From Terramyces sp. JEL0728 (lineage: Eukaryota; Chytridiomycota; Chytridiomycetes; Rhizophydiales; Terramycetaceae), in NCBI GenBank assembly GCA_027603945.1, contig JADIIU010000084.1:1-58553 (forward strand): a DNA stretch of 58,553 bases, given 5' to 3'. The notes under the pieces are model-generated. The model did no database searches, had not been told where the DNA came from, and saw only the letters and a program-made list of their open reading frames with translations. Below are positions 1 to 58,553 of the stretch, one piece after another; within the stretch, counting starts at the first letter, position 1, and each line of letters begins with the position of its first letter. A program made the position numbers and the translations under genes.

Positions 1-272
1 GGACATGGCGGGAATGGGCAGAATGCAGCAGATCGCTTTTCATAGAATCCATCACAAGGTGGAATGGCACAATAAGCTGGAGCTCGCTTGTTGACAATCT
101 GTCCAGGATCTCTCTTGTTCATGATATCCCCAGTGTAAGCAGGACGTCTTTTGTTGATAATTTGCCCAGGGTATGCTGCTTCCCTCTTTTGTATGATATC
201 CCCAGTATAAGCTGGCTCCCTCCTAATCAGCGGAGGTAGCGCAAAAACAGCGGCCAAGATCCAGAAACGCAT
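1..272 (-). CDS. Kexin-processed repeat peptide precursor (3' partial)
   Basis: Reading leftward from the ATG at 272, the first 13 residues (MRFWILAAVFALP) look like a signal peptide, followed at once by a dibasic site (PLIRR). The rest is a string of short peptides each closed by KR: EPAYTGDIIQ, EAAYPGQIIN, RPAYTGDIMN, DPGQIVN, APAYCAIPPCDGFYE, then SAAFCPFPPCP running off the window edge. The first three are near-copies (PAYxGxII); the last two carry a C-x(3)-C core. This is the design of alpha-factor-like pheromones and other fungal kexin-processed proteins: secretion, Kex2-type cleavage after KR/RR, release of 7-15-residue peptides. No intron is needed. The frame stays open to base 3, so the C-terminus lies outside. 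The processing logic is read from sequence; the biological role (pheromone, RiPP precursor, antimicrobial) is unknown. Confidence 0.8.
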   Translation of the reverse strand, partial: MRFWILAAVFALPPLIRREPAYTGDIIQKREAAYPGQIINKRRPAYTGDIMNKRDPGQIVNKRAPAYCAIPPCDGFYEKRSAAFCPFPPC

Positions 273-418
273 TCAGTTTGGCATACTGGAAAATTGATTG
301 ATTTATAATAGTGGTTCTGGGTTCATGTTTCACTGAATTCGATTGTTCCTGTCATTGAGTAGACGCCATCTGGAAATTGTGTAGAAAATTGACAGATATA
401 GATTTATTAGATACAGTA

Positions 419-529
419 TTATTCAGTTACTGGTTTGACGACTCCGCAACGAGGGATGCACCACATTGGCGCTCTTTTGACAAGTGGTAGCGCAGTGATA
501 GTAGCAGCTAGTAAGACGATAAATTTCAT
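419..529 (-). CDS. Short secreted peptide precursor with single KR site
   Basis: A 36-residue ORF whose ATG at 529 begins a hydrophobic leader (MKFIVLLAATITALPLVKR), followed by one 17-residue peptide, APMWCIPRCGVVKPVTE, and a stop. The leader ends in ALP-LVKR, matching ALPPLIRR in the neighbouring repeat precursor, and the released peptide shares A-P-x-aromatic-C-x-x-P-x-C with its APAYCAIPPC unit. It sits 146 bp upstream of that gene on the same strand, so the two look like a tandem pair made by duplication, one with repeats and one without. The frame is open further upstream, but the signal-peptide start is preferred. It is too short for statistical ORF calling, so confidence rests on the shared design. 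Confidence 0.65.
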   Translation of the reverse strand: MKFIVLLAATITALPLVKRAPMWCIPRCGVVKPVTE

Positions 530-790
530 AGTTGAAATGACCAGCACTACCCTGGATTTATACAAATTGATCCGCCATGGATATTTTTGTATTTGTTTGG
601 AATCCATGTTGATTTTCATGGATATGGATGGCTGTGATTGTAATTTATCACGGGAAGGTATTGCTAAATCCACGAAATTATTGACAGTAGTAGGCTAGAA
701 TGCAATGTCTAGTTTGCGGAACTAATCTTGGTAGCAATACTCAGAGCAATGACAGTTAAAATTAATAAAAGTTCCTTGTGCGTAAGGTGT

Positions 791-1309
791 TTATTTAACG
801 TAGCGCAATACATAGTCCAGATCTTCTGTATTGCCAACTGGATATTTACAGGTTCCTACCAGCTCAAAGCCCTGCTTTTGGTAGAATTTAAATGCCCTGT
901 CGTTTCCAGAGAATGAGCTGATATAAATATTACCAGGAAATGTTTGATTGACCCATTCAAATCCCTTTTTGAACAGGATATGAGCCAGTCCAGTCCCAAA
1001 ATACTTTTGGTCCACATACATTTTCTTGATTTCACCATCCCTGGTTGTAACTTGGCCAAATGGTACTGCGCATTTCCCAACAGATACAAATCCTCCAATA
1101 TTTTGATTATCATCAACAGCTAAAAGAACGTAATCTCGTTCTATCCATTCAAGACCTTTTTCTGGAGTGTGCATATCCAAAAATAGCTTTAAATCCGCCG
1201 GGTCGTAATTACTGCCAAAAGTATTAGTGTAGCCATTTATAAAAAAATCAATGAGTTGCTCTGCATCGTTTTCGTTTGCTTGCCGGTAAGTAATAGAGTC
1301 TATTTGCAT
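791..1309 (-). CDS. GNAT-family N-acetyltransferase
   Basis: A 172-residue single-exon protein. The acetyl-CoA-binding motif A is seen around residues 95-115 (KKMYVDQKYFGTGLAHILF, an Rx2-G-x-G/A-like loop), with a typical C-terminal motif B (GNDRAFKFYQKQGFELVG) about 25 residues on. Length and layout fit small cytosolic acetyltransferases that use amine or peptide N-termini. The substrate cannot be told from sequence. The ATG at 1309 gives a full N-terminal strand (ITYRQANENDAEQLIDFF). It lies on the same strand as the two peptide precursors, 261 bp beyond the second one, so a link to peptide modification is possible but is only inference from proximity. Confidence 0.85.
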   Translation of the reverse strand: MQIDSITYRQANENDAEQLIDFFINGYTNTFGSNYDPADLKLFLDMHTPEKGLEWIERDYVLLAVDDNQNIGGFVSVGKCAVPFGQVTTRDGEIKKMYVDQKYFGTGLAHILFKKGFEWVNQTFPGNIYISSFSGNDRAFKFYQKQGFELVGTCKYPVGNTEDLDYVLRYVK

Positions 1310-1359
1310 AGCAGTTGGTAAACTTTTTCAGGTAGCTGTGGCAACTCATTCCTATTCAT
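1300..1359 (-). promoter_or_regulatory. Short upstream ORF overlapping the GNAT start
   Basis: On the minus strand an ATG at 1359 opens a 19-codon frame that stops at a TAG formed inside the first codons of the acetyltransferase (ATGCAAATAG). The upstream ORF therefore overlaps the main start out of frame, an arrangement that in eukaryotes usually lowers translation of the main frame. The rest of the 300-bp interval between the divergent GNAT and UBTD starts shows no other gene or clear repeat. The transcription start is not known, so the ATG may not be in the mRNA. Confidence 0.3.
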
Positions 1360-1609
1360 AGCGAGCATCCATCTGGAATTCAACAGGCTAAAAGAAGATG
1401 TTCAGGCATGTATTGTTATGCGTTTAACACCAGCATATGTCTCGTCAACTACAGCCAGACACTGCTTCCCGTCACCCGATTTGCGCGATTTAGCTATGAA
1501 ACTATTGAAATAACAGCCTTGTGAATGTCCAATGCCTTTTCCTCAATCAGGAACCTGGTCACCATTTTCGGTGTTTTGCACGCTTCCTTTTTCGAAAAGC
1601 GCAAGAACA

Positions 1610-2343
1610 ATGGGAGGATGTTGTTCAGCTCCAGAACAAGAAGGAATCCCACTTGAACCTACAAATCACAACCAACTCCCTACCGGTAAATCTAGACTTA
1701 TTAAAGGTTCAAACAAACCGTTGAGACCGTTCCATACTTATGTAAAACCAAGCACAGATGATTACACTGTAATTATGCACAAGAGGGAAACTTTCTGGGA
1801 GACTCAACCTTCCTATTCCGTATCTGTTTTTAATCTCAGGGACGACTAGAAATCTGGCAAACCCTGCGTTTGGCAGCAGAAACTGAACAAATTGAAACTG
1901 CTCAAGCAATAGTAGATTCAGTTAACATGACGTGTCCAACTGGTAGGTTGACTGATGGGCTATACGATACCTACGGCAACCATTATATTATCCCCGATTA
2001 TTGTATTGGAATATTGGAAAATACTGAAAAGTCAATCAAAACGGAACTTAATGACGTTAAAAGCTTAAAGAGCTTTTCAGAGCTCGATCAGATTAATTCA
2101 GAGGATGCATATTCCATCACAGTTAGACTATCGACTGGCAGCGATATTATTGCTACCGTGGATCCGGAAATGAAAATTGCGACATTTAAAGCGCTTGTCG
2201 GGAAATCACTTGGATACGGTGTTTCGGATTTGAAGAAATTGCTGGTGATTCATTTTGGGAAAGTGTTGGAGAATAACACGCAAATTAAAGATACAAAAAT
2301 AGTGGAGAAGAGCGTGGTCCAAGTAATGATTATACAAGTGTAA
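1610..2343 (+). CDS. UBTD: UBTD1/UBTD2-type ubiquitin domain-containing protein
   Basis: Two exons (1610-1819, 1840-2343) joined by the 20-nt intron GTATCTGTTTTTAATCTCAG give 237 residues, close to the 227-234 of animal UBTD proteins. The start MGGCCS is a classic N-myristoylation site and matches the UBTD MGGC start, which is why the longer upstream frame is rejected. The central UBTD domain has FWETQPSY and IWQTLRLAAE followed by AQAIVDSVNMTCPTGRLTDGLYD and GNHYIIPDYC; the C-terminal third is a ubiquitin fold (SITVRLSTGSDI through VEKSVVQVMIIQV). UBTD proteins bind E2 enzymes of the UBE2D family, so it probably adjusts ubiquitin transfer at membranes. The stop lies 14 bp from the convergent Lam-type gene. 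Confidence 0.93.
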
Positions 2344-2357
2344 TATAATAAAATTTA
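2338..2357. terminator. Shared palindromic poly(A) signal between convergent genes
   Basis: The 14-bp gap between the UBTD stop and the Lam-type stop contains AATAAAATTTATT. Read on the plus strand it gives AATAAA, and on the minus strand AATAAAT, so one short element can serve both converging transcripts, whose 3' ends must then overlap inside each other's coding region. The element is seen directly; its use is inferred. Confidence 0.5.
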
Positions 2358-4447
2358 TTATAATTCTGTTTTGGTGTTTATATAAGGTTTATACATAGCT
2401 TCTAATGCAGTGATGCGGGTTTCCAATCGTAGGACGTAGAAAACTCCGATCAAATTAATACAGACAAGAGACAGCATTAGAATTTGGATCACGGTATTTG
2501 CATTGACTGCACGTAATAGATCCAAAATTGATAATTTAGGTAGTTCTACTGCACCTTGGACTGGCGTGCTTGAAATCGGCGCGGAATTGACAATTTTAAC
2601 TGGTGGTCTGGTATTTGTAGACTCTTTTTTTGACGGCGATTGTTTGCTATATGAATCAAGTTCTCTTGCAAGCGTGGTAAATGATTCTTTGACGCCTTTT
2701 GGAACTTCACTGTCTAAAATCACTACAATTAAAAGAAAAATACTTTTAATCCATGTAGATTTCAAGTACTCTACTGTGGAGGTCACAAGCATCCGTGTGG
2801 ATGTTGGTGATTGGTATAACAAACAGATGCGTACTTTGGCTTGGAAGCAGTTACCAGAGGGCACATCTGGGGTCTGGCTTACTGATTCAACGCAAACTTG
2901 GCTAGGTATTAGTTTGAATTACTTTTCAGATTTGTGTAGGACAGTTTCAACCAGATTGCACTTGGTTTGTTTAGGTCCAATTGGATTGCTCAGCGCTATA
3001 ACATACTCTACCCTTCGTTTGTGTCCAATCTGAAGTTCTTTAAAAGTAACGTGCTCCTCAGCTTCTTTGTACTCCTGAATACTATCCAATTGAGTGTCTT
3101 TGTCTACCCAATCTGTAAAAGCAAGTTCTACATTACTACTTAAATACCTTTATACTCCATCTTTTTCCAAAAGTCGTTGCAAAATTCTGAAATCGCAGAT
3201 TGATGGCCATAAACAATTCTCCATAAATCCTCGAGTGTCAATTGGAATATTTCATCAATTGCCGGTTTCTGCTTTTCGTGAATTCCTACACACGAGCACT
3301 CGTACGGTTTCTTTACAACCGCTGTTGGCAATTTAGGGAGAGATGGTTTCGCAGGACTCTTTAACAGCTCTTCTGGTTTTGGGAGAATTACGTGGTGCTG
3401 CTGATGTATTATTTTCGGTTGGTGCTCCGGTTCTGGCTTATCATTTGCTATTTCTGCAAGTCCTTTTCCAGTTTCATTTTCTGATATTGGTGCTACTCCT
3501 CTAAACGTTTCGTTAAATTTAATCTTTATATTGTCTATTGCGCCCATTGAGTTACTTCTCCGGATTGTTGATGATACTGGGTTAGTAAATGGTTACGCCT
3601 GCTAATAGATGAAGCATGTGACAGGGATGGCGACCTGATATTCGTTTCTGAGGTCCGTCTGTTAGAATCTGGTTCCACTTCTGATTGCAATTTGATACAA
3701 TTATCCGGATGGCCTGCAATACTACTGGTAATTAAATCATATGCTTGGTCACGTGTAACAAAACTTGCAAAAAAGTATTTCTTGTCTTTAGTTGATATCT
3801 CGATAGAATTTTGGAATATCGCTGCAATAGTTTTCTTTTCAACTATGGAAAGATCGGCAATTGGAACTACAAGCGAATTTGTCCAAATTACTTTTGAATA
3901 GAAGCAGATGTGATTTTCAGTCACATACAATCTTCCTTGCAGTAATATTAAATCGTTGCGCCACGCACAGCTAAAATCTTCGATAAGCGCATCCAGTTTA
4001 TCTACTTCCGGAAACAATTCATGAAAATCTGTATTTCGTTTTGCCGAAGCGACTTCAGTTGTATATCCTAAATTTAATCAGCCAAATACCTTGAGGTGTG
4101 ACAAATAGCAGTCTATCTTTCTGATCTAGTGCTGGATTTGATCCTGAGAGCCAAGCCAAAGCGCTATCCAGTGGTGTTTTCGGGGTTGTTATTGTCTCTT
4201 CTGGTAGATCTTTTTCCTCAGAGTCTTCACGTTTGGCATTGTCCAAGTTCTTGACTGAGTCTGTATCTTTATTCTTGGAGCCCTTTGATTCAACAACCGA
4301 TTTAAGTCTGCTGTCTATTGAGGATATTCGTTGAGACCTGTCGGGAGTGACATTTATTGGCATCAGAGTCCCATCCTTGTCTAACAATATTGATTCTTGT
4401 ATTGGATCATAAAGAGAATCGAAATCGTGGGTAGGTGTCAAGTCCAT
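2358..4447 (-). CDS. GRAMD1: Lam/GRAMD1 (Aster)-type sterol transfer protein
   Basis: Five exons (4447-4090, 4067-3597, 3576-3148, 3127-2923, 2901-2358) with introns of 22, 20, 20 and 21 nt give 668 residues. After about 120 disordered residues comes a GRAM domain (FHELFPEVDKL, LLQGRLYVTENHICFYSK). A linker leads to a VASt/ASTER lipid-binding domain starting at FQLTLEDLWRIVYG and running through the hallmark DVPSGNCFQAKVRICL to VEYLKSTWIKSIF. One membrane helix near the C-terminus (QILMLSLVCINLIGVFYVL) anchors it in the ER. The family moves sterol between ER and plasma membrane at contact sites. All four joins restore frame. The start at 4447 (MDLTPTHDF) is chosen over ATG 4480, whose codon overlaps the divergent CEP70 start codon. 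Confidence 0.9.
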
Positions 4448-4478
4448 CAAAGATTGTCCTTCAAAAAAGAGCAAAATC

Positions 4479-6515
4479 ATGAATAAACCAATTTCAGACT
4501 CGAGCGGATTATCACCGGCAGGTATCTGAAATTAATAATAGAAGAAAAGGAAGCTGAGGAATATATCGAACACCTATTAAAAGGCACTGGCGCCAGTGTT
4601 AATTACGATTTACTGAAACAGGAACTCAACTCGACACCCTCAAGATCAGTATCAGTGCTGACAAGTGATGTTTCTCCAACTATGCCCACCAAGGACGATA
4701 ATGCGATCAGGAGGGAAAGAAGAAGCATATTACGTTCTGACTCCCCGCAATATGTTTCCACTCCATCGCTATCTGAGAATAATGCGGCTTTAAAGTAATA
4801 TATATTTGATAAAGACCCCTATTGGAAACAAGAAAGGCTGGAACGGATCAGAGATTACTCAGAAACAGAACCCCGCAAGTAAATACTTCAAAAGATGATA
4901 TACCAGAATATTCGAGAAGCTCAACCAATTTGAACAGAAGGAGACCTTCACCAACTAGAGGGGAAATATCCCCTATTAGAGGAGATGCCACCTCTCCCGG
5001 AAGAGAATCGCCAAGAGGACGCACAGAAAATAGAAGCACCACCAGATCGCAAATATTCAGCGCTAACTTGGGTATTCAAATGGACGATTCGCCAAAAGAC
5101 AAAGCATCAACCACATCCTTACAGCTGGAAAAGATTTCGCAAAAGCTGGTTAAATCTGGATTCAATTCCCTTCACCCCTCGCTGCTTTTTACTTCAAAAG
5201 ATAGCTATCATGTCGACGGTACTCTGACCGAAACTCAGGGACTATATTTAATCAGCACTCTCTCAGTACTCGTGAACGAATATGAAAACAGAGGAAATTC
5301 TATCCAGGAACTGATTTCGCAATTGGCTGAACAGCGAAAAAGGAATGATTTGCAACCATCCGAAAGTGATAAGCAAAAACTGTCTGAATATGAAGCAACA
5401 ATCGCAGAGTTGCGAGCAGAAATTCAGAAACGGGATGATTATACAAATCTGGTCCAAACAAGAAACAATGCAATTTTGGAAAATGTCAAATTCAAGTTGG
5501 AGACTAATAATCTTGACCCAAGTGTAGTGAATATTGTCACTGCTTATGAGCAAAAGATTCAAGAATTACAAAAGTCTTCACCAACAAAGGATTTCTTTAA
5601 TGATATTCCAGAACAATCTTTAGATGAAGAAGTAATTGATAGCTAACGTAGAAAATAAAGCAGGACGAGCTCAAACTTTCGATTGAAAAAACTAGAAACG
5701 AACTTGACAAAGTAAGCAAAGAACGAGATTTATTGAAACTGCAACTGCTGAACAATAAGCCACAAAATGGCGAGGTAGATGTCAGTGCATTAGGAACAAG
5801 AGAAAGAATAATCCGGGATAAAAAAAAGTGGAAGGAAAAAGCTGGGAAATTTGAGCATTTGGACTCTCAGGAAAGTAGAGCGACTCTGTTAGAGATATGC
5901 ACCAAATTGGGAATCACCGACTATGAGAATTTATCTGCTTGTGTCGATAGGATAATCGCTGTGGTCAAGCTAGTCCCCCAAATGGAAAAGGTAATATCAG
6001 CATGACAATAGTTTATTAGACAAGTAAATGCAACGGTGCGGGCCTACAACATCAAAGATACTCAGTCGCAAAACACTGACTCAATGAAGCTTGACCAAAC
6101 CGTAGAAATAATGCGAAGTTGGGCCGAAATTGCATCAAATTCAAAGGAAGCAAACAGGTTTATTACGCGTGTGCACGATATCTTGGGTATACCCATATCC
6201 GCAGGTTCTTTTGAGCTGTGCTTGACTTCAATGGCGGCCAGTATTCTCCAAAGGAGCAAATCGCCAGAAGGCATCCAACCGGACTTTTCCCAGCAAGCGC
6301 TCTTAAGATTTATTGATTTGTTTGAAATTAAAAACACAAGTCAGATATTGAACAAGATGAACGAATTGTACATATTCTGGACAGAGGTAAATGCAGGTAA
6401 TTGCTACTTGATTCTAGCGCTACTGAAATTGCAGCAAGTACTTCGTGTTGATAAAGTGCAACCTGGAAGGTTGATTGTTATTGCTTCCGAAATGCTCGAA
6501 AAGAATAAAGCTTAA
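4479..6515 (+). CDS. CEP70: CEP70-like centrosomal coiled-coil protein
   Basis: Six exons (4479-4521, 4542-4794, 4815-5631, 5652-5990, 6012-6396, 6418-6515) with introns of 20, 20, 20, 21 and 21 nt give 644 residues. A basic, Ser/Pro/Arg-rich N-terminal part (about 90-170) precedes coiled coils (about 230-400). The block LVQTRNNAILENVKFKL with AYEQKIQEL and the C-terminal QILNKMNELYIFWTEVNAAL follow the order of human CEP70, including its RMNEVYTRLGEMNNAV region. CEP70 sits at centrosomes and basal bodies and binds gamma-tubulin. The last 21-nt intron leaves the frame open if retained, but removal gives the better family match. Assignment is by remembered similarity and needs a profile search. 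Confidence 0.72.
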
Positions 6516-6611
6516 TTTTGATCAGTTTCTGCAAGCTTATTCTCAAGAATTGTGGCTCGTTTTAGCCAATCAAAACACGCCAAATTCGTTACATAAAATC
6601 TCCCCCATTAA

Positions 6612-7546
6612 ATGCAGCTCCAAATAATTTGTGTTAACGATCCATCCAAATCAAAACAAATTGAAATAAACGATACGCAGTCTATATCCGACCTCAAACA
6701 ACTCTTGTATGAAAATGAAGCAGAACAACGGTTGATTTACCAAGGCAAATTATTGCAGAACGAAATGATTGTTTCTGAAATAGTGAAAAAGGTACTCTGG
6801 CTCTTACATTAGGATGAAGCATTCGTTCACTTGGTTTTAAGGAAAAGCGATGACGAAATTACCCCGACTAAGGAATCAACTGAACATACTCCAACAGAAG
6901 AGATGCAAGAATCTCGCAGTGGGAGCGAATCGGAAAGTAAACCGGGAATCGACTTGGAAAATTCGTTTACATTATATCCGATTATTCCAAAGTTAATTGT
7001 TGTAGAGTAAAAGTTGTCTAATATAGTGGTACGGTATATGTCATGCATTCTGGAGAGGGCGTCTATCCAAAGCAACCAACAAGCATTACAACATCAACTA
7101 ATCCATATAGATCTCCTGTTCCAATTACGAGGGTCACGGAGGCAGCTGGCCAGCCAATTCATCCTGCCCAACAGGCGCTGCATGCCGAGCCAATCCCCCT
7201 TCTTCAACAGCCAGGGCAAGCGCAATTTGTTCAACCACAGCCTGCTGGAAGACCTATTCGTGTGCAGGTTTTGGAATTATACAATCAGTTTGGCGGTTCT
7301 TTTTGGCTGCTTGTCAAATTATCTGTTGCAGTATGGTTCCTTACTCAAAATACTTCGACATTTAGAACAGTTTTAATCAGCACCATTGCCGTGCTTTTGT
7401 TCCTGTTTCAATCTGGATTGGCCGTGATGCCTGAAATCCAACAGCAACAGCAACAAAACGCACCAGTGACACTATTGGGATTGGTGCTTCATGTAGTGAT
7501 CTCATTCTTCTCCTCTCTGGTCCCAGAAAATATTCCAAACCAGTAA
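6612..7546 (+). CDS. HERPUD: HERP-like ER membrane protein with ubiquitin-like domain
   Basis: Three exons (6612-6791, 6813-7006, 7027-7546) with 21- and 20-nt introns give 297 residues. The N-terminus is a ubiquitin-like fold (LQIICVNDPSKSKQIEI, QSISDLKQLLYENE, RLIYQGKLLQNE). A Ser/Glu-rich linker follows, and two membrane helices lie near residues 215-260 (SFWLLVKLSVAVWFL and TVLISTIAVLLFLFQSG), then a Gln run and an amphipathic tail. This layout (UBL at one end, hairpin membrane anchor at the other) is that of HERP, which links the HRD1 ubiquitin ligase complex to ER-associated degradation. Fungal Dsc-type UBL membrane proteins are an alternative. Its 3' end is 37 bp from the convergent JMJD5 gene. 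Confidence 0.75.
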
Positions 7547-7583
7547 TCTGTCTAAATAAAAGTGTAAAGTGTGTTTATTGTAT

Positions 7584-8941
7584 TCAGCGGGAGAGATATT
7601 CAGCGTCGTATTTTCCGCTGCTTTTCGTTAAACCCATTTTCGCTCCAAACCAGAATGAAACCGAAAAGGATTTTTCCAGCGAACGCACATAGTGCCAAAA
7701 GTTCCGTGGGATATACAACAATTCACCTTCACCCAATATAGTTTGACAGCATGGGGTGTTTTCAAAGAGCGGGAATTTCTTGAAATCTGGGTTTTGAACA
7801 TCTACTTGAGAGTTTTGGCCAAGATGGCTGTTTATGGGATACAGCCTATCAGATTGAGTGGTATCATATAATCGAATGTATTTACTGCCTACCACTTGTG
7901 CGAGAACATTATGGAAAGGGTCGCTATGCATTGGCGAAACGGTATCAGCTGGGCCGAACCAAGCTGCGACTTGCGGATCCTTACCATCTTTGAAAACACA
8001 GTCACTTGGTCTGTTGTGATCTTCTTTTGTTGTAGCGTTGCAATACGCTGGGATTCGAATGTCGTCCAGCAGTTCCGGTATTTGATCCAACAGAGGATGT
8101 TGTGCCAGGTACCCATGGACCGTAGTATTTTCGACATAAGCTGAAATATACTCATCGAGAGCCATCACCTTGTGGGTCCAAGTAGCACTCAAGAAGGATT
8201 TGCTTGCTTCTTCTTTGGCACATATTTCCACAGGCACAAGTCTTCCACTACCAATTTGCCGCAGGTAGCTAGAATTCTTCCATAACTTGAGTGCCGGCCA
8301 TGCTTCAAGTGCGTGAGTCAAAATAACTGGTTTGGGCGGTTCTTGCTCCATGTACTGCTTGGCAAATTGGGCTTCTGACAATTCCCTTGCATCTACTCTT
8401 GGAATTTCCCTCGCATACTCTTCAGATAGATGCTCACTACCATTAATATGAATTACTTTGGCAATTCAACAATCTTTGAGCTTGCATAATCATCGTCAGA
8501 GTCTGAATAGTCATCATCCAGGTAAATTTCCTTGAATCTGTTGTGCAGCGAGGTTGCCTCTTTAATCAATGGTGCGATAATCGGCCTCCATTCTTGATAA
8601 TCACTACGGAGCATTGCTAAATCCAGACTTCGAAGTGCTGCTGCTGCGTTTTTCGCCATCTTCTTGTTTAGTGAATAAGCTTCGTGCAAGTGCGCCTGAG
8701 CCAAAAAGCAACATGCAGCTACATATGCTGGGTTATGGAGCTGTTCCGTCTCTGGATTTTCTACGTATGGCATTATTGAATTTCTAGCCCCTTTGCTAAT
8801 CCTCAAGATATAGTCTGCCTCCTTTTCCGATTTGAAGACTTTGTTGACAAGCAAGAGTGCAGTCGCTACCTTTTCGTCAAACACCTTTATATCTATTGGC
8901 ATCCGCTCCAAGGCAATCAGCTTTTTCAGTTTCCTCCCCAT
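7584..8941 (-). CDS. KDM8: JMJD5/KDM8-like JmjC dioxygenase
   Basis: Two exons (8941-8457 and 8436-7584) joined across the 20-nt intron GTAATTCATATTAATGGTAG give 445 residues (human JMJD5 is 416). A helical N-terminal domain with an acidic linker (YLDDDYSDSDDDY) leads into the JmjC fold (VILTHALEAWPAL, GYLAQHPLLDQIPEL, AAWFGPADTVSPMHSDPFHN). The iron ligands are visible as H-x-D in MHSDPFH (about residues 332 and 334) and the distal His in NFWHYVRSL (about 410). The KYIRLYDTT strand supplies the 2-oxoglutarate-contacting Lys. JMJD5 enzymes hydroxylate arginine in ribosomal and chromatin-linked proteins. The start MGRKLKK at 8941 is preferred to a longer frame through A/T-rich DNA. Confidence 0.92.
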
Positions 8942-9024
8942 AACAATACAAAAACAAAAAAAATCGAACGTAGCAACCCACTCGCCCACCACAAAACCAA
9001 AAGCACATGCAGACTAGACTTTCT

Positions 9025-9499
9025 TTATTTGTTAAAAAAAGTTCCTTCAGTTGGTTGGGCCAACTTTTTGTTAGCAGGATTAGCCATTTCCCTAAATTAA
9101 CGCGGATTACTTTCTAATTTCTGCCAATACAGTCTCGAGTGTGTAGGATCTCTTCCAGCTATCCAAACATGCAAGTTTTTCTACTTTTCCAGTGCTTTTG
9201 TTCACACATGGAAGATTGATTTTGGAGAGAAAGGATATTGAGGGTGCTTGATCCGGATAGTCAGTTCCGCAGTGAATCTTTAAGGAGTATATTCTGTTTT
9301 CATGAACGGTCTATATTAAAGATGTATACATGTCCTGGACCTATTATAGTCCCATTCCAATTTTGCATCAGGAGATCTTCCCCGTCACTTAAACCGTATG
9401 AAATTGTTCCATCGCCAATTCCCTTTTCTCCCTTTTCAAGCTCTTCTAGTAATCGAAAATTTCTTGGGACTATATTAGCAAACCATAACCCGTTGCCAT
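9025..9499 (-). CDS. UBE2V: Ubiquitin E2 variant Mms2/UBE2V
   Basis: Four exons (9499-9490, 9469-9330, 9310-9111, 9091-9025) with introns of 20, 19 and 19 nt give 138 residues, the size of Mms2. The first exon is only ten bases (ATGGCAACGG). Recognisable segments are [21 protein letters not shown], the strand WNGTIIGPG, the PDQAPSISF turn, and the tail [12 protein letters not shown]. As in all UEVs the active-site Cys of true E2 enzymes is absent: the DSW stretch follows KLACL where the HPN-Cys core would lie. With Ubc13 it builds Lys63-linked chains for post-replication repair. Without the 19-20 nt introns no complete UEV frame exists here, which makes this gene a good test of the intron model. 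Confidence 0.93.
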
Positions 9500-9582
9500 T
9501 TCAAATCAAGATTGGTCGAAAAAGTAAGGCTTTTTTCAGACTAAAAGAAGGAAAATATATTTATTATACCTCATACACCAAT

Positions 9583-11394
9583 TTATGGTTGGCCGCCTTG
9601 GCCAGGTTGAATAACATCATCAATTTTAAGAACCATTTTTACAAGCTGAGTTGCAAGATACAGTTGCGATCTCTTTGACACCAATGGATCAAAGACATAT
9701 TGTTCACGCATATCTGAGATTAAAGATCAATTACCGTTTGTTCCGGTCAAGTTGCAATCAACACCTAAGCGTGGATTAGTGTCTTCAATTTGACGGGATT
9801 TCACCTCAGCAAGTGTTTCAATTGGAGCAAGACCAGAATTTTCAGCAAGAGCAAGAGGGATAGCATCAAGCGCACTGGCAAATGCTCTCATTGCGTATTG
9901 TTCAATGGAAGAAATTTTGTCGGCAGCTGCAGAAACAGCTAATGAACAAGTAATTTCAGCGGCACCTCCACCATAAACAATACGGTTGTCACGAATCAAG
10001 TTACGGACTACACAGATCGCATCATGTAAAGATCGCTTTGCTTCGTCGATAATCTAACGTAAGAATGAATTACCATCTTGTTTCCACCGCGGATAAACAG
10101 AGTAACAGCACGAGTATTGGAGCATTCTTCGATTACCAACATACGATCTTTGGTAGTTCCAAATGAAACTTCGCGGACGATACCAGCATGGCCAAGCTTG
10201 TCTGCAGATAGCTCAGCAAATCTTGGAACGATTCGCCCGTTGGTAGCGATAGCAATTAACTAGGTTAGTAAAGAGTTACTTCAATTTCTGGTCCGCCGAC
10301 CCATCTAACAGCTGGTAACTGTCTTTGCATAAGCAAATGGTTAGCTTCATCATCGAAACCCCATTGACAGATAACCAGGTTTGCTCCAGAATCCTTGACT
10401 TGGCTAACCATTTCTTCGAATTTATCTTTTTCGTATTGTTGCAATTTTCTGTATTCTTCAACAGATCCAATATCTAACTGATGCTTGGTTTTTGGCTTTG
10501 GTGGTTCAAATGGACAGGTCAAAATCGCAATCTTTGCATCTTTAACTTCTCTTGGCATTTGCGGGTGTGAAAAGTCCTTGTCAACAACAACACCGTAAAC
10601 CAACTTGGAATCTACTAATGATCCACCAACTTTTCCATCGATTTTGATCAATTCAAAATCAACATCTTTTCTGTCCATATCAGCAACTGCAAGAACGGCA
10701 TCTACTGCCATCTTTGAAAATTGATCATGACACTTGTTTACACTATCGTTAATCTGCTATTTAAGTAGATCTGTTCCAAGATCTACAATTACATACATTT
10801 TAGATCCTAAACAAGTCTTGGCAGTGCGTAATAAAACGTCCTTGTCATTAGCAATATCAATAGTGTCGGCAATAGATTCAAGATGGGCAACTGCAACACC
10901 GCAAGCTCTTTCAAAGCCATCTGAGATTCTAATAGGGTGGATTCCTTTATCTAGTAGTTTTTCAGCTTGTTCCAACAAAGCTCCAGCCAATACTAGCGTA
11001 AGCATAGATCTTACCAACAACACCAGTGGTGCCATCGCCAATTTCTTCATCTTGACTTCTAGATAATTGTACTAGCAATTTTGCAATTTGGTGTTCAACT
11101 TCCATTTGGCTTAAAATGGTTGCACCGTCGTTGGTGACAGTAATATCACCATCAGGTGAAATTAAGATCTTATCAAGACCTACATTAACAATCGGCAACC
11201 TCTTGGCCCAAGAGAAGTCTTTAGGATGGTTGAGACTGCCTTTGCTGCTAAAATGTGGGACTTTATCAATAAATAAATACCTTTTGTGCCTCTAATCCCT
11301 TGATTCTAGTCTTTTGCTGATCTCTGACAATAATAAATGGACGACCATATTCATCCTGGGCATACACTGCGTTTCCTGGATCGATTCCTTGCAT
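9583..11394 (-). CDS. CCT5: CCT5 (TCP-1 epsilon) chaperonin subunit
   Basis: Eight exons give 544 residues (human CCT5 has 541). Introns lie at 11261-11280, 11180-11199, 10993-11014, 10743-10796, 10260-10279, 10054-10073 and 9714-9734 (20, 20, 22, 54, 20, 20 and 21 nt). Group II chaperonin motifs are present: [24 protein letters not shown], the ATPase loop GDGTTGVV, and GGGAAEI near the C-terminus. The epsilon signature [12 protein letters not shown] and [20 protein letters not shown] identifies the subunit. CCT folds actin and tubulin in the cytosol. The 54-nt intron is the longest seen in the window and carries a perfect hairpin. The ATG at 11394 gives QDEYGRPF, the expected N-terminus. Confidence 0.96.
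10765..10786. promoter_or_regulatory. Perfect hairpin inside the 54-nt CCT5 intron
   Basis: Within the CCT5 intron at 10743-10796 the 8-bp arms GTAGATCT and AGATCTAC flank a 6-base loop. Folding them would bring the donor and the branch/acceptor region closer together, shortening the effective intron by about 22 nt. The arms are seen directly; any role in splicing is inferred. Confidence 0.5.
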
Positions 11395-11550
11395 TTGATC
11401 AACTTTGAAAAAATCGAAAAAATTCCGTGAAGTGGATCTGTTAAAGTACCGATCAGACCCTTAATATTATGCTCCGATCATATTCAAATGCTTTATATTT
11501 CAAAGAAGGGAATATATTATCTTCAAATATTTCGCAATTCCTGTGCAAGT

Positions 11551-12617
11551 CTAGAAAGTAATTTCTTGATCCAAACGATCCGGGATAAACAGCTCGTATT
11601 CAGAATGCTTACATCTAAATGAGAATTGAGGTATATGTCCTCTTGCGAATAGCAGTTTCGGAGAATCTAGGTTAGAAGCCATGAATACATTCGCCGGGAC
11701 CAGGCGTGGGAGGACAGCTTTCTCTCTTCCTTCCGGGTGCGGCATTGTCCTCTCCCTTTGCTTTCTTTTGCACAGAAATATCGTCTTTCACCAGTCTTGC
11801 ACCCAAAGAGTAAGCCGGGGCAGCATTTTTTATTTTTGATGGGTTCATAGGACTATATGCTGCCGGACCAGGTGAAATGTGCTCCACTACCATCAATATG
11901 TCAATTACGCTTCATTGCTCTTTGTGGTTTAATGGAATAAGCTGCAGCAGTTGGAACTGTTACCATCGGATGCATACCTAGAGTTGCATTAATTTCGTCA
12001 AAGGTAAAAAATGGATTACATTGTGCCGGGCCTGGATATTCGTTTAATTTTTCAGCTTTGCGTCTTGGAGATATTGAATATGCTGGTGCTCTTGGTTCTT
12101 TTGATGGAATGTACTTTGGATAATAGTTGCCAGGGCCTGAAATTAAACATGGAGCACCTGGAGTATCTTTTTCGGCAGATTTACTTTGTGATTCTTTCTC
12201 TTTTTTACCCTTGCTCGTTTCAACATGTAAAAAATCAATCTACCTGTTTTTCTAAACCCGCCTTTCAGCGAAAACGCAGGCCCTTTTGACAATCCTGTCC
12301 GGGTGGTCTGAGGAAAGAATTTGTTTGGACCTGGCGTTTTTTCTTTATAAATTATTTACATACCCGGTCTATCGTGTTGTATTTTTATCCCAAACGAATA
12401 TGCTGGAGCTCTGATCCCCTTTGTTTTTGCTTTAAACCCTATAGTTCTATAATTATATTTTATCCTACGGTGGTAAACTGTAAGCAGCCGGTCCTGGACC
12501 TATAATCAGTATAGTCGAACCTTTTGCTCTCGCAGCAATTGGTATTTCTGGTTTCGCTGTCAGAGATATTTTCCCTGGCAATTTTGGTAACTCCCTTTCT
12601 TCAGTTTGGGAACTCAT
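11551..12617 (-). CDS. ODF3: ODF3/CIMAP-type sperm-tail PG-repeat (SHIPPO) protein
   Basis: Eight exons carry repeated P-G-P motifs: KGPGPAAYSLPP, KTPGPNKFFP, DTPGPGNYYP, EYPGPAQCNP, ISPGPAAYSP and TPGPGEYSP, alternating with APAYSFG/APAYSLG segments, and end in FRCKHSEYELFIPD, like the ODF3 tail. Introns are at 12500-12520, 12447-12468, 12343-12363, an ambiguous one near 12214-12257, 12137-12157, 11887-11908 and 11667-11688. The product is about 297-305 residues depending on the ambiguous join. SHIPPO-repeat proteins lie in or along axonemal microtubules, so this supports a flagellated stage. The start MSSQTEERE at 12617 is chosen; an in-frame ATG at 12689 is possible. Confidence 0.88.
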
Positions 12618-12782
12618 CCAGCTGTAATTTATTGCAAGATTTTTCAGACAATGCTTACTAATGGGATGATGGCGGTGTCGTAACGTCATTTACTCGACCT
12701 ATATACACCTAATAATATATTCGGGCGAAATAGAACATCCTGTCCAATTGCCTACCATCAATATTTTTTTTAATTTTTCGGA

Positions 12783-14244
12783 ATGCATTTACTTCCTCCA
12801 CCCAACAAGAATATTACAACATTGAATAGAGAATTATTTGTGCTACACCAAAGGATAGGAGCGTTATTAATTCCTTCGCATGCTGCCAAAAGAGCCATGG
12901 ATAACTTGAGAGGGGTTGGGATTCTTTCTCTTCCCCGTTCACCAACAGTTATCAACCCACCCAAGGAATACAGCTCAAAAGGAAATTATAGGCTATTGTT
13001 ACTTAATCCGGACGTAGAATTTTCGAGTAATTGAGGAATAAAATAGGCATGTCTAAGCTACCTCAAAAACTTCAAGATTTTGCAAAAGAAGTAGATGCCC
13101 AGCTGGTTGACCACACACTACAGTTGGATTACAACTATTGGAGTGCAGATCAAATATTGCGATCCATTTTGCCAGATGAATTGGATGTTCCAGGATCATT
13201 TGCAACAATAGGGCATATTGGTAATACTAAACTGATATCAGCTCATTTAAATTTAAGAGATGAATATCAGCCGTACAAAAAGATTATCGGACAAGTTATT
13301 TTAGATGTTTATCAATATTGATCTTAGAAAGCTAAAAATATTAAAACTGTGGTCAACAAAACGGATACCATAGACCACACATTTAGGTTCTTTTCGATGG
13401 AGTTGTTGGCTGGTGAAGATAATACATTTGCAGAACTGAGGGAAGGAGGATGCACCTTTAAGTTTGACTTTGCCAAAGTGTACTGGAATTCGCGACTGCA
13501 AGGAGAGCATGATCGCCTAGTATCCTTATTTAAGGAAGGAGATATTATTTGTGATGTTTTCGCTGGCGTTGGTGAGTTTAACTAATGCGTAGGTCCTTTT
13601 GCGCTTCCTGCTGCAAAGAATGCCTCGTGCTACGTTTTTGCGAATGATTTGAATCCCGCTTCTTTCGAATCCTTGAAATCAAACATTCATATTAACAAGC
13701 TTAGACACAGGGTTTCTCCCTACAACCTTGATGGACGCGAATTCATCAAAAAATCTCTGTCACTGGTCCAGAACAAAGCCGTTTGGGAAGAATTTTTGAA
13801 AGAAAAAGGCATTCTTGAGAAACAGCGTAATAATGCAAAGAGAAAGTCGGTATTGGCTTTCATTGAAGAAAAAGATTTTTACAACATTGACCACTTCATT
13901 ATGAATTTGCCGGCTACTGCTGTTGAATTTTTAGGTAGCCTGCGATCTAATTCTAGATTCCTTTGCCGGTTTGTATGCTGGGCACGAGGATGCGAAAATG
14001 CCAACCATTCACTGTCATTGTTTCACGAAAACAGGGGAAAATCAGGTCCAGGAGACGATAGAGGTATGCTGGATATTTAATCTAGCGTGCCGAAGCTGTG
14101 CTAGCAACTAAATTAGGCAAAGATCTTGTGTCAGTAACCAATGTCCGAAATGTTGCCCCAAAGAAAGACATGATGTGCATCGCATTTAAGCTTCCAAAAG
14201 TAATCGCATTTAAGACTTTAAAACGAAAAGCATCAGACGCTTAG
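12783..14244 (+). CDS. TRMT5: tRNA (guanine-37-N1)-methyltransferase Trm5
   Basis: Six exons with introns 13027-13046, 13307-13327, 13572-13592, 13935-13956 and 14064-14085 (20, 21, 21, 22, 22 nt) give 451 residues. The N-terminal D1 part precedes D2 (GSFATIGHIGNTKLISAHLN). The methyltransferase core shows GDIICDVFAGVGPFALPAAK for SAM binding, ANDLNP for the acidic ribose-binding strand, and FIMNLPATAVEFL, the NLP catalytic motif. The enzyme makes m1G37 next to the anticodon in tRNAs, including Leu(CUN) tRNAs, which prevents frameshifting. The third intron falls between FAGVG and PFAL in the SAM motif; only its removal restores the motif. All joins keep frame to the stop at 14242-14244. Confidence 0.94.
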
Positions 14245-14291
14245 TACTTTTAATAAAGCATTTCCGATGACAACGCGTTTCCTAATTTGTA

Positions 14292-15557
14292 ATGGTGCCG
14301 AAAGTCTCCAAGAGTGAAGACGAAATACCAATAATACCTCAAGTAGAGCAATTAAATCCATACAATTGGTTTTGGCTTGCAGTATTTTTCCTTAGAAGAT
14401 TTGTACTGCCAGCAGCAAATATCGCGTTATGTGCATATCTAATCTACGAAAGTTATTCTTCGTGTACGACATATTTCATTGCTTCAACGTATAGCTTGGA
14501 CGTTTCAAGGTACATTATTCTGCCTCTAGCAGCATTTTCGACGCTTGTGTCCCTTGCTACTACAGTAGGGATGTATATCAACTTTTATCATTTTTACCAA
14601 TGCTTGAAAGGGGTTGGATTAACAAAATGGAGTGAAATTGCCCCACATTTTGATAAATTGAAAGGAATGGCTTATGAAATCAAGTACGGGAAAAGACAAG
14701 TGGTTTTGAACTTGATTGGGTTATTATTTGAAGATACCATCCAAATTGGAATTGCGTATTACAAAGTAGCGGCAAGTAGAGTCGCGTTTTCCATATATAC
14801 CTATTTGCGGGTTTATTGGTCGGCCTTGGAACTTGGATACTCATTCTCCAACTTTATAGCAGTAAGATATAGTAAAAAATGGATAAAGACGAAAAGTTTA
14901 ATACTGTTCCTATTATTTGCAGGAATATCGGTGATTCTATCGTACGTGATTCCCATCTATCTGGTTCTTTACAACAGTGGAATAAATGTTGGCCGGATTT
15001 ACATCCAGACGAGCAACATTCGATGCTACGATTTCCCTGCACCAGTGAACAATTCCAGTGATTTAATTGGGATTTTTGAACAAGGTAAATGGTTTCCAAT
15101 TGTAGATACATGCTCATACGCGGATAATGCTGCCGCTTGTCCATTATTTCAGATGGTCAACCTTACCAGATATGAATCAAATGCAGTATCCACTCCATTT
15201 TCTACTTTTGACAAGAGTTACTATTTCTCACCAGTGTATGCGGCATATAGAAAGGATGGAAAAAACACAGAAAGCCTGTTGTTTGAATTGCAAAACTATA
15301 ATCAAGAATTGTACTGTGGAAATTACGGAAAGCTGTTCCCGGATAATATCCATGTCTCTGTTGCGGATCTTTCAAATATAATGTCTCCCAACAATACCTG
15401 GGAAGCGCTGTCTTCGTATTTAAAGAATGTACACGTCTTGCAAAAACTCGACAAGGCAATCATGTACACAATCTATCAAGACGGAAATACGAATAGCACG
15501 TACATAGCCGTATCCAATATAAAGATATCTACTGAATACATTTGTACTCTCTCGTAG
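14292..15557 (+). CDS. Five-helix membrane protein, tandem family member A
   Basis: A single exon of 421 residues that I do not recognise. It has three paralogs in this window. Predicted layout: cytosolic N-terminus (about 30), helix 1 (FLRRFVLPAANIALCAYLIY), a short outer loop SCTTYFIAS, helix 2 (YIILPLAAFSTLVSLATTVG), a basic inner loop, helix 3 with EDTIQIGIAYY, helix 4 (TYLRVYWSALELGYSFSNF), the Lys-rich RYSKKWIKTK, and helix 5 (LFLLFAGISVILSYVIPIYL). About 190 outer residues follow, with Cys in CYDF, DTCSY, ACPLF, YCGNYG and the final ICTLS, plus several N-x-S/T sites. The E/Q-D-x-x-Q-I pattern loosely recalls XK-type membrane proteins, which is only a suggestion. Its stop is 64 bp before member B. 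Confidence 0.8.
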   Translation: MVPKVSKSEDEIPIIPQVEQLNPYNWFWLAVFFLRRFVLPAANIALCAYLIYESYSSCTTYFIASTYSLDVSRYIILPLAAFSTLVSLATTVGMYINFYHFYQCLKGVGLTKWSEIAPHFDKLKGMAYEIKYGKRQVVLNLIGLLFEDTIQIGIAYYKVAASRVAFSIYTYLRVYWSALELGYSFSNFIAVRYSKKWIKTKSLILFLLFAGISVILSYVIPIYLVLYNSGINVGRIYIQTSNIRCYDFPAPVNNSSDLIGIFEQGKWFPIVDTCSYADNAAACPLFQMVNLTRYESNAVSTPFSTFDKSYYFSPVYAAYRKDGKNTESLLFELQNYNQELYCGNYGKLFPDNIHVSVADLSNIMSPNNTWEALSSYLKNVHVLQKLDKAIMYTIYQDGNTNSTYIAVSNIKISTEYICTLS

Positions 15558-15621
15558 AGCTTTGCAGATAATCCTTGTTTGTTTATCATTTCCAATAAAC
15601 AAATTGAAATTTACGAATTAC

Positions 15622-16794
15622 ATGGAAAAGGACCAGCCAGAAGCAGAAAACCAATCCGACACTTCGTTGCCACCGTACAGCCAGTATGCAAAAGTATGGT
15701 TTGTCTTTAAGAGATTTGTTGTCGCGCCAGTGGATTTTACGTTGTCAATTGCAGCAGTTATCGATCAGTACGATTCGTGCACAATGTACTTTATAGCAGC
15801 ATCTAATAGCGTTGTTCCTACCAGAGAGGTTTTATTCCCAATGTCAATTTTTGCAGCAGGAATGTGCTTAATGTTCCGTTGGATGTGCTTTAGAAATATG
15901 TTTAGAAAATACAAGTTTTTGGCAACGGAAAAGGGACTAGTAACAATGGCGGAAACGGGGCCATACTTTGAATTGATGTTTGATATGAAGGACAAGTCAC
16001 CAGTTGGGATTTTCCAAAAGCATATCACCATTGTCAATTTATTTGGACAGCATTTCATTCAAATATTTATTGCCTACTATGTAATTTATATCAGCCAGAT
16101 TGATTTCACTTGGCTGTCATCGTTCAGAGTATTTTTGTCCACAATAATTTCCTGTTACACATTTGCACAGCTATTTACGCTACACGTAAAGAGATATTCC
16201 CGGGCAATGCACATTATAGTATTCGTGGTATTTGTAATCCTTTCATTTGTATTGGCATTTATAATACCCCGCATTTTTGTGGTTTATCCCAACGAAATTG
16301 ATGTCAGCCAACTGCAAATAGTGACGCAAAATCAAGTTTGCTATTCCACAAATTCAACGGAAATACTGCCTCTGAATTGTGTGTCTGCTCAATCATGCTC
16401 CTTTCCGCTGGATTTTGCTGTTTATTCCAAGTCGCAAATTCTAAAAGCACCAGCCGCAGTTTCAAATTCGTTTTATTACTCTACAATCCCGCCAACTTCT
16501 GGCCAAAATACCACAAAACTGGTATTTCAATCACTAAGGTATCAAGGAAGTGGGCTGTGTGGAAACCCGTCTTCAGTCAATCCTTCCAGCTTTTTGATTT
16601 CATTGGATACAACAAATCCAAACCAAAATACAGCAATCAATTGGCAAAAGTTGGATAGTTATCTTCTGAAATCAAAAGGGGGAGCACAAGGTGTATTCTA
16701 TGCCTATTTTCAGAATTCATTTACAAACTCTACAAATGTAGTTGCTGGAAATATAAAACTCACAAGTTCACAAGTATGTACTATATCACAATAA
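15622..16794 (+). CDS. Five-helix membrane protein, tandem family member B
   Basis: A single exon of 390 residues, and the most divergent of the four paralogs. ATG 15622 (MEKDQPEAENQ) is chosen; the longer frame from 15562 has no family match. It keeps the outer loop SCTMYFIAASN, the helix 3 motif GQHFIQIFIAYY with YISQIDFTWLSSF, helix 5 before IIPRIFVVYPNEIDVSQL, and the outer domain Cys set (QVCYS, LNC, QSCSF, GLCGN, QVCTIS). The basic KR loops between helices put the Cys-rich domain outside by the positive-inside rule. It ends 13 bp from the convergent ATR gene. Function unknown; a sensor, channel or lipid-handling role would all fit the shape. Confidence 0.8.
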   Translation: MEKDQPEAENQSDTSLPPYSQYAKVWFVFKRFVVAPVDFTLSIAAVIDQYDSCTMYFIAASNSVVPTREVLFPMSIFAAGMCLMFRWMCFRNMFRKYKFLATEKGLVTMAETGPYFELMFDMKDKSPVGIFQKHITIVNLFGQHFIQIFIAYYVIYISQIDFTWLSSFRVFLSTIISCYTFAQLFTLHVKRYSRAMHIIVFVVFVILSFVLAFIIPRIFVVYPNEIDVSQLQIVTQNQVCYSTNSTEILPLNCVSAQSCSFPLDFAVYSKSQILKAPAAVSNSFYYSTIPPTSGQNTTKLVFQSLRYQGSGLCGNPSSVNPSSFLISLDTTNPNQNTAINWQKLDSYLLKSKGGAQGVFYAYFQNSFTNSTNVVAGNIKLTSSQVCTISQ

Positions 16795-16807
16795 AGCATA
16801 AATATAT

Positions 16808-19800
16808 TTAAAAGTAAGGAGCCCACCCAATGTACATTTTGGACAGATTTTCTGGGTCTGTTGCCTGGTGAATCAGTTCATCCACCTGTCCTTCGACACC
16901 AATTGGAAGGCGGTAGTTAGATACATAGCCTTGAAGCTTTCTGTCAATTACATTCAAAGTGCGGAGAGCCTTTGGGTTTTCTGCATCCGGAGTAATGGAT
17001 TTTAAGCTTTTACTTTTGATACCCCATTCACAAAGCGGATCATATATAAAAGTTTCTAGCACAGACATCAGCATATCCTTGTTATCGCGCAATACACGCA
17101 TAGTAAATTCACAGCATTTCCTGAATGATCCTTCGACACCACAAATACCAAATGCTTCAACCAGATTGTGAGTAAGCCGGAAAGGAACTCGTTCAGGAAT
17201 TTCAAATTCAGCCCCTTTGTCAAATAAGCAGTTCAGATCTACATGCAAGCATTCGCCAGATAACTCATCAAACAAGATATTTTCGCCATGCCGATCTCCT
17301 AGCCCGACAATGTATCCCACCATGGACATAGCTGCGACAGTGGAAGTATAGGCGCGCCGACTTGCAAGCCATTTAGTTGGTTCGGCAAAGTTGGACAAGA
17401 ACCATTCTTGAAAAACGGGAGGGAACTTTGGAAGTACGTGGTTAGTAAATAGTTCGGCTTTAGGAATACCCACTTTTGCAAACGCTTCCTTTACCTCTGC
17501 ATGCTAAATTAAACTAGTCTTACGTTTGTGTAAATCCCCTTTGATTTGTAAATCTTGATCAAAATATTTCGCAGCCCACATTGGTTGTTGACCCATTCAA
17601 TCAATCCACAGCGCTCGTTCAACGGCACCACGGCATAGGTACGAACATCTATATTAACATCAAATACGTAGATTTCGTTTCCTGGTTTCTGCGTCCTTTT
17701 TGAGTAGCTTGTTGATAATGGAATTCAATTCCATCATCCGGGAATCTTTACGTAAATCATCTTCGGGCTTGCACAGGAAAATGTATCTTTTACCGTCACT
17801 ACCCCTCATAGTAATCCTTCTTGGTTTTTGCAGAGACGCCATTATATGGATCTCGTCATCAAATCCAATAATTAATGGCAGTTCACTGTTGAATGGATTG
17901 TGGGTATTTAAGGACTGTTTGGGGCCAGGTAGCGTTACTGTCAAACTTGATTGCAGCGGTATCATAATTCCAGGCCCAAGACTGACAATTTTTTGCAGTT
18001 TACGGAAGTCTTTTGACATGCTAAGCTTTGATTTACCATCGGGTATAGGGAAATTACACAGCTGTATCAACTGATCGATCGTACTTTCAAATTGCTGTAC
18101 TATAGATATTAAAGGCGGTTGGACATGCCTTGCAGCTGGATCAGATTTGATTTTGTTTAGGATTGTAGAAACTCTTTTGACTCGTTCGTGTACCGTACTC
18201 TTGCCAACAGCCATCAAATGCCAAAGGGTTTGTTGAGGATAAACATACAAAACGCTAGATATAATACTATCAATAACATCTTGGACGTCAGGATTTGGAT
18301 GGGAGAGGCGAGATATCAGTTGAGGCATGGCAATCAGAAATTGAAATGTGGGTAGTTTTTCAGTCAATTTACGAATCAGCATATGAGTACTATTGACTTT
18401 TTGAGCACACTTTTCAACGTCTTGCTTTTGTTCTTCGTCTGCATTCTTGGACAGTTGAAGAATAGAGCTTCCCATTTCCAGCCATAACGTCAAAATCCGC
18501 GGCAAACTTTCGTAAATGTATTTTGTTCCATGCATAAGACTTTTTGCATATTGTCTGCACACTAAATATCCAAGGTTGTAAACTTGACTAGAGTTAATAC
18601 ATCTTACTGGTGGAACTTGTACGACGATTCAGTCATCCCGTGCTTTTCTGAAATGTATAATCTGTTATAGTATCTCCCCAGTACAAAGTTGCTCTTTTCC
18701 CAATTCTGTGTTTTCTTACTGAGAGATACATAGGAATTTAGAATGAATGTGGAGTTGGATCCATTCGTGCTTTCCATCCAATTCAATAGCAATAATTCAG
18801 CTTTATGTGCGAGGGACACTTCATTCTTGTTTTGCGATTGCTGTTCAAGGATCTTTCTATTTAGTAAGGTTTTTAATTCTTGGATCGCTTGGGTGAAGAG
18901 CCCTTGCTTCCAGTACCATTTGGCATGTTCCAGTCTAGCTAAGGGTTCGTTGTGGTATAGTCCTTGTAAAATTTCTGAAAATGAAGTTTGGAAATATCCA
19001 GATTTTCTCGACGATTTAGCGCTTTCGATGCATAAGATACTTTTTTCCTTGGATAATTCTGGGCAAGCATCAACAAAATTCAAAAGTGATTTGCGGATAC
19101 TAATAATTGCTTCTCTAGTTTTAAAAGTGGGAAGCAATGGCTGCAGTCGAAGGTTCCATATTTCTGACAATTCATGCAGGTTTTCGTGGCTATTAAAGTA
19201 TTCAATATCGAATATGCAGGACAGGTATTGGATCGAATCGTTCGCCCTATCAAAAGACTCCATACTTGCAGCAGTAATATCAGCCATTAACTTGAGTCGA
19301 ACTGCGTCTGTTAATTCTTCTAGTTTCTCTTTATCCTTGTTCTTTACACACAGCAGCATTTTGCCGATATTAGATTCAAAAGAATCCATCTTGTATCTCT
19401 CAACATTATCCCATATACCCAATCGCCAACTAGCAGCCACAGTGTAATCATTAATCTCGTCGCACTTATTCGACAAACCTTTACTAAGCGTAATCAACGA
19501 ATCGTAATGCCCCATGTTTTTCAGACAGTCAAGCAGCCCAAGTTGATAATTAATATTGTCTGGCTGTTGTTGCAACAGTACTTCAAAACAGCTCTGTGCA
19601 AGGGTATACTTTCCAAGCACTTGGTTCTGAATAATTTGCTGTTCCAGTGTTGGAGAAGCGAGTTTGTTTGACAGCCCCTCAATGTTGTCTACATCCTGTA
19701 ATTCAGAGTATATTTTTAGTAGTACAGAGTACATTTCCTGTCCTTGATCCTTGTTTTGCCTCACATGTTGTTCGTAATGCAACAGCGCTCTGGAATATGA

Positions 19801-22800
19801 ATTGCACTTGATAGACGCACTGGCTAGTACCGATTGGGGGATACTCTGTATGAAGTTTGCAATTAGTTGCAATTCGTTTTGGTGTTTATCTACTTGCATT
19901 TTTCTCATTTTCATGAGTTCAATTTTTAGAGCCTTTTTGCTAATGAATGTGTTTAAATGGTCAATTAATTGGAAAATAGTTTGGATTACCAATTGATACT
20001 CTTTGCTTTCTTGGTGGTTCAACAGGATTTGCAAGAATTCTGTTTGTATTTCGTTAAACGTACTTGAGTCACTAATTAGTGCTTGCTGCACAATATGTGG
20101 CAGTAGTACTTGAGTAATTTTTAAGTCTCCTTGTATAATAATGTTTTCGGTATACGCAAACAGCTGCTTAGTGTGCGAATCATTGATTTTTGGGATTAAA
20201 TCCAAACATAGGAATGAAATCCAGTCAACAAACAGCATTTCGCCATTCCAAATCGGATAATGCAGCGTTTTCCTCGGTATAGGCGACAGGTGGTATTTAG
20301 AAGTAAGCAATGGTTCAATAATATTGACTACACTTTTAGGGAACTGTCTCCACTGTTCGAGGACAAGATGCTTACTTTTTGTTTGATTCGGCACCATTTC
20401 GCTAAAATTCAAGAAAAACAACAATTGTTGCAGGGTGTATGCATAATTTGCCTGCAACTTGGTATCGAGAATATTCTTGAAAGCAGGTACTAGTAATTCA
20501 ATAATTAAACAGCCAAACTTTAAAATGGATTCAGTAGTTGACAGATCATGCATACTGCTATTCTTCCTTACATCTACTTTCATTTGGAATATTTTTGGCC
20601 CCAGGACACCTAAACATTTTGATATTAGAATAGAGATTTCTTGATTGTTTTTTGGGAGAGACAACAAACATTCTACCAGCTGTTGCAGATTCTGGTCACT
20701 GAAATATACTTTTTGATTCTGCAACAAGAATTCATACAGTTTGCGTAATGTATATTTGATAACAATTTCGTTTTCATTGTGTAAACATACAGCAAAGTCA
20801 TTTAGTCGCTGTAGAATGGTTCTATCAATGGTGTGCTGATTAATCCTACTGAATTCTGGCTTTGATGGGAATTCAAGCACAATTTTGATGACTTTGTTTT
20901 CAAATAAATATTCAAATATTTGCACCATCAGTATCCGCTCTTTGGAGCTTAATAGTGGTTCAATTGAAAGTAAAACTATGCTAATTTGGATATAAATTTC
21001 TTGCAAGTCTTTTTTGTCTACAGTTTTGATGAACAATAGAAAACATTCGAGTGTTTGGAGAGCAAGTTGCTCCAGCGACAAAAAGAGAATTCCGAGAATT
21101 CTGGGAATGATGCTGCTGATTTCGCTTCCAATAATTCTAATCATTAACTTTAAACCTTTGATGATATTGCACTTGTCTTCAGAATTGTCAATCAGTATAT
21201 CTTGGAAATAATTCAGTATTCCGAGTGAATGGCGTAGCAACAACGACGGCAAGCCATCGTACATTTCCAATAGTTTCAAATACTCTTCATTCCCCATTCC
21301 GGCTATGATTTTTGTCACGTTAAACATATTTTCTTTCAGCAATACTCGTTCTTCAATCTGAACCAAATCTGACAATTTCTTTACATTTCCGTCGGTCACT
21401 AGTAAACTAGCACATATTTCTCCACTGTATTCCAACAGCTTCTTTTTACTCTTTTTAATAAACTCAATGTCGATATTGTTTTGTACCATGAACGGAAGAA
21501 CGAAATTCAGTGTTTTGTTGATTAGCAGATCAATTGGGATTTCTAACACTTTGTGCAGATTTTGGATCAATTGTATATCTGGTAACTGCTTTATGCAATA
21601 TAGCATTATAGGTTTAATGAACTGATTGATCTTTTCCTTGTTTTTAAACAAAACTGCAAATGCTTTCAGGTTGTCGTTTTTCGTCTCATTCAACAATAAA
21701 TAAAGCAATTCTGGCTTTTGAATAATCATATTTTCAATTATTTGTAATTGCCTTGTTGGTTCCAATTTATGTATTTCGAGTACTATTTGATCCCAGTAGT
21801 CATTTGAAATTTGATTTATCAAACTACTGATGACTTTTGGATTTGTGGTAGAAATAGAATCTATAATCACATTTGATATGTATTCATTTGGATAGAAATG
21901 CATCAATAGATGGTCTAGCACTTGCATCAATTCATCATTTTGCACTTTATCATAAAACCGTTTGAAAATTGTAAATGAGTGCAGAGATCTTTTCCCGCTA
22001 AATGAACAGCAAAATCCATCATTAATCGTGTATTCGGTACAATAATGGTGCATTAGTGTTTTGAGATTGTCCAGCTCGTTGAATATTTCCTTATTGAAGC
22101 AGACTAGATCATATTTCTTAATGATTGATTTGAAGCCTAAATCATTAAAATCTTCTATAGCATAGTACAGATCAATAGCAATCTCATCCATTTCTGAGGA
22201 GAGTATTTGCGGTTTATGTTCCAGCAGGATTTCCATAAACTTTTCATTCACTGGATATACTAATCTCTTTAAATGCATCACATATCTTGCAACATTGTGA
22301 ATCAAGAATGCCTTGTCCTGCAAGTCGTTCATCCTTGAGGCGATTCCATTCAGAATGTGTTCATTGATTAACGACACATTTTGGCTGGTAATGAAATCCA
22401 AACTAGTTTTTCTCGTCATAAATAAATCATAAAACAATGTTGTATTCAATTTCCTTTTCAATTGGAATTTTGACTTTACCCGTTTGTTTTCTTTATCTTC
22501 AATCGCAAGTAAATGCTTTTTAAACAGATTCAATTCAAAATCGGGCAAGGAGAACGGTTCAACGCAATCCAGGTATGCGTAGTCGGTGAAATCAAACATG
22601 AGAGTTTTTTGAATGATTTTCCATAGTTGGTTGTTGAACTGAATCTCTATTGAAGGGACAAATAGCTGTTTCATTATCCGGAGAAGGTTTAGGATCCAGT
22701 GAGGATGCTGCTTTAAATCTCCCTTGCCCTTGATTCTGAGAATCTTTTGGTTTACCAGGTCAACTTCAATCTGCAGCTGATTATCGTGATTCTTGATCAT

Positions 22801-23176
22801 ATCTAAGTTAAATAATCACAAACAGTCAAAAGCATTGGAATCTAATTCTAATTCGCAGTCCTGCTGTAACTCGCTGTACTCTCTGAACAACTCTAGCAAA
22901 ATAACCACAAATTCCTCCTTTGGATATTGTTTAATGAACAGCTGCAACAGATTGAAATCCACATTCAGCAGTAGCTGAAAACACTGGAGTTCAATACCAT
23001 TGAATAAAGATGGAAGTTTCATAATAGTCAGATGCAACAACTCCAAGATTTTGTCATTCATTCTACCTGCCATTACAATCAAGAGCAACTCCTTAATCTC
23101 TTTTTCATTCTCATTTGGATTGGCCAGTAGCTCCATTAACTGGATTAATCGCATTTACCCTTTTCAGAGATTTCAT
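16808..23176 (-). CDS. ATR: ATR/Mec1/Rad3 checkpoint PI3K-like kinase
   Basis: Six exons (23176-23159, 23139-22824, 22802-18608, 18587-17668, 17648-17524, 17503-16808) with introns of 19, 21, 20, 19 and 20 nt give 2089 residues. About 1600 residues of helical repeats and FAT domain precede the kinase: MASLQKPRRITMRGSDGKRY, the CKPEDDLRKD segment, RTYAVVPLNERCGLIEWVNN, the catalytic loop GLGDRHGENILF, the activation-loop start HVDLNCLF, and the C-terminal FATC end MYIGWAPYF. The order and wording match ATR rather than ATM, TOR or SMG1. It senses RPA-coated single-stranded DNA with ATRIP. The usual DFN triplet reads DLN here. The first 18-nt exon is tentative; ATG 23154 without that intron is the alternative. 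Confidence 0.95.
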
Positions 23177-23515
23177 TTTCGGACTGAAGATCAAAAAATG
23201 GTAATTGGACTAATGACACTTGAGCAACTAGTAGCATAATTCGAATTTTCATGGTTTGCCTTCAGACGATGGATATAGGATTTGAACGTCCTCATTTCAA
23301 TCTATACGAGTGGCATCCTCAAGATTATTTGGCATAGCCGCTAACTCAAGTGTTGGCTCGAATGATATGGGCTGAGGTATTCCCACCACCTCTGAACTAA
23401 TTCAATTATTGAACAACCTTCCAATCTACAGATGATTGGAAAGAAAATTTGTCATGAAAGTGGCTTAGCCCACAAGCCACGGACAAAAACTATAAATGCA
23501 GTTGAATTTCTTCAA
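23177..23515. other. Intergenic stretch upstream of U5 snRNA
   Basis: About 340 bp with no convincing protein frame on either strand. Near its right end is a small perfect hairpin, GTGGCTT paired with AAGCCAC around 23453-23480, followed by ACA, loosely like the 3' end of an H/ACA snoRNA. A TATA-like CTATAAAT lies at 23490-23497, about 25 bp before the U5 gene, and is the likely U5 promoter element. Nothing else recognisable. Confidence 0.4.
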
Positions 23516-23638
23516 TCTCATCCGTCTGACCTTTGAACAAAGCAAACAAATCTTTCGCCTTTTACTAAAGATTTCTGTGGTTGAGGGTTACAAAGACGTT
23601 TTCCCAATTTTTGTAGTACTTTCTTTCGAAAGAAGGAA
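23516..23638 (+). ncRNA. U5 spliceosomal snRNA
   Basis: The invariant U5 loop 1 region is present: ATCTTTCGCCTTTTACTAAA then GATTTCTGTGG, matching the U5 consensus with the loop CGCCUUUUACU that aligns exon ends. The basal stem is supported by CGTCT (23523-23527) pairing with AGACG (23594-23598). Downstream is an Sm-binding site (CCAATTTTTGT, about 23603-23613) and then a short 3' hairpin (CTTTCTTT-CG-AAAGAAG). The element order stem-loop, Sm site, hairpin is that of U5. Ends are approximate, set from the TATA-like element upstream and the last hairpin. It works in the U4/U6.U5 tri-snRNP, holding the two exons during both steps of splicing. Confidence 0.92.
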
Positions 23639-23720
23639 AAACAATTTTATATTAATTTTGAAAATGAAGCCATTCATGACTGTGAGATGCTGTTTGATCT
23701 TGGAAGGATCACTCTAGATT

Positions 23721-23870
23721 TCTGAGAGTGTTTCGATCGATGTTGTTTCTATGTATAGGATTCCTGAGGAATGTTTGGATCGGTGTTGTTTCTATGTATA
23801 GGATTCCTGAGGAATGTTTGGATCGGTGTTGTTTCTATGTATAGGATTCCTGAGGAATGTTTGGATCGGT
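23721..23870. repeat. 43-bp direct tandem repeat
   Basis: Copies of a 43-bp unit start at 23759 and 23802, with a third truncated after about 26 bases at 23845; a diverged half-copy precedes them. The unit begins GATTCCTGAGGAATGTTTGG and ends TTGTTTCTATGTATAG. Each contains ATTCCT-G-AGGAAT, a near-palindrome. It lies between the U5 gene and the first tRNA-Leu. No coding function is apparent. Confidence 0.9.
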
Positions 23871-23920
23871 TATTTCAAATATATTAGATTAATGGATGCC
23901 TAAATGTTTTGCAAACCCAT

Positions 23921-24002
23921 GGGCGGATGGCCGAGTGGTCTAAGGCGCCAGGTTTAGGCCCTGGTCTCGAAAGGGGCGTGGGTTCGAACCCCACTTCGCT
24001 CA
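23921..24002 (+). tRNA. tRNA-Leu (anticodon UAG), copy 1
   Basis: An 82-nt class II tRNA. The acceptor arm GGGCGGA pairs with TTCGCTC, the D-arm is GCCGAGTGGTCTAAGGC, the anticodon arm CCAGG-TTTAGGC-CCTGG gives anticodon UAG, a long variable arm follows, and the T-arm is GTGGG-TTCGAAC-CCCAC. The discriminator base is A, as expected for leucine. A T-run directly after the gene fits RNA polymerase III termination. No intron. It reads CUA and other CUN codons. Confidence 0.96.
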
Positions 24003-24052
24003 TTTTTTAATTTCTGTGATCAAGTATCGTCTATTGAATGTGTTTTATCCAG

Positions 24053-24128
24053 TGCAAAGGGACTAGCCAGATATTGACACTTCGGTTTGCTCACAGTTGT
24101 CTCTTTCTAGTCCCCCAAATTGTTTGCA
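24053..24128. ncRNA. Candidate structured RNA between tRNA-Leu copies
   Basis: A long-range inverted repeat: GGGACTAG (24059-24066) pairs perfectly with CTAGTCCC (24107-24114), and outside it TGCAAA (24053-24058) pairs with TTTGCA (24123-24128), leaving an 8-base bulge. The enclosed 40 bases include a small ACTTCGGT turn. It lies in the 347-bp gap between the two tRNA-Leu(UAG) genes, where no protein frame is convincing. I do not recognise the family; a snoRNA or an unstable RNA is possible, as is chance. Confidence 0.35.
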
Positions 24129-24349
24129 AATAATGACAGTTCTCTATAGTGTCAAGATTTATCAGGAGGCTTCTATTAACAAGAATTATTTGGAGGTTAG
24201 AATCTATTTTACCCTATGAATATACTTATTGCACTACCATTATATCTAGGTGAACAACTCCTGTATCAAATTAGAGCCCAATCAATATCTTCTTGAAGCA
24301 GGTTAGGATTACATTTATTCGTAATGAGATGCACTCTCAAACTCTCGTT

Positions 24350-24431
24350 GGGCGGATGGCCGAGTGGTCTAAGGCGCCAGGTTTAGGCCCTGGTCTCGAA
24401 AGGGGCGTGGGTTCGAACCCCACTTCGCTCA
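24350..24431 (+). tRNA. tRNA-Leu (anticodon UAG), copy 2
   Basis: Base-for-base identical, by eye, to the tRNA-Leu(UAG) 429 bp upstream, including the long variable arm and anticodon loop TTTAGGC, and again followed by a T-run. The flanks are unrelated, so the copies are either an old duplication kept identical by selection or gene conversion, or two separate insertions. Confidence 0.96.
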
Positions 24432-24508
24432 ATTTTTTGCAATTTCGCATTTTCAGCAGTTAGGTTCAAATACTGTGTCTGTAAATATTGATAAAACAAA
24501 TAGAATCA

Positions 24509-25999
24509 CTAGTTTATAAAGTTTCGAACGTAATCCAACATTGAATTGGTAAAGTCTAAAATCCTTCCTTTCCTTTTAATCAGTTTGGAGTAGTAGGCGC
24601 TAATTTGCGGATCGAGCCGTTTATCATTCAAGAGCAATGCCGTGATATTAGTCTTGCCCATTTGAACAGAATGCTTGACTGACTGGTCATCAGGAACTGT
24701 ACGTGTCAATAGCAGTTGGACCACATCTAGATTTCCAGATTCAATTGCATTATTCAAACAGTCTCCATGAATCGATATTCGTTTATCTCTTAGCAATAGC
24801 TCCACCATTTCATAGCTGCCAAGTAAACAGCTTATCCTAATTGGATAATTGTCATGTATTGTTGGATCATTTCTTGTATCTAATAGCAATTCTTGGGTAA
24901 CTGTAATGTTTCCATTTCTAACTGCTTTACGCAAGGCGAAACACCCGTCTGCGCTTGGATCAACTCGTTTATCTTTTAAAAGTATTGTAACTATTTGTGC
25001 ATGTCCATTCATGGCTGCAGTTTTAAACGAATGGCTGTCATTTCCAGAAGGATCGATTCTTACATCTTTCAACATTAAATTTACAATATCTACATGCCCA
25101 TTCGAACAAGCCAATTGGAAGGCTTTACACTGTTCAATACTAGGATCAACTCTAGAGTCGTTTAATAGTAATTCCACAATGTCTGTATTTCCAAGCATAG
25201 ATGCAAACATGAGCGATTGATTTGAATTTGCGGTTGGATCTATTCTAGAATCATCCAATAGTAGTTTTACAATGCTTTTCCTTCTTGCTCTAACTGAATT
25301 AAAAAAAGCCTCTTGATTAGAACTGGCAGGATCTACTCGAGGGTCGTCCAACAGTTTCTTTAAAAGGCCAGAGTTTCCGACATCCACTAGTGTTTTAAAG
25401 ACATAATTATTTTGAATCGATGGATCTACGTTTGGATGATCAAGCAGTATTTCTATGCATTCGATTCTTTTCAGCTGAGCTGATAGCAATAGCGGATAAT
25501 TATCATTAAAACTGGGGTCGATATTTCTAGTAATTTTTAAAAGTAATTTTGGTTGATTTTGATTGACATATTTGATTACTGCGTTTTGCAATAGTGTTTG
25601 AAATAGGTGATTTTCATTGAACGGGGGTGAGTTTGATTGCTGATCACCATATGAATCCAATAGTAGCAGAATAGTATCGCTTTCATAAGTAGAATCAAGT
25701 ATCACCAGTTTCAAGCGGTCCAGGTTCATGCTTTTGAATAATTTGAAACTGTGCTTGAACTGTGCAAAGCAATGTTTACTCACAAAGAAATCCAGTATAT
25801 CCCGAGTAATATATTCCTTTGAGAGCATAACATGTTGAGAAAAGTCGTATCCATCAAAGTATGATTGATGAAATGAGCTGGTGTTGCAGTAAGATATTTT
25901 CGGCAGATTTATTTTGATGGAGAGTCTTAGGTGTGTGTAGTCCTTTAGGTTCAAGTATAGAGCGACATTATCCAGTTCTATTGGAATCGTATGCAGCAT
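24509..25999 (-). CDS. Ankyrin-repeat protein with F-box-like N-terminus
   Basis: A single exon of 496 residues. The first 40 (HTIPIELDNVALYLNLKDYTHL) resemble a degenerate F-box. From about residue 150 there are some nine ankyrin repeats of the form xDPSxxNNxAFxxAxxxGHxDIVxLLLxDxR, for example SFKTAAMNGHAQIVTILLKD and AFQLACSNGHVDIVNLMLKD. Proteins with this VDPS-type repeat are common in zoosporic fungi and also in large DNA viruses. An F-box plus ankyrin design would suggest an SCF ubiquitin-ligase substrate adaptor, but the F-box is weak. No intron, unlike the conserved genes around it. Confidence 0.85.
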   Translation of the reverse strand: MLHTIPIELDNVALYLNLKDYTHLRLSIKINLPKISYCNTSSFHQSYFDGYDFSQHVMLSKEYITRDILDFFVSKHCFAQFKHSFKLFKSMNLDRLKLVILDSTYESDTILLLLDSYGDQQSNSPPFNENHLFQTLLQNAVIKYVNQNQPKLLLKITRNIDPSFNDNYPLLLSAQLKRIECIEILLDHPNVDPSIQNNYVFKTLVDVGNSGLLKKLLDDPRVDPASSNQEAFFNSVRARRKSIVKLLLDDSRIDPTANSNQSLMFASMLGNTDIVELLLNDSRVDPSIEQCKAFQLACSNGHVDIVNLMLKDVRIDPSGNDSHSFKTAAMNGHAQIVTILLKDKRVDPSADGCFALRKAVRNGNITVTQELLLDTRNDPTIHDNYPIRISCLLGSYEMVELLLRDKRISIHGDCLNNAIESGNLDVVQLLLTRTVPDDQSVKHSVQMGKTNITALLLNDKRLDPQISAYYSKLIKRKGRILDFTNSMLDYVRNFIN

Positions 26000-26152
26000 T
26001 TGGTGAAAATCGGAATAGCCATTTGTTGGTGGCTGGTTAATGCCACGAATCAGACCACGGAGCGAACGAATTGCTCGCAGTTTCTAGTAACCATAAATTG
26101 GTATTAAACTCTATCAGTGATTTATCATTAGAAGCAAAAAACAGAAAAAGAA

Positions 26153-26236
26153 TGGCTAGAGTGGGTTTCGAACCCACGCTCGCTTTCACGAATTGGAACT
26201 TAAGTCCAACGCCTTAGACCACTCGGCCATCTAGCC
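26153..26236 (-). tRNA. tRNA-Leu (anticodon UAA)
   Basis: An 84-nt class II tRNA on the minus strand. GGCTAGA pairs with TCTAGCC, the D-arm GCCGAGTGGTCTAAGGC is the same as in the UAG copies, anticodon arm TTGGA-CTTAAGT-TCCAA gives UAA, a long variable arm follows, and the T-arm is GTGGG-TTCGAAA-CCCAC. Discriminator A. No intron. It reads UUA and UUG codons. Confidence 0.95.
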
Positions 26237-26399
26237 ACATTTTCGATTTCCGGAAAGCACATTGTTATTGCTTTCCTTTGATAAATTATGAAATATTTCA
26301 AGGTGAATGTAATTGGCTACCTTGGAAATATTTCAAACGGCAAGAAAACATCTTAATTGGGCAGTATCGTATGAATAATTTAAATTTTCACTTTTTTTT

Positions 26400-29122
26400 A
26401 TGACTAGAGATCAGTTATACTTGTTTTCCAGCAGTGCAGATAAGCTCAATCTCAATAATCCAAATTTAAAACAATTGCTGCAAGAGAGGCTTTCAGTAGA
26501 AGGAGATATAAATGAATTAATGGAAAAATATGTCTTGGAATGCATCAATGTTATCCATGAACTGCATTTGTCAAGCAGCGAGCTTGGGATAAAGGATAAT
26601 AGAGCTGCAAGCACATTGATTGCAATTATAATATGCTGTGGGATTGTCCCTTCACTTGAACCAGGACTGCAGACGCTGTTGCTGAAAAGGTACAAATATC
26701 CAACTTGTTTAAAGACCAACATATTTTCTGTATGTCTGAATTATGTTATTTACTGGGTCAAGAATGGAAGAACACCCAGTTATATTGCTGAAATTATACT
26801 ACAAAAGCATTTCAGTGAAATCCTATTGATTCTAATACACAATGACAATTCCGTAAATTTGAATGGGCCGAGTCTAGCTATTGCAACAGATATCAACAAA
26901 CTCGATACAGGTGCGACCGACAAGAGCAGAGAAATACACAGCGAGCTCCAGGAATATTTCGAATATAATGCAGAGTTGATTACAATGGAAATATATATCA
27001 AAAAGCTACCGACACTAGGGATTATTAATGCACTTGTAAGAATGATGATGAATTCTTCTCAATTTCCCACGTACATCAAGACCTTTACAACCAAATATTT
27101 GTATCAGATGCTAATGCGAGATGATGGATGCGCTAGTTTATTGCACAGCTTAATCAAACAAGATCCAGATGGTAACTTTCCATAACCATAGACCATATCA
27201 CATTTCTGCACTTTGAAAAGATTTCCAACATCATTCAATCACCACAGCATGTTGATCTACCTGCTTACTTTGATTTGATATGCAAGCAATTGCTGAATAT
27301 ATTGAACTCTTCAATTGAAAACAAGACAGGCGCAGCACTTGATAGTGTATTAGTTTCTGTTAAATGTGCTGCATTTGTGGTGGTGAATTTTATCAACAAG
27401 AGACCGAAAATGTCTAAAACACTCCTATTAAAACCCATATTGGATCCGCTGCTAAATTACAATGCAATCAATACTAGTTGTGAATCAACACTAACGAGTA
27501 ATCTTCCAGAAATACAGGAAATAGATTTAGATGGAAAACAAATTATTACAACTCAAGATGAAATTCTGCAATGTTTGCGGAATATCGAATATATTCTAAT
27601 TGGAAATGAACCGAGCTACACTCTAATTGAAAACCTGATATCAGGTAAGTATTTCTAATGCAAGTTGTTCATCCTCTGTATGCCATCTATCAATCCACTC
27701 CAAACAGACCGGCGCTTCAAAACCAAGTGTTCCAGATTCTTTCCATTATACTGAAGCTGATGGAATCCCAAAAAGCAGTTGCAATTTTGGTGGAGATTAC
27801 AAAAAACAGCGTCGAAAAACAAACTCTAGAGATCTCCAATGGATCTTTTGGCGGAATTCAATTTATTGAATCTACCGACAAACAGTAACTATTTATTAAG
27901 CCAGCCCTATTGATCCATCTTTGTTTGCCAAGTTTATTCAAGCTTTAGAAAAGCCAGAGTTGGTTGGTGATTTGTTCCTGCAAGTACTAGAGACCAGATT
28001 AGTGTTAATTAGCAATGAATTCGGAGACACAGAAGAGTAATCGGTTTTAATCTTAGATTATCCATCTACTACTCTGGTCTAATAGTTGCATTACTGGATA
28101 CATTTGAAGATGCAATATTAAAAAACACTGCACAGATTCTTAAATTTGTAAAGGCTACTCTTTTAGATTCTGACGACGACGAAAAACACATGGGGCTGAC
28201 CTTATTATCGCAACTATTCAATAGCAAAGAGGAGCCAATAGACGATATTAGCTCCTTAAATGAAATCAAGACCATACTATCAACGTTATGTGATGGCAAT
28301 GATGAAATAGCTGCTCTAGCAAGAGCAGTTCAAGCGCAATTAATGGCACTTTCCAAGTCGGAAAATCAAAGTAAATCCAAAGAAATATTTAGAGAGGCAT
28401 TGAAGGAGTTGAGCGACGAATTGCTACCCATACGAGCACATGGAATGAATGAAATACGGAAACTGGTACTACAAAAAGATCCAGTGTCCATTCAACATTT
28501 AGAGTCGATTATTAATATGTTTATAGACTTTTTGCAAGATACAGATAGTTTTATCTACTTGAATGCCATCAAAGGATGCTCTGCCCTAGCTGATGTGTAC
28601 CCTGAAAAAACACTAAACAAACTTGCTTTAATTTACAAGGATATGCAGTATACTGACGAAGTGCGAACAAGAATGGGCGAATCTATTCTTCAAATTATTC
28701 AACGATCAGGCGAAATATACCCTAAATATGGTAACTAGTCGCTTAATTCAGCTGATATTATATCTCCAAGCGTGATGGTTGTACTCAGACAAGATAGCAA
28801 TTTAATGAAATCATCGGCAATAATCCTATCTTCGCACATAGCGAAACAATGTCCTAGATCTCTCCTCCCATTTATATCACAATTATTTGATTATATACTG
28901 GGCACCATTCAGTTTGAAAAAGATCTAGACTTGAAGAAAGGCATTCTTGTTCTCTCCACAGCCTTACTCCGTGGATTAAAGAATAGTCTGATTCATCATG
29001 TCGGATTGGACCAGATGCAAAAGTTTAGAGTTCTGCTGGAGAATCTCATCTTGAATGAAAGAGACCTTTTAGCAAAAGGGCATGCGGAAGTGTGTTTGGA
29101 CGATTTGAACTGCTTGATATAA
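26400..29122 (+). CDS. TANGO6: TANGO6/Rtp1 helical-repeat protein
   Basis: Six exons with introns 27172-27191, 27645-27664, 27885-27904, 28037-28056 and 28731-28751 (20, 20, 20, 20, 21 nt) give 873 residues made almost wholly of HEAT/ARM-like helices. The C-terminal third carries the family's conserved region: ELSDELLPIRAHGMNEIRKL, HLESIINMFIDFLQDTDSF, YLNAIKGCSALADVYPEKTL and a final segment beginning SVMVVLRQDSN. The yeast relative Rtp1 helps import RNA polymerase subunits and the fly protein affects Golgi organisation; which applies here is unknown. Each intron adds a stop or frame break that splicing removes. The first ATG at 26400 is used. Confidence 0.85.
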
Positions 29123-29200
29123 TAAATATGTTGATTGGGCATCGCTGTAGGAATCAGGGCCAAGAGAATATATATAACTTGAAATTTATTGCAAAATTCT

Positions 29201-30139
29201 CTATTTAGGCTTTTCCCTGCGAGTTCTTGCAAACGGATCCAATGCCGATTCATCGATAGGTGCACAAAGCTCTCTTTCTAGCTTAGCAGTGCCAAGGTAA
29301 GTTGGGAACGGCACGTTGGCCCCTTGTGGGAATACCTTGCCATGCCAGCTCTTTCTAATTGCATCAGATACTGAGACGTATGCGTTATCAACTCCAGGTA
29401 CTGCCCCTTTAACATAAATTAAATCATGAGCAGTATCGATTTTTACAACTTTGAGAGATTGAACAGTGCGGAACACCCCCCCCATTCTTCCGGCCATCTT
29501 TTTGCCTTTCCATACCTTACCAGGATCCTAATGTTACTTGGAATTACTTGACATTGGCCAATTGATCCAGCAGCCCTGTGTTTTAAAGAGTTACCATGTG
29601 AAGCTCTCCCACCTTTGAATCCCCATCTCTTCATCACACCTTGGAAACCTTTACCGACTGTTTTTGCTTGTACATCTACAAATTGTCCGGCAACAAAGTG
29701 TGTTGCTCTCAATTGAAACCCTGGATTAGCATAAATTACCAGATGGAATGGCAGCATCGGGAGATATTTTGTATTCCTTCAACTTTCTCTTTGGCTGAAC
29801 TTTGAATTTTCTGTAATGGAATAACTGTGGTCTTTTGACTCTATGTAGTTTTGGATGATTTACAGCTCCAATTTGAAGCATGTAAGACCCGCAGCCAGAA
29901 TGGTACCTGGTGCCCAACACATTGCATTCCTTGACTTTTAACACTGTAACTGGAATCATTTGTCCAAACTCATCCCAAACTGTGGTCATGCCTTTCTTTA
30001 AAGCTATTAACCCGGTTCTTTGTGCTCCTTGATGATACTGTGGGGCTGGAGTTGGGCCACTTCCGTCTGACACTGGTGTTATTAGCTTTGGAATCTGTTT
30101 TGATATTGTCGCAAATGAATTTTTAAATATTCTCAACAT
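29201..30139 (-). CDS. MRPL3: Mitochondrial ribosomal protein uL3m
   Basis: Three exons (30139-29740, 29720-29548, 29527-29201) with 19- and 20-nt introns give 299 residues. A basic, Arg/Ser-rich N-terminus ([19 protein letters not shown]) looks like a mitochondrial import signal. The L3 fold is clear: [57 protein letters not shown], then, across the second intron, [19 protein letters not shown], which lies at the peptidyl transferase centre. It is an early-assembling large-subunit protein. The ATG at 30139 is preferred to 30184, since the longer form would bury the import signal. Confidence 0.94.
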
Positions 30140-30277
30140 TTGTGATTTGAAAAAAAAATATTTGAGATTGATACCACTCAGCAACTTGATTAATTATTAA
30201 AAATGTGCGGGTGCGTGGTTCTTATTTGCGTACATATCGAATTACAAAAGTCAAGTAGTGCACAGGAATTTATTAAA

Positions 30278-30913
30278 TTAAAGCTTGTTCATTTCTGCGT
30301 GAGCTTCCTTTACAAAGTCCAAGTCTGCAATTCCTTTAAAGTATCTTTCAACTTCAGGGTACTTGGACAAGTCGACTTGAAGATATCCAGACCAAGAGAG
30401 GACAATGTACAAGTACGCATCAGCAACAGTGAACGAGTCCCCAACAATGAACTTCTTGCCAGCCAATTCAACCTTGTTCAAGTAATCAAGCTTGGTTGCC
30501 AATTTGGTTTGTGACCAGGTCTTGACTTCTGCAGGAGTTGCTGGGTTGAATAATGGCCCAAAAGAAGTGTGGACTTCAGTTCCAATGTAAGAGAGCTTGG
30601 ATTGCACCAAGTATCTTGCGTTAGTTCCGTTTGCAGGGGCAAGAGTTCCAGCAGGTGCAAGATCTGCAATTCTCTGCAATACTGCTGCGTTTTCGTTCAA
30701 AACAGTTCCATCTTCCAAAACCAAAGTTGGGACGTTTCCTTTTGGGTTTACTTTATAGAAATCTGAATCCTTCAAAGCACCGGTTTTGACTTTGTGTTCG
30801 CGAATATCAACTAGATTTGCAATGACTTTAGTTCCAATCAATCCAGCTTTCTTGGCAGAGATGTAAGATGCAGCGCCGCAGGAAGTAGCAGTAAAGTAGA
30901 GTTGAGCAGACAT
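30278..30913 (-). CDS. Glutathione S-transferase
   Basis: A single exon of 211 residues with the two GST domains. The thioredoxin-like N-terminal part shows YFTATSCGAASYISAKKAGL, where Ser/Cys near residues 11-12 could bind glutathione, and the cis-proline loop NPKGNVPTLVLEDGTVLNE. The all-helical C-terminal domain contains the N-capping box and hydrophobic staple region FIVGDSFTVADAYLYIVLSW. The sequence resembles beta-class or fungal-type GSTs more than the alpha/mu/pi classes. It conjugates glutathione to electrophiles or reduces peroxides in the cytosol. No intron. Confidence 0.93.
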   Translation of the reverse strand: MSAQLYFTATSCGAASYISAKKAGLIGTKVIANLVDIREHKVKTGALKDSDFYKVNPKGNVPTLVLEDGTVLNENAAVLQRIADLAPAGTLAPANGTNARYLVQSKLSYIGTEVHTSFGPLFNPATPAEVKTWSQTKLATKLDYLNKVELAGKKFIVGDSFTVADAYLYIVLSWSGYLQVDLSKYPEVERYFKGIADLDFVKEAHAEMNKL

Positions 30914-31586
30914 TTGGTTTTCAGAGTTAGTGGGGAAAGTGACAAGATTTGGCTATTTATACAACTTGGCGGAGAAAATCATTAATCCATTCCTGTCGGA
31001 TTTTTCCGCGGAAATACAGAATCACCGCGGGTTTTTGAATACCCGACAACGTAATAAGACCTTAATGTCTCAATTGTCTCTCATAGTCAATCTGCGCTAT
31101 CCGATTATTACATGTAGTTTAATCAACATGGAGCATCTGTGCGGGAATGTATCTGCGCTCTTATTATGCAGCGAATCGGCCAATAATATTCAGCTGTGCT
31201 GTCTGTGGCCTGTAGTATATTCTACGGGCTCTCAAATTGCTGGTGCACTCAGGATATTAAATGGCCAAATCTATTGAACATCAAGAAATTATATCCTATC
31301 GAGATGCCAGGAGTGTTGAATTCAGCAAATAGTTGAAACATATTGTAGATTAAGTCAGGAGGTATAAAATAGCGTAGAAAGCTTGGGTTTTCTGCTTGAG
31401 GCAGCTCATGATGTATCTTGGTGAGGGTTCCTTTTTTCTCTTTTTTTTTGCATCTTGAAATTGTGGTTCTCCAAGAACAATGTAAAATTAACAGGAAACG
31501 GCAAATGATGATCCAATTAATCAAAAACTTTCGTTCTTCCTATGACAGCTCTGTCTTTGAGGAGAAATTTTGATCTGATGCCTTTA
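30914..31586. other. Long intergenic region (GST / Slo)
   Basis: About 670 bp, the longest gene-poor stretch outside the RNA island. Next to the GST start are short inverted arms CGGGT/ACCCG and CCGCGG motifs, which might be promoter elements. A minus-strand frame at 31249-31524 contains a protein-like stretch (SFLRYFIPPDLIYNMFQLF) but lacks a good start and no 19-22 nt intron rescues it. Nothing else recognised. Confidence 0.4.
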
Positions 31587-34500
31587 TTAATTCCAATTTG
31601 GACGGTTTGGTCCTAGCAAATACATTGTGTCGCCTGGCCGTATCTGAGACGACTTGTCCGGGTTCAGTACTACATAGTTGAACATATTTCCATCTTGATT
31701 TTGCCTGTAGAGGGCGATTATCAGGCACTTGTGTTCCCAAAGCATATAAGAAAATAGCGATCCAAATGGCATCCCAACAAACATCTCATTTTCAGGCAGT
31801 GATTCTTGAAAAAAGTTTCCATAGTCTGTGTTTGGCGTCTCTGCAGGTTTCATCGACTCTGTCCCATTGAAAAGGAACGATTTGAGTACAGCCAGCAAGT
31901 TCTTTTCGTAGTAAGCTTGGCACAGCACTGAATGGAACATTTCTTGCGAGAATAAATGCCCCCCGCAGAATGAGGGAATGATATTTTGCATTTGAACTTC
32001 AACGGCGTCGCTTGAAACTACTTTTGTACTGGAAGTAGTACTCTTTCCAATAATTTTCATATTCTCAGAGTGTATGAATTCAGAGGTTACAAAGTTGTCA
32101 GTGTTTTCGCACATTGCTTGGATATTAAGCAAAGCTAACAATGTTGTAGCATCTGTCACTCTTTCTGTGATGTTGCTTTGATATGGATCCGAGAAACATA
32201 TTGTCCGTTTTGCTACGTTAAAATCAATTACCATGCGTGATCCTGGTTTTTCTTAAATCCTTTCGAAGCAAAGGTGTACCGATAATATAAAAGATATTTT
32301 CATATTCTTCAATTACTTCCCATTCTTCACTGCCTGGAGGTGACTTGCATAGAATTACAATCGGAGTGTCAGGATCTTTTTGTCTAAACGGAGCGACAAA
32401 ATAGGCAATTGCAAGAGGAAAGTTTTCCTGCAAACAACAATAGACAACGTGATCTTGTATATCACCAGGAATGCTGATTCCTTCTTTGTATTCTAGTTTA
32501 TCCATATCTTCAATTGCAGCGCGTACTACATTGAATCGCGCAGGCACAGATTGCGACAAAGACTCACTGCCGTCGCATCCTGATTTTTCAGAAGTAACTG
32601 AAGGTGCACTTTGCTTGCCAACATCAGAGATTGTTTCTTGGTTGAATTTTGCCTTTAAACTTTCAGCAGAATTCATTCTCTTTATGCTAAAATCTCCCAT
32701 GTGCCCAGAATTGCTTCTATGTAGGGAGCGAGCTCTTGGTGCTTCTTCTTCGACTGCAGACTCTCCAGAATTCAATCTCTTTTTCTGGACTAAATCAAAC
32801 GCTTTCTGTCGAAGTTTGTCCACAACTCTTGGAATAGCTTCCAGTGATTGCTGTGAATTTTGATTGTCTTGGGATGGTGACATTACCTTTTTTGTCAATT
32901 TTGGAGCTCTGTCCGCTAAATACGATTTGATTGTTTCAATGGACCAAAAGTCGTCGGTAAACATCTTTTCAGACTCTGCAATCTGATTTCCCATGTAATA
33001 CTTGGCTACCTTGTGTGCTGTATTACTGTCATCGGCGATTAAAAAAGCAATTTCTCCTTCCTTGAGAACCGTTCCAATCGGATTCAAGTTTAATTTGGGA
33101 TCGCCTGAATCCGAATCCCTATCCCCAATCGCAAACATAACTGCCCCATGTTGCCGATATGCAAACATTGCAGCTTCTTCATAAGTCAGATTCTGGAATT
33201 TGTCGCAAAGATTTACCTGATACAATTCCATCTGAGCCCCTCCTAGATATTCATTTGCCCATTGTGCTTTAACTTGTCCAGCAAGTAACTTCACAGAGTG
33301 ATCAGAGATGGAGTTTGTTAAAAGATATAGAATGGTGGAAAATCCAGGAGATAAGCAATTTTGAGCGGCCATACCAAGTTTAAACTCGTCAATACAGAGA
33401 ACCTGATCAGCAATATTTTCCAAGTGAGTCTTGTTCCTTGGAAGAAGAATTTGTGCATAAATCATTAAATCAGGATGGAATTTGCGAAGAGACTAGATTA
33501 AAATTAAAATACTAGGCATCTCATTACAGTTCTGGCGTCTTCTTCAATAGGTTCAACATCAGAGATTCTACTTGCCAATACGAATGCTAAATTAGTGGAG
33601 ACTTACCAGCCTTTGCATGATGAACACCAGCGCTTTTCATTGCTTTAAATGACATTGGACTTCCTTTGACATACTGCACTCTGTGTTCATAAACCGGGTC
33701 AGACAGTAATGCTTCCAAATCTTCACTCGGCTCATCAACTGCCAATAAAACCACATGTGTCGTTAAAGTTAGGGTTCCGTGATCAGCAGCTAAATTAATA
33801 AACATCTACCAAAGAACTCTCTGAGAAACCCTCTCAACGCGGTAATTTCCAAATTTCCAAGGATCACAACATGGCTTCTCCCGCTTTTGGAAACAAACGG
33901 TGCGGAATACCTTGAGGTACTCTTAATCAAATCCATCAATTGCCCCAACTGAGTAGGAAGATAAACTGCCCCAACAAGCATTACGCCTAGCGTAATGACA
34001 CGGGAAAACATATTGTCTGGAACAATATCAGTCGACAGCCCCGATGTCACTGATACAGTAATAGTGTAGAAAATATCAAAAAAGTTGAGATCGTAATACT
34101 TTTGAATTTTGTACAAACAGATGTGAACATAAGCTGCTACAGTAAAAAGCGTGTTGAAAATGGAAAGCGCTAAAAGAACCACTTGCTGCTGCACTGGTGT
34201 CATTCTGAAAAACTTGTTTTGGCCTACAGTTAGCAGATACTCACCAACTTTAAATGTTCTTGCAATTGAATTGTGCAACCTCCAGAATCTAAATGGATAC
34301 AAGTAAACCAAAGGACCACCTTCTAAAAATGTCCCTTTGCTTAATACAAAGTCAAAGTAAACCAATACTGCTGCTCCAAAAGAAGCAATAGTGAAAATAG
34401 ACCAAGTCGACTTTAACTCTTCCATCGGGGAAAGAGTAAAGTATATCCTTGGCACCCATTGCATAAACAGAGCAAATGCTATAAAGAAATCCAGATCTAT

Positions 34501-35050
34501 TGTCAAAAAGCAATTTCCTTCATAGATTCTTGGCGGTGGAGGAGGTGCGATTTCGGTTCCCCTAGGGCCAATTGAATGCCAGGTTAATATAATGTACGAA
34601 ATTACAAACAAGAAATTCAACAGCATGTCTACTACATCCCACCATTTCAAAAATGGACTCGAATCTAGCCAGTAAATACTATTTTAAAACCAAAATACAT
34701 TTCCAACTTCCATTTTTCACGTTGAGAAATCCCAGATTCGTCGTCATCGGTTGTTTTGGTGTTTTCACAATTACTGAGATTTGTATTTATTGTTGGCTTG
34801 AGTAAAGGTTCCGTTTCCTCCAGTCGCGGGTCATCTGTTTTAAATCAGTAATACTGGATACATTGGATTCAGGCTTGTCCGATCTGATTGTATTCTCTTT
34901 GGTAGTTTGGCGAATTGCAGCATTTGCCATTGCACTGGATACGATGTTTGCGAATTTAGCTCCCTTTGCTTGTTCTGCATTTTGCTCCGTTGGATTCATA
35001 TCCTGCAGTTCAGAGAGAGAGATATTTTCAATCGATTCTTCGGAATTCAT
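31587..35050 (-). CDS. SLO: Slo/BK-type potassium channel with atypical pore
   Basis: Seven exons (35050-34855, 34834-34699, 34678-33810, 33789-33607, 33586-33513, 33492-32232, 32212-31587) with introns of 20, 20, 20, 20, 20 and 19 nt give 1114 residues, the length of Slo1. The membrane part has S0-S6 helices; helix S4 includes YPFRFWRLHNSIARTFK. Two tandem RCK domains follow: RSHVVILGNLEI, then LPRNKTHLENIADQVLC and EFKLGMAAQNCLSPGFSTIL, and a second RCK from about residue 820. The pore loop reads VSVTSGLSTDIVPDN where TVGYGD is expected, and the acidic calcium bowl of Slo1 is not seen in RCK2. Family membership is clear; ion selectivity and ligand are not. Confidence 0.9.
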
Positions 35051-35237
35051 TAAAAGTTATTTTTCCTATGGTTGCCTCTGATTTATTTTTCACGTGACGA
35101 ATGGTAGGATTTATTCAGAGCATTGTTTATTAAACAAGATGGAGCATTTGTGTTATTAAGGACATACAGGTCGCTATAGATTCCATTCTTATTCAATTTA
35201 GTGAAAAGCGCGTTCAACACTTTCTTTTTTTCGTCAA

Positions 35238-36002
35238 ATGCTTTCTCTACATACAACGGAATTCGTCAAAGATTTCTTTCCTGATGCTCTGCAACACGTA
35301 ATTGCACTTGTGAATGCGTACTTTCCAACGTACCCACTAGTTACATGTTATATCAGCGAATACTATCTGCAAATTGGAGATTTTCAATTGCGAAACTACA
35401 GCTTGCTACCAATGCAGCTGTTAGGGCTGTTTGTTGGATTTTACGGATCAAGGATAATTAGAAAAAGAGAAAACAGATTTATAGCTTGGAGGTGGGCATT
35501 CTTCTATTTCGGATGTATGAATTTGACCTCAATTGTGTGCCATAATCTAGCGACAAAGTATTCGCCTGTATGGGAAATCTTCAGGTTATTGGATTTGGTG
35601 TCCACCGGTGCATCCGCTCTCTGTTTGGCATTTGAACCGCTGTACAACTATGTCCCGTCATTCTTTTGCCCTCTAGTGTTTCCAGTATTGCTAGCTTTCG
35701 GGTATATCGGCGATTATTCAGGAAAATCTATCCCATTCACTGCAGAATTCATCTACCTTGGAATGATGGCTTTCGCGACTTTGATATTGGGTCCGCAGCT
35801 AAACAATATTGGGCATAGAGGCTCTTTGGTTGCAATTAGCGGACTGGCAATTATATTAGCCAGTCTCCCCACCGATGGTCTCTTTTGCAAAATATCACAG
35901 GGGCTTTATTCTGGGGTCCATTTCTTGTTCCTGGGTAGCGACCTGACCTTTGTAGGATTCTATATTTTGTCTAAACCTGCAAAGAAAATTAAATCCATGT
36001 AA
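35238..36002 (+). CDS. Multi-pass membrane protein, CREST-like
   Basis: A single exon of 254 residues with about seven hydrophobic segments. Polar residues inside the helices (NLTSIVCH, FRLLDLVSTGA, GVHFLFLGSDLTFVGFY) place Ser, His and Asp in a pattern loosely like the CREST superfamily of metal-dependent lipid hydrolases (ceramidases, PAQR and Per1 proteins), but I cannot assign a member. It lies 187 bp from the divergent Slo gene and 42 bp before the carnitine carrier on the same strand. The ATG at 35238 is the first in frame and follows a T-rich tract. Confidence 0.7.
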   Translation: MLSLHTTEFVKDFFPDALQHVIALVNAYFPTYPLVTCYISEYYLQIGDFQLRNYSLLPMQLLGLFVGFYGSRIIRKRENRFIAWRWAFFYFGCMNLTSIVCHNLATKYSPVWEIFRLLDLVSTGASALCLAFEPLYNYVPSFFCPLVFPVLLAFGYIGDYSGKSIPFTAEFIYLGMMAFATLILGPQLNNIGHRGSLVAISGLAIILASLPTDGLFCKISQGLYSGVHFLFLGSDLTFVGFYILSKPAKKIKSM

Positions 36003-36044
36003 TAAATCAGTCGCTTTGAAACGTTTCTTGAAAATATTTTCAGA

Positions 36045-36916
36045 ATGTCCAATCGGCCTTCACCATTAAAATCATTTATATCTGGAGCATCAGGAGGATT
36101 GTCGGTTGTAGTCGCAGCGCATCCATTCGATTTGATTAAAGTGAGAATGCAGGCTGCGCATGATGGATTAGGTTTCTTGCATGCAACAAAAACCATCGTT
36201 CAACAGCACGGTATCCTTGGATTATACAGAGGGGTAAACCCTGTTCTTGTAGGTACTCCCATCATGCTAGCTATAAACTTTTGGGCTTATTTTATGGCTC
36301 AAAAATATATCTATGAATTGGAAACTGGAGACTTGTATACAAGCATGGATAAACTTAGTATACCTCAAATTGGATTAGCAGGCGCTTTGGCCGCATTGCC
36401 CACAGCAGTACTTTTAGCACCAGCCGAACAAATCAAGATCCGATTGCAATTGAAACACGGAAAGCAAGATACAGCGTTCAACGTAATTAGACAGATTATA
36501 AGTGAATCTGGACCACGAGGATTATTTAGAGGCACAGTTTTGACATTTGCTAGAGATTTCCCCGGCTCATTTGCATATTTCGCTACGTATGAAGGAATAA
36601 AACGACAAGTAAAGAATGACAGAAATGTCATGCCTATTGGATGGACTTTAATTGCTGGAGGTACTGTCTGTTAACAATAGGGATTGCTGGCATGGTGAAT
36701 TGGACAATCGCCATCCCGTTAGATACACTAAAAACCCGCGTCCAAGCTTCGAAAGAAATGTCTATTAGAACTGCATTCACATCACTAGTCAAAGATGGCG
36801 GCACTTTGGCATTATTTAAAGGGCTGGGACCTACATTATTAAGGGCTTTCCCAGCTTCCGCTGCATTCTTCTTTGGGGTTGAAACAAGCACAAAGGTCCT
36901 AAATCAATGGTTTTAA
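36045..36916 (+). CDS. SLC25A20: Mitochondrial carnitine/acylcarnitine-type carrier
   Basis: Two exons (36045-36660, 36681-36916), intron GTACTGTCTGTTAACAATAG, give 283 residues. Three carrier repeats each have the PX[DE]XX[KR] signature: HPFDLIKVRMQ, APAEQIKIRLQ, IPLDTLKTRVQ. The second repeat's PAEQIK and the segments GLFRGTVLTFARDFPGS and AGGIAGMVNWTIAIP match the carnitine/acylcarnitine translocase subgroup (CACT/Crc1). It would exchange acylcarnitine for carnitine across the inner mitochondrial membrane for beta-oxidation. Ornithine-type carriers are the nearest alternative. The 3' end is 30 bp from the convergent LST8 gene. Confidence 0.88.
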
Positions 36917-36946
36917 TTAATATATGCCCACAAGATACGAAATATA

Positions 36947-37989
36947 TTAAATAACGCTAACGTCATGCAATGCAACTGCTACAACGGCTTTAGAATGCCC
37001 ATTGTAGTGTCTAATTGTCTCACCAGATGATAAATCCCATAATCTTGATGAGTGATCAGAAGAGCCTTGATTAGATACAAACACCTGTTACTAGATATGC
37101 AGAATCAGCAGAAAAGGCACAATCCCAAACCCATCTTTGATGTCCATTCAGGGTTTTTTGTAGATTGAATTGGTGTGTGCTGGCATCCCAAATCTTAACA
37201 GTGTGGTCAGCGGAACAGGTAGCTAATAATTTGTTGTCTGGTGATAATACGCATTTAGTAATGTACTTGCTGTGGGCATTTACGCGTGTTAACGGTGCAA
37301 AGTCTGTTAAATCGCCCTGAGTTCTCGTTTTCCAAGCATAATAGTATCCCTGAGTTAGGTATGCTTACTTTGTTGTTGGCAGCGACTAATAAAGACCCGT
37401 CATTTGCGATAGATACACTCCTGACAGGAGTTTCTTCGTCAGGCAGCAGTTCATGAGTACAGCTATTTTCTCCTAAATCCCACACTCTAATACTTCCATT
37501 TTGATCGCAAGAAATCAATTCTCCTTGATTCGGGTGAATAATAACATCATTCACGGGTGATTTTGGATCGGGGGTATAGTCTCTCTGAATTCCTGGCATA
37601 CTTTATCAATCGATATTTACCGCACATCAAATATTTTTATCGTTCCATCCTCGCTTCCTGTAACAAACCATCTGCCGGCTGACTGAAACGCAATTGCAGT
37701 GACATTTTTCGTGTGGCCTTCAAATGTAGTTATTGGATTAGGATTCGTTGACTGTACATCATATAGTTTAATATGTGGGTTTCCTAGGTTATTGTATTGA
37801 AACCTGCTGCTGCAAGGATGCGTTTATCGGGGGAAATCGCCAGACGATTAATCTAGGTTATTTCAAATGTACCGAGTCCGGATGCTGAATGGTTCTTAAA
37901 CAAGCTCCTGATAATGCTTCCCAAAATTTAATTGTGTGATCGTATCCTGCTGTCGCTAAAACGACATCTGTGATTTGCTGATTTACCAT
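36947..37989 (-). CDS. LST8: LST8 (GbetaL), WD40 subunit of TOR complexes
   Basis: Six exons with introns 37853-37872, 37784-37803, 37601-37620, 37350-37368 and 37066-37084 (20, 20, 20, 19, 19 nt) give 314 residues, all seven WD repeats. LST8 hallmarks are the start [76 protein letters not shown], and [23 protein letters not shown]8 binds and stabilises the kinase domain of TOR. Introns fall inside propeller blades; the third is needed to join the IKIFDVR blade end to the next segment. Start ATG 37989 leaves one extra Met-Val-Asn before the usual N-terminus. Confidence 0.95.
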
Positions 37990-38095
37990 TCTTTAGCCAA
38001 AAAAAACAAAGTAGCACGATATTATAGGGCTCTCCCAACCCCCACAAACAGTTCGCCAGAATTGGTCATCAACACGGAGGACAAGGTTTAAAGTT

Positions 38096-39463
38096 TTATT
38101 GATACAAGTCTCTCTCGGATATATAGTTTTCCCAATTTGGCTCAAATGCTTTCGCAAGCAGCCAAACCATATCTTTTCCGCCTTTGATCGTAATAACCAG
38201 CACTTCGTTCAAATCAACGGCATCAAACCAATCCTTGAGATATTTGGTATTTCCAATCACAACTTGTTTGGTTTCCTGCAGCTTTTGCATTGTAGTTGAA
38301 GTCAGGTCTAAATTAAAGTTGCCAAACGAGACAGTAACATTTTCTACGGTGTTGCTAATTGAAGAATGGACAGACCCCACTGATTTGCTTATGCCTTGCT
38401 GTACTCCATCAAATGTGCTATTGATACCTTCCACAGCGCTGCTGATTCCTGATTGGACATCTTCAATTGTGCTTGATATCCCAGATTGCACCCCGCCTAT
38501 TGTATTATTTATTCCAAATTGTACATCTCCAATAGTACTCGTGATACCGGACGATACCGTTGTAATACCAGATTGGAATCCTTCAACTGTTTGAAACACA
38601 ATCTGGATACCTTGCGTTTTCAAGTTGCTCAACCTAAACCCATCCAAATTCAAAGATTCAAACCCGAGGCTAACTTTGCCATTCAGAGTACCTTTCAGCA
38701 CGTTGTCAATTGAGGCATATAAATCGTTCAGGATGCGTTTGTTTTCATATTGCAAAACGTATTTTTTCGAAATCAAGCCATTGACAATAATATTTACACA
38801 TTGGTTGTATAATTCATGGCAAGTAAATCCGTTTTTCGTATCAAGATATCCAATTAAATTGCGATCTAGCAGGACTCGAGTAACTGCATACAATTTCTTG
38901 TCGCTGTAAAAGCTTAGTGACTGAATAGTTCCAAGTACATGCATTTTGATTTCAAATGGAAGATCCACCAACTGCAGCAATCGTGCAACTCTAATTATTT
39001 CTGCTGCTTGGCGATTGCATTTTTCCAAATGAATTTGATTCCTTTCTAAATAACCCGACAATTTGCAAGATAATTCAAAGTCCAGGCCAGGATTCCCATT
39101 CAACTGCAATTCTACAATATTGTAGTTTGCCTGCGGTCCTTCAAACACCTTGAGTAACTCTTTAATTCCATTTGCAGTAATCAGATTTTCGTCCAAATCA
39201 ATAATTTGAATTTCAGAGTCTTTCAAAGCAGAAACAAAGGTTGGTATAGCATCGTCAGATATCGAATTGTATCCCAAGTTGATATTTGCTAACGTAGGAT
39301 GGCTCTTTATTGCTTGTGATATTAAATTTAATCCACCGTTTTGAATGTGGTTGGAGAACAGTGAGAGTTTAACCAGAGATTTATTTAGCTGAATAGTGCG
39401 AGCAATGGCTGCTAAATCAGTCGGGTCTATTTGCTTATGATCCAAATCCAAAACTGATTGCAT
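38096..39463 (-). CDS. LRR protein with 11-residue amphipathic repeats
   Basis: A single exon of 455 residues that I do not recognise as a known family. Residues 1-150 are RNI-like leucine-rich repeats (SLVKLSLFSNHIQNGG, TLANINLGYNSISDDA, IQIIDLDENLITANG). A helical middle region follows. From about residue 290 to 385 comes an 11-residue repeat of form V-Q-x-G-I-x-x-T/A-I/V-x-x: VQFGINNTIGG, VQSGISSTIED, VQSGISSAVEG, with looser copies on both sides. Such 11-mers form long amphipathic helices in synucleins and perilipins, which suggests the protein lies on a lipid droplet or membrane. The DNA repeats at 33 bp. No membrane helix or signal peptide is evident. Confidence 0.82.
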   Translation of the reverse strand: MQSVLDLDHKQIDPTDLAAIARTIQLNKSLVKLSLFSNHIQNGGLNLISQAIKSHPTLANINLGYNSISDDAIPTFVSALKDSEIQIIDLDENLITANGIKELLKVFEGPQANYNIVELQLNGNPGLDFELSCKLSGYLERNQIHLEKCNRQAAEIIRVARLLQLVDLPFEIKMHVLGTIQSLSFYSDKKLYAVTRVLLDRNLIGYLDTKNGFTCHELYNQCVNIIVNGLISKKYVLQYENKRILNDLYASIDNVLKGTLNGKVSLGFESLNLDGFRLSNLKTQGIQIVFQTVEGFQSGITTVSSGITSTIGDVQFGINNTIGGVQSGISSTIEDVQSGISSAVEGINSTFDGVQQGISKSVGSVHSSISNTVENVTVSFGNFNLDLTSTTMQKLQETKQVVIGNTKYLKDWFDAVDLNEVLVITIKGGKDMVWLLAKAFEPNWENYISERDLYQ

Positions 39464-39537
39464 TCCGCAGAGTCAGCTGGACAAAATTGCTTTTTGAACT
39501 TGGTGGCGCAGTTACACAATTTATTTTAGAAAAAAGT

Positions 39538-42266
39538 TTATTCGTTTTCATTGGAGTGTATGGCAGCTACAAGGCTCATTAGTGGATTTTCATTATTTTG
39601 CTGGCCATTATTGTGAAGATCTTTTTTTGGACTATTAATGTTTGGCGATGGAGAATTATGAATACCTGCTGGCATTTGATTGGGATTACGGTTTATAGAA
39701 TTAGTAGCTGGCTGAGTCCTTTGTGGACTAGGTGGTTTAATTTGCTGGCTGTAAGGATTTCCAGGATTAGTTTGGTAATTAATTTGTGTAGAAGGCTGGC
39801 TGTACCCAGTTTGAGTATATATCCCGGCAGCGTTATTCGGGCTTGACGAATAGACTGGAACTGGCGGTTGATGATATGGTGGAGTAGTTTTGGTTTGACC
39901 AATTGACATTTGGACTTGCGGTGGATGATATATCGATGTCTGCTTTCCAGGACTAAGTGGCTGATACCTAGAAACACTTGGTGCTGATTTTATAGGACTA
40001 GACGGTTTGTACTGGCCGACTGTTGGGTGCATTGTCTGGTTGGGCAATGGTGGGACTGAACTTTTTGGCACCAAGCTGGGTTGATTTGTGTGACTGGAAA
40101 CAAATTTGGCAGGGTTGTAATTTGTATTCTGTGGGGGCATGGTAGCTTGCTTACCTGGGCTAATAGGCTGGACTGACACCGGCTGCTTACTTGGACTGCG
40201 CGGGGTAAGTATGGTGCCGTTTACATTTTGCACTACTGGCGGATAATATCCATTACCATTGTAGTAGTTTTGGGAGGGTACATATCCCTGTATGTCCGCA
40301 GATCCATGCACAGTGGGGCTGACTGGCGGGATGATAGGATCTACAGTAATCCCCAAATGATATCCGGTTGGGGTTTCTTGCTGTATTTGCGGTCCATTTC
40401 CAAATCCAACATAGGCTTGTTCGACTCCACTATTCTTGGTTTTTTCTGGAGAATTCGATCCTTCCTTATTCAGTTTGACTAGGTCAAGAATAAAAAACCT
40501 TTCTTTGGTTTGGGCAAACAGCCAGTACAAATAAATTCCATCTTTTTCCACTCATCAACATCCAGCATAGTTGTATCTACTCCTTGTTCTTTTGCAGCAC
40601 AAAGAATATGCTGCCAAACTGCACATCTTTCACACGCAATAATCGGCGTTCCATCTAAATGAGTAATCTAATACCATCATAGTTATCACCGGTAATCCCA
40701 CAAGGGCAAGAGAAATACCAATAGTCATCTTCTTTGTCAGGTGGTGGAGATTCGGAATTGACGAATGATTCGTCGTCGTCCTCTTCAGTCAAGTCTTCCT
40801 CCTCCTCAGAATCATATACTTGAGACCGCTTCTTCTTTGCTGGCTTCTTTTTCTTTTTAGGGCGTTTTGGCTCTGCGTATGAAATTGATTCTTCAATGAT
40901 ATTCCTGTCAATTCGACTTTCTCTCTGCACTCTCCGCAATTCTCTGGCTCCAAGTTTTTGCAGTTCCAGCTATTGTCAATACGAATTACTTCTTCTTCAG
41001 TTAGCTCTCTTGGTGGATTTCTTCTTGAAGCTCTTGTTTCAATTCTATTTGCGCTTCTAGTCTTTCTTGCAGTCATTTCCACCGCTTCACGCTTCTTTTC
41101 TTCCTCCTCTACTATTCGAAGCGCCTCTTGCCGTTCTTCCTCTTCTATCCTTACGTTCTCTGCCTCCAGCCATGCTTTGTACTCCTTTTCTCGGTCTTCT
41201 TTTGCAACCTGGTGATTCTATGTAAACAGCTTATTACGTATATATCGGTAATCACCAAAGGCAGTAGATCTTGGTTCACGTATCTGTGTAGTTGCTTGTC
41301 TAATGCACTTCTAGATGATTTGAATTTGCTGGCAAATTCATTCCAGTCTTCTGCAGTTCTGCACACCTGTCATGAGTCGATTGATTACCAGAGACCAGTT
41401 GGTCGGCCTTTCTTCGTCTTCTTTCTCCTTCTTTCCCTTTTTCTTTTTGGAGGCTTCAGGGCTTTCCATGTATAATCGTGAATCTCGTAAAGAAAATGTT
41501 ACCATCAAACAGCCAATAGATGTTTCCCTTTGAATCTTTACCAATTGGTTCAACCCTCCAGCTGGTGGTTTGAATTTCAGTGAATAGTCCCAACGGTCTA
41601 AAGTTCTCCAATCTTTCCAACTGTATTTCACAGATAAAATGTAAAGTCAAAACCTGGCGTTACATTAAAATACTCTTTCTCTCAGCGTCAACTTTGTGTA
41701 GCTCAATGTTTCATCGTCTAGGTGATTGAAGGGCCTCTCTTCTTCCGTCATTCTTTTTTCGAATTCTTTGGTCAAATACCCAATCCACGTTTCCGGTCTA
41801 CTATTAACTGCGGGATACGTAATAAATCTATTTTTTGTGGATAGTCGGAGTAGTCTCACTTGCAAGTCAATAATCCAGCTATCGCTAGTTGCGTTTATAA
41901 TTTCTGATTCGAGAGTCTATGTCAGTCCGAGTATACATCAGTATCAATGAATCCCAACATCATACCCTCTTGGAATAACTGAAAGAATTGCGAAATGGCA
42001 CTAAACTGCCACATTGACCGTAGGATTTGTAAATCCTCCTTCTTTACTGGCGCTTGCTCATGGGAAACGGGTTTTTGCAGAGATAATCCAGTATCATCCA
42101 TCTCGTCGGTTTGTTCATCTTTTGGAACATTTATTTTTACATCTCCATCATTTTCATTGGTTTCTGGTTCTGGTACTTTGTCCACTTCCATCTTTGTTTC
42201 CTTCACCTCTTCCTGTTTTGTTTCTTCCTCTCCAATATCAACATCCGCTTCTGCATCTGATTTCAT
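39538..42266 (-). CDS. DDT/WHIM (CECR2-like) chromatin protein with PHD finger
   Basis: Nine exons give 855 residues. Introns are 41917-41936, 41654-41673, 41484-41502, 41367-41388, 41218-41237, 40970-40989, 40655-40674 and 40479-40498 (19-22 nt). An acidic N-terminus leads to a DDT-like segment (MWQFSAISQFFQLFQ), then WHIM-type blocks SWRVEPIGKDSKGNIYWLFDG and NWSLVCRTAEDWNEFASKF, as in CECR2. A long charged coiled coil and basic KKKKK clusters lead to a PHD finger (YFSCPCGITGDNYDDG, CERCAVWQHILCA, FICTGCLP) and a Pro/Gln-rich tail of about 300 residues. It is probably the non-catalytic partner of an ISWI-type remodeller. CECR2 has a bromodomain; here a PHD takes that place. Confidence 0.85.
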
Positions 42267-42309
42267 TTTTTCAAAAAAACTAGGGCGTATAGATCAATGA
42301 TAAAAAAGT

Positions 42310-42723
42310 TTATTTGTATAAATTGAGAATAGAGTAGCCTTTATAACAGCAGTACGAGAATACCGCGTTACCCACCGCATCCCCAATTGCTCCAAAGGGA
42401 GTTAGGAAACCTGCTGCATGTGCCATATAATCAAAAACAAAGAACGGAATCATTGACACACCGAAAACAAAGAAAGTTTGCTGAGTAAAGTGTGCATTCA
42501 GAATTAAAACTCCGCACAACGAAGCTTGAGATCCAAATGTCTGCATTAATAGTTTAGCTGCTGGAGATATTACTAACCCGCTAACGCTGTAATTCATGAC
42601 GGATTTGAGTGTTGGTTCAGCAAGCGCCAATCTGAGTGTAGTTTCCGGGAAGACTAAGCAGACCAAGCCCATTCCAGTAAAAACAGTCCCCATTAATCGT
42701 TGATAAAAGACTGCGGATTTCAT
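42310..42723 (-). CDS. Small four-helix membrane protein, unknown
   Basis: A single exon of 137 residues with about four hydrophobic segments (LMGTVFTGMGLVCLVF, GVLILNAHFTQQTFFVFGV, MIPFFVFDYMAHAAG, GNAVFSYCCYKGYSI). The stretches FPETTLRLAL and GSQASLCGVL look conserved-family-like, but I do not recognise the family. No signal peptide or catalytic motif is evident. It lies 43 bp after the start of the DDT/PHD gene and 26 bp before the stop of the secreted protein gene, all on the minus strand, with room for only very short promoters. Confidence 0.7.
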   Translation of the reverse strand: MKSAVFYQRLMGTVFTGMGLVCLVFPETTLRLALAEPTLKSVMNYSVSGLVISPAAKLLMQTFGSQASLCGVLILNAHFTQQTFFVFGVSMIPFFVFDYMAHAAGFLTPFGAIGDAVGNAVFSYCCYKGYSILNLYK

Positions 42724-42749
42724 GATTAGTCAAAAATTTCGCAAAATTA

Positions 42750-43397
42750 TTAAAAAACCAAAATATTAAAAGCAGTCAAGGGGAAAAGCAACGCAACGGT
42801 AAGGATATCAGCAGAATTAGGGACGGTGTAAGGGTAGGAAGCTGGCACATTAAGCGTAGTTGTTGTAGTTATGTTAGCAGTCGCGGTATTTGTAGCAAGA
42901 GAAGCCGTTTGTGCTGTTGTCAGAGTAACTTTGCAGTTCAGATTCGCACCACCCTGTACTATAGCTACAGTGCCCTTGTCGGCCCCAGAATTGGCGATTA
43001 TATTCGCAACCAATAATTTGCACTGTGAACAGGAATTAGAAGCTAGATTCGCTGCATAGAAGCACAAATCATTGTTTTTGTCCGTCGCACAGTATACTTG
43101 AGTATTCAACAGTCCAACTGAATATAAGCTCGCCAAAGAAGTTGCCCCGCCGCTGTATTGCACAGTAGATGATCCGCAATCTCCTAGATCCAAGCTTTGT
43201 ATATTCAAAGTGCATTGTCTGGTGCACATTTTCACTGGGTTTGCATTTGAAATATCTAGTAAAGAAGAAGCTCCACAATTGGCTAAAAATGCGGTTTGGA
43301 CACTTTGAATCACATATGAGCAGTCGTCTTTCACCGTTCCGGCAACTTTAAAAGTGGATCCTGTTTGCGCTCTGACTGCAGTCAACAATAAGAACAT
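42750..43397 (-). CDS. Secreted Cys-rich protein, probably GPI-anchored
   Basis: A single exon of 215 residues. The first 10-12 (MFLLLTAVRAQTG) are a short signal peptide. About ten cysteines follow in spaced pairs (KDDCSYV, FLANCGAS, KMCTRQCTLN, LGDCGSS, QVYCATD, DLCFYA, NSCSQCKLL, LNCKV). A Thr-rich stalk (ATANITTTTTLNV) precedes a final hydrophobic tail (ILTVALLFPLTAFNILVF) with a small-residue cleavage region (PNSAD), the signature of GPI anchoring. It is likely a cell-surface or wall protein. Function unknown. Confidence 0.75.
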   Translation of the reverse strand: MFLLLTAVRAQTGSTFKVAGTVKDDCSYVIQSVQTAFLANCGASSLLDISNANPVKMCTRQCTLNIQSLDLGDCGSSTVQYSGGATSLASLYSVGLLNTQVYCATDKNNDLCFYAANLASNSCSQCKLLVANIIANSGADKGTVAIVQGGANLNCKVTLTTAQTASLATNTATANITTTTTLNVPASYPYTVPNSADILTVALLFPLTAFNILVF

Positions 43398-43636
43398 CTC
43401 TTCTTGTTTTGGGAAACGTTTTAATCTGGGATCTGAGCGGTTAGATCTGCCAAAGACACACGAGACTCACCAATTCGGAACTGCAATACTCTATAACTAT
43501 CAGCTGATTATCTTTCAAAAAGTGGAATATGAATTATTGCTCGACACTTTGACCAAAGTTAAGCTCCGAATTGCTACCTGAAATAAAATCAGCTGGCAGA
43601 TTTTACTCTCAAACTGTTTACTTTTTCAAATTTTTC

Positions 43637-45665
43637 ATGTCCACAACACACATTTCTCCCAGAATTTCAGTAACGAATTCGTTGTTTGAAGTAACAAAAC
43701 TCGGGAATTTCAGCAAAGATCACAATACAGAGATTCTTTGTTTTCCCAACCACTCCAAATCCCATATCCTTGTCCACGAAAACGAAAGATTGACCATCCA
43801 ATCCCTAGAAACCGGCCAGGAAATCTCTGGATGGAGGTAATTTACATGTAATCAGATTACCGCACAATGGCTTTATACGTCAAGCTCAGGTGTCTCCAGA
43901 TATGTCCTATATTGGAACACTCCAATCGGCAAAAAGTTTACAGATCCGCACCGTTGGATCAGAGGATTTTGTTTTTGAATATACAAAGGATAGCAGAAAA
44001 TCCGATTCTATTTTAGGTTTTGAGTGGATTTTCAACGGGGAATTGGTGATTGTAGCGACTGATGGTGTACACTTTTTCCAAGTACATTTTCTTAATTCAG
44101 GTTGACTCTAATTCAAGAGTTTACCAAATCAAAACGATAAAAATAAGAATGAATTGGTATCAATATTGGCCAGAGACACGGCTATTGTTAGTATCCACCG
44201 GATCGCTGAATATCTTTATCTATCACTTGTCGCCTAAATCAAATTATGTTATTTTCCCAACTTTGCAATTAGAATTGCCGCGGTCCAGGAACTCAGTGAT
44301 CAACGGAAATATTGTGGTTCAAGTCACTCGCAGACACATTTATACCTTTTCGCTGTATTCACACAATTACATTGGATTCCTGAATACCTGGATATCGGTC
44401 CCGACTCTTTCTATATATCGAATAACGACCAAATCGACATATCGCAAAGAACATGAATTAAACCTGCAAAAACCAGGAACGTTTTCAATTACAAAATCAG
44501 ACAATCTACTCCTTGTACATAATCTCACTACTAAATCAACACTTCTCTATGATATAAAGTCCCAATTCTCCAACAAGTCATTATTACCTCCTCAAACAGT
44601 GCTTTTCGAGATTCTTGGCGGGATTGGAGAGGAAGATCCATTTTCCAGCGTGTATCCTAACTATTATGTATCCAAAAAGAATGGTAGTATCTCCCACGTA
44701 ACCATAAATCTCCCTGTCCTTATTGACATGCTTGAAGAGCAAGATAGTTGGTCACTAGTTAACTTGACTCTGTTTATCATCAGAAGAAAGTCCGAGAATT
44801 CCTATTCGCAGAGACTCAAGCCGATTAGAAAAGCTATTTTAGCTCAAATCGACTTGACAATTGTGAGAACTCTACTGGACACGCTTTTTTTGAATTATGA
44901 ATCGAGGTTTAATTTCCTAATATAGCCCTACCAAAGTTGCAAGAAACGTTTCCTTTGAATCGCTGGTATCTGAATTGTCTTCAAAATTCTCTTCTTCTGC
45001 CGTCACGGAAGCACCGATTGAAGATGACGGGACAATGAGTTTTCAAGATGATCTATTCTGCCATTTGTTTACACCACTTGTTCCTAAAACTCCTCCGGCG
45101 TATATGACAAGCTGTATCTTGGAATTTATCGAATCACAAACGGGCCATAAACAGCAAGTCAAGCCATTCATCTACGAATTATTAAACCATTTGATGGTTA
45201 AAGAAAAATACTTTGTTCAGCTCCATCAGCTTGTCAGGAACGAAATAATACCCGATTCGATACAACTAGGAAAAACGCTTTTGGAACATGGAGGTGATGA
45301 TCGGATTCAAAGAGAAAATATTCAAGTGGGGATAGATATGCTTAAACGGCTAGAGTGCCATGCAGAGGTGCTTGGTGCCTTAACCAACCAAGGACAGGTA
45401 TCCTTTTTTAACATAGTTATTGGAGGCTATTATTTATGCTCAACAAACTCAAACTTTGAAATTTTTATCCCCGCTGTATTTTTTGGAAGCGGCTATGAAG
45501 GATGAAACTCTGTTTTTGAACATTTACAAGTTTTTTGAAGAGCATGGAATGATTCCATTGGCGATGCAGATAGATTTGGATAACTCCAGTAATGGTATCG
45601 CGCGATATGTTAGTGTATTTAGAGAAATTTGGGGGCCGCAGATTGAAATGGAAGGAATGGAATAA
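43637..45665 (+). CDS. RMC1: RMC1 (C18orf8/Bulli) subunit of the Mon1-Ccz1 Rab7 GEF
   Basis: Five exons with four introns of 19 nt (43837-43855, 44082-44100, 44907-44925, 45398-45416) give 650 residues (human RMC1 has 657). The N-terminal propeller shows ILGFEWIFNGELVIVATDG, RMNWYQYWPETRLLLVSTGS and HELNLQKPGTFSITKSDN. The C-terminal Mic1 domain has QVKPFIYELLNHLMVKEKYF, GIDMLKRLECHAEVLGAL, and KDETLFLNIYKFFEEHG near the end. RMC1 supports Mon1-Ccz1 in activating Rab7 on late endosomes and in autophagy. All introns of this gene are 19 nt. The stop is 14 bp from the convergent R/Y/P-rich gene. Confidence 0.9.
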
Positions 45666-45679
45666 ATGAATAAAATTTA

Positions 45680-47383
45680 CTAAAAAGTTTCCAATTCTTG
45701 TGCAATGTGTTCCAATATCCCATCAAACTTTTCGACATCTCTTGTTGCCCTATACATATCAAATGCAATTCTTTCCAATTCGCAGCGATGCTTTTGTTCA
45801 TCATGCAATAAGCGATTTAATTCAATTTGGGTTGGCGTCAGAATAAGCTGTGGTTTCTCTTTTGGAATATCGCTTGGAGATTTCGGTACACTGTCCGCAA
45901 AAGATGGTGTGAACTCTGATTTCGGAGGAGGACGAGAGTGATAAGGATCACGAGCGGGTAGCTCCCTTGGCGGCAACCTATCATTTGAAGGAGGAAATCT
46001 TTCTGGTGGCGGCAATCTCTCTGCAGGGAAGCGATCTGATGGAGGATACCTTTCTGGAGGAGGGAATCTGTCATTTGGGGGATACCTATCATTTGGAGGT
46101 GGGGCATTTGGAGACATATATTTGTTACCAGGATGGTATCTTTCACCTGGATCTTGAGGGTAGGGCTGGTGTCTGTTTGGAGGATAGTCGCTGTAACTTC
46201 GTCGCTGATACGCTGGTCGGTTTGGGTATGGCGGCCTATGCACTCGGCTTTCTTGGTAATCGTTTGATTGAGAATAAGATCTTTCAATAGCACCATATCT
46301 ATTTTCGTTTCGGGGGACTTGGGTTTCCATATGGCGCGGCTGATCATAGTCTTCCGGGTTTTGTCCAACATGTGCGGATTTTGATTCTTGCAAACTATAG
46401 ACAGGAGATGGGGCACGATCAAATTCTGGTTTTGGCTGCCTGTCGTAACTGTCATACATCGGCTGGGGTTTTCGGAACGGCGGAGGTCTTCTATCCATAC
46501 CGGGAGATGGAGGCCGTTGGTCGGTATACGGTGGTCTATCATTGTATGCGGCGGGTTGGCGGGTATTAAAGGGCCTGTTGTCATATCTTTCATGATAAAG
46601 CCTTCTTCCTGGAAATGATGGGGGTCTTGCTCGAAATTCTGGAGATCTTGGTCTTCTATCATAGTTATCGTATTCTGGCGACCGCGGTCTGTCTCCATAT
46701 GGCGATGCAGGTCTACGCTCAGCCAATTCAGGTTTCGAAGGCGAACGAGCAGAATGCAATCCAGCACTCTGTATACTTGAACGGCGGTCGTCACTAATTC
46801 CAGGCGATGATAGTGTCCTTTTTTCAACTATAGGCGATGGCGAGCGAGAACCTCTGCTAAGCGGGCTTGGCGTCCTTCGAGGTGCATACCGATCGGGCGA
46901 TGGATATCTCTGCGGTGATCGATATCTTTCTGGAGAATGAGGATACCGTTCTGGGTAACCTCTGGGTGGGGATCTATATCCAGGGGGAGGATAATGTCTT
47001 CTTTCATAGTATCCTTCCGAATATCCTCTATTTGAATATCCTCGCGTCATTCCTCTACCTCTGAAACCTCTTCCTCTGTATCCATCATCAAATCTGCTGT
47101 ACGAATGATCGCCATATCGTTCTTGTGGATATCTTCGCTCAGGATAATCTCTCCCGTCTCCCTTTGCATTTCCACCTGCTGGAGAAATGATCTCTCCGTT
47201 TTCCAATTCCAGATTCTCATTCCTTGCATCTACATCCATTCCGTCTGATTTAAATTCTTCGTTGAAAGGAGCATCTGTTCTAGGATAATCTCGATGTGGA
47301 TATTCAGGTCTTCGATCATAATAGCTTGGCGGAGGTCTTCCAAACCCTCCTCTTGGAGCATAGTATCTTCCTCGTTGAGACAT
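45680..47383 (-). CDS. Arg/Tyr/Pro-rich low-complexity protein
   Basis: A single exon of 567 residues. The start MSQRGRYYAPRGGF at 47383 has RGG/RGRGFRGRG motifs (about residues 100-115), typical of RNA-binding regions. Most of the rest is disordered: SPERYRSPQRYPSP and SPSPIV clusters like SR-protein tails, and a PPNDRYPPxERFPP repeat (about 430-480). Only the last 70 residues (TPTQIELNRLLHDEQKHRC through ILEHIAQELETF) look folded, probably as a coiled coil. It is likely an RNA-associated, phase-separating nuclear protein, but I do not recognise the family. It is divergent from MED19, with 45 bp between start codons. Confidence 0.75.
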   Translation of the reverse strand: MSQRGRYYAPRGGFGRPPPSYYDRRPEYPHRDYPRTDAPFNEEFKSDGMDVDARNENLELENGEIISPAGGNAKGDGRDYPERRYPQERYGDHSYSRFDDGYRGRGFRGRGMTRGYSNRGYSEGYYERRHYPPPGYRSPPRGYPERYPHSPERYRSPQRYPSPDRYAPRRTPSPLSRGSRSPSPIVEKRTLSSPGISDDRRSSIQSAGLHSARSPSKPELAERRPASPYGDRPRSPEYDNYDRRPRSPEFRARPPSFPGRRLYHERYDNRPFNTRQPAAYNDRPPYTDQRPPSPGMDRRPPPFRKPQPMYDSYDRQPKPEFDRAPSPVYSLQESKSAHVGQNPEDYDQPRHMETQVPRNENRYGAIERSYSQSNDYQESRVHRPPYPNRPAYQRRSYSDYPPNRHQPYPQDPGERYHPGNKYMSPNAPPPNDRYPPNDRFPPPERYPPSDRFPAERLPPPERFPPSNDRLPPRELPARDPYHSRPPPKSEFTPSFADSVPKSPSDIPKEKPQLILTPTQIELNRLLHDEQKHRCELERIAFDMYRATRDVEKFDGILEHIAQELETF

Positions 47384-47428
47384 AGCTGAAAAAAAATTGG
47401 AGAAATTTTTGAATTCAAAATCAAAAAG

Positions 47429-48004
47429 ATGCAGTACCATCTTTTCAAAACGACGCCAGAAAATAAACCAGAGAAGCAGAAAATCTTGGGATCTGATGAT
47501 TTGATTTCGAAATTTGATATCCTTCCACTATACGATTCATATGTTCGAGATATACATCACGATAACGATTACAGGAAATATACCAAGGATGTTGCAGGTT
47601 TTTGGATTTTTACAAGTAGGAAAGCATGATTATACTCCGGATCACATGCTGGGAGAATTGGTTTTTGGACCCCCTAAAGGAGATGTCGAACCTGCTAGGT
47701 TCGAGCCGAGCGTTCTGCAGCAGTCATTCACACTTATACCTGGACAAGTTGCAGTTAATCAAAGTTGATATTTAGGTTGATAAAAGCCAGTATGGGTTTG
47801 ATAATGACTCAGATGTGGAAACCAACACTCCTGAAAAGGAAAAGTTTATCATCAAATTAGGTACAAATTGGATTAACACCAGATTTGAAACGGAGAGATA
47901 GTGGCCAAGTGAAGATAAAGGTACAAGGCAATTCTTAAATCAAGAGCAAACGAAAGAGAGAGGACGACATTGATGGAAATATTTCCAAAGTAATTGTTGA
48001 ATAA
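47429..48004 (+). CDS. MED19: MED19-like Mediator head subunit
   Basis: Five exons with introns 47598-47616, 47754-47775, 47861-47882 and 47921-47944 (19, 22, 22, 24 nt) give 162 residues. The MED19 core is seen as SKFDILPLYDSYVRDI, YTKDVAVGKHDYTPDHMLGE, LVFGPPKGDVEP and SFTLIPGQ; only splicing joins KDVA to VGKHD. The C-terminus is short and very basic (DLKRRDSGQVKIKSKRKRED), as in animal MED19. Mediator's head module passes activator signals to RNA polymerase II. The assignment rests on the order of short motifs, so a profile search is advisable. The 24-nt intron is one of the few above 22. Confidence 0.7.
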
Positions 48005-48077
48005 CCAAGAAAGTGAAAGAAATTGGTGTTGAAAATTAATTGTCAAAATAATGTAATATATTAATCTCCATACACAA

Positions 48078-49722
48078 TCAGCGTCCCAATTTCGTGAGCA
48101 TCGAATCCAGTTTTTCGATTTCACTATGCAGGACAATCTCTTTGAAATCTTTCAGGTCCGGCTCCAGTTGCATAGCTTTCTTTGGCTGGTTTCTGTAGCC
48201 CTTTAGTATATCTACATCGAGCACATCAAAGTTTAATTATTATTACCTGGCGGGTTTATCAGGGATATAAGGGGGCCTAATGTGATCCTTCCATGATTGC
48301 GTGTTTTGCATGGAGCGCTCTTCAGCCTTGGTATTTTGCTTTCTAATTTTGGCTTATTCTGTTTGACGCAAGAATATGGTCTTGGCTTGCTAAGGGAAAT
48401 GTTTTCCAAAATGATATTTCGAGATTTTCTTTCATCTGTACTTGGTCTTGGCTGATCAGCTATTGGTCCGTCGTGTATAAATTGGATATTTTTATGGCTG
48501 GGCTCTGTAGCTATAAATCGACATGTGTTTTCTTTTTTTGTTGAGGCACATTTCGTCCGTCCTTTAGAATGGCCATCTCTGGACGAAAATAAGCTACTGT
48601 TCGAATGGATGTTGTCACTAGAGAACATGGTCGACCCACTGAATAGTTTTCTTGCACTATTATCTGTCATTGACTTGTACGAAGGAGCTGACTTGATTGA
48701 TCTTTTGCTTCCAAATTCGTCTCCTAATTTTTGCATTGAATGTCCATGACTTTTCAAACTTTTTGAAGATTTTGTCTTGCTGAAATTACTTTGGAGTTTC
48801 ACTTCATATATTTCCAAAGCGTGATACTCGGGCATAGATGTACTTAGATAATCAGATTTTCTACACTTGTACGCAGATGCTGCCCGGCTAGACCGATCCA
48901 TTATTCCTCCAGAAGGCTCTGTTTTAACTGCGCAGCTTTTTCCGTTTGAGTCTGCGAAATAGTTTTTTTTGGGCATTTCTTTTATAATTTCTACAACTGG
49001 TTGGACAGCTTCTGGCGATCTTGCTCTTGCCGATCTAATTCTAGCTGCTCTCTCGTTTTTTCTCATGTACACCTCTGCAATTCTATTCGATGCTCTGGAT
49101 GCCGACCTTGAAGATTTAGTCCAGTCCCCAGTAACATAGGGTAGTTCGTTCTTTTCTTCTTCAACGACTATATTGCCGACATTTTTCATTGGGAGTTGGA
49201 TATTTATGGGCGAGACATCAATGAAATAAAGTTTTTGTGTGCTTGAATCCTCAGATGAACTATCCATGTCATTATTTATTCCAACCACTGAGAGTACGTC
49301 CTCCAGAACACTCTTTGGCCTGCTAGTTGGTGTTGTTGCTCTAGAATATATCTTGAAAGACGCACTTGGCTTCAGTGCCTTTTCCAAATCCTCTCTCCTT
49401 GTATCCCACTCCTGAGGACGGATATCGTGCCTTCTACTTTCCAGAAATTGCTCAGCTGGAGGTGCGTAATGATTTGTAATGATTGGAGAAGCTGGTTTTT
49501 CTACTTTTTTAATACGATTCTCTTTTCTCCTCACATTAGTTGCATTTAGTATTTCCATTCTAGATTAACTACCGCGTACTCTCTCCGTTTCCTGGTTTCG
49601 CTCGCAAATACTTCTGCTGCCTGATGAATAGTGTCTGGAGACAAATGTTTGACTCTAACTGGTTTACTGAACCATTCTCGGTTATGGCTAGAGTTAATTT
49701 TAAAGTACGAAAAGAAGGACAT
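48078..49722 (-). CDS. Unknown basic, mostly disordered protein
   Basis: Four exons (49722-49709, 49687-49580, 49559-48247, then a last exon) with 21- and 20-nt introns and a third, ambiguous one. The product is 522 or 527 residues. It starts MSFFSHNREWFSKPVRVKHL, has a conserved-looking block HYAPPAEQFLESRRHDIRPQ, then long Ser/Arg/Lys-rich stretches (WTKSSRSASRASNRIAEVYM, AARIRSARARSPEA), and ends in a helix (LKDFKEIVLHSEIEKLDSML). No family recognised. Basic disordered proteins with short helices are often microtubule- or RNA-bound, which is only a guess. The first two joins were found because the upstream frame ends exactly at a 20-nt intron. Confidence 0.65.
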
Positions 49723-50115
49723 TTGAAAATTCAAAGAACACGTCATTCACATCTGGGTTTAAAAGTTTCAAATCTTTGGCACAGAGGATATTCTATTGCG
49801 CCAAACAACTGTGTTTTACTGTGGCTCCCTTATTTTGATTTTAAAGGATTCACTCTGTCGCACACTAGAAGAATCCGCACCACCATATATTTGAGGAAAT
49901 GACTCTGCAGTATTCCAACTGCCATTATTGTAAGAGGACTGTTCTTATTTCCTCTGCCGAGTGCAATCTAAAGTTTACAATTTATCAGGTTGGAACGGCA
50001 ACATCCACTTGACTGCTGCCAACTTGAAAAGAGCTTTCAAGTATGTATACTGTATCAGAGTAAGAAACGTCTGGTTTGATTTGATACAATAGCTTAAAAT
50101 CATCCGCATACGCGA
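49723..50115. other. Divergent intergenic region with unassigned ORFs
   Basis: About 390 bp between the unknown basic protein gene and five-helix member C, which are divergent. Both strands carry protein-like pieces (minus FDPFGRETSLAYADDFKLL near 50100-50150; plus SNCHYCKRTVLISSAEC near 49920), but no chain of 19-22 nt introns joins either into a gene and they overlap each other. It may hold a small unannotated gene or only the two promoters. Confidence 0.3.
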
Positions 50116-51450
50116 GTGACGTTTCTCTGCCAAATGGATCAAATACACCCATGGGCTCAAATAGGGAATGTATCTCCAAGCCCATCAGCTAAGGATTTAA
50201 AAAGCGGACGCTCAACATCGGATCTAAAGATTAATTCGGAGCAAAGGAAACTCCTCCCGCTAAAGCATTTAAACAACGTTCAATTGTTGATTTTCATAGT
50301 GCGAAGAGCAATATTCCCCATGATTGATATTTTACTTTCTTTATACACAGCAGTCACTCAATATACATCGTGTACTTCATATTTTATAGCTGCAACATTC
50401 AGTCTTACATTGCCGCGGTATGTTTTCTTTCCCCTAGCGCTACTCGCTGCATTTGTTTGTATAGGATCATATATTGTAATGTACTATCATATGAGCATCA
50501 GATATCGCCAAGTTAAAAGGGAGGGTGTTACAAACATACGCGAAATATTGCCCTTTCTCAGCAAAATGATGGCAATGACAGATAAAACACCATTGGGAAT
50601 AAGGCAAAAGAAATTCAATCTAATTGAATTGGTTTTTCAAGATATTTTCCAATTGGCCATTGGGTACTACAATCTCAATGCAAGCAGGGTAAATTTCGCC
50701 TGGATCGCATATGCTAAAATTGCAGTTTCGGGAGTGAAATTGGCCTATCAATTTGCGAATTTTTTATCAACCTACCACATGTCGCGGAGATTCCTTGTAA
50801 AATCTTCTTTGTTTGTGCTGTTCGCTGGTATTGCGCTGGCCCTATCTATTGGGATACCCAGGGCCATGGTGCTGTACGATAATGGAATAGACGTTCGACG
50901 CATGACTCTTTCTACCTTCAATCAAACGTGCTACACATTTCCATCGTCGTCAACCTTTCCACAAGATAACACTGCTGGGGTTTTTACACAATATTCTTGC
51001 AGCGATGGAGAAAGCTCGCTACTCTGCCCTCCATTTAGAATGGTGGATTTGAGTAAGGCACCATCATCCGCGATAGTATCCAATTCCCCTACAACATTTT
51101 TTGGCCAGTTTTACTATGCACCAGTCTATCAAGCTTATATGAAAAAGAGCGGGAAAACAGAGATGCTGCTGTTTGAATACGAAACCATGCCAATTACAAA
51201 CTTGTGTGGGAACCAAGGCAATTTGTATCCAGACAACATGTTTTTTACCAACTCGACCTTCAACCACTTTTATCATGCCAACAATACTTGGATTTCATTG
51301 TCTGCAGGACTGAAGATTGTGAGTCGCGAAGCAGTTTACAAAAACTTGACTTTCTACTCAACCTACACAGATGCTAAGACGGGAAACCCTTACTATGTAG
51401 TGGGCTCTGCTTCTTTAAGGATTGAATTTACTTGCCAATTAGATGTCTAA
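50116..51450 (+). CDS. Five-helix membrane protein, family member C
   Basis: A single exon of 444 residues; ATG 50116 or 50134 is the start. It keeps the family layout: VRRAIFPMIDILLSLYTAV (helix 1), the outer loop SCTSYFIAATF, helix 2, the basic loop VKREGVTNIREILPF with MMAMTDKTPLGIRQKKF, helix 3 with FQDIFQLAIGYYNLNASRVN, helix 4 ending YQFANFLSTYH, and helix 5 (LFVLFAGIALALSIGIPRAM). The outer domain has QTCYTF, YSCSDGESSLLCPPF, LCGNQGNLYPDN and a final FTCQLDV. It is closer to member D, 47 bp downstream, than to A or B. Function unknown. Confidence 0.82.
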   Translation: MTFLCQMDQIHPWAQIGNVSPSPSAKDLKSGRSTSDLKINSEQRKLLPLKHLNNVQLLIFIVRRAIFPMIDILLSLYTAVTQYTSCTSYFIAATFSLTLPRYVFFPLALLAAFVCIGSYIVMYYHMSIRYRQVKREGVTNIREILPFLSKMMAMTDKTPLGIRQKKFNLIELVFQDIFQLAIGYYNLNASRVNFAWIAYAKIAVSGVKLAYQFANFLSTYHMSRRFLVKSSLFVLFAGIALALSIGIPRAMVLYDNGIDVRRMTLSTFNQTCYTFPSSSTFPQDNTAGVFTQYSCSDGESSLLCPPFRMVDLSKAPSSAIVSNSPTTFFGQFYYAPVYQAYMKKSGKTEMLLFEYETMPITNLCGNQGNLYPDNMFFTNSTFNHFYHANNTWISLSAGLKIVSREAVYKNLTFYSTYTDAKTGNPYYVVGSASLRIEFTCQLDV

Positions 51451-51497
51451 TAAATATTTTTATTGATCTTTCAATCAGAGGATGACATAATCTTGGC

Positions 51498-52739
51498 ATG
51501 TCAGCCAAAGATGCGTCTACAAAAGATGGGAGAGAAACAAAGGCACCACAGACTCTATCGCTATTCAAAAAGGCGGTATTTTATGTTAGAAGATTTGTTT
51601 TACCTCTATGTGATTTTGCGCTATCTCTGTACAACAACTACTCTGAATATGGCTCGTGTACAACATACTTTATCGCCTCAATTTACAGTATGTTTTGGAC
51701 CAGATTTGTATTCTTTCCGATATCTATTTTTGCAACTTTGGTATGTTTGATAACCAAATGCTTGATGTACAGAAACATTTGGATCCGCTTTCAACAGGTG
51801 AAAAGGGAATCAGGGCTATCCTGGGATCAAAGTATGCCACATATAAACAGAATGATGGCTTTGGATGATAATACACCTTTGGGAACGTATCAAAAGAAAA
51901 TTACTTTGGCTGGGCTTTTGGGACAGGATGTCTTGCAAATCGCGATAGCTTACTACAATCTGAATGCAAGCAGAGTGAATTTCACATGGATAGCATATAT
52001 TAGAGTTGGATTCTCTGGGATCAAACTGTCCTATTCCTTTGCAAATTTCATTTCCTTGTATGCTAAAAAGAAACATCGAATCTTTGTAAAGATTATCTTG
52101 TTTCTTGCGTTTGCAGCATTAGCGTTTGCGCTGTCCTACGTTATTCCAAAGCTATTGGTGCTTTACAACGATGGCATTTCTGTTCGATACTTGCAAATAA
52201 CAACTACGATGCAGACGTGTTATAGATTTGCCAACGTTACAGCGAATATGCAGTCTCATATGGTGGGATACTTTCAGCAAGATACCTGCAGCTATGGCAC
52301 CAATACCACAAAGTGTCCGTTGTTTAAAATGCTGGATCTAAGCAAAGCGCCAGCTAGCAGTATTGTAACAAATGCGCCAACTTCATTCCATTCGAACTAC
52401 TACTTTTCACCAGTGTATGAGGCGTATTTGGCGAATTCTAGACTGACGGAAACACTTTTATTTGAAAACCAAGACACTCCAACATCAACTCTTTGTGGAA
52501 ATTCTGGAATATTTTACCCTGATAATGTCCATATAACCTACGCGCAACTGGATCACATATATCTGTCCACCAATAATTGGGAATCACTGTCTGCTTTCCT
52601 TAAAGTGCCAAAGATAAGGAATGGCGATATACAAGGTGTATTATACGCACAATATAACGATTCCGTTACCGGGGATGCTTATTTTGCAGTAGGAAAAGTT
52701 GATTTTCAAATGACAGATATTTGTATGCTGTCAAAATAA
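51498..52739 (+). CDS. Five-helix membrane protein, family member D
   Basis: A single exon of 413 residues. The N-terminus MSAKDASTKDGRET shares SAKD with member C. Family features: YVRRFVLPLCDFALSLYNNY, the loop SCTTYFIASIY, MMALDDNTPLGTYQKKI, GQDVLQIAIAYYNLNASRVN, YSFANFISLYAKKKH, helix 5 (LFLAFAALAFALSYVIPKLL), then QTCYRF, DTCSYGTNTTKCPLF, LCGNSGIFYPDN and DICMLSK. The outer domain has about seven N-x-S/T sites. It ends 20 bp before the DNAAF6 ATG. The stretch LGxxQKKxxLxxLxxQD between helices 2 and 3 is the best conserved part of the family and may form its functional core. Confidence 0.83.
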   Translation: MSAKDASTKDGRETKAPQTLSLFKKAVFYVRRFVLPLCDFALSLYNNYSEYGSCTTYFIASIYSMFWTRFVFFPISIFATLVCLITKCLMYRNIWIRFQQVKRESGLSWDQSMPHINRMMALDDNTPLGTYQKKITLAGLLGQDVLQIAIAYYNLNASRVNFTWIAYIRVGFSGIKLSYSFANFISLYAKKKHRIFVKIILFLAFAALAFALSYVIPKLLVLYNDGISVRYLQITTTMQTCYRFANVTANMQSHMVGYFQQDTCSYGTNTTKCPLFKMLDLSKAPASSIVTNAPTSFHSNYYFSPVYEAYLANSRLTETLLFENQDTPTSTLCGNSGIFYPDNVHITYAQLDHIYLSTNNWESLSAFLKVPKIRNGDIQGVLYAQYNDSVTGDAYFAVGKVDFQMTDICMLSK

Positions 52740-52759
52740 ATATTTAACTTTACGCGTTG

Positions 52760-53286
52760 ATGAATTTTGCAAGTGATGAACTTGGTGCCTTAACTTCATT
52801 GCTAGCACCTCCAACAGAAACTCGAAAAAACCAAGAACAGTTTACTCCTGGGGCGATCGGTCCGGAAAAGAAACATGCTGTTGTCCCAAAAGCAAAAGAT
52901 TCTAAACATATTTGGGACGAAGATGACGAGCTCCCCGCTGAAGCTTTCGATCCTAGAGAGGAGCCAGAGTAAATCTTGTTAATTGTAGATATGAGCTGAA
53001 ATATGTTCAAAAAGTATCAAGCGAAGACATGTATTTGGGAATGAGCGGTCGCACGCCTTCTATTGGACACTCGGACAACTTGTTGATCTCTGTCAAACTT
53101 CCAAACACTGCTTTCAAGGATATTTCAATCTCAATCACTAAAACTGTGCTTGAAGTAATGACGCCGTTCAAAAAGTTGAAGCTGTTCTTTCCTAAACCTG
53201 TACAAGACGAGAAGGGGACTGCAAAGTGGGAAGCCGACACTAAGCTACTAAAGATCAATGTTCCATTGGAGCCTCCAATGTTTTAA
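52760..53286 (+). CDS. DNAAF6: DNAAF6 (PIH1D3/TWISTER) axonemal dynein assembly factor
   Basis: Two exons with one 20-nt intron (52971-52990) give 168 residues. The N-terminal part has ELGALTSLLAPP and IWDEDDELPAEA, then, across the intron, PEYELKYVQKVSSEDMYLGM; the C-terminal half is a CS/alpha-crystallin-like fold (LLISVKLPNTAFKDISISI, LEVMTPFKKLKLFFP, KWEADTKLLKINVPLE). This is the whole PIH1D3 layout. It works with Hsp90/R2TP to pre-assemble dynein arms in the cytoplasm, so the organism builds a motile flagellum. ATG 52760 follows the member D stop by only 20 bp. The intron removes a TAA that would end the frame at EEPE. Confidence 0.92.
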
Positions 53287-53335
53287 TAAACTCTGTCAGT
53301 TGTAACGTGATTTTTCTACCATTTTTTGAATCCAC

Positions 53336-55440
53336 ATGCAAGAAAATGGAAAAAGACTTGCACTCCAAATCAAAGTAATTTCAATTAATAGCAGAGAGCT
53401 TCAATCGCTGATTCAGGAAAAGAGAATAAACCGTGATCGCATCCTCGAATTATGCGAAGATATTATTTTGCTGGATGCGGGATATGCAGTCCATAAAAGG
53501 ATTGACGAGATGTTGTGGAATACTTACTTTTATACGAGATTTGAAGAGCTGAAATTAGATTTTAAAAGGTGCAAAGGTGAGGCAGTGTTATTGCAGTTAC
53601 AAAGCGAGTTGGATCGTGCAAATAGCTTTTACAAAGTGCTTGTTTTGGCCTTGACGTTTGACAGGGATATCGATAATGTCGCTGGCGATCCGGCGCTAAT
53701 CATTGCCTACAAATCTTTAATTTATCTGGGTGATATTGGTAGGCTTGATTTAATTTAGCCCGGTACAGAACGTCGTACATTTCCCCCATAAAGACATGGA
53801 CAGAGTCTTGGAATTGGTACGAGAAAGCATACAAATTATATCCAGTTGGCGGGAAGCCCCATGCTCAGTTAGCTTTACTTTCAGTATACAAAATGATTGA
53901 TATTGATGTGCTCTACTACAACTGTTTGAGCATTGGCAACAAGGAGACAAGCCCGGTGCAGAGAAATAACCTCGATCACTTTTTGCTCAAATTCACGATG
54001 AATGGACTTTCAACGCCAGTAGAAAGCGAGTGAGTAGTTGTTAACTTAGAAACTTTAATTACTTTATTGACTGCTCAATTACCTTCTTTGGGTTTCTTTA
54101 TAAAACCAGCTCTGTTGGCACAGATTTATTGCTAGAGTATTTAGCTGTTCTTGACGGGAATATCAAAATGTTGAAATTCCAAGATATGGGCAGAATATTG
54201 AAGCTCGTAACTAGTTTTGTGATATTTGTTCATGACAGAGATGTGCTCTTTGACTCGAGCAGTAAATGATAACTAACAAGATCAATCGATGGAGAAACAA
54301 TTGTTCCGACATTACCAAGTGCTAGCATTGTCATTCCTACTCTCGATGACCAAGGAATGCGCTTTGTATGTAAATTCACAGTTAGAAAGCGGCGACACCA
54401 TTGAAGAATTGGCATCAACTGTCGTTGATCATTTGCTCCCTCTCAGCGTACTTGTTACATGGCTTTCAAGTACTACAAGGATTATCACTACGTTCACTTC
54501 CTATGGTGCTATGCTCCGACCCAAAGAATTTGAAAATGTAATCCAGTTTTAAAATAGAAACTCCACGATTGGGCAAATACAATTGTAATGATTGTAAACA
54601 AAGTAGCGTCATTTGCAGATATGGATGGAGGAGATGATATAATGTATGCAGATTCATTATTGGTATCGCTGTTGGCATTTAACTCTTGTTTCGATAGCCG
54701 CATGAAGCCTTTGAACTCCAAGGTTGATTGTACAATTACTATATTTTCTCGTATGGCAGGCTTTGTGAAAAAATTAAGTGAAGATAAAGTACAGCCTGAT
54801 TAATTTAGAAAATCAACTTTATCGTATTCAATTCAGAGGAAGGCCAATATGTAGTAAGAGACAGCTCTACCAAACGCAAAGAATTGCAAAAATTAATGAA
54901 AGCACTTGCTACAGAAAAATTAAAAGATGAAGTTAAAACTCTAGAGCAGCAACAAGGAAACTTTAGAGATCTTGACTTGCCTGTATATGTGCTGGACTTG
55001 AATTGCTTTCTTAATATTATGCGCCAAATTAAATCCTGGCTGATGTCAAAATCTTGCATCGTAATTGTTCCGTTTGATGGTAGTTAATATTAACAATAGT
55101 CATCCAAAGTTTAGATTCACTCAAAAATGGTACTGAAAAAATCAACGCAAGGGCAAGAGATGCTATTAGATATCTTGAGCAGCGGCTTCGATATCCATCC
55201 ATTCATTTAATTGGACAAAAACCAGAGGAAGAGTGTCAAATTAACGAGGGTGTATTTGTACCCCAAACCTACAAAAATCTATTTCAGTGCTGCCAGTATT
55301 TCAAAATGAAGTCGGATGAAAGGCCGATTGGAGAGTTTGCTCTGGTTACGGATAATCTCGAACTGAAGCTGCTTGCAAAAGATTTACATTTCCCAGTCGT
55401 AGATATACACAGTTGGAAGCCAAATTCAAGAAGACTGTGA
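53336..55440 (+). CDS. SMG5: SMG5/EST1-family protein with C-terminal PIN domain
   Basis: Seven exons with introns 53739-53758, 54030-54049, 54262-54280, 54538-54557, 54789-54808 and 55080-55099 (20, 20, 19, 20, 20, 20 nt) give 661 residues. The N-terminal 14-3-3/TPR part has NWYEKAYKLYPVGGKPHAQL and DVLYYNCLSIGNKETSPVQ. The C-terminal PIN domain reads LPVYVLDLNCFLNIMRQ, ARARDAIRYLEQRLR and FALVTDNLELKLLAKD. SMG5-7 proteins bind phosphorylated UPF1 in nonsense-mediated decay. The first PIN Asp (VLDLNC) and the late Asp (VTDN) are kept, but the middle acidic pair of SMG6 is replaced by TYKNLFQCC, so nuclease activity is doubtful, as in SMG5. Confidence 0.82.
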
Positions 55441-55566
55441 AAGTGTTTGTAAACACATTTATACAGTAATAAAGCGGCGATTACTAATTTAAATCTAGTA
55501 GGTTTTAGAATTGAGTCGCAGTATTTTGGTTGATAAATTTCCAGGTAACATTCTTGTTAATATTTA

Positions 55567-56870
55567 TTATTTTAATGAGGTGAGCACGCTAGAGTACAAT
55601 TCGTCATTCAGTCTTCGTAGCTGTGCGTTGTGGCTCTTTAATTGAGAAATCTGTGCCTTTAAATCAGCAATTTCATCTTCCCCTTGATCCACTTCAATTG
55701 GAGCAAAGTATTCTTCAGCAACTTTCTCGAATGGCTCCATGAATCCATCTTTAAAGCCAAAGGTGTATGGCATATCAATATCGGCGTTTGGATATCTTGA
55801 AAACTGCGATATTTTCAAATCTTTTGGTGCTAATGCTTGCTCTATTAATTCTGGCGGCTGGAGGATGACTGCACAAGTTGTCATTGGGGTTTTCTTTACA
55901 AAGGATTTTATGCTTTGCCGACTACCTATATCCCAGACTTGGCACGTTCCGTCTTCAGAAGCACTAACTAGTAAGGATTCATCCATTGAAAAGCAAAGTT
56001 GGTGGATTTGATCACTACGATTAGCAAATTCATACGTGTGTTTTTCAAATTTCAAAAACTCTGTATCTTGCAGATCTGCCACGGTGCTGAAATTTTGTGC
56101 TGTCTGTTCGCTATAAAGGTTTGATTGGTAGATTGCGCCATCAATGGTTCCACAGAACACTGCAGTTTCAGTTGAATTGACCACCACAGACGTCAAGGAG
56201 CGTGGAAATACAATGGCGCCGATATTTTCTCCAGTAATTTCCCATATTTTGCATGATCTATCCATTGAGCATGAATATATTCTAGCATGCTCATAAGGCA
56301 ATATTGAAACGGCTATGCTTGTGATTGGCAGAGAATGTCCAGATAAACTTATACTCGATGGTATACTATCTTGTGGAAACGTCAAATCTAACAAATGGTT
56401 GAATGACCAAACAAGAATCTGTGAATCTTTACCGCCTGTAATCAATCGCATATCATCCATCGTAAACTTGATACACGTGATAGCCTTGTAATGAGCATCA
56501 AACATCCTAATCATTCTGCCAGTTTGAATCTAGATTAACATGTATTTACCTCCCAGATATAAATACGACCAGATTCACCACCGCCAACACAAAAATCTCC
56601 AGTATTTGAAATTTCCAGTGCAGACAGCTTTTCAGGGATAATGAACTTGAATGCCGATGGTGATTTTGAAAACTGATAGACATTAATTGTGCCTTTATCC
56701 AATTGCGGAGTAAAAAAAGAACTTGCTCGTAACCAGAACGACTTTCTTATTGCTACAGAATTGCTGAGATTGGCTTTATATGACGCAACTAACACCCCAG
56801 TCCGAATATCCCACAAATGAATAACGTTTTCCTTGCTGGAACATGTAATTGCAACTTCAATATTGTTCAT
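55567..56870 (-). CDS. WDR18: WDR18/Ipi3, Rix1-complex WD40 protein
   Basis: Two exons joined by the 20-nt intron GTAAATACATGTTAATCTAG (56534-56515) give 427 residues (human WDR18 has 432). Repeats include VIHLWDIRTGVLVASYKA, RIYIWEIQTGRMIRMFDAHY, LITGGKDSQILVWSFNHLLD, CSMDRSCKIWEI and VSASEDGTCQVWDIGSRQSI. The C-terminal tail (DLKAQISQLKSHNAQLRRLNDEL) is the coiled coil by which Ipi3 pairs within the Rix1 complex. That complex removes ITS2 from 27S pre-rRNA and readies pre-60S particles for export. ATG 56870 is chosen since the longer frame begins in the divergent MoaE promoter. Confidence 0.9.
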
Positions 56871-56887
56871 CAAAAAAAATAAAAAAT
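56871..56887. promoter_or_regulatory. 17-bp bidirectional start region (WDR18 / MOCS2B)
   Basis: The two divergent ATG codons, at 56870 (minus) and 56888 (plus), are separated by 17 bp of nearly pure A with one C and two T on the plus strand. Transcription must start within the opposite gene's coding region or at the ATG itself with an almost leaderless mRNA. The spacing is read directly; start choice is supported by both families' N-termini. Confidence 0.6.
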
Positions 56888-57343
56888 ATGCGAGCAAAAA
56901 TTGAAATTACAAAAAGCGAAATTCCCATTCAAGAAAATATCAGGGAATTTAGCAACCATAGCGTAGGTGCAATTGTGTCCTTCCTTGGCACAACCAGGTC
57001 TACTTTTACAGACGAGAATGGAACCACCAAACAAGTGGAATATTTATCATATGAAGCTTATGAACCAATGGCAATAAAAGTAATGACTGAAATCGCACAC
57101 GAATCAAAGCTGAAATACAGAGATTTGGACAGAGTAGGAATTATACATAGGCTGGGAAAAGTAGGAATTGCTCAAGAATCTATTTTGGTAGTGACAGCTT
57201 CTGCTCATAGAAAAGACGCAATCGATGCAGTTGGATGGATAATGGATCAAGTCAAAAAACGAGTTCCAATATGGAAATTAGAAGTTTATACCGATGGTTC
57301 AAGCTGGAAAGAAAACAAGGAATGGAGAGACAGGAATCTGTGA
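56888..57343 (+). CDS. MOCS2B: Molybdopterin synthase large subunit (MoaE/MOCS2B)
   Basis: A single exon of 151 residues, the normal MoaE size. Motifs: GAIVSFLGTTRS, VEYLSYEAYEPMAIKVM, RVGIIHRLGKVGIAQESILV, ASAHRKDAIDAVGWIMDQVK and the C-terminal KKRVPIWKLEVYTDGSSWKE, which holds the active-site Lys and the pocket for the MoaD C-terminus. With MOCS2A it adds two sulphurs to precursor Z, making molybdopterin for sulfite oxidase and related enzymes. ATG 56888 fits the family N-terminus (RAKIEITKSEI). The stop is 10 bp from the convergent RNF113 gene. Confidence 0.95.
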   Translation: MRAKIEITKSEIPIQENIREFSNHSVGAIVSFLGTTRSTFTDENGTTKQVEYLSYEAYEPMAIKVMTEIAHESKLKYRDLDRVGIIHRLGKVGIAQESILVVTASAHRKDAIDAVGWIMDQVKKRVPIWKLEVYTDGSSWKENKEWRDRNL

Positions 57344-57353
57344 TAAATTTACT

Positions 57354-58270
57354 TTATTCTTCTTCTTCAAGTTGCTTTTGAATCTCGAGTTCTTTTTCCC
57401 TCATCCGTTTCTTCTTTGCATCCAATTTACCAACTAAATCCTTGGCAACGTTGAAAACACCCTGTGTATTTTGATTACATGCAAAGCAGCCAGGAGTCTT
57501 TTTGAATTGCTTGATTGCGCATGCTTCACAAAAGTAGTGTTTGCATTTTGTGATTATGGGAGATTTGAAATCACCACGACATATCAGACAAGCGAACGGT
57601 AAATCGTCATCGCTTTCTACTTCATCTTGAACATTGACAAAGAATCTGTTTGGATCATTTTCCTCTGCTTTCTTTCTTTGCATCTACATTAACACAAAGT
57701 TACCTCTTCCCATTCTTTATCCAGTTCCCATCCCATCTTGTAATCCCCCCTATCATGCATAAATACACAGCCATCGCCAAACCCACAAAAACCAGTTTCC
57801 TTGTAATCTTTGCAAATCGCAGGTGCATAGTCAAATCTACATGATATTCTTACATTGGTCTGCCCTTTCAACGGCCCGGCTCTTATTCCACCAGCATTCT
57901 TTTGTGTTATTTTTTCTTTTTTCTTGTTAATGTATTCCTTGTAGTTATCCTTTCCTGTATATAAATTATCGAGTTTTTCAGCCTGATCCCCTGATGCAAT
58001 TTCCCCTTCTGCACCGTCAACATCCAGGGTGCGAGTAGCAGAATTATTGCTTAATTCGACTGCCGTCCCTGAAGATTTAAAAGTAACCCCAAGAGCAGTC
58101 ATGTTGTCATCAATGTGAATATCGGTCCTTTCTTCCTGTGTTTTTCCTGATTTCCTTTTCTTTAACTGTGAAGCAGAAACAATTCTAGAATCGACCTCCT
58201 GTTCATCATCCGAAGCTTGTCTCTTGCGGAATACCTTTTTCTTTGCTGATTTCTTGAACTCTGTTTCCAT
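57354..58270 (-). CDS. RNF113A: RNF113/Cwc24 spliceosomal CCCH + RING protein
   Basis: Two exons joined by the 20-nt intron GTAACTTTGTGTTAATGTAG (57710-57691) give 298 residues. The N-terminal part is basic and disordered ([15 protein letters not shown]). A CCCH zinc finger follows: [20 protein letters not shown], then [15 protein letters not shown]. The RING finger is [35 protein letters not shown]. Cwc24/RNF113A enters the activated (Bact) spliceosome and contacts the 5' splice site-U6 region. Its presence with U5 in a genome of about 20-nt introns makes it of interest for how so short an intron is held. ATG 58270 is used; the longer frame from 58315 has no match. Confidence 0.94.
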
Positions 58271-58389
58271 TTTTAAAAGTTTTTGAAGAAATTTCTGGCA
58301 ATGTAAATATATCAAGTTGGATTAAGAAGATTCTCGAACATTAGAGATGAATCCAAATAACAAAATACAATCTTTGAGAATTGAAAAAA

Positions 58390-58470
58390 TGATCGCTGTG
58401 GGATTTGAACCCACGCCTCTTTCGAGATCAGTACCTGAAACTGACGCCTTAACGACTCGGCCAAACGACC
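58390..58470 (-). tRNA. tRNA-Leu (anticodon CAG)
   Basis: An 81-nt class II tRNA on the minus strand. GGTCGTT pairs with AGCGATC (two G-U pairs), the D-arm is GCCGAGTCGTTAAGGC, anticodon arm TCAGT-TTCAGGT-ACTGA gives CAG, a long variable arm follows, and the T-arm is GTGGG-TTCAAAT-CCCAC. Discriminator A points to leucine rather than serine, so CUG is probably read as Leu, with no sign of the yeast CUG-Ser change. Confidence 0.94.
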
Positions 58471-58553
58471 ACCATTTTTGCAAAATTGCCGTGCCCAAAT
58501 CGAATAATCCTGAACATTCAATTCTATATTCTGCAACGTGGTGTCATCAATGT

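Follow-up and report, generated by a model that had tools for sequence, protein, structure and literature searches.

U2-type introns of 19–22 nucleotides as the predicted rule in the chytrid fungus Terramyces sp. JEL0728

The question behind short introns is how a large splicing machine grips ~20 nucleotides (nts). It arises here in the window, a 58,553-nt stretch of contig JADIIU010000084.1 of Terramyces sp. JEL0728, where an earlier note had proposed short introns of ~20 nts as the rule. The final gene model bears this out, placing 103 introns across 37 gene models: 15 of 19 nts, 47 of 20, 23 of 21, and 11 of 22 (96/103 at 19–22 nts), while seven lie off the peak at 24, 25, 35, 44, 45, 51, and 54 nts. 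The earlier tally of ~87 introns, half of 20 nts and ~15 of 19 nts, comes near these figures, whereas its ~23 introns of 21–22 nts fell short of the final 34. Its two examples were also located, GTATCTGTTTTTAATCTCAG exactly at 1820-1839 (+) and GTAACTCTTTACTAACCTAG at 10260-10279 (-). Under a flat length prior the window yields 100 introns, 85 of them of 19–22 nts. Single calls vary in certainty: forbidding an intron costs more than 3 nats for 42 of the 85 window introns of 18–22 nts. The gene models and their introns (lengths in nts in brackets) are as follows.

456..698 (+), weak, doubtful gene model; 1 weak intron: 640-690 (51)
1610..2343 (+), gene model; 2 introns: 1686-1706 (21), 1820-1839 (20; example of the earlier note)
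2358..4447 (-), gene model; 5 introns: 4068-4089 (22), 3577-3596 (20), 3128-3147 (20), 2902-2922 (21), 2723-2743 (21)
4479..6474 (+), gene model; 6 introns: 4522-4541 (20), 4795-4814 (20), 5632-5651 (20), 5991-6011 (21), 6397-6417 (21), 6438-6456 (19)
6612..7546 (+), gene model; 2 introns: 6792-6812 (21), 7007-7026 (20)
7584..8941 (-), cupin/JmjC-like gene model; 1 intron: 8437-8456 (20)
9025..9499 (-), gene model; 3 introns: 9470-9489 (20), 9311-9329 (19), 9092-9110 (19)
9583..11394 (-), CCT5 (TCP-1 epsilon); 7 introns: 11261-11280 (20), 11180-11199 (20), 10993-11014 (22), 10743-10796 (54), 10260-10279 (20; example of the earlier note), 10054-10073 (20), 9714-9734 (21)
11551..12617 (-), gene model (model only, without homology check); 8 introns: 12500-12520 (21), 12447-12468 (22), 12343-12363 (21), 12200-12243 (44), 12137-12157 (21), 11957-11977 (21), 11887-11908 (22), 11667-11688 (22)
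12783..14244 (+), TRM5/TYW2-type methyltransferase; 6 introns: 13027-13046 (20), 13221-13241 (21), 13307-13327 (21), 13572-13592 (21), 13935-13956 (22), 14064-14085 (22)
14292..16794 (+), doubtful gene model, probably two fused genes; 3 weak introns: 14988-15008 (21), 15085-15105 (21), 15500-15524 (25); the two long ORFs stay open when these are left unspliced
16808..23176 (-), ATR kinase; 5 introns: 23140-23158 (19), 22803-22823 (21), 18588-18607 (20), 17649-17667 (19), 17504-17523 (20)
23521..23635 (+), U5 spliceosomal RNA gene (Rfam RF00020)
26400..29122 (+), gene model; 5 introns: 27172-27191 (20), 27645-27664 (20), 27885-27904 (20), 28037-28056 (20), 28731-28751 (21)
29201..30139 (-), ribosomal protein L3 type; 2 introns: 29721-29739 (19), 29528-29547 (20)
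31587..35050 (-), BK-type potassium channel; 7 introns: 34835-34854 (20), 34679-34698 (20), 34224-34244 (21), 33790-33809 (20), 33587-33606 (20), 33493-33512 (20), 32213-32231 (19)
36045..36916 (+), mitochondrial carrier; 1 intron: 36661-36680 (20)
36947..37989 (-), gene model, presumably an LST8-like WD protein; 5 introns: 37853-37872 (20), 37784-37803 (20), 37601-37620 (20), 37350-37368 (19), 37066-37084 (19)
39538..42266 (-), gene model; 10 introns: 41917-41936 (20), 41798-41818 (21), 41654-41673 (20), 41484-41502 (19), 41367-41388 (22), 41218-41237 (20), 40970-40989 (20), 40655-40674 (20), 40479-40498 (20), 39669-39689 (21)
43637..45665 (+), gene model; 4 introns, all of 19 nts: 43837-43855, 44082-44100, 44907-44925, 45398-45416
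47429..48039 (+), weak, doubtful gene model; 5 introns: 47598-47619 (22), 47754-47775 (22), 47861-47882 (22), 47921-47944 (24), 47990-48009 (20)
48078..49722 (-), gene model; 3 introns: 49688-49708 (21), 49560-49579 (20), 48212-48246 (35, weak)
52760..53286 (+), gene model; 1 intron: 52969-52988 (20)
53346..55440 (+), EST1-type protein with PIN domain; 7 introns: 53375-53394 (20), 53739-53758 (20), 54030-54049 (20), 54262-54280 (19), 54538-54557 (20), 54789-54808 (20), 55080-55099 (20)
55495..56870 (-), WD-repeat protein; 3 introns: 56530-56549 (20), 56015-56035 (21), 55553-55597 (45, weak)
57354..58270 (-), CCCH+RING protein, which we take to be Cwc24/RNF113-like; 1 intron: 57684-57703 (20)

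The length peak was examined in a 258.5-kb sample comprising the window and 20 further genome stretches (21 contigs, 1.7% of the assembly). A motif-free gene model, given GT..AG ends only and a flat 10–120-nt length prior, returned lengths heaped at 19–20 nts, with 47 of 102 introns at 18–22 nts. The same model produced no length peak with any of six false end-pairs in this sample (5/86, 3/78, 7/90, 3/74, 3/80, and 2/88 at 18–22 nts). Once motifs had been learned, the model with a flat prior placed 343/430 introns in this range, versus 20/357 for mirrored and 27/226 for antisense decoy motifs; a motif learned from the peak could itself favour the peak, a circularity that the motif-free runs only partly answer. 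Among introns costing more than 5 nats when forbidden, 129/132 measured 18–22 nts. The final set, obtained with a peaked prior, holds 446 introns, 402 at 19–22 nts and 425 at 15–25 nts, plus a longer minority of 21 at 35–79 nts. Nearly all introns of the 1.7% sample thus lie within a narrow peak of ~15–22 nts, the ultrashort type of heterotrichs, mikrocytids, and nucleomorphs. Each kb of coding sequence carries ~2 of them; if the 446 introns in 258.5 kb are simply scaled up to 15 Mb, the genome-wide total would come to about 26,000.

Removing the predicted introns restores conserved proteins. A motif-free spliced alignment of CCT5 with a PDB CCT5 chain returns exactly the seven introns of the model, six of 20–22 nts and one of 54 nts containing a predicted 8-bp hairpin, and all 7/7 junctions are gap-free. 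The equivalent Prp8 alignment gives six introns (20, 19, 22, 21, 21, and 21 nts) with the Gorgonomyces and Boothiomyces proteins (2/3 homologues), and the joined exons encode 2329 residues without a stop. U2AF65 scores 251.7 bits unspliced, below the cut-off of 310.3, and 324.5 bits, above it, once four introns of 19–20 nts are removed. Similarly, the mitochondrial carrier shows two carrier repeats unspliced versus three with 36661-36680 removed, and the protein at 57354..58270 has a CCCH domain only when unspliced, but CCCH plus RING once 57684-57703 is taken out. In ATR kinase, 4/4 homologues agree on the intron at 17649, whereas only 2/4 agree on that at 17504, the other two shifting to 20 and 26 nts. 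Spliced alignment of the BK-type channel supports 5/7 introns with the deposited protein of this contig and 5/7 with that of Boothiomyces JEL0838, all seven being covered between them.

The introns begin with GT, with a GTAA donor preference, and mostly finish in TAG or CAG. A YTAAY branch motif with a candidate branch A occurs in 220/350 introns, only 2–3 nts from the AG, and the middle of the intron is weakly conserved. The predicted branch A lies 5–6 nts from the last G in 310/350 introns, close to the 4–6 nts claimed before, and at position 14–15 from the first G in 302/350. The distribution of branch A positions has a sharp left edge: of the 108 introns from the motif-free model that contain a recognisable motif, 46 have the branch A at position 14 and none at 13; 11 have it placed at 7–12, probably misplacements. 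The motif is complementary to the GUAGUA of U2 snRNA, which is present in the genome (140 bits), as are genes for SF1 (66 bits), Prp8, and U2AF65; U5 snRNA lies inside the window itself (85.9 bits versus a cut-off of 40). U1 and U6 snRNAs were searched for in the genome and not found. Two Rfam U6 matches were rejected, being below cut-off and both coding DNA.

Together, GT..AG ends, a U2-pairing branch motif, U2, U5, an ordinary Prp8, U2AF65, SF1, and a fungal host support the earlier proposal of spliceosomal introns close to the shortest known, and point to the U2 type. Judged from sequence, these are very probably introns shrunk to 19–22 nts across the Terramyces nuclear genome, with a GT start, a YTAAY-like branch, and 14–15 plus 5–6 nt spacing, removed by the spliceosome. 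It seems most improbable that gene-finding merely repaired frames with 20-nt pieces in place of longer real introns. The gene models are indeed computed, 21 of the 446 introns are long, and the deposited channel protein implies introns of 41 and 89 nts at one site. Against this, decoy ends and motifs yield no peak, the motif-free CCT5 and Prp8 alignments keep conserved residues on both flanks of the introns, and the 41/89-nt solution loses 31 residues found in Boothiomyces JEL0838 and Globomyces JEL0801, although a second Globomyces protein, P0244, is without most of them. Narrow lengths and precise excision, taken alone, would fit removal at the DNA level, as with ciliate internal eliminated sequences. 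The eliminated elements of Paramecium end in TA repeats, while the ends here are GT..AG and not TA, and the branch motif matches a U2 that is present along with U5, Prp8, U2AF65, and SF1; fungi are not known to have a somatic nucleus, and the chance of such elimination is close to nil.

Spread as ready-made, introner-like 20-nt elements, which near-uniform lengths might suggest, is very unlikely. Among the 182 introns of 20 nts (16,471 pairs) no near-identical families were found: there is no identical pair and one single-mismatch pair, and mid-intron conservation is slight, though pairs of weak similarity outnumber those in every one of 50 column shuffles (114 pairs with 4 mismatches or fewer, versus a mean of 77 and maximum of 107; 435 with 5 or fewer, versus a maximum of 387). 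Somewhat less improbable, but still unlikely, is that the introns are spliceosomal with their length held by selection, for example because a retained intron shifts the frame, rather than by a floor and deletion. The modal 20 nts always frameshifts, and the window encodes an EST1/PIN protein; proteins of this type have been connected with nonsense-mediated decay. Yet 21-nt introns are common (100/446), and an in-frame stop occurs in 62/100 of them, similar to 187/302 of those of 19, 20, and 22 nts, so stop-free introns of 3n length are not visibly avoided; the comparison is biased in that stop-free introns of 21 nts are more difficult to detect, and some of those called may be false.

For the spliceosomal reading, a conventional major spliceosome would excise the introns via a lariat with a 14–15-nt loop and a 5–6-nt tail, and, less surely, these two short spacings rather than total length may set intron length. 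The 14-nt floor would correspond to the U6/5′ splice-site pairing (6 nts) and the U2/branch pairing (about 8 nts) laid end to end, and deletions would have driven nearly all introns up against it. We lean slightly toward this floor-and-deletion account. The 14–15-nt spacing suggests that donor and branch sites are bound almost in contact. The human B complex would require about 52 nts from the 5′ splice site to the branch site (PMC6692369), so the Terramyces spliceosome must assemble more compactly or hold both sites in turn. Overall, loop length falls as tail length rises (r −0.405, n 333). This negative correlation counts against two independent spacings, unless wrongly placed branch points together with the length cut produce it. 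Inspection of the Prp8 sequence revealed no striking change, leaving the compact-assembly step with no visible cause yet, and the supported 54-nt CCT5 intron indicates a machine not restricted to 20 nts. More tentatively, and with rather more doubt than belief, nearly all introns may press on a hard physical floor (14–15-nt loop plus 5–6-nt tail) while a standard spliceosome with ordinary Prp8 and U2AF65 is kept, the donor and branch helices lying end to end or being occupied in turn, as human B complex geometry would bar, and rare longer introns folding their excess into a hairpin.

The earlier yardsticks hold: 18–21 nts in the Bigelowiella natans (chlorarachniophyte) nucleomorph, with 865 introns at about 3 per kb (PMC6461891), and 15–16 nts in heterotrich ciliates such as Stentor (PMC9505925). 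The nucleomorph nearly shares the Terramyces length range, and has dense introns and an archetypical U6 pairing site, but that account describes a relict nucleus of 373 kb whose U1 and U5 are shrunken and whose introns lack an identifiable 5′ splice-site motif. Terramyces, in contrast, has a 15-Mb fungal genome in which U5 and U2 score normally and donor sites favour GTAA. Stentor likewise has GT..AG ends, a 5-nt tail past the branch A, and conserved U2 and Prp8, but its branch A is placed at position 10–11 without a strong consensus, versus mostly 14–15 with YTAAY (PMC9505925). Mikrocytos mackini (a mikrocytid), a yardstick absent from the earlier note, has introns of 16–17 nts and resembles Terramyces in tight lengths and conserved intron sequence (PMC10245619); it is described as a parasite with 224 introns and a reduced spliceosome, whereas Terramyces has about 2 introns in each kb of coding sequence. 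Tiny introns are also the rule in Paramecium (20–33 nts) and Nyctotherus (21–29 nts), where stop-free introns of 3n length are reported as avoided (PMC2633312); Terramyces gives no sign of this, with detection bias possible. Other fungal introns share the U2 type and GT..AG ends, and those of Cryptococcus neoformans, termed relatively short, average 63 bp (PMC8476143). Searches of an open-access library turned up no published case of fungal introns this tiny. The deposited annotation of the Terramyces contig itself implies some of them.

The Terramyces introns are real and unusual, the phenomenon known but the lineage new. The Prp8 deposited for sister strain JEL0866 contains an additional seven residues, reading as a retained 21-nt intron, so protein sets of Terramycetaceae may hold more such inserts. 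The published tiny-intron systems found come from ciliates, one group of parasites, and the relict nuclei of algae; thousands of 20-nt introns in a chytrid would carry the lower splicing limit into Fungi. Spliceosome biochemistry is strong in Fungi, which would allow direct study of how U1/U6 and U2 share 14–15 nts.

Introns in Terramyces sp. JEL0728 were called with a two-strand gene model trained on the codon pairs of 39,854 codons in long open frames, over a sample comprising the window and 20 stretches of 10 kb, each from other contigs. In a motif-free pass, where any GT..AG segment of 10–120 nt could be spliced at a flat cost, 102 introns were returned, with 2, 15, 24, 4, and 2 at 18, 19, 20, 21, and 22 nt, respectively. 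Six decoy end-pairs applied to the same sample gave 74–90 "introns" per pair, only 2–7 of them at 18–22 nt, and the shape of the length distribution was kept when the intron penalty of the motif-free model was lowered. A motif pass, with donor, branch, and acceptor weights learned from the peak and a flat prior over 12–80 nt, called 430 introns, of which 343 were peak introns of 18–22 nt (5, 80, 157, 74, and 27 at successive lengths). Decoy motifs placed 20 of 357 calls in this range when mirrored and 27 of 226 when antisense; set against the 343 peak introns, these counts suggest that some 6–8% of the latter are false calls. Forbidding introns singly cost more than 3 nats in 209 and more than 5 nats in 129 of the 343 peak introns, and in 9 and 2, respectively, of the 73 introns outside 16–25 nt. 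The final set, obtained with a peaked prior over 258.5 kb, comprises 446 introns, spread over 166 gene models; 402 measure 19–22 nt, 425 measure 15–25 nt, and 21 are longer. Raw GTA..YAG counts that ignore reading frames rise only weakly, to 59 for 19 nt and 72 for 20 nt, against 30–60 at other lengths. A motif scan for hidden stop-free 21-nt introns within exons found no 21-nt excess (4 sense and 17 antisense segments scoring above 6), in part because the gene models had already taken such introns, and the final set showed no indication that stop-free introns of 3n length are selected against.

Homology tests that used no motifs, and several observations that follow, concern these window genes:

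9583..11394, minus strand: CCT5
16808..23176, minus strand: ATR kinase
23521..23635, plus strand: U5 RNA gene
31587..35050, minus strand: BK-type potassium channel gene, seven modelled introns

A PDB CCT5 chain, presumably human, was spliced-aligned to the window with any GT..AG of 10–120 nt allowed. It matched 524 residues and recovered the same seven introns as the gene model (20, 20, 22, 54, 20, 20, and 21 nt), none of whose junctions falls at a gap in the protein alignment. For Prp8, the Gorgonomyces protein (2315 residues matched) yielded six introns of 20, 19, 22, 21, 21, and 21 nt; the Boothiomyces protein gave the identical six, and the Entophlyctis protein the identical first five with a 12-nt variant as the sixth. 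Decoy ends bridged these six gaps too, with lengths that varied between 11 and 105 nt and scores lower by 192–725; the AG..GT decoy, which lies a small shift away from the true ends, produced 20, 19, 25, 30, 21, and 54 nt. Alignments to four ATR homologues placed an intron at 17649–17667 in all four and at 17504–17523 in two. Domain matches respond in the same manner: U2AF65 scores 251.7 bits unspliced but passes the family cut-off (310.3) with 324.5 bits once four introns of 19–20 nt are removed, a mitochondrial carrier gains its third repeat on removal of one 20-nt intron, and the CCCH and RING domains of one protein, which we take to be Cwc24-like, are joined when its 20-nt intron is removed.

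The spliced channel protein is 97% identical to a deposited Terramyces sp. JEL0728 protein from this contig, the difference being a 31-residue gap. Aligned to the window, the deposited protein implies five of the seven modelled introns at identical coordinates; at the remaining two sites, its implied introns are 41 and 89 nt, and the 31 residues that it loses are present in the Boothiomyces JEL0838 and Globomyces JEL0801 proteins. Tiny introns are therefore already in the database, in models that contain errors. At window 34497–34517 (minus strand), the channel gene carries seven codons, GNCFLTI, that are absent from aligned relatives and contain GAAATTGCTTTTTGACAATAG, which resembles a 21-nt intron except that it has GA in place of GT. 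GAAATTGCTTTTTGACAATAG would be a GA-AG intron or else a former intron that turned coding after losing its donor; a length of 21, a multiple of three, makes the latter fate possible. A Boothiomyces protein with channel domains (P0247) is named "erg10, acetyl-CoA C-acetyltransferase," likely a transferred name or a fused gene model. Elsewhere in the window, four long open frames (14292–16794, 50134–51450, and 51498–52739) appear by eye to encode related multi-pass membrane proteins, and a Pfam scan of two of the four found no match; 53346–55440 (plus strand) encodes a protein with EST1 and PIN domains, which we assume to be of the SMG5/SMG6 kind.

Most introns open with GTAA or GTAC, 220 of 350 contain the branch motif YTAAY, and 418 intron ends divide into TAG (277), CAG (90), AAG (45), and GAG (6). 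The T content of the intron middle is 39.5%, versus 28.4% in coding DNA. Branch position was also read from the 113 motif-free introns of 17–24 nt alone, 108 of which have a recognisable branch motif. The branch A lies at position 14 in 46 and 15 in 41 of these, at 16 in 7, 13 in none, 7–12 in 11, and 18–19 in 3, and the tail after it is 5 nt long in 54 introns and 6 nt long in 33. The common lengths thus decompose as 19 = 14 + 5, 20 = 15 + 5 or 14 + 6, and 21 = 15 + 6. In the final set, joint counts of the core loop and tail lengths are near independence (observed/expected 70/65.6, 66/54.0, 95/78.0, and 59/64.2); over a wider set loop and tail are nonetheless negatively correlated (r = −0.405, n = 333), which may come from misplaced branch points together with the length cut. 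Kinase matches recur at constant spacing within contigs C18, C3, C26, C42, C44, and C199/C111. Three pairs, C199/C111, C44, and C18, were compared at about 99% identity each, and by sequence are judged duplicated or haplotype blocks. Between C199 and C111, a one-base difference inside each of two introns creates 21- and 20-nt forms; their other indels are a single base in a model-called exon and three outside genes. The other two pairs have no indels in introns and one 11-base indel in a stretch labelled exon, leaving only two events of natural intron length variation across the three pairs.

Longer introns are few. With the prior extended to 200 nt and 33 calls outside 18–23 nt scored singly, the loss reached at least 3 nats in 5 and 7.4 at most. 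The 54-nt CCT5 intron (window 10743–10796, minus strand) loses 0.6 nats and is supported by homology instead; it is the sole homology-supported long intron, with a predicted 8-bp hairpin inside. Two further plausible long introns, at 2767 in sequence L028 and 4814 in sequence L012, are also predicted to fold, the second weakly. Hairpins in long introns, predicted in about three cases (54, 53, and 45 nt), are only a lead.

The branch-pairing stretch of the U2 snRNA is the normal GUAGUA, and the U5 snRNA gene lies within the window. Just downstream of the latter, at 23700–23880, a unit of about 43 bases is repeated in tandem, by eye about three times, and two tRNA-Leu (TAG) genes come next. Prp8 spans 2329 residues with one single-residue insertion; at columns where 113 homologues show at least 97% conservation it has 33 changes, many of them conservative. 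U2AF65 and SF1 are both present in the assembly; retention of U2AF65 is of interest because only 2–3 nt separate the branch motif from the AG. Assembly searches with four core patterns for U6 and one pattern for U1 found no gene. One U6 pattern at two mismatches gave five matches, the best of which resembles coding DNA, and two Rfam U6 matches at 27 bits (cut-off 44) were rejected as intron-interrupted coding DNA of a membrane protein. The assembly may lack U6, or the gene may be divergent or be split itself.

In the human B complex, as described in one account, 15 nm separates the donor helix from the branch helix, such that an intron must supply at least ~52 nucleotides; short introns are assisted by Smu1 and RED (PMC6692369). 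The donor-to-branch spacing in Terramyces is mostly 14–15 nt. The lengths may reflect a physical floor at 14 combined with deletion pressure from above, a scheme that fits because the left edge at 14 is sharp and the right side softer, and that was proposed earlier for mikrocytids (PMC10245619). This floor would correspond to the summed lengths of two duplexes, one at the 5′ splice site and one at the branch.

Tiny introns are already described from heterotrichs (15–16 nt; PMC9505925), mikrocytids (16–17 nt; PMC10245619), nucleomorphs (18–21 nt; PMC6461891), and Paramecium and Nyctotherus (20–33 and 21–29 nt; PMC2633312). Among the papers listed by searches of an open-access library, none described ~20-nt introns in a fungus. 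The host of the window is a chytrid fungus: Terramyces is placed in Chytridiomycota, Rhizophydiales, Terramycetaceae, and the Prp8 open exon from the same assembly (231 contigs, 15,016,339 bases) is 98% identical to that of Boothiomyces sp. JEL0866, followed by Entophlyctis (86%), Batrachochytrium (85%), and Basidiobolus and Gorgonomyces (84%). Since the published cases lie elsewhere and none was found for a fungus in that literature, the phenomenon is a known one and the chytrid is filed as a new lineage for it. The Entophlyctis luteolus Prp8 protein (P0122) has an insert of ~20 residues near its C end that has the look of an unremoved intron of ordinary length (~60 nt), hinting at normal introns in that species. 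The deposited JEL0866 Prp8 carries a seven-residue insert, LSFTNCR, at the site of intron 1, which reads as a 21-nt form, reconstructed from codons, of the 20-nt GTTGATTTTACTAACTGTAG of JEL0728; this relative's protein suggests that members of the family have the tiny introns in common.
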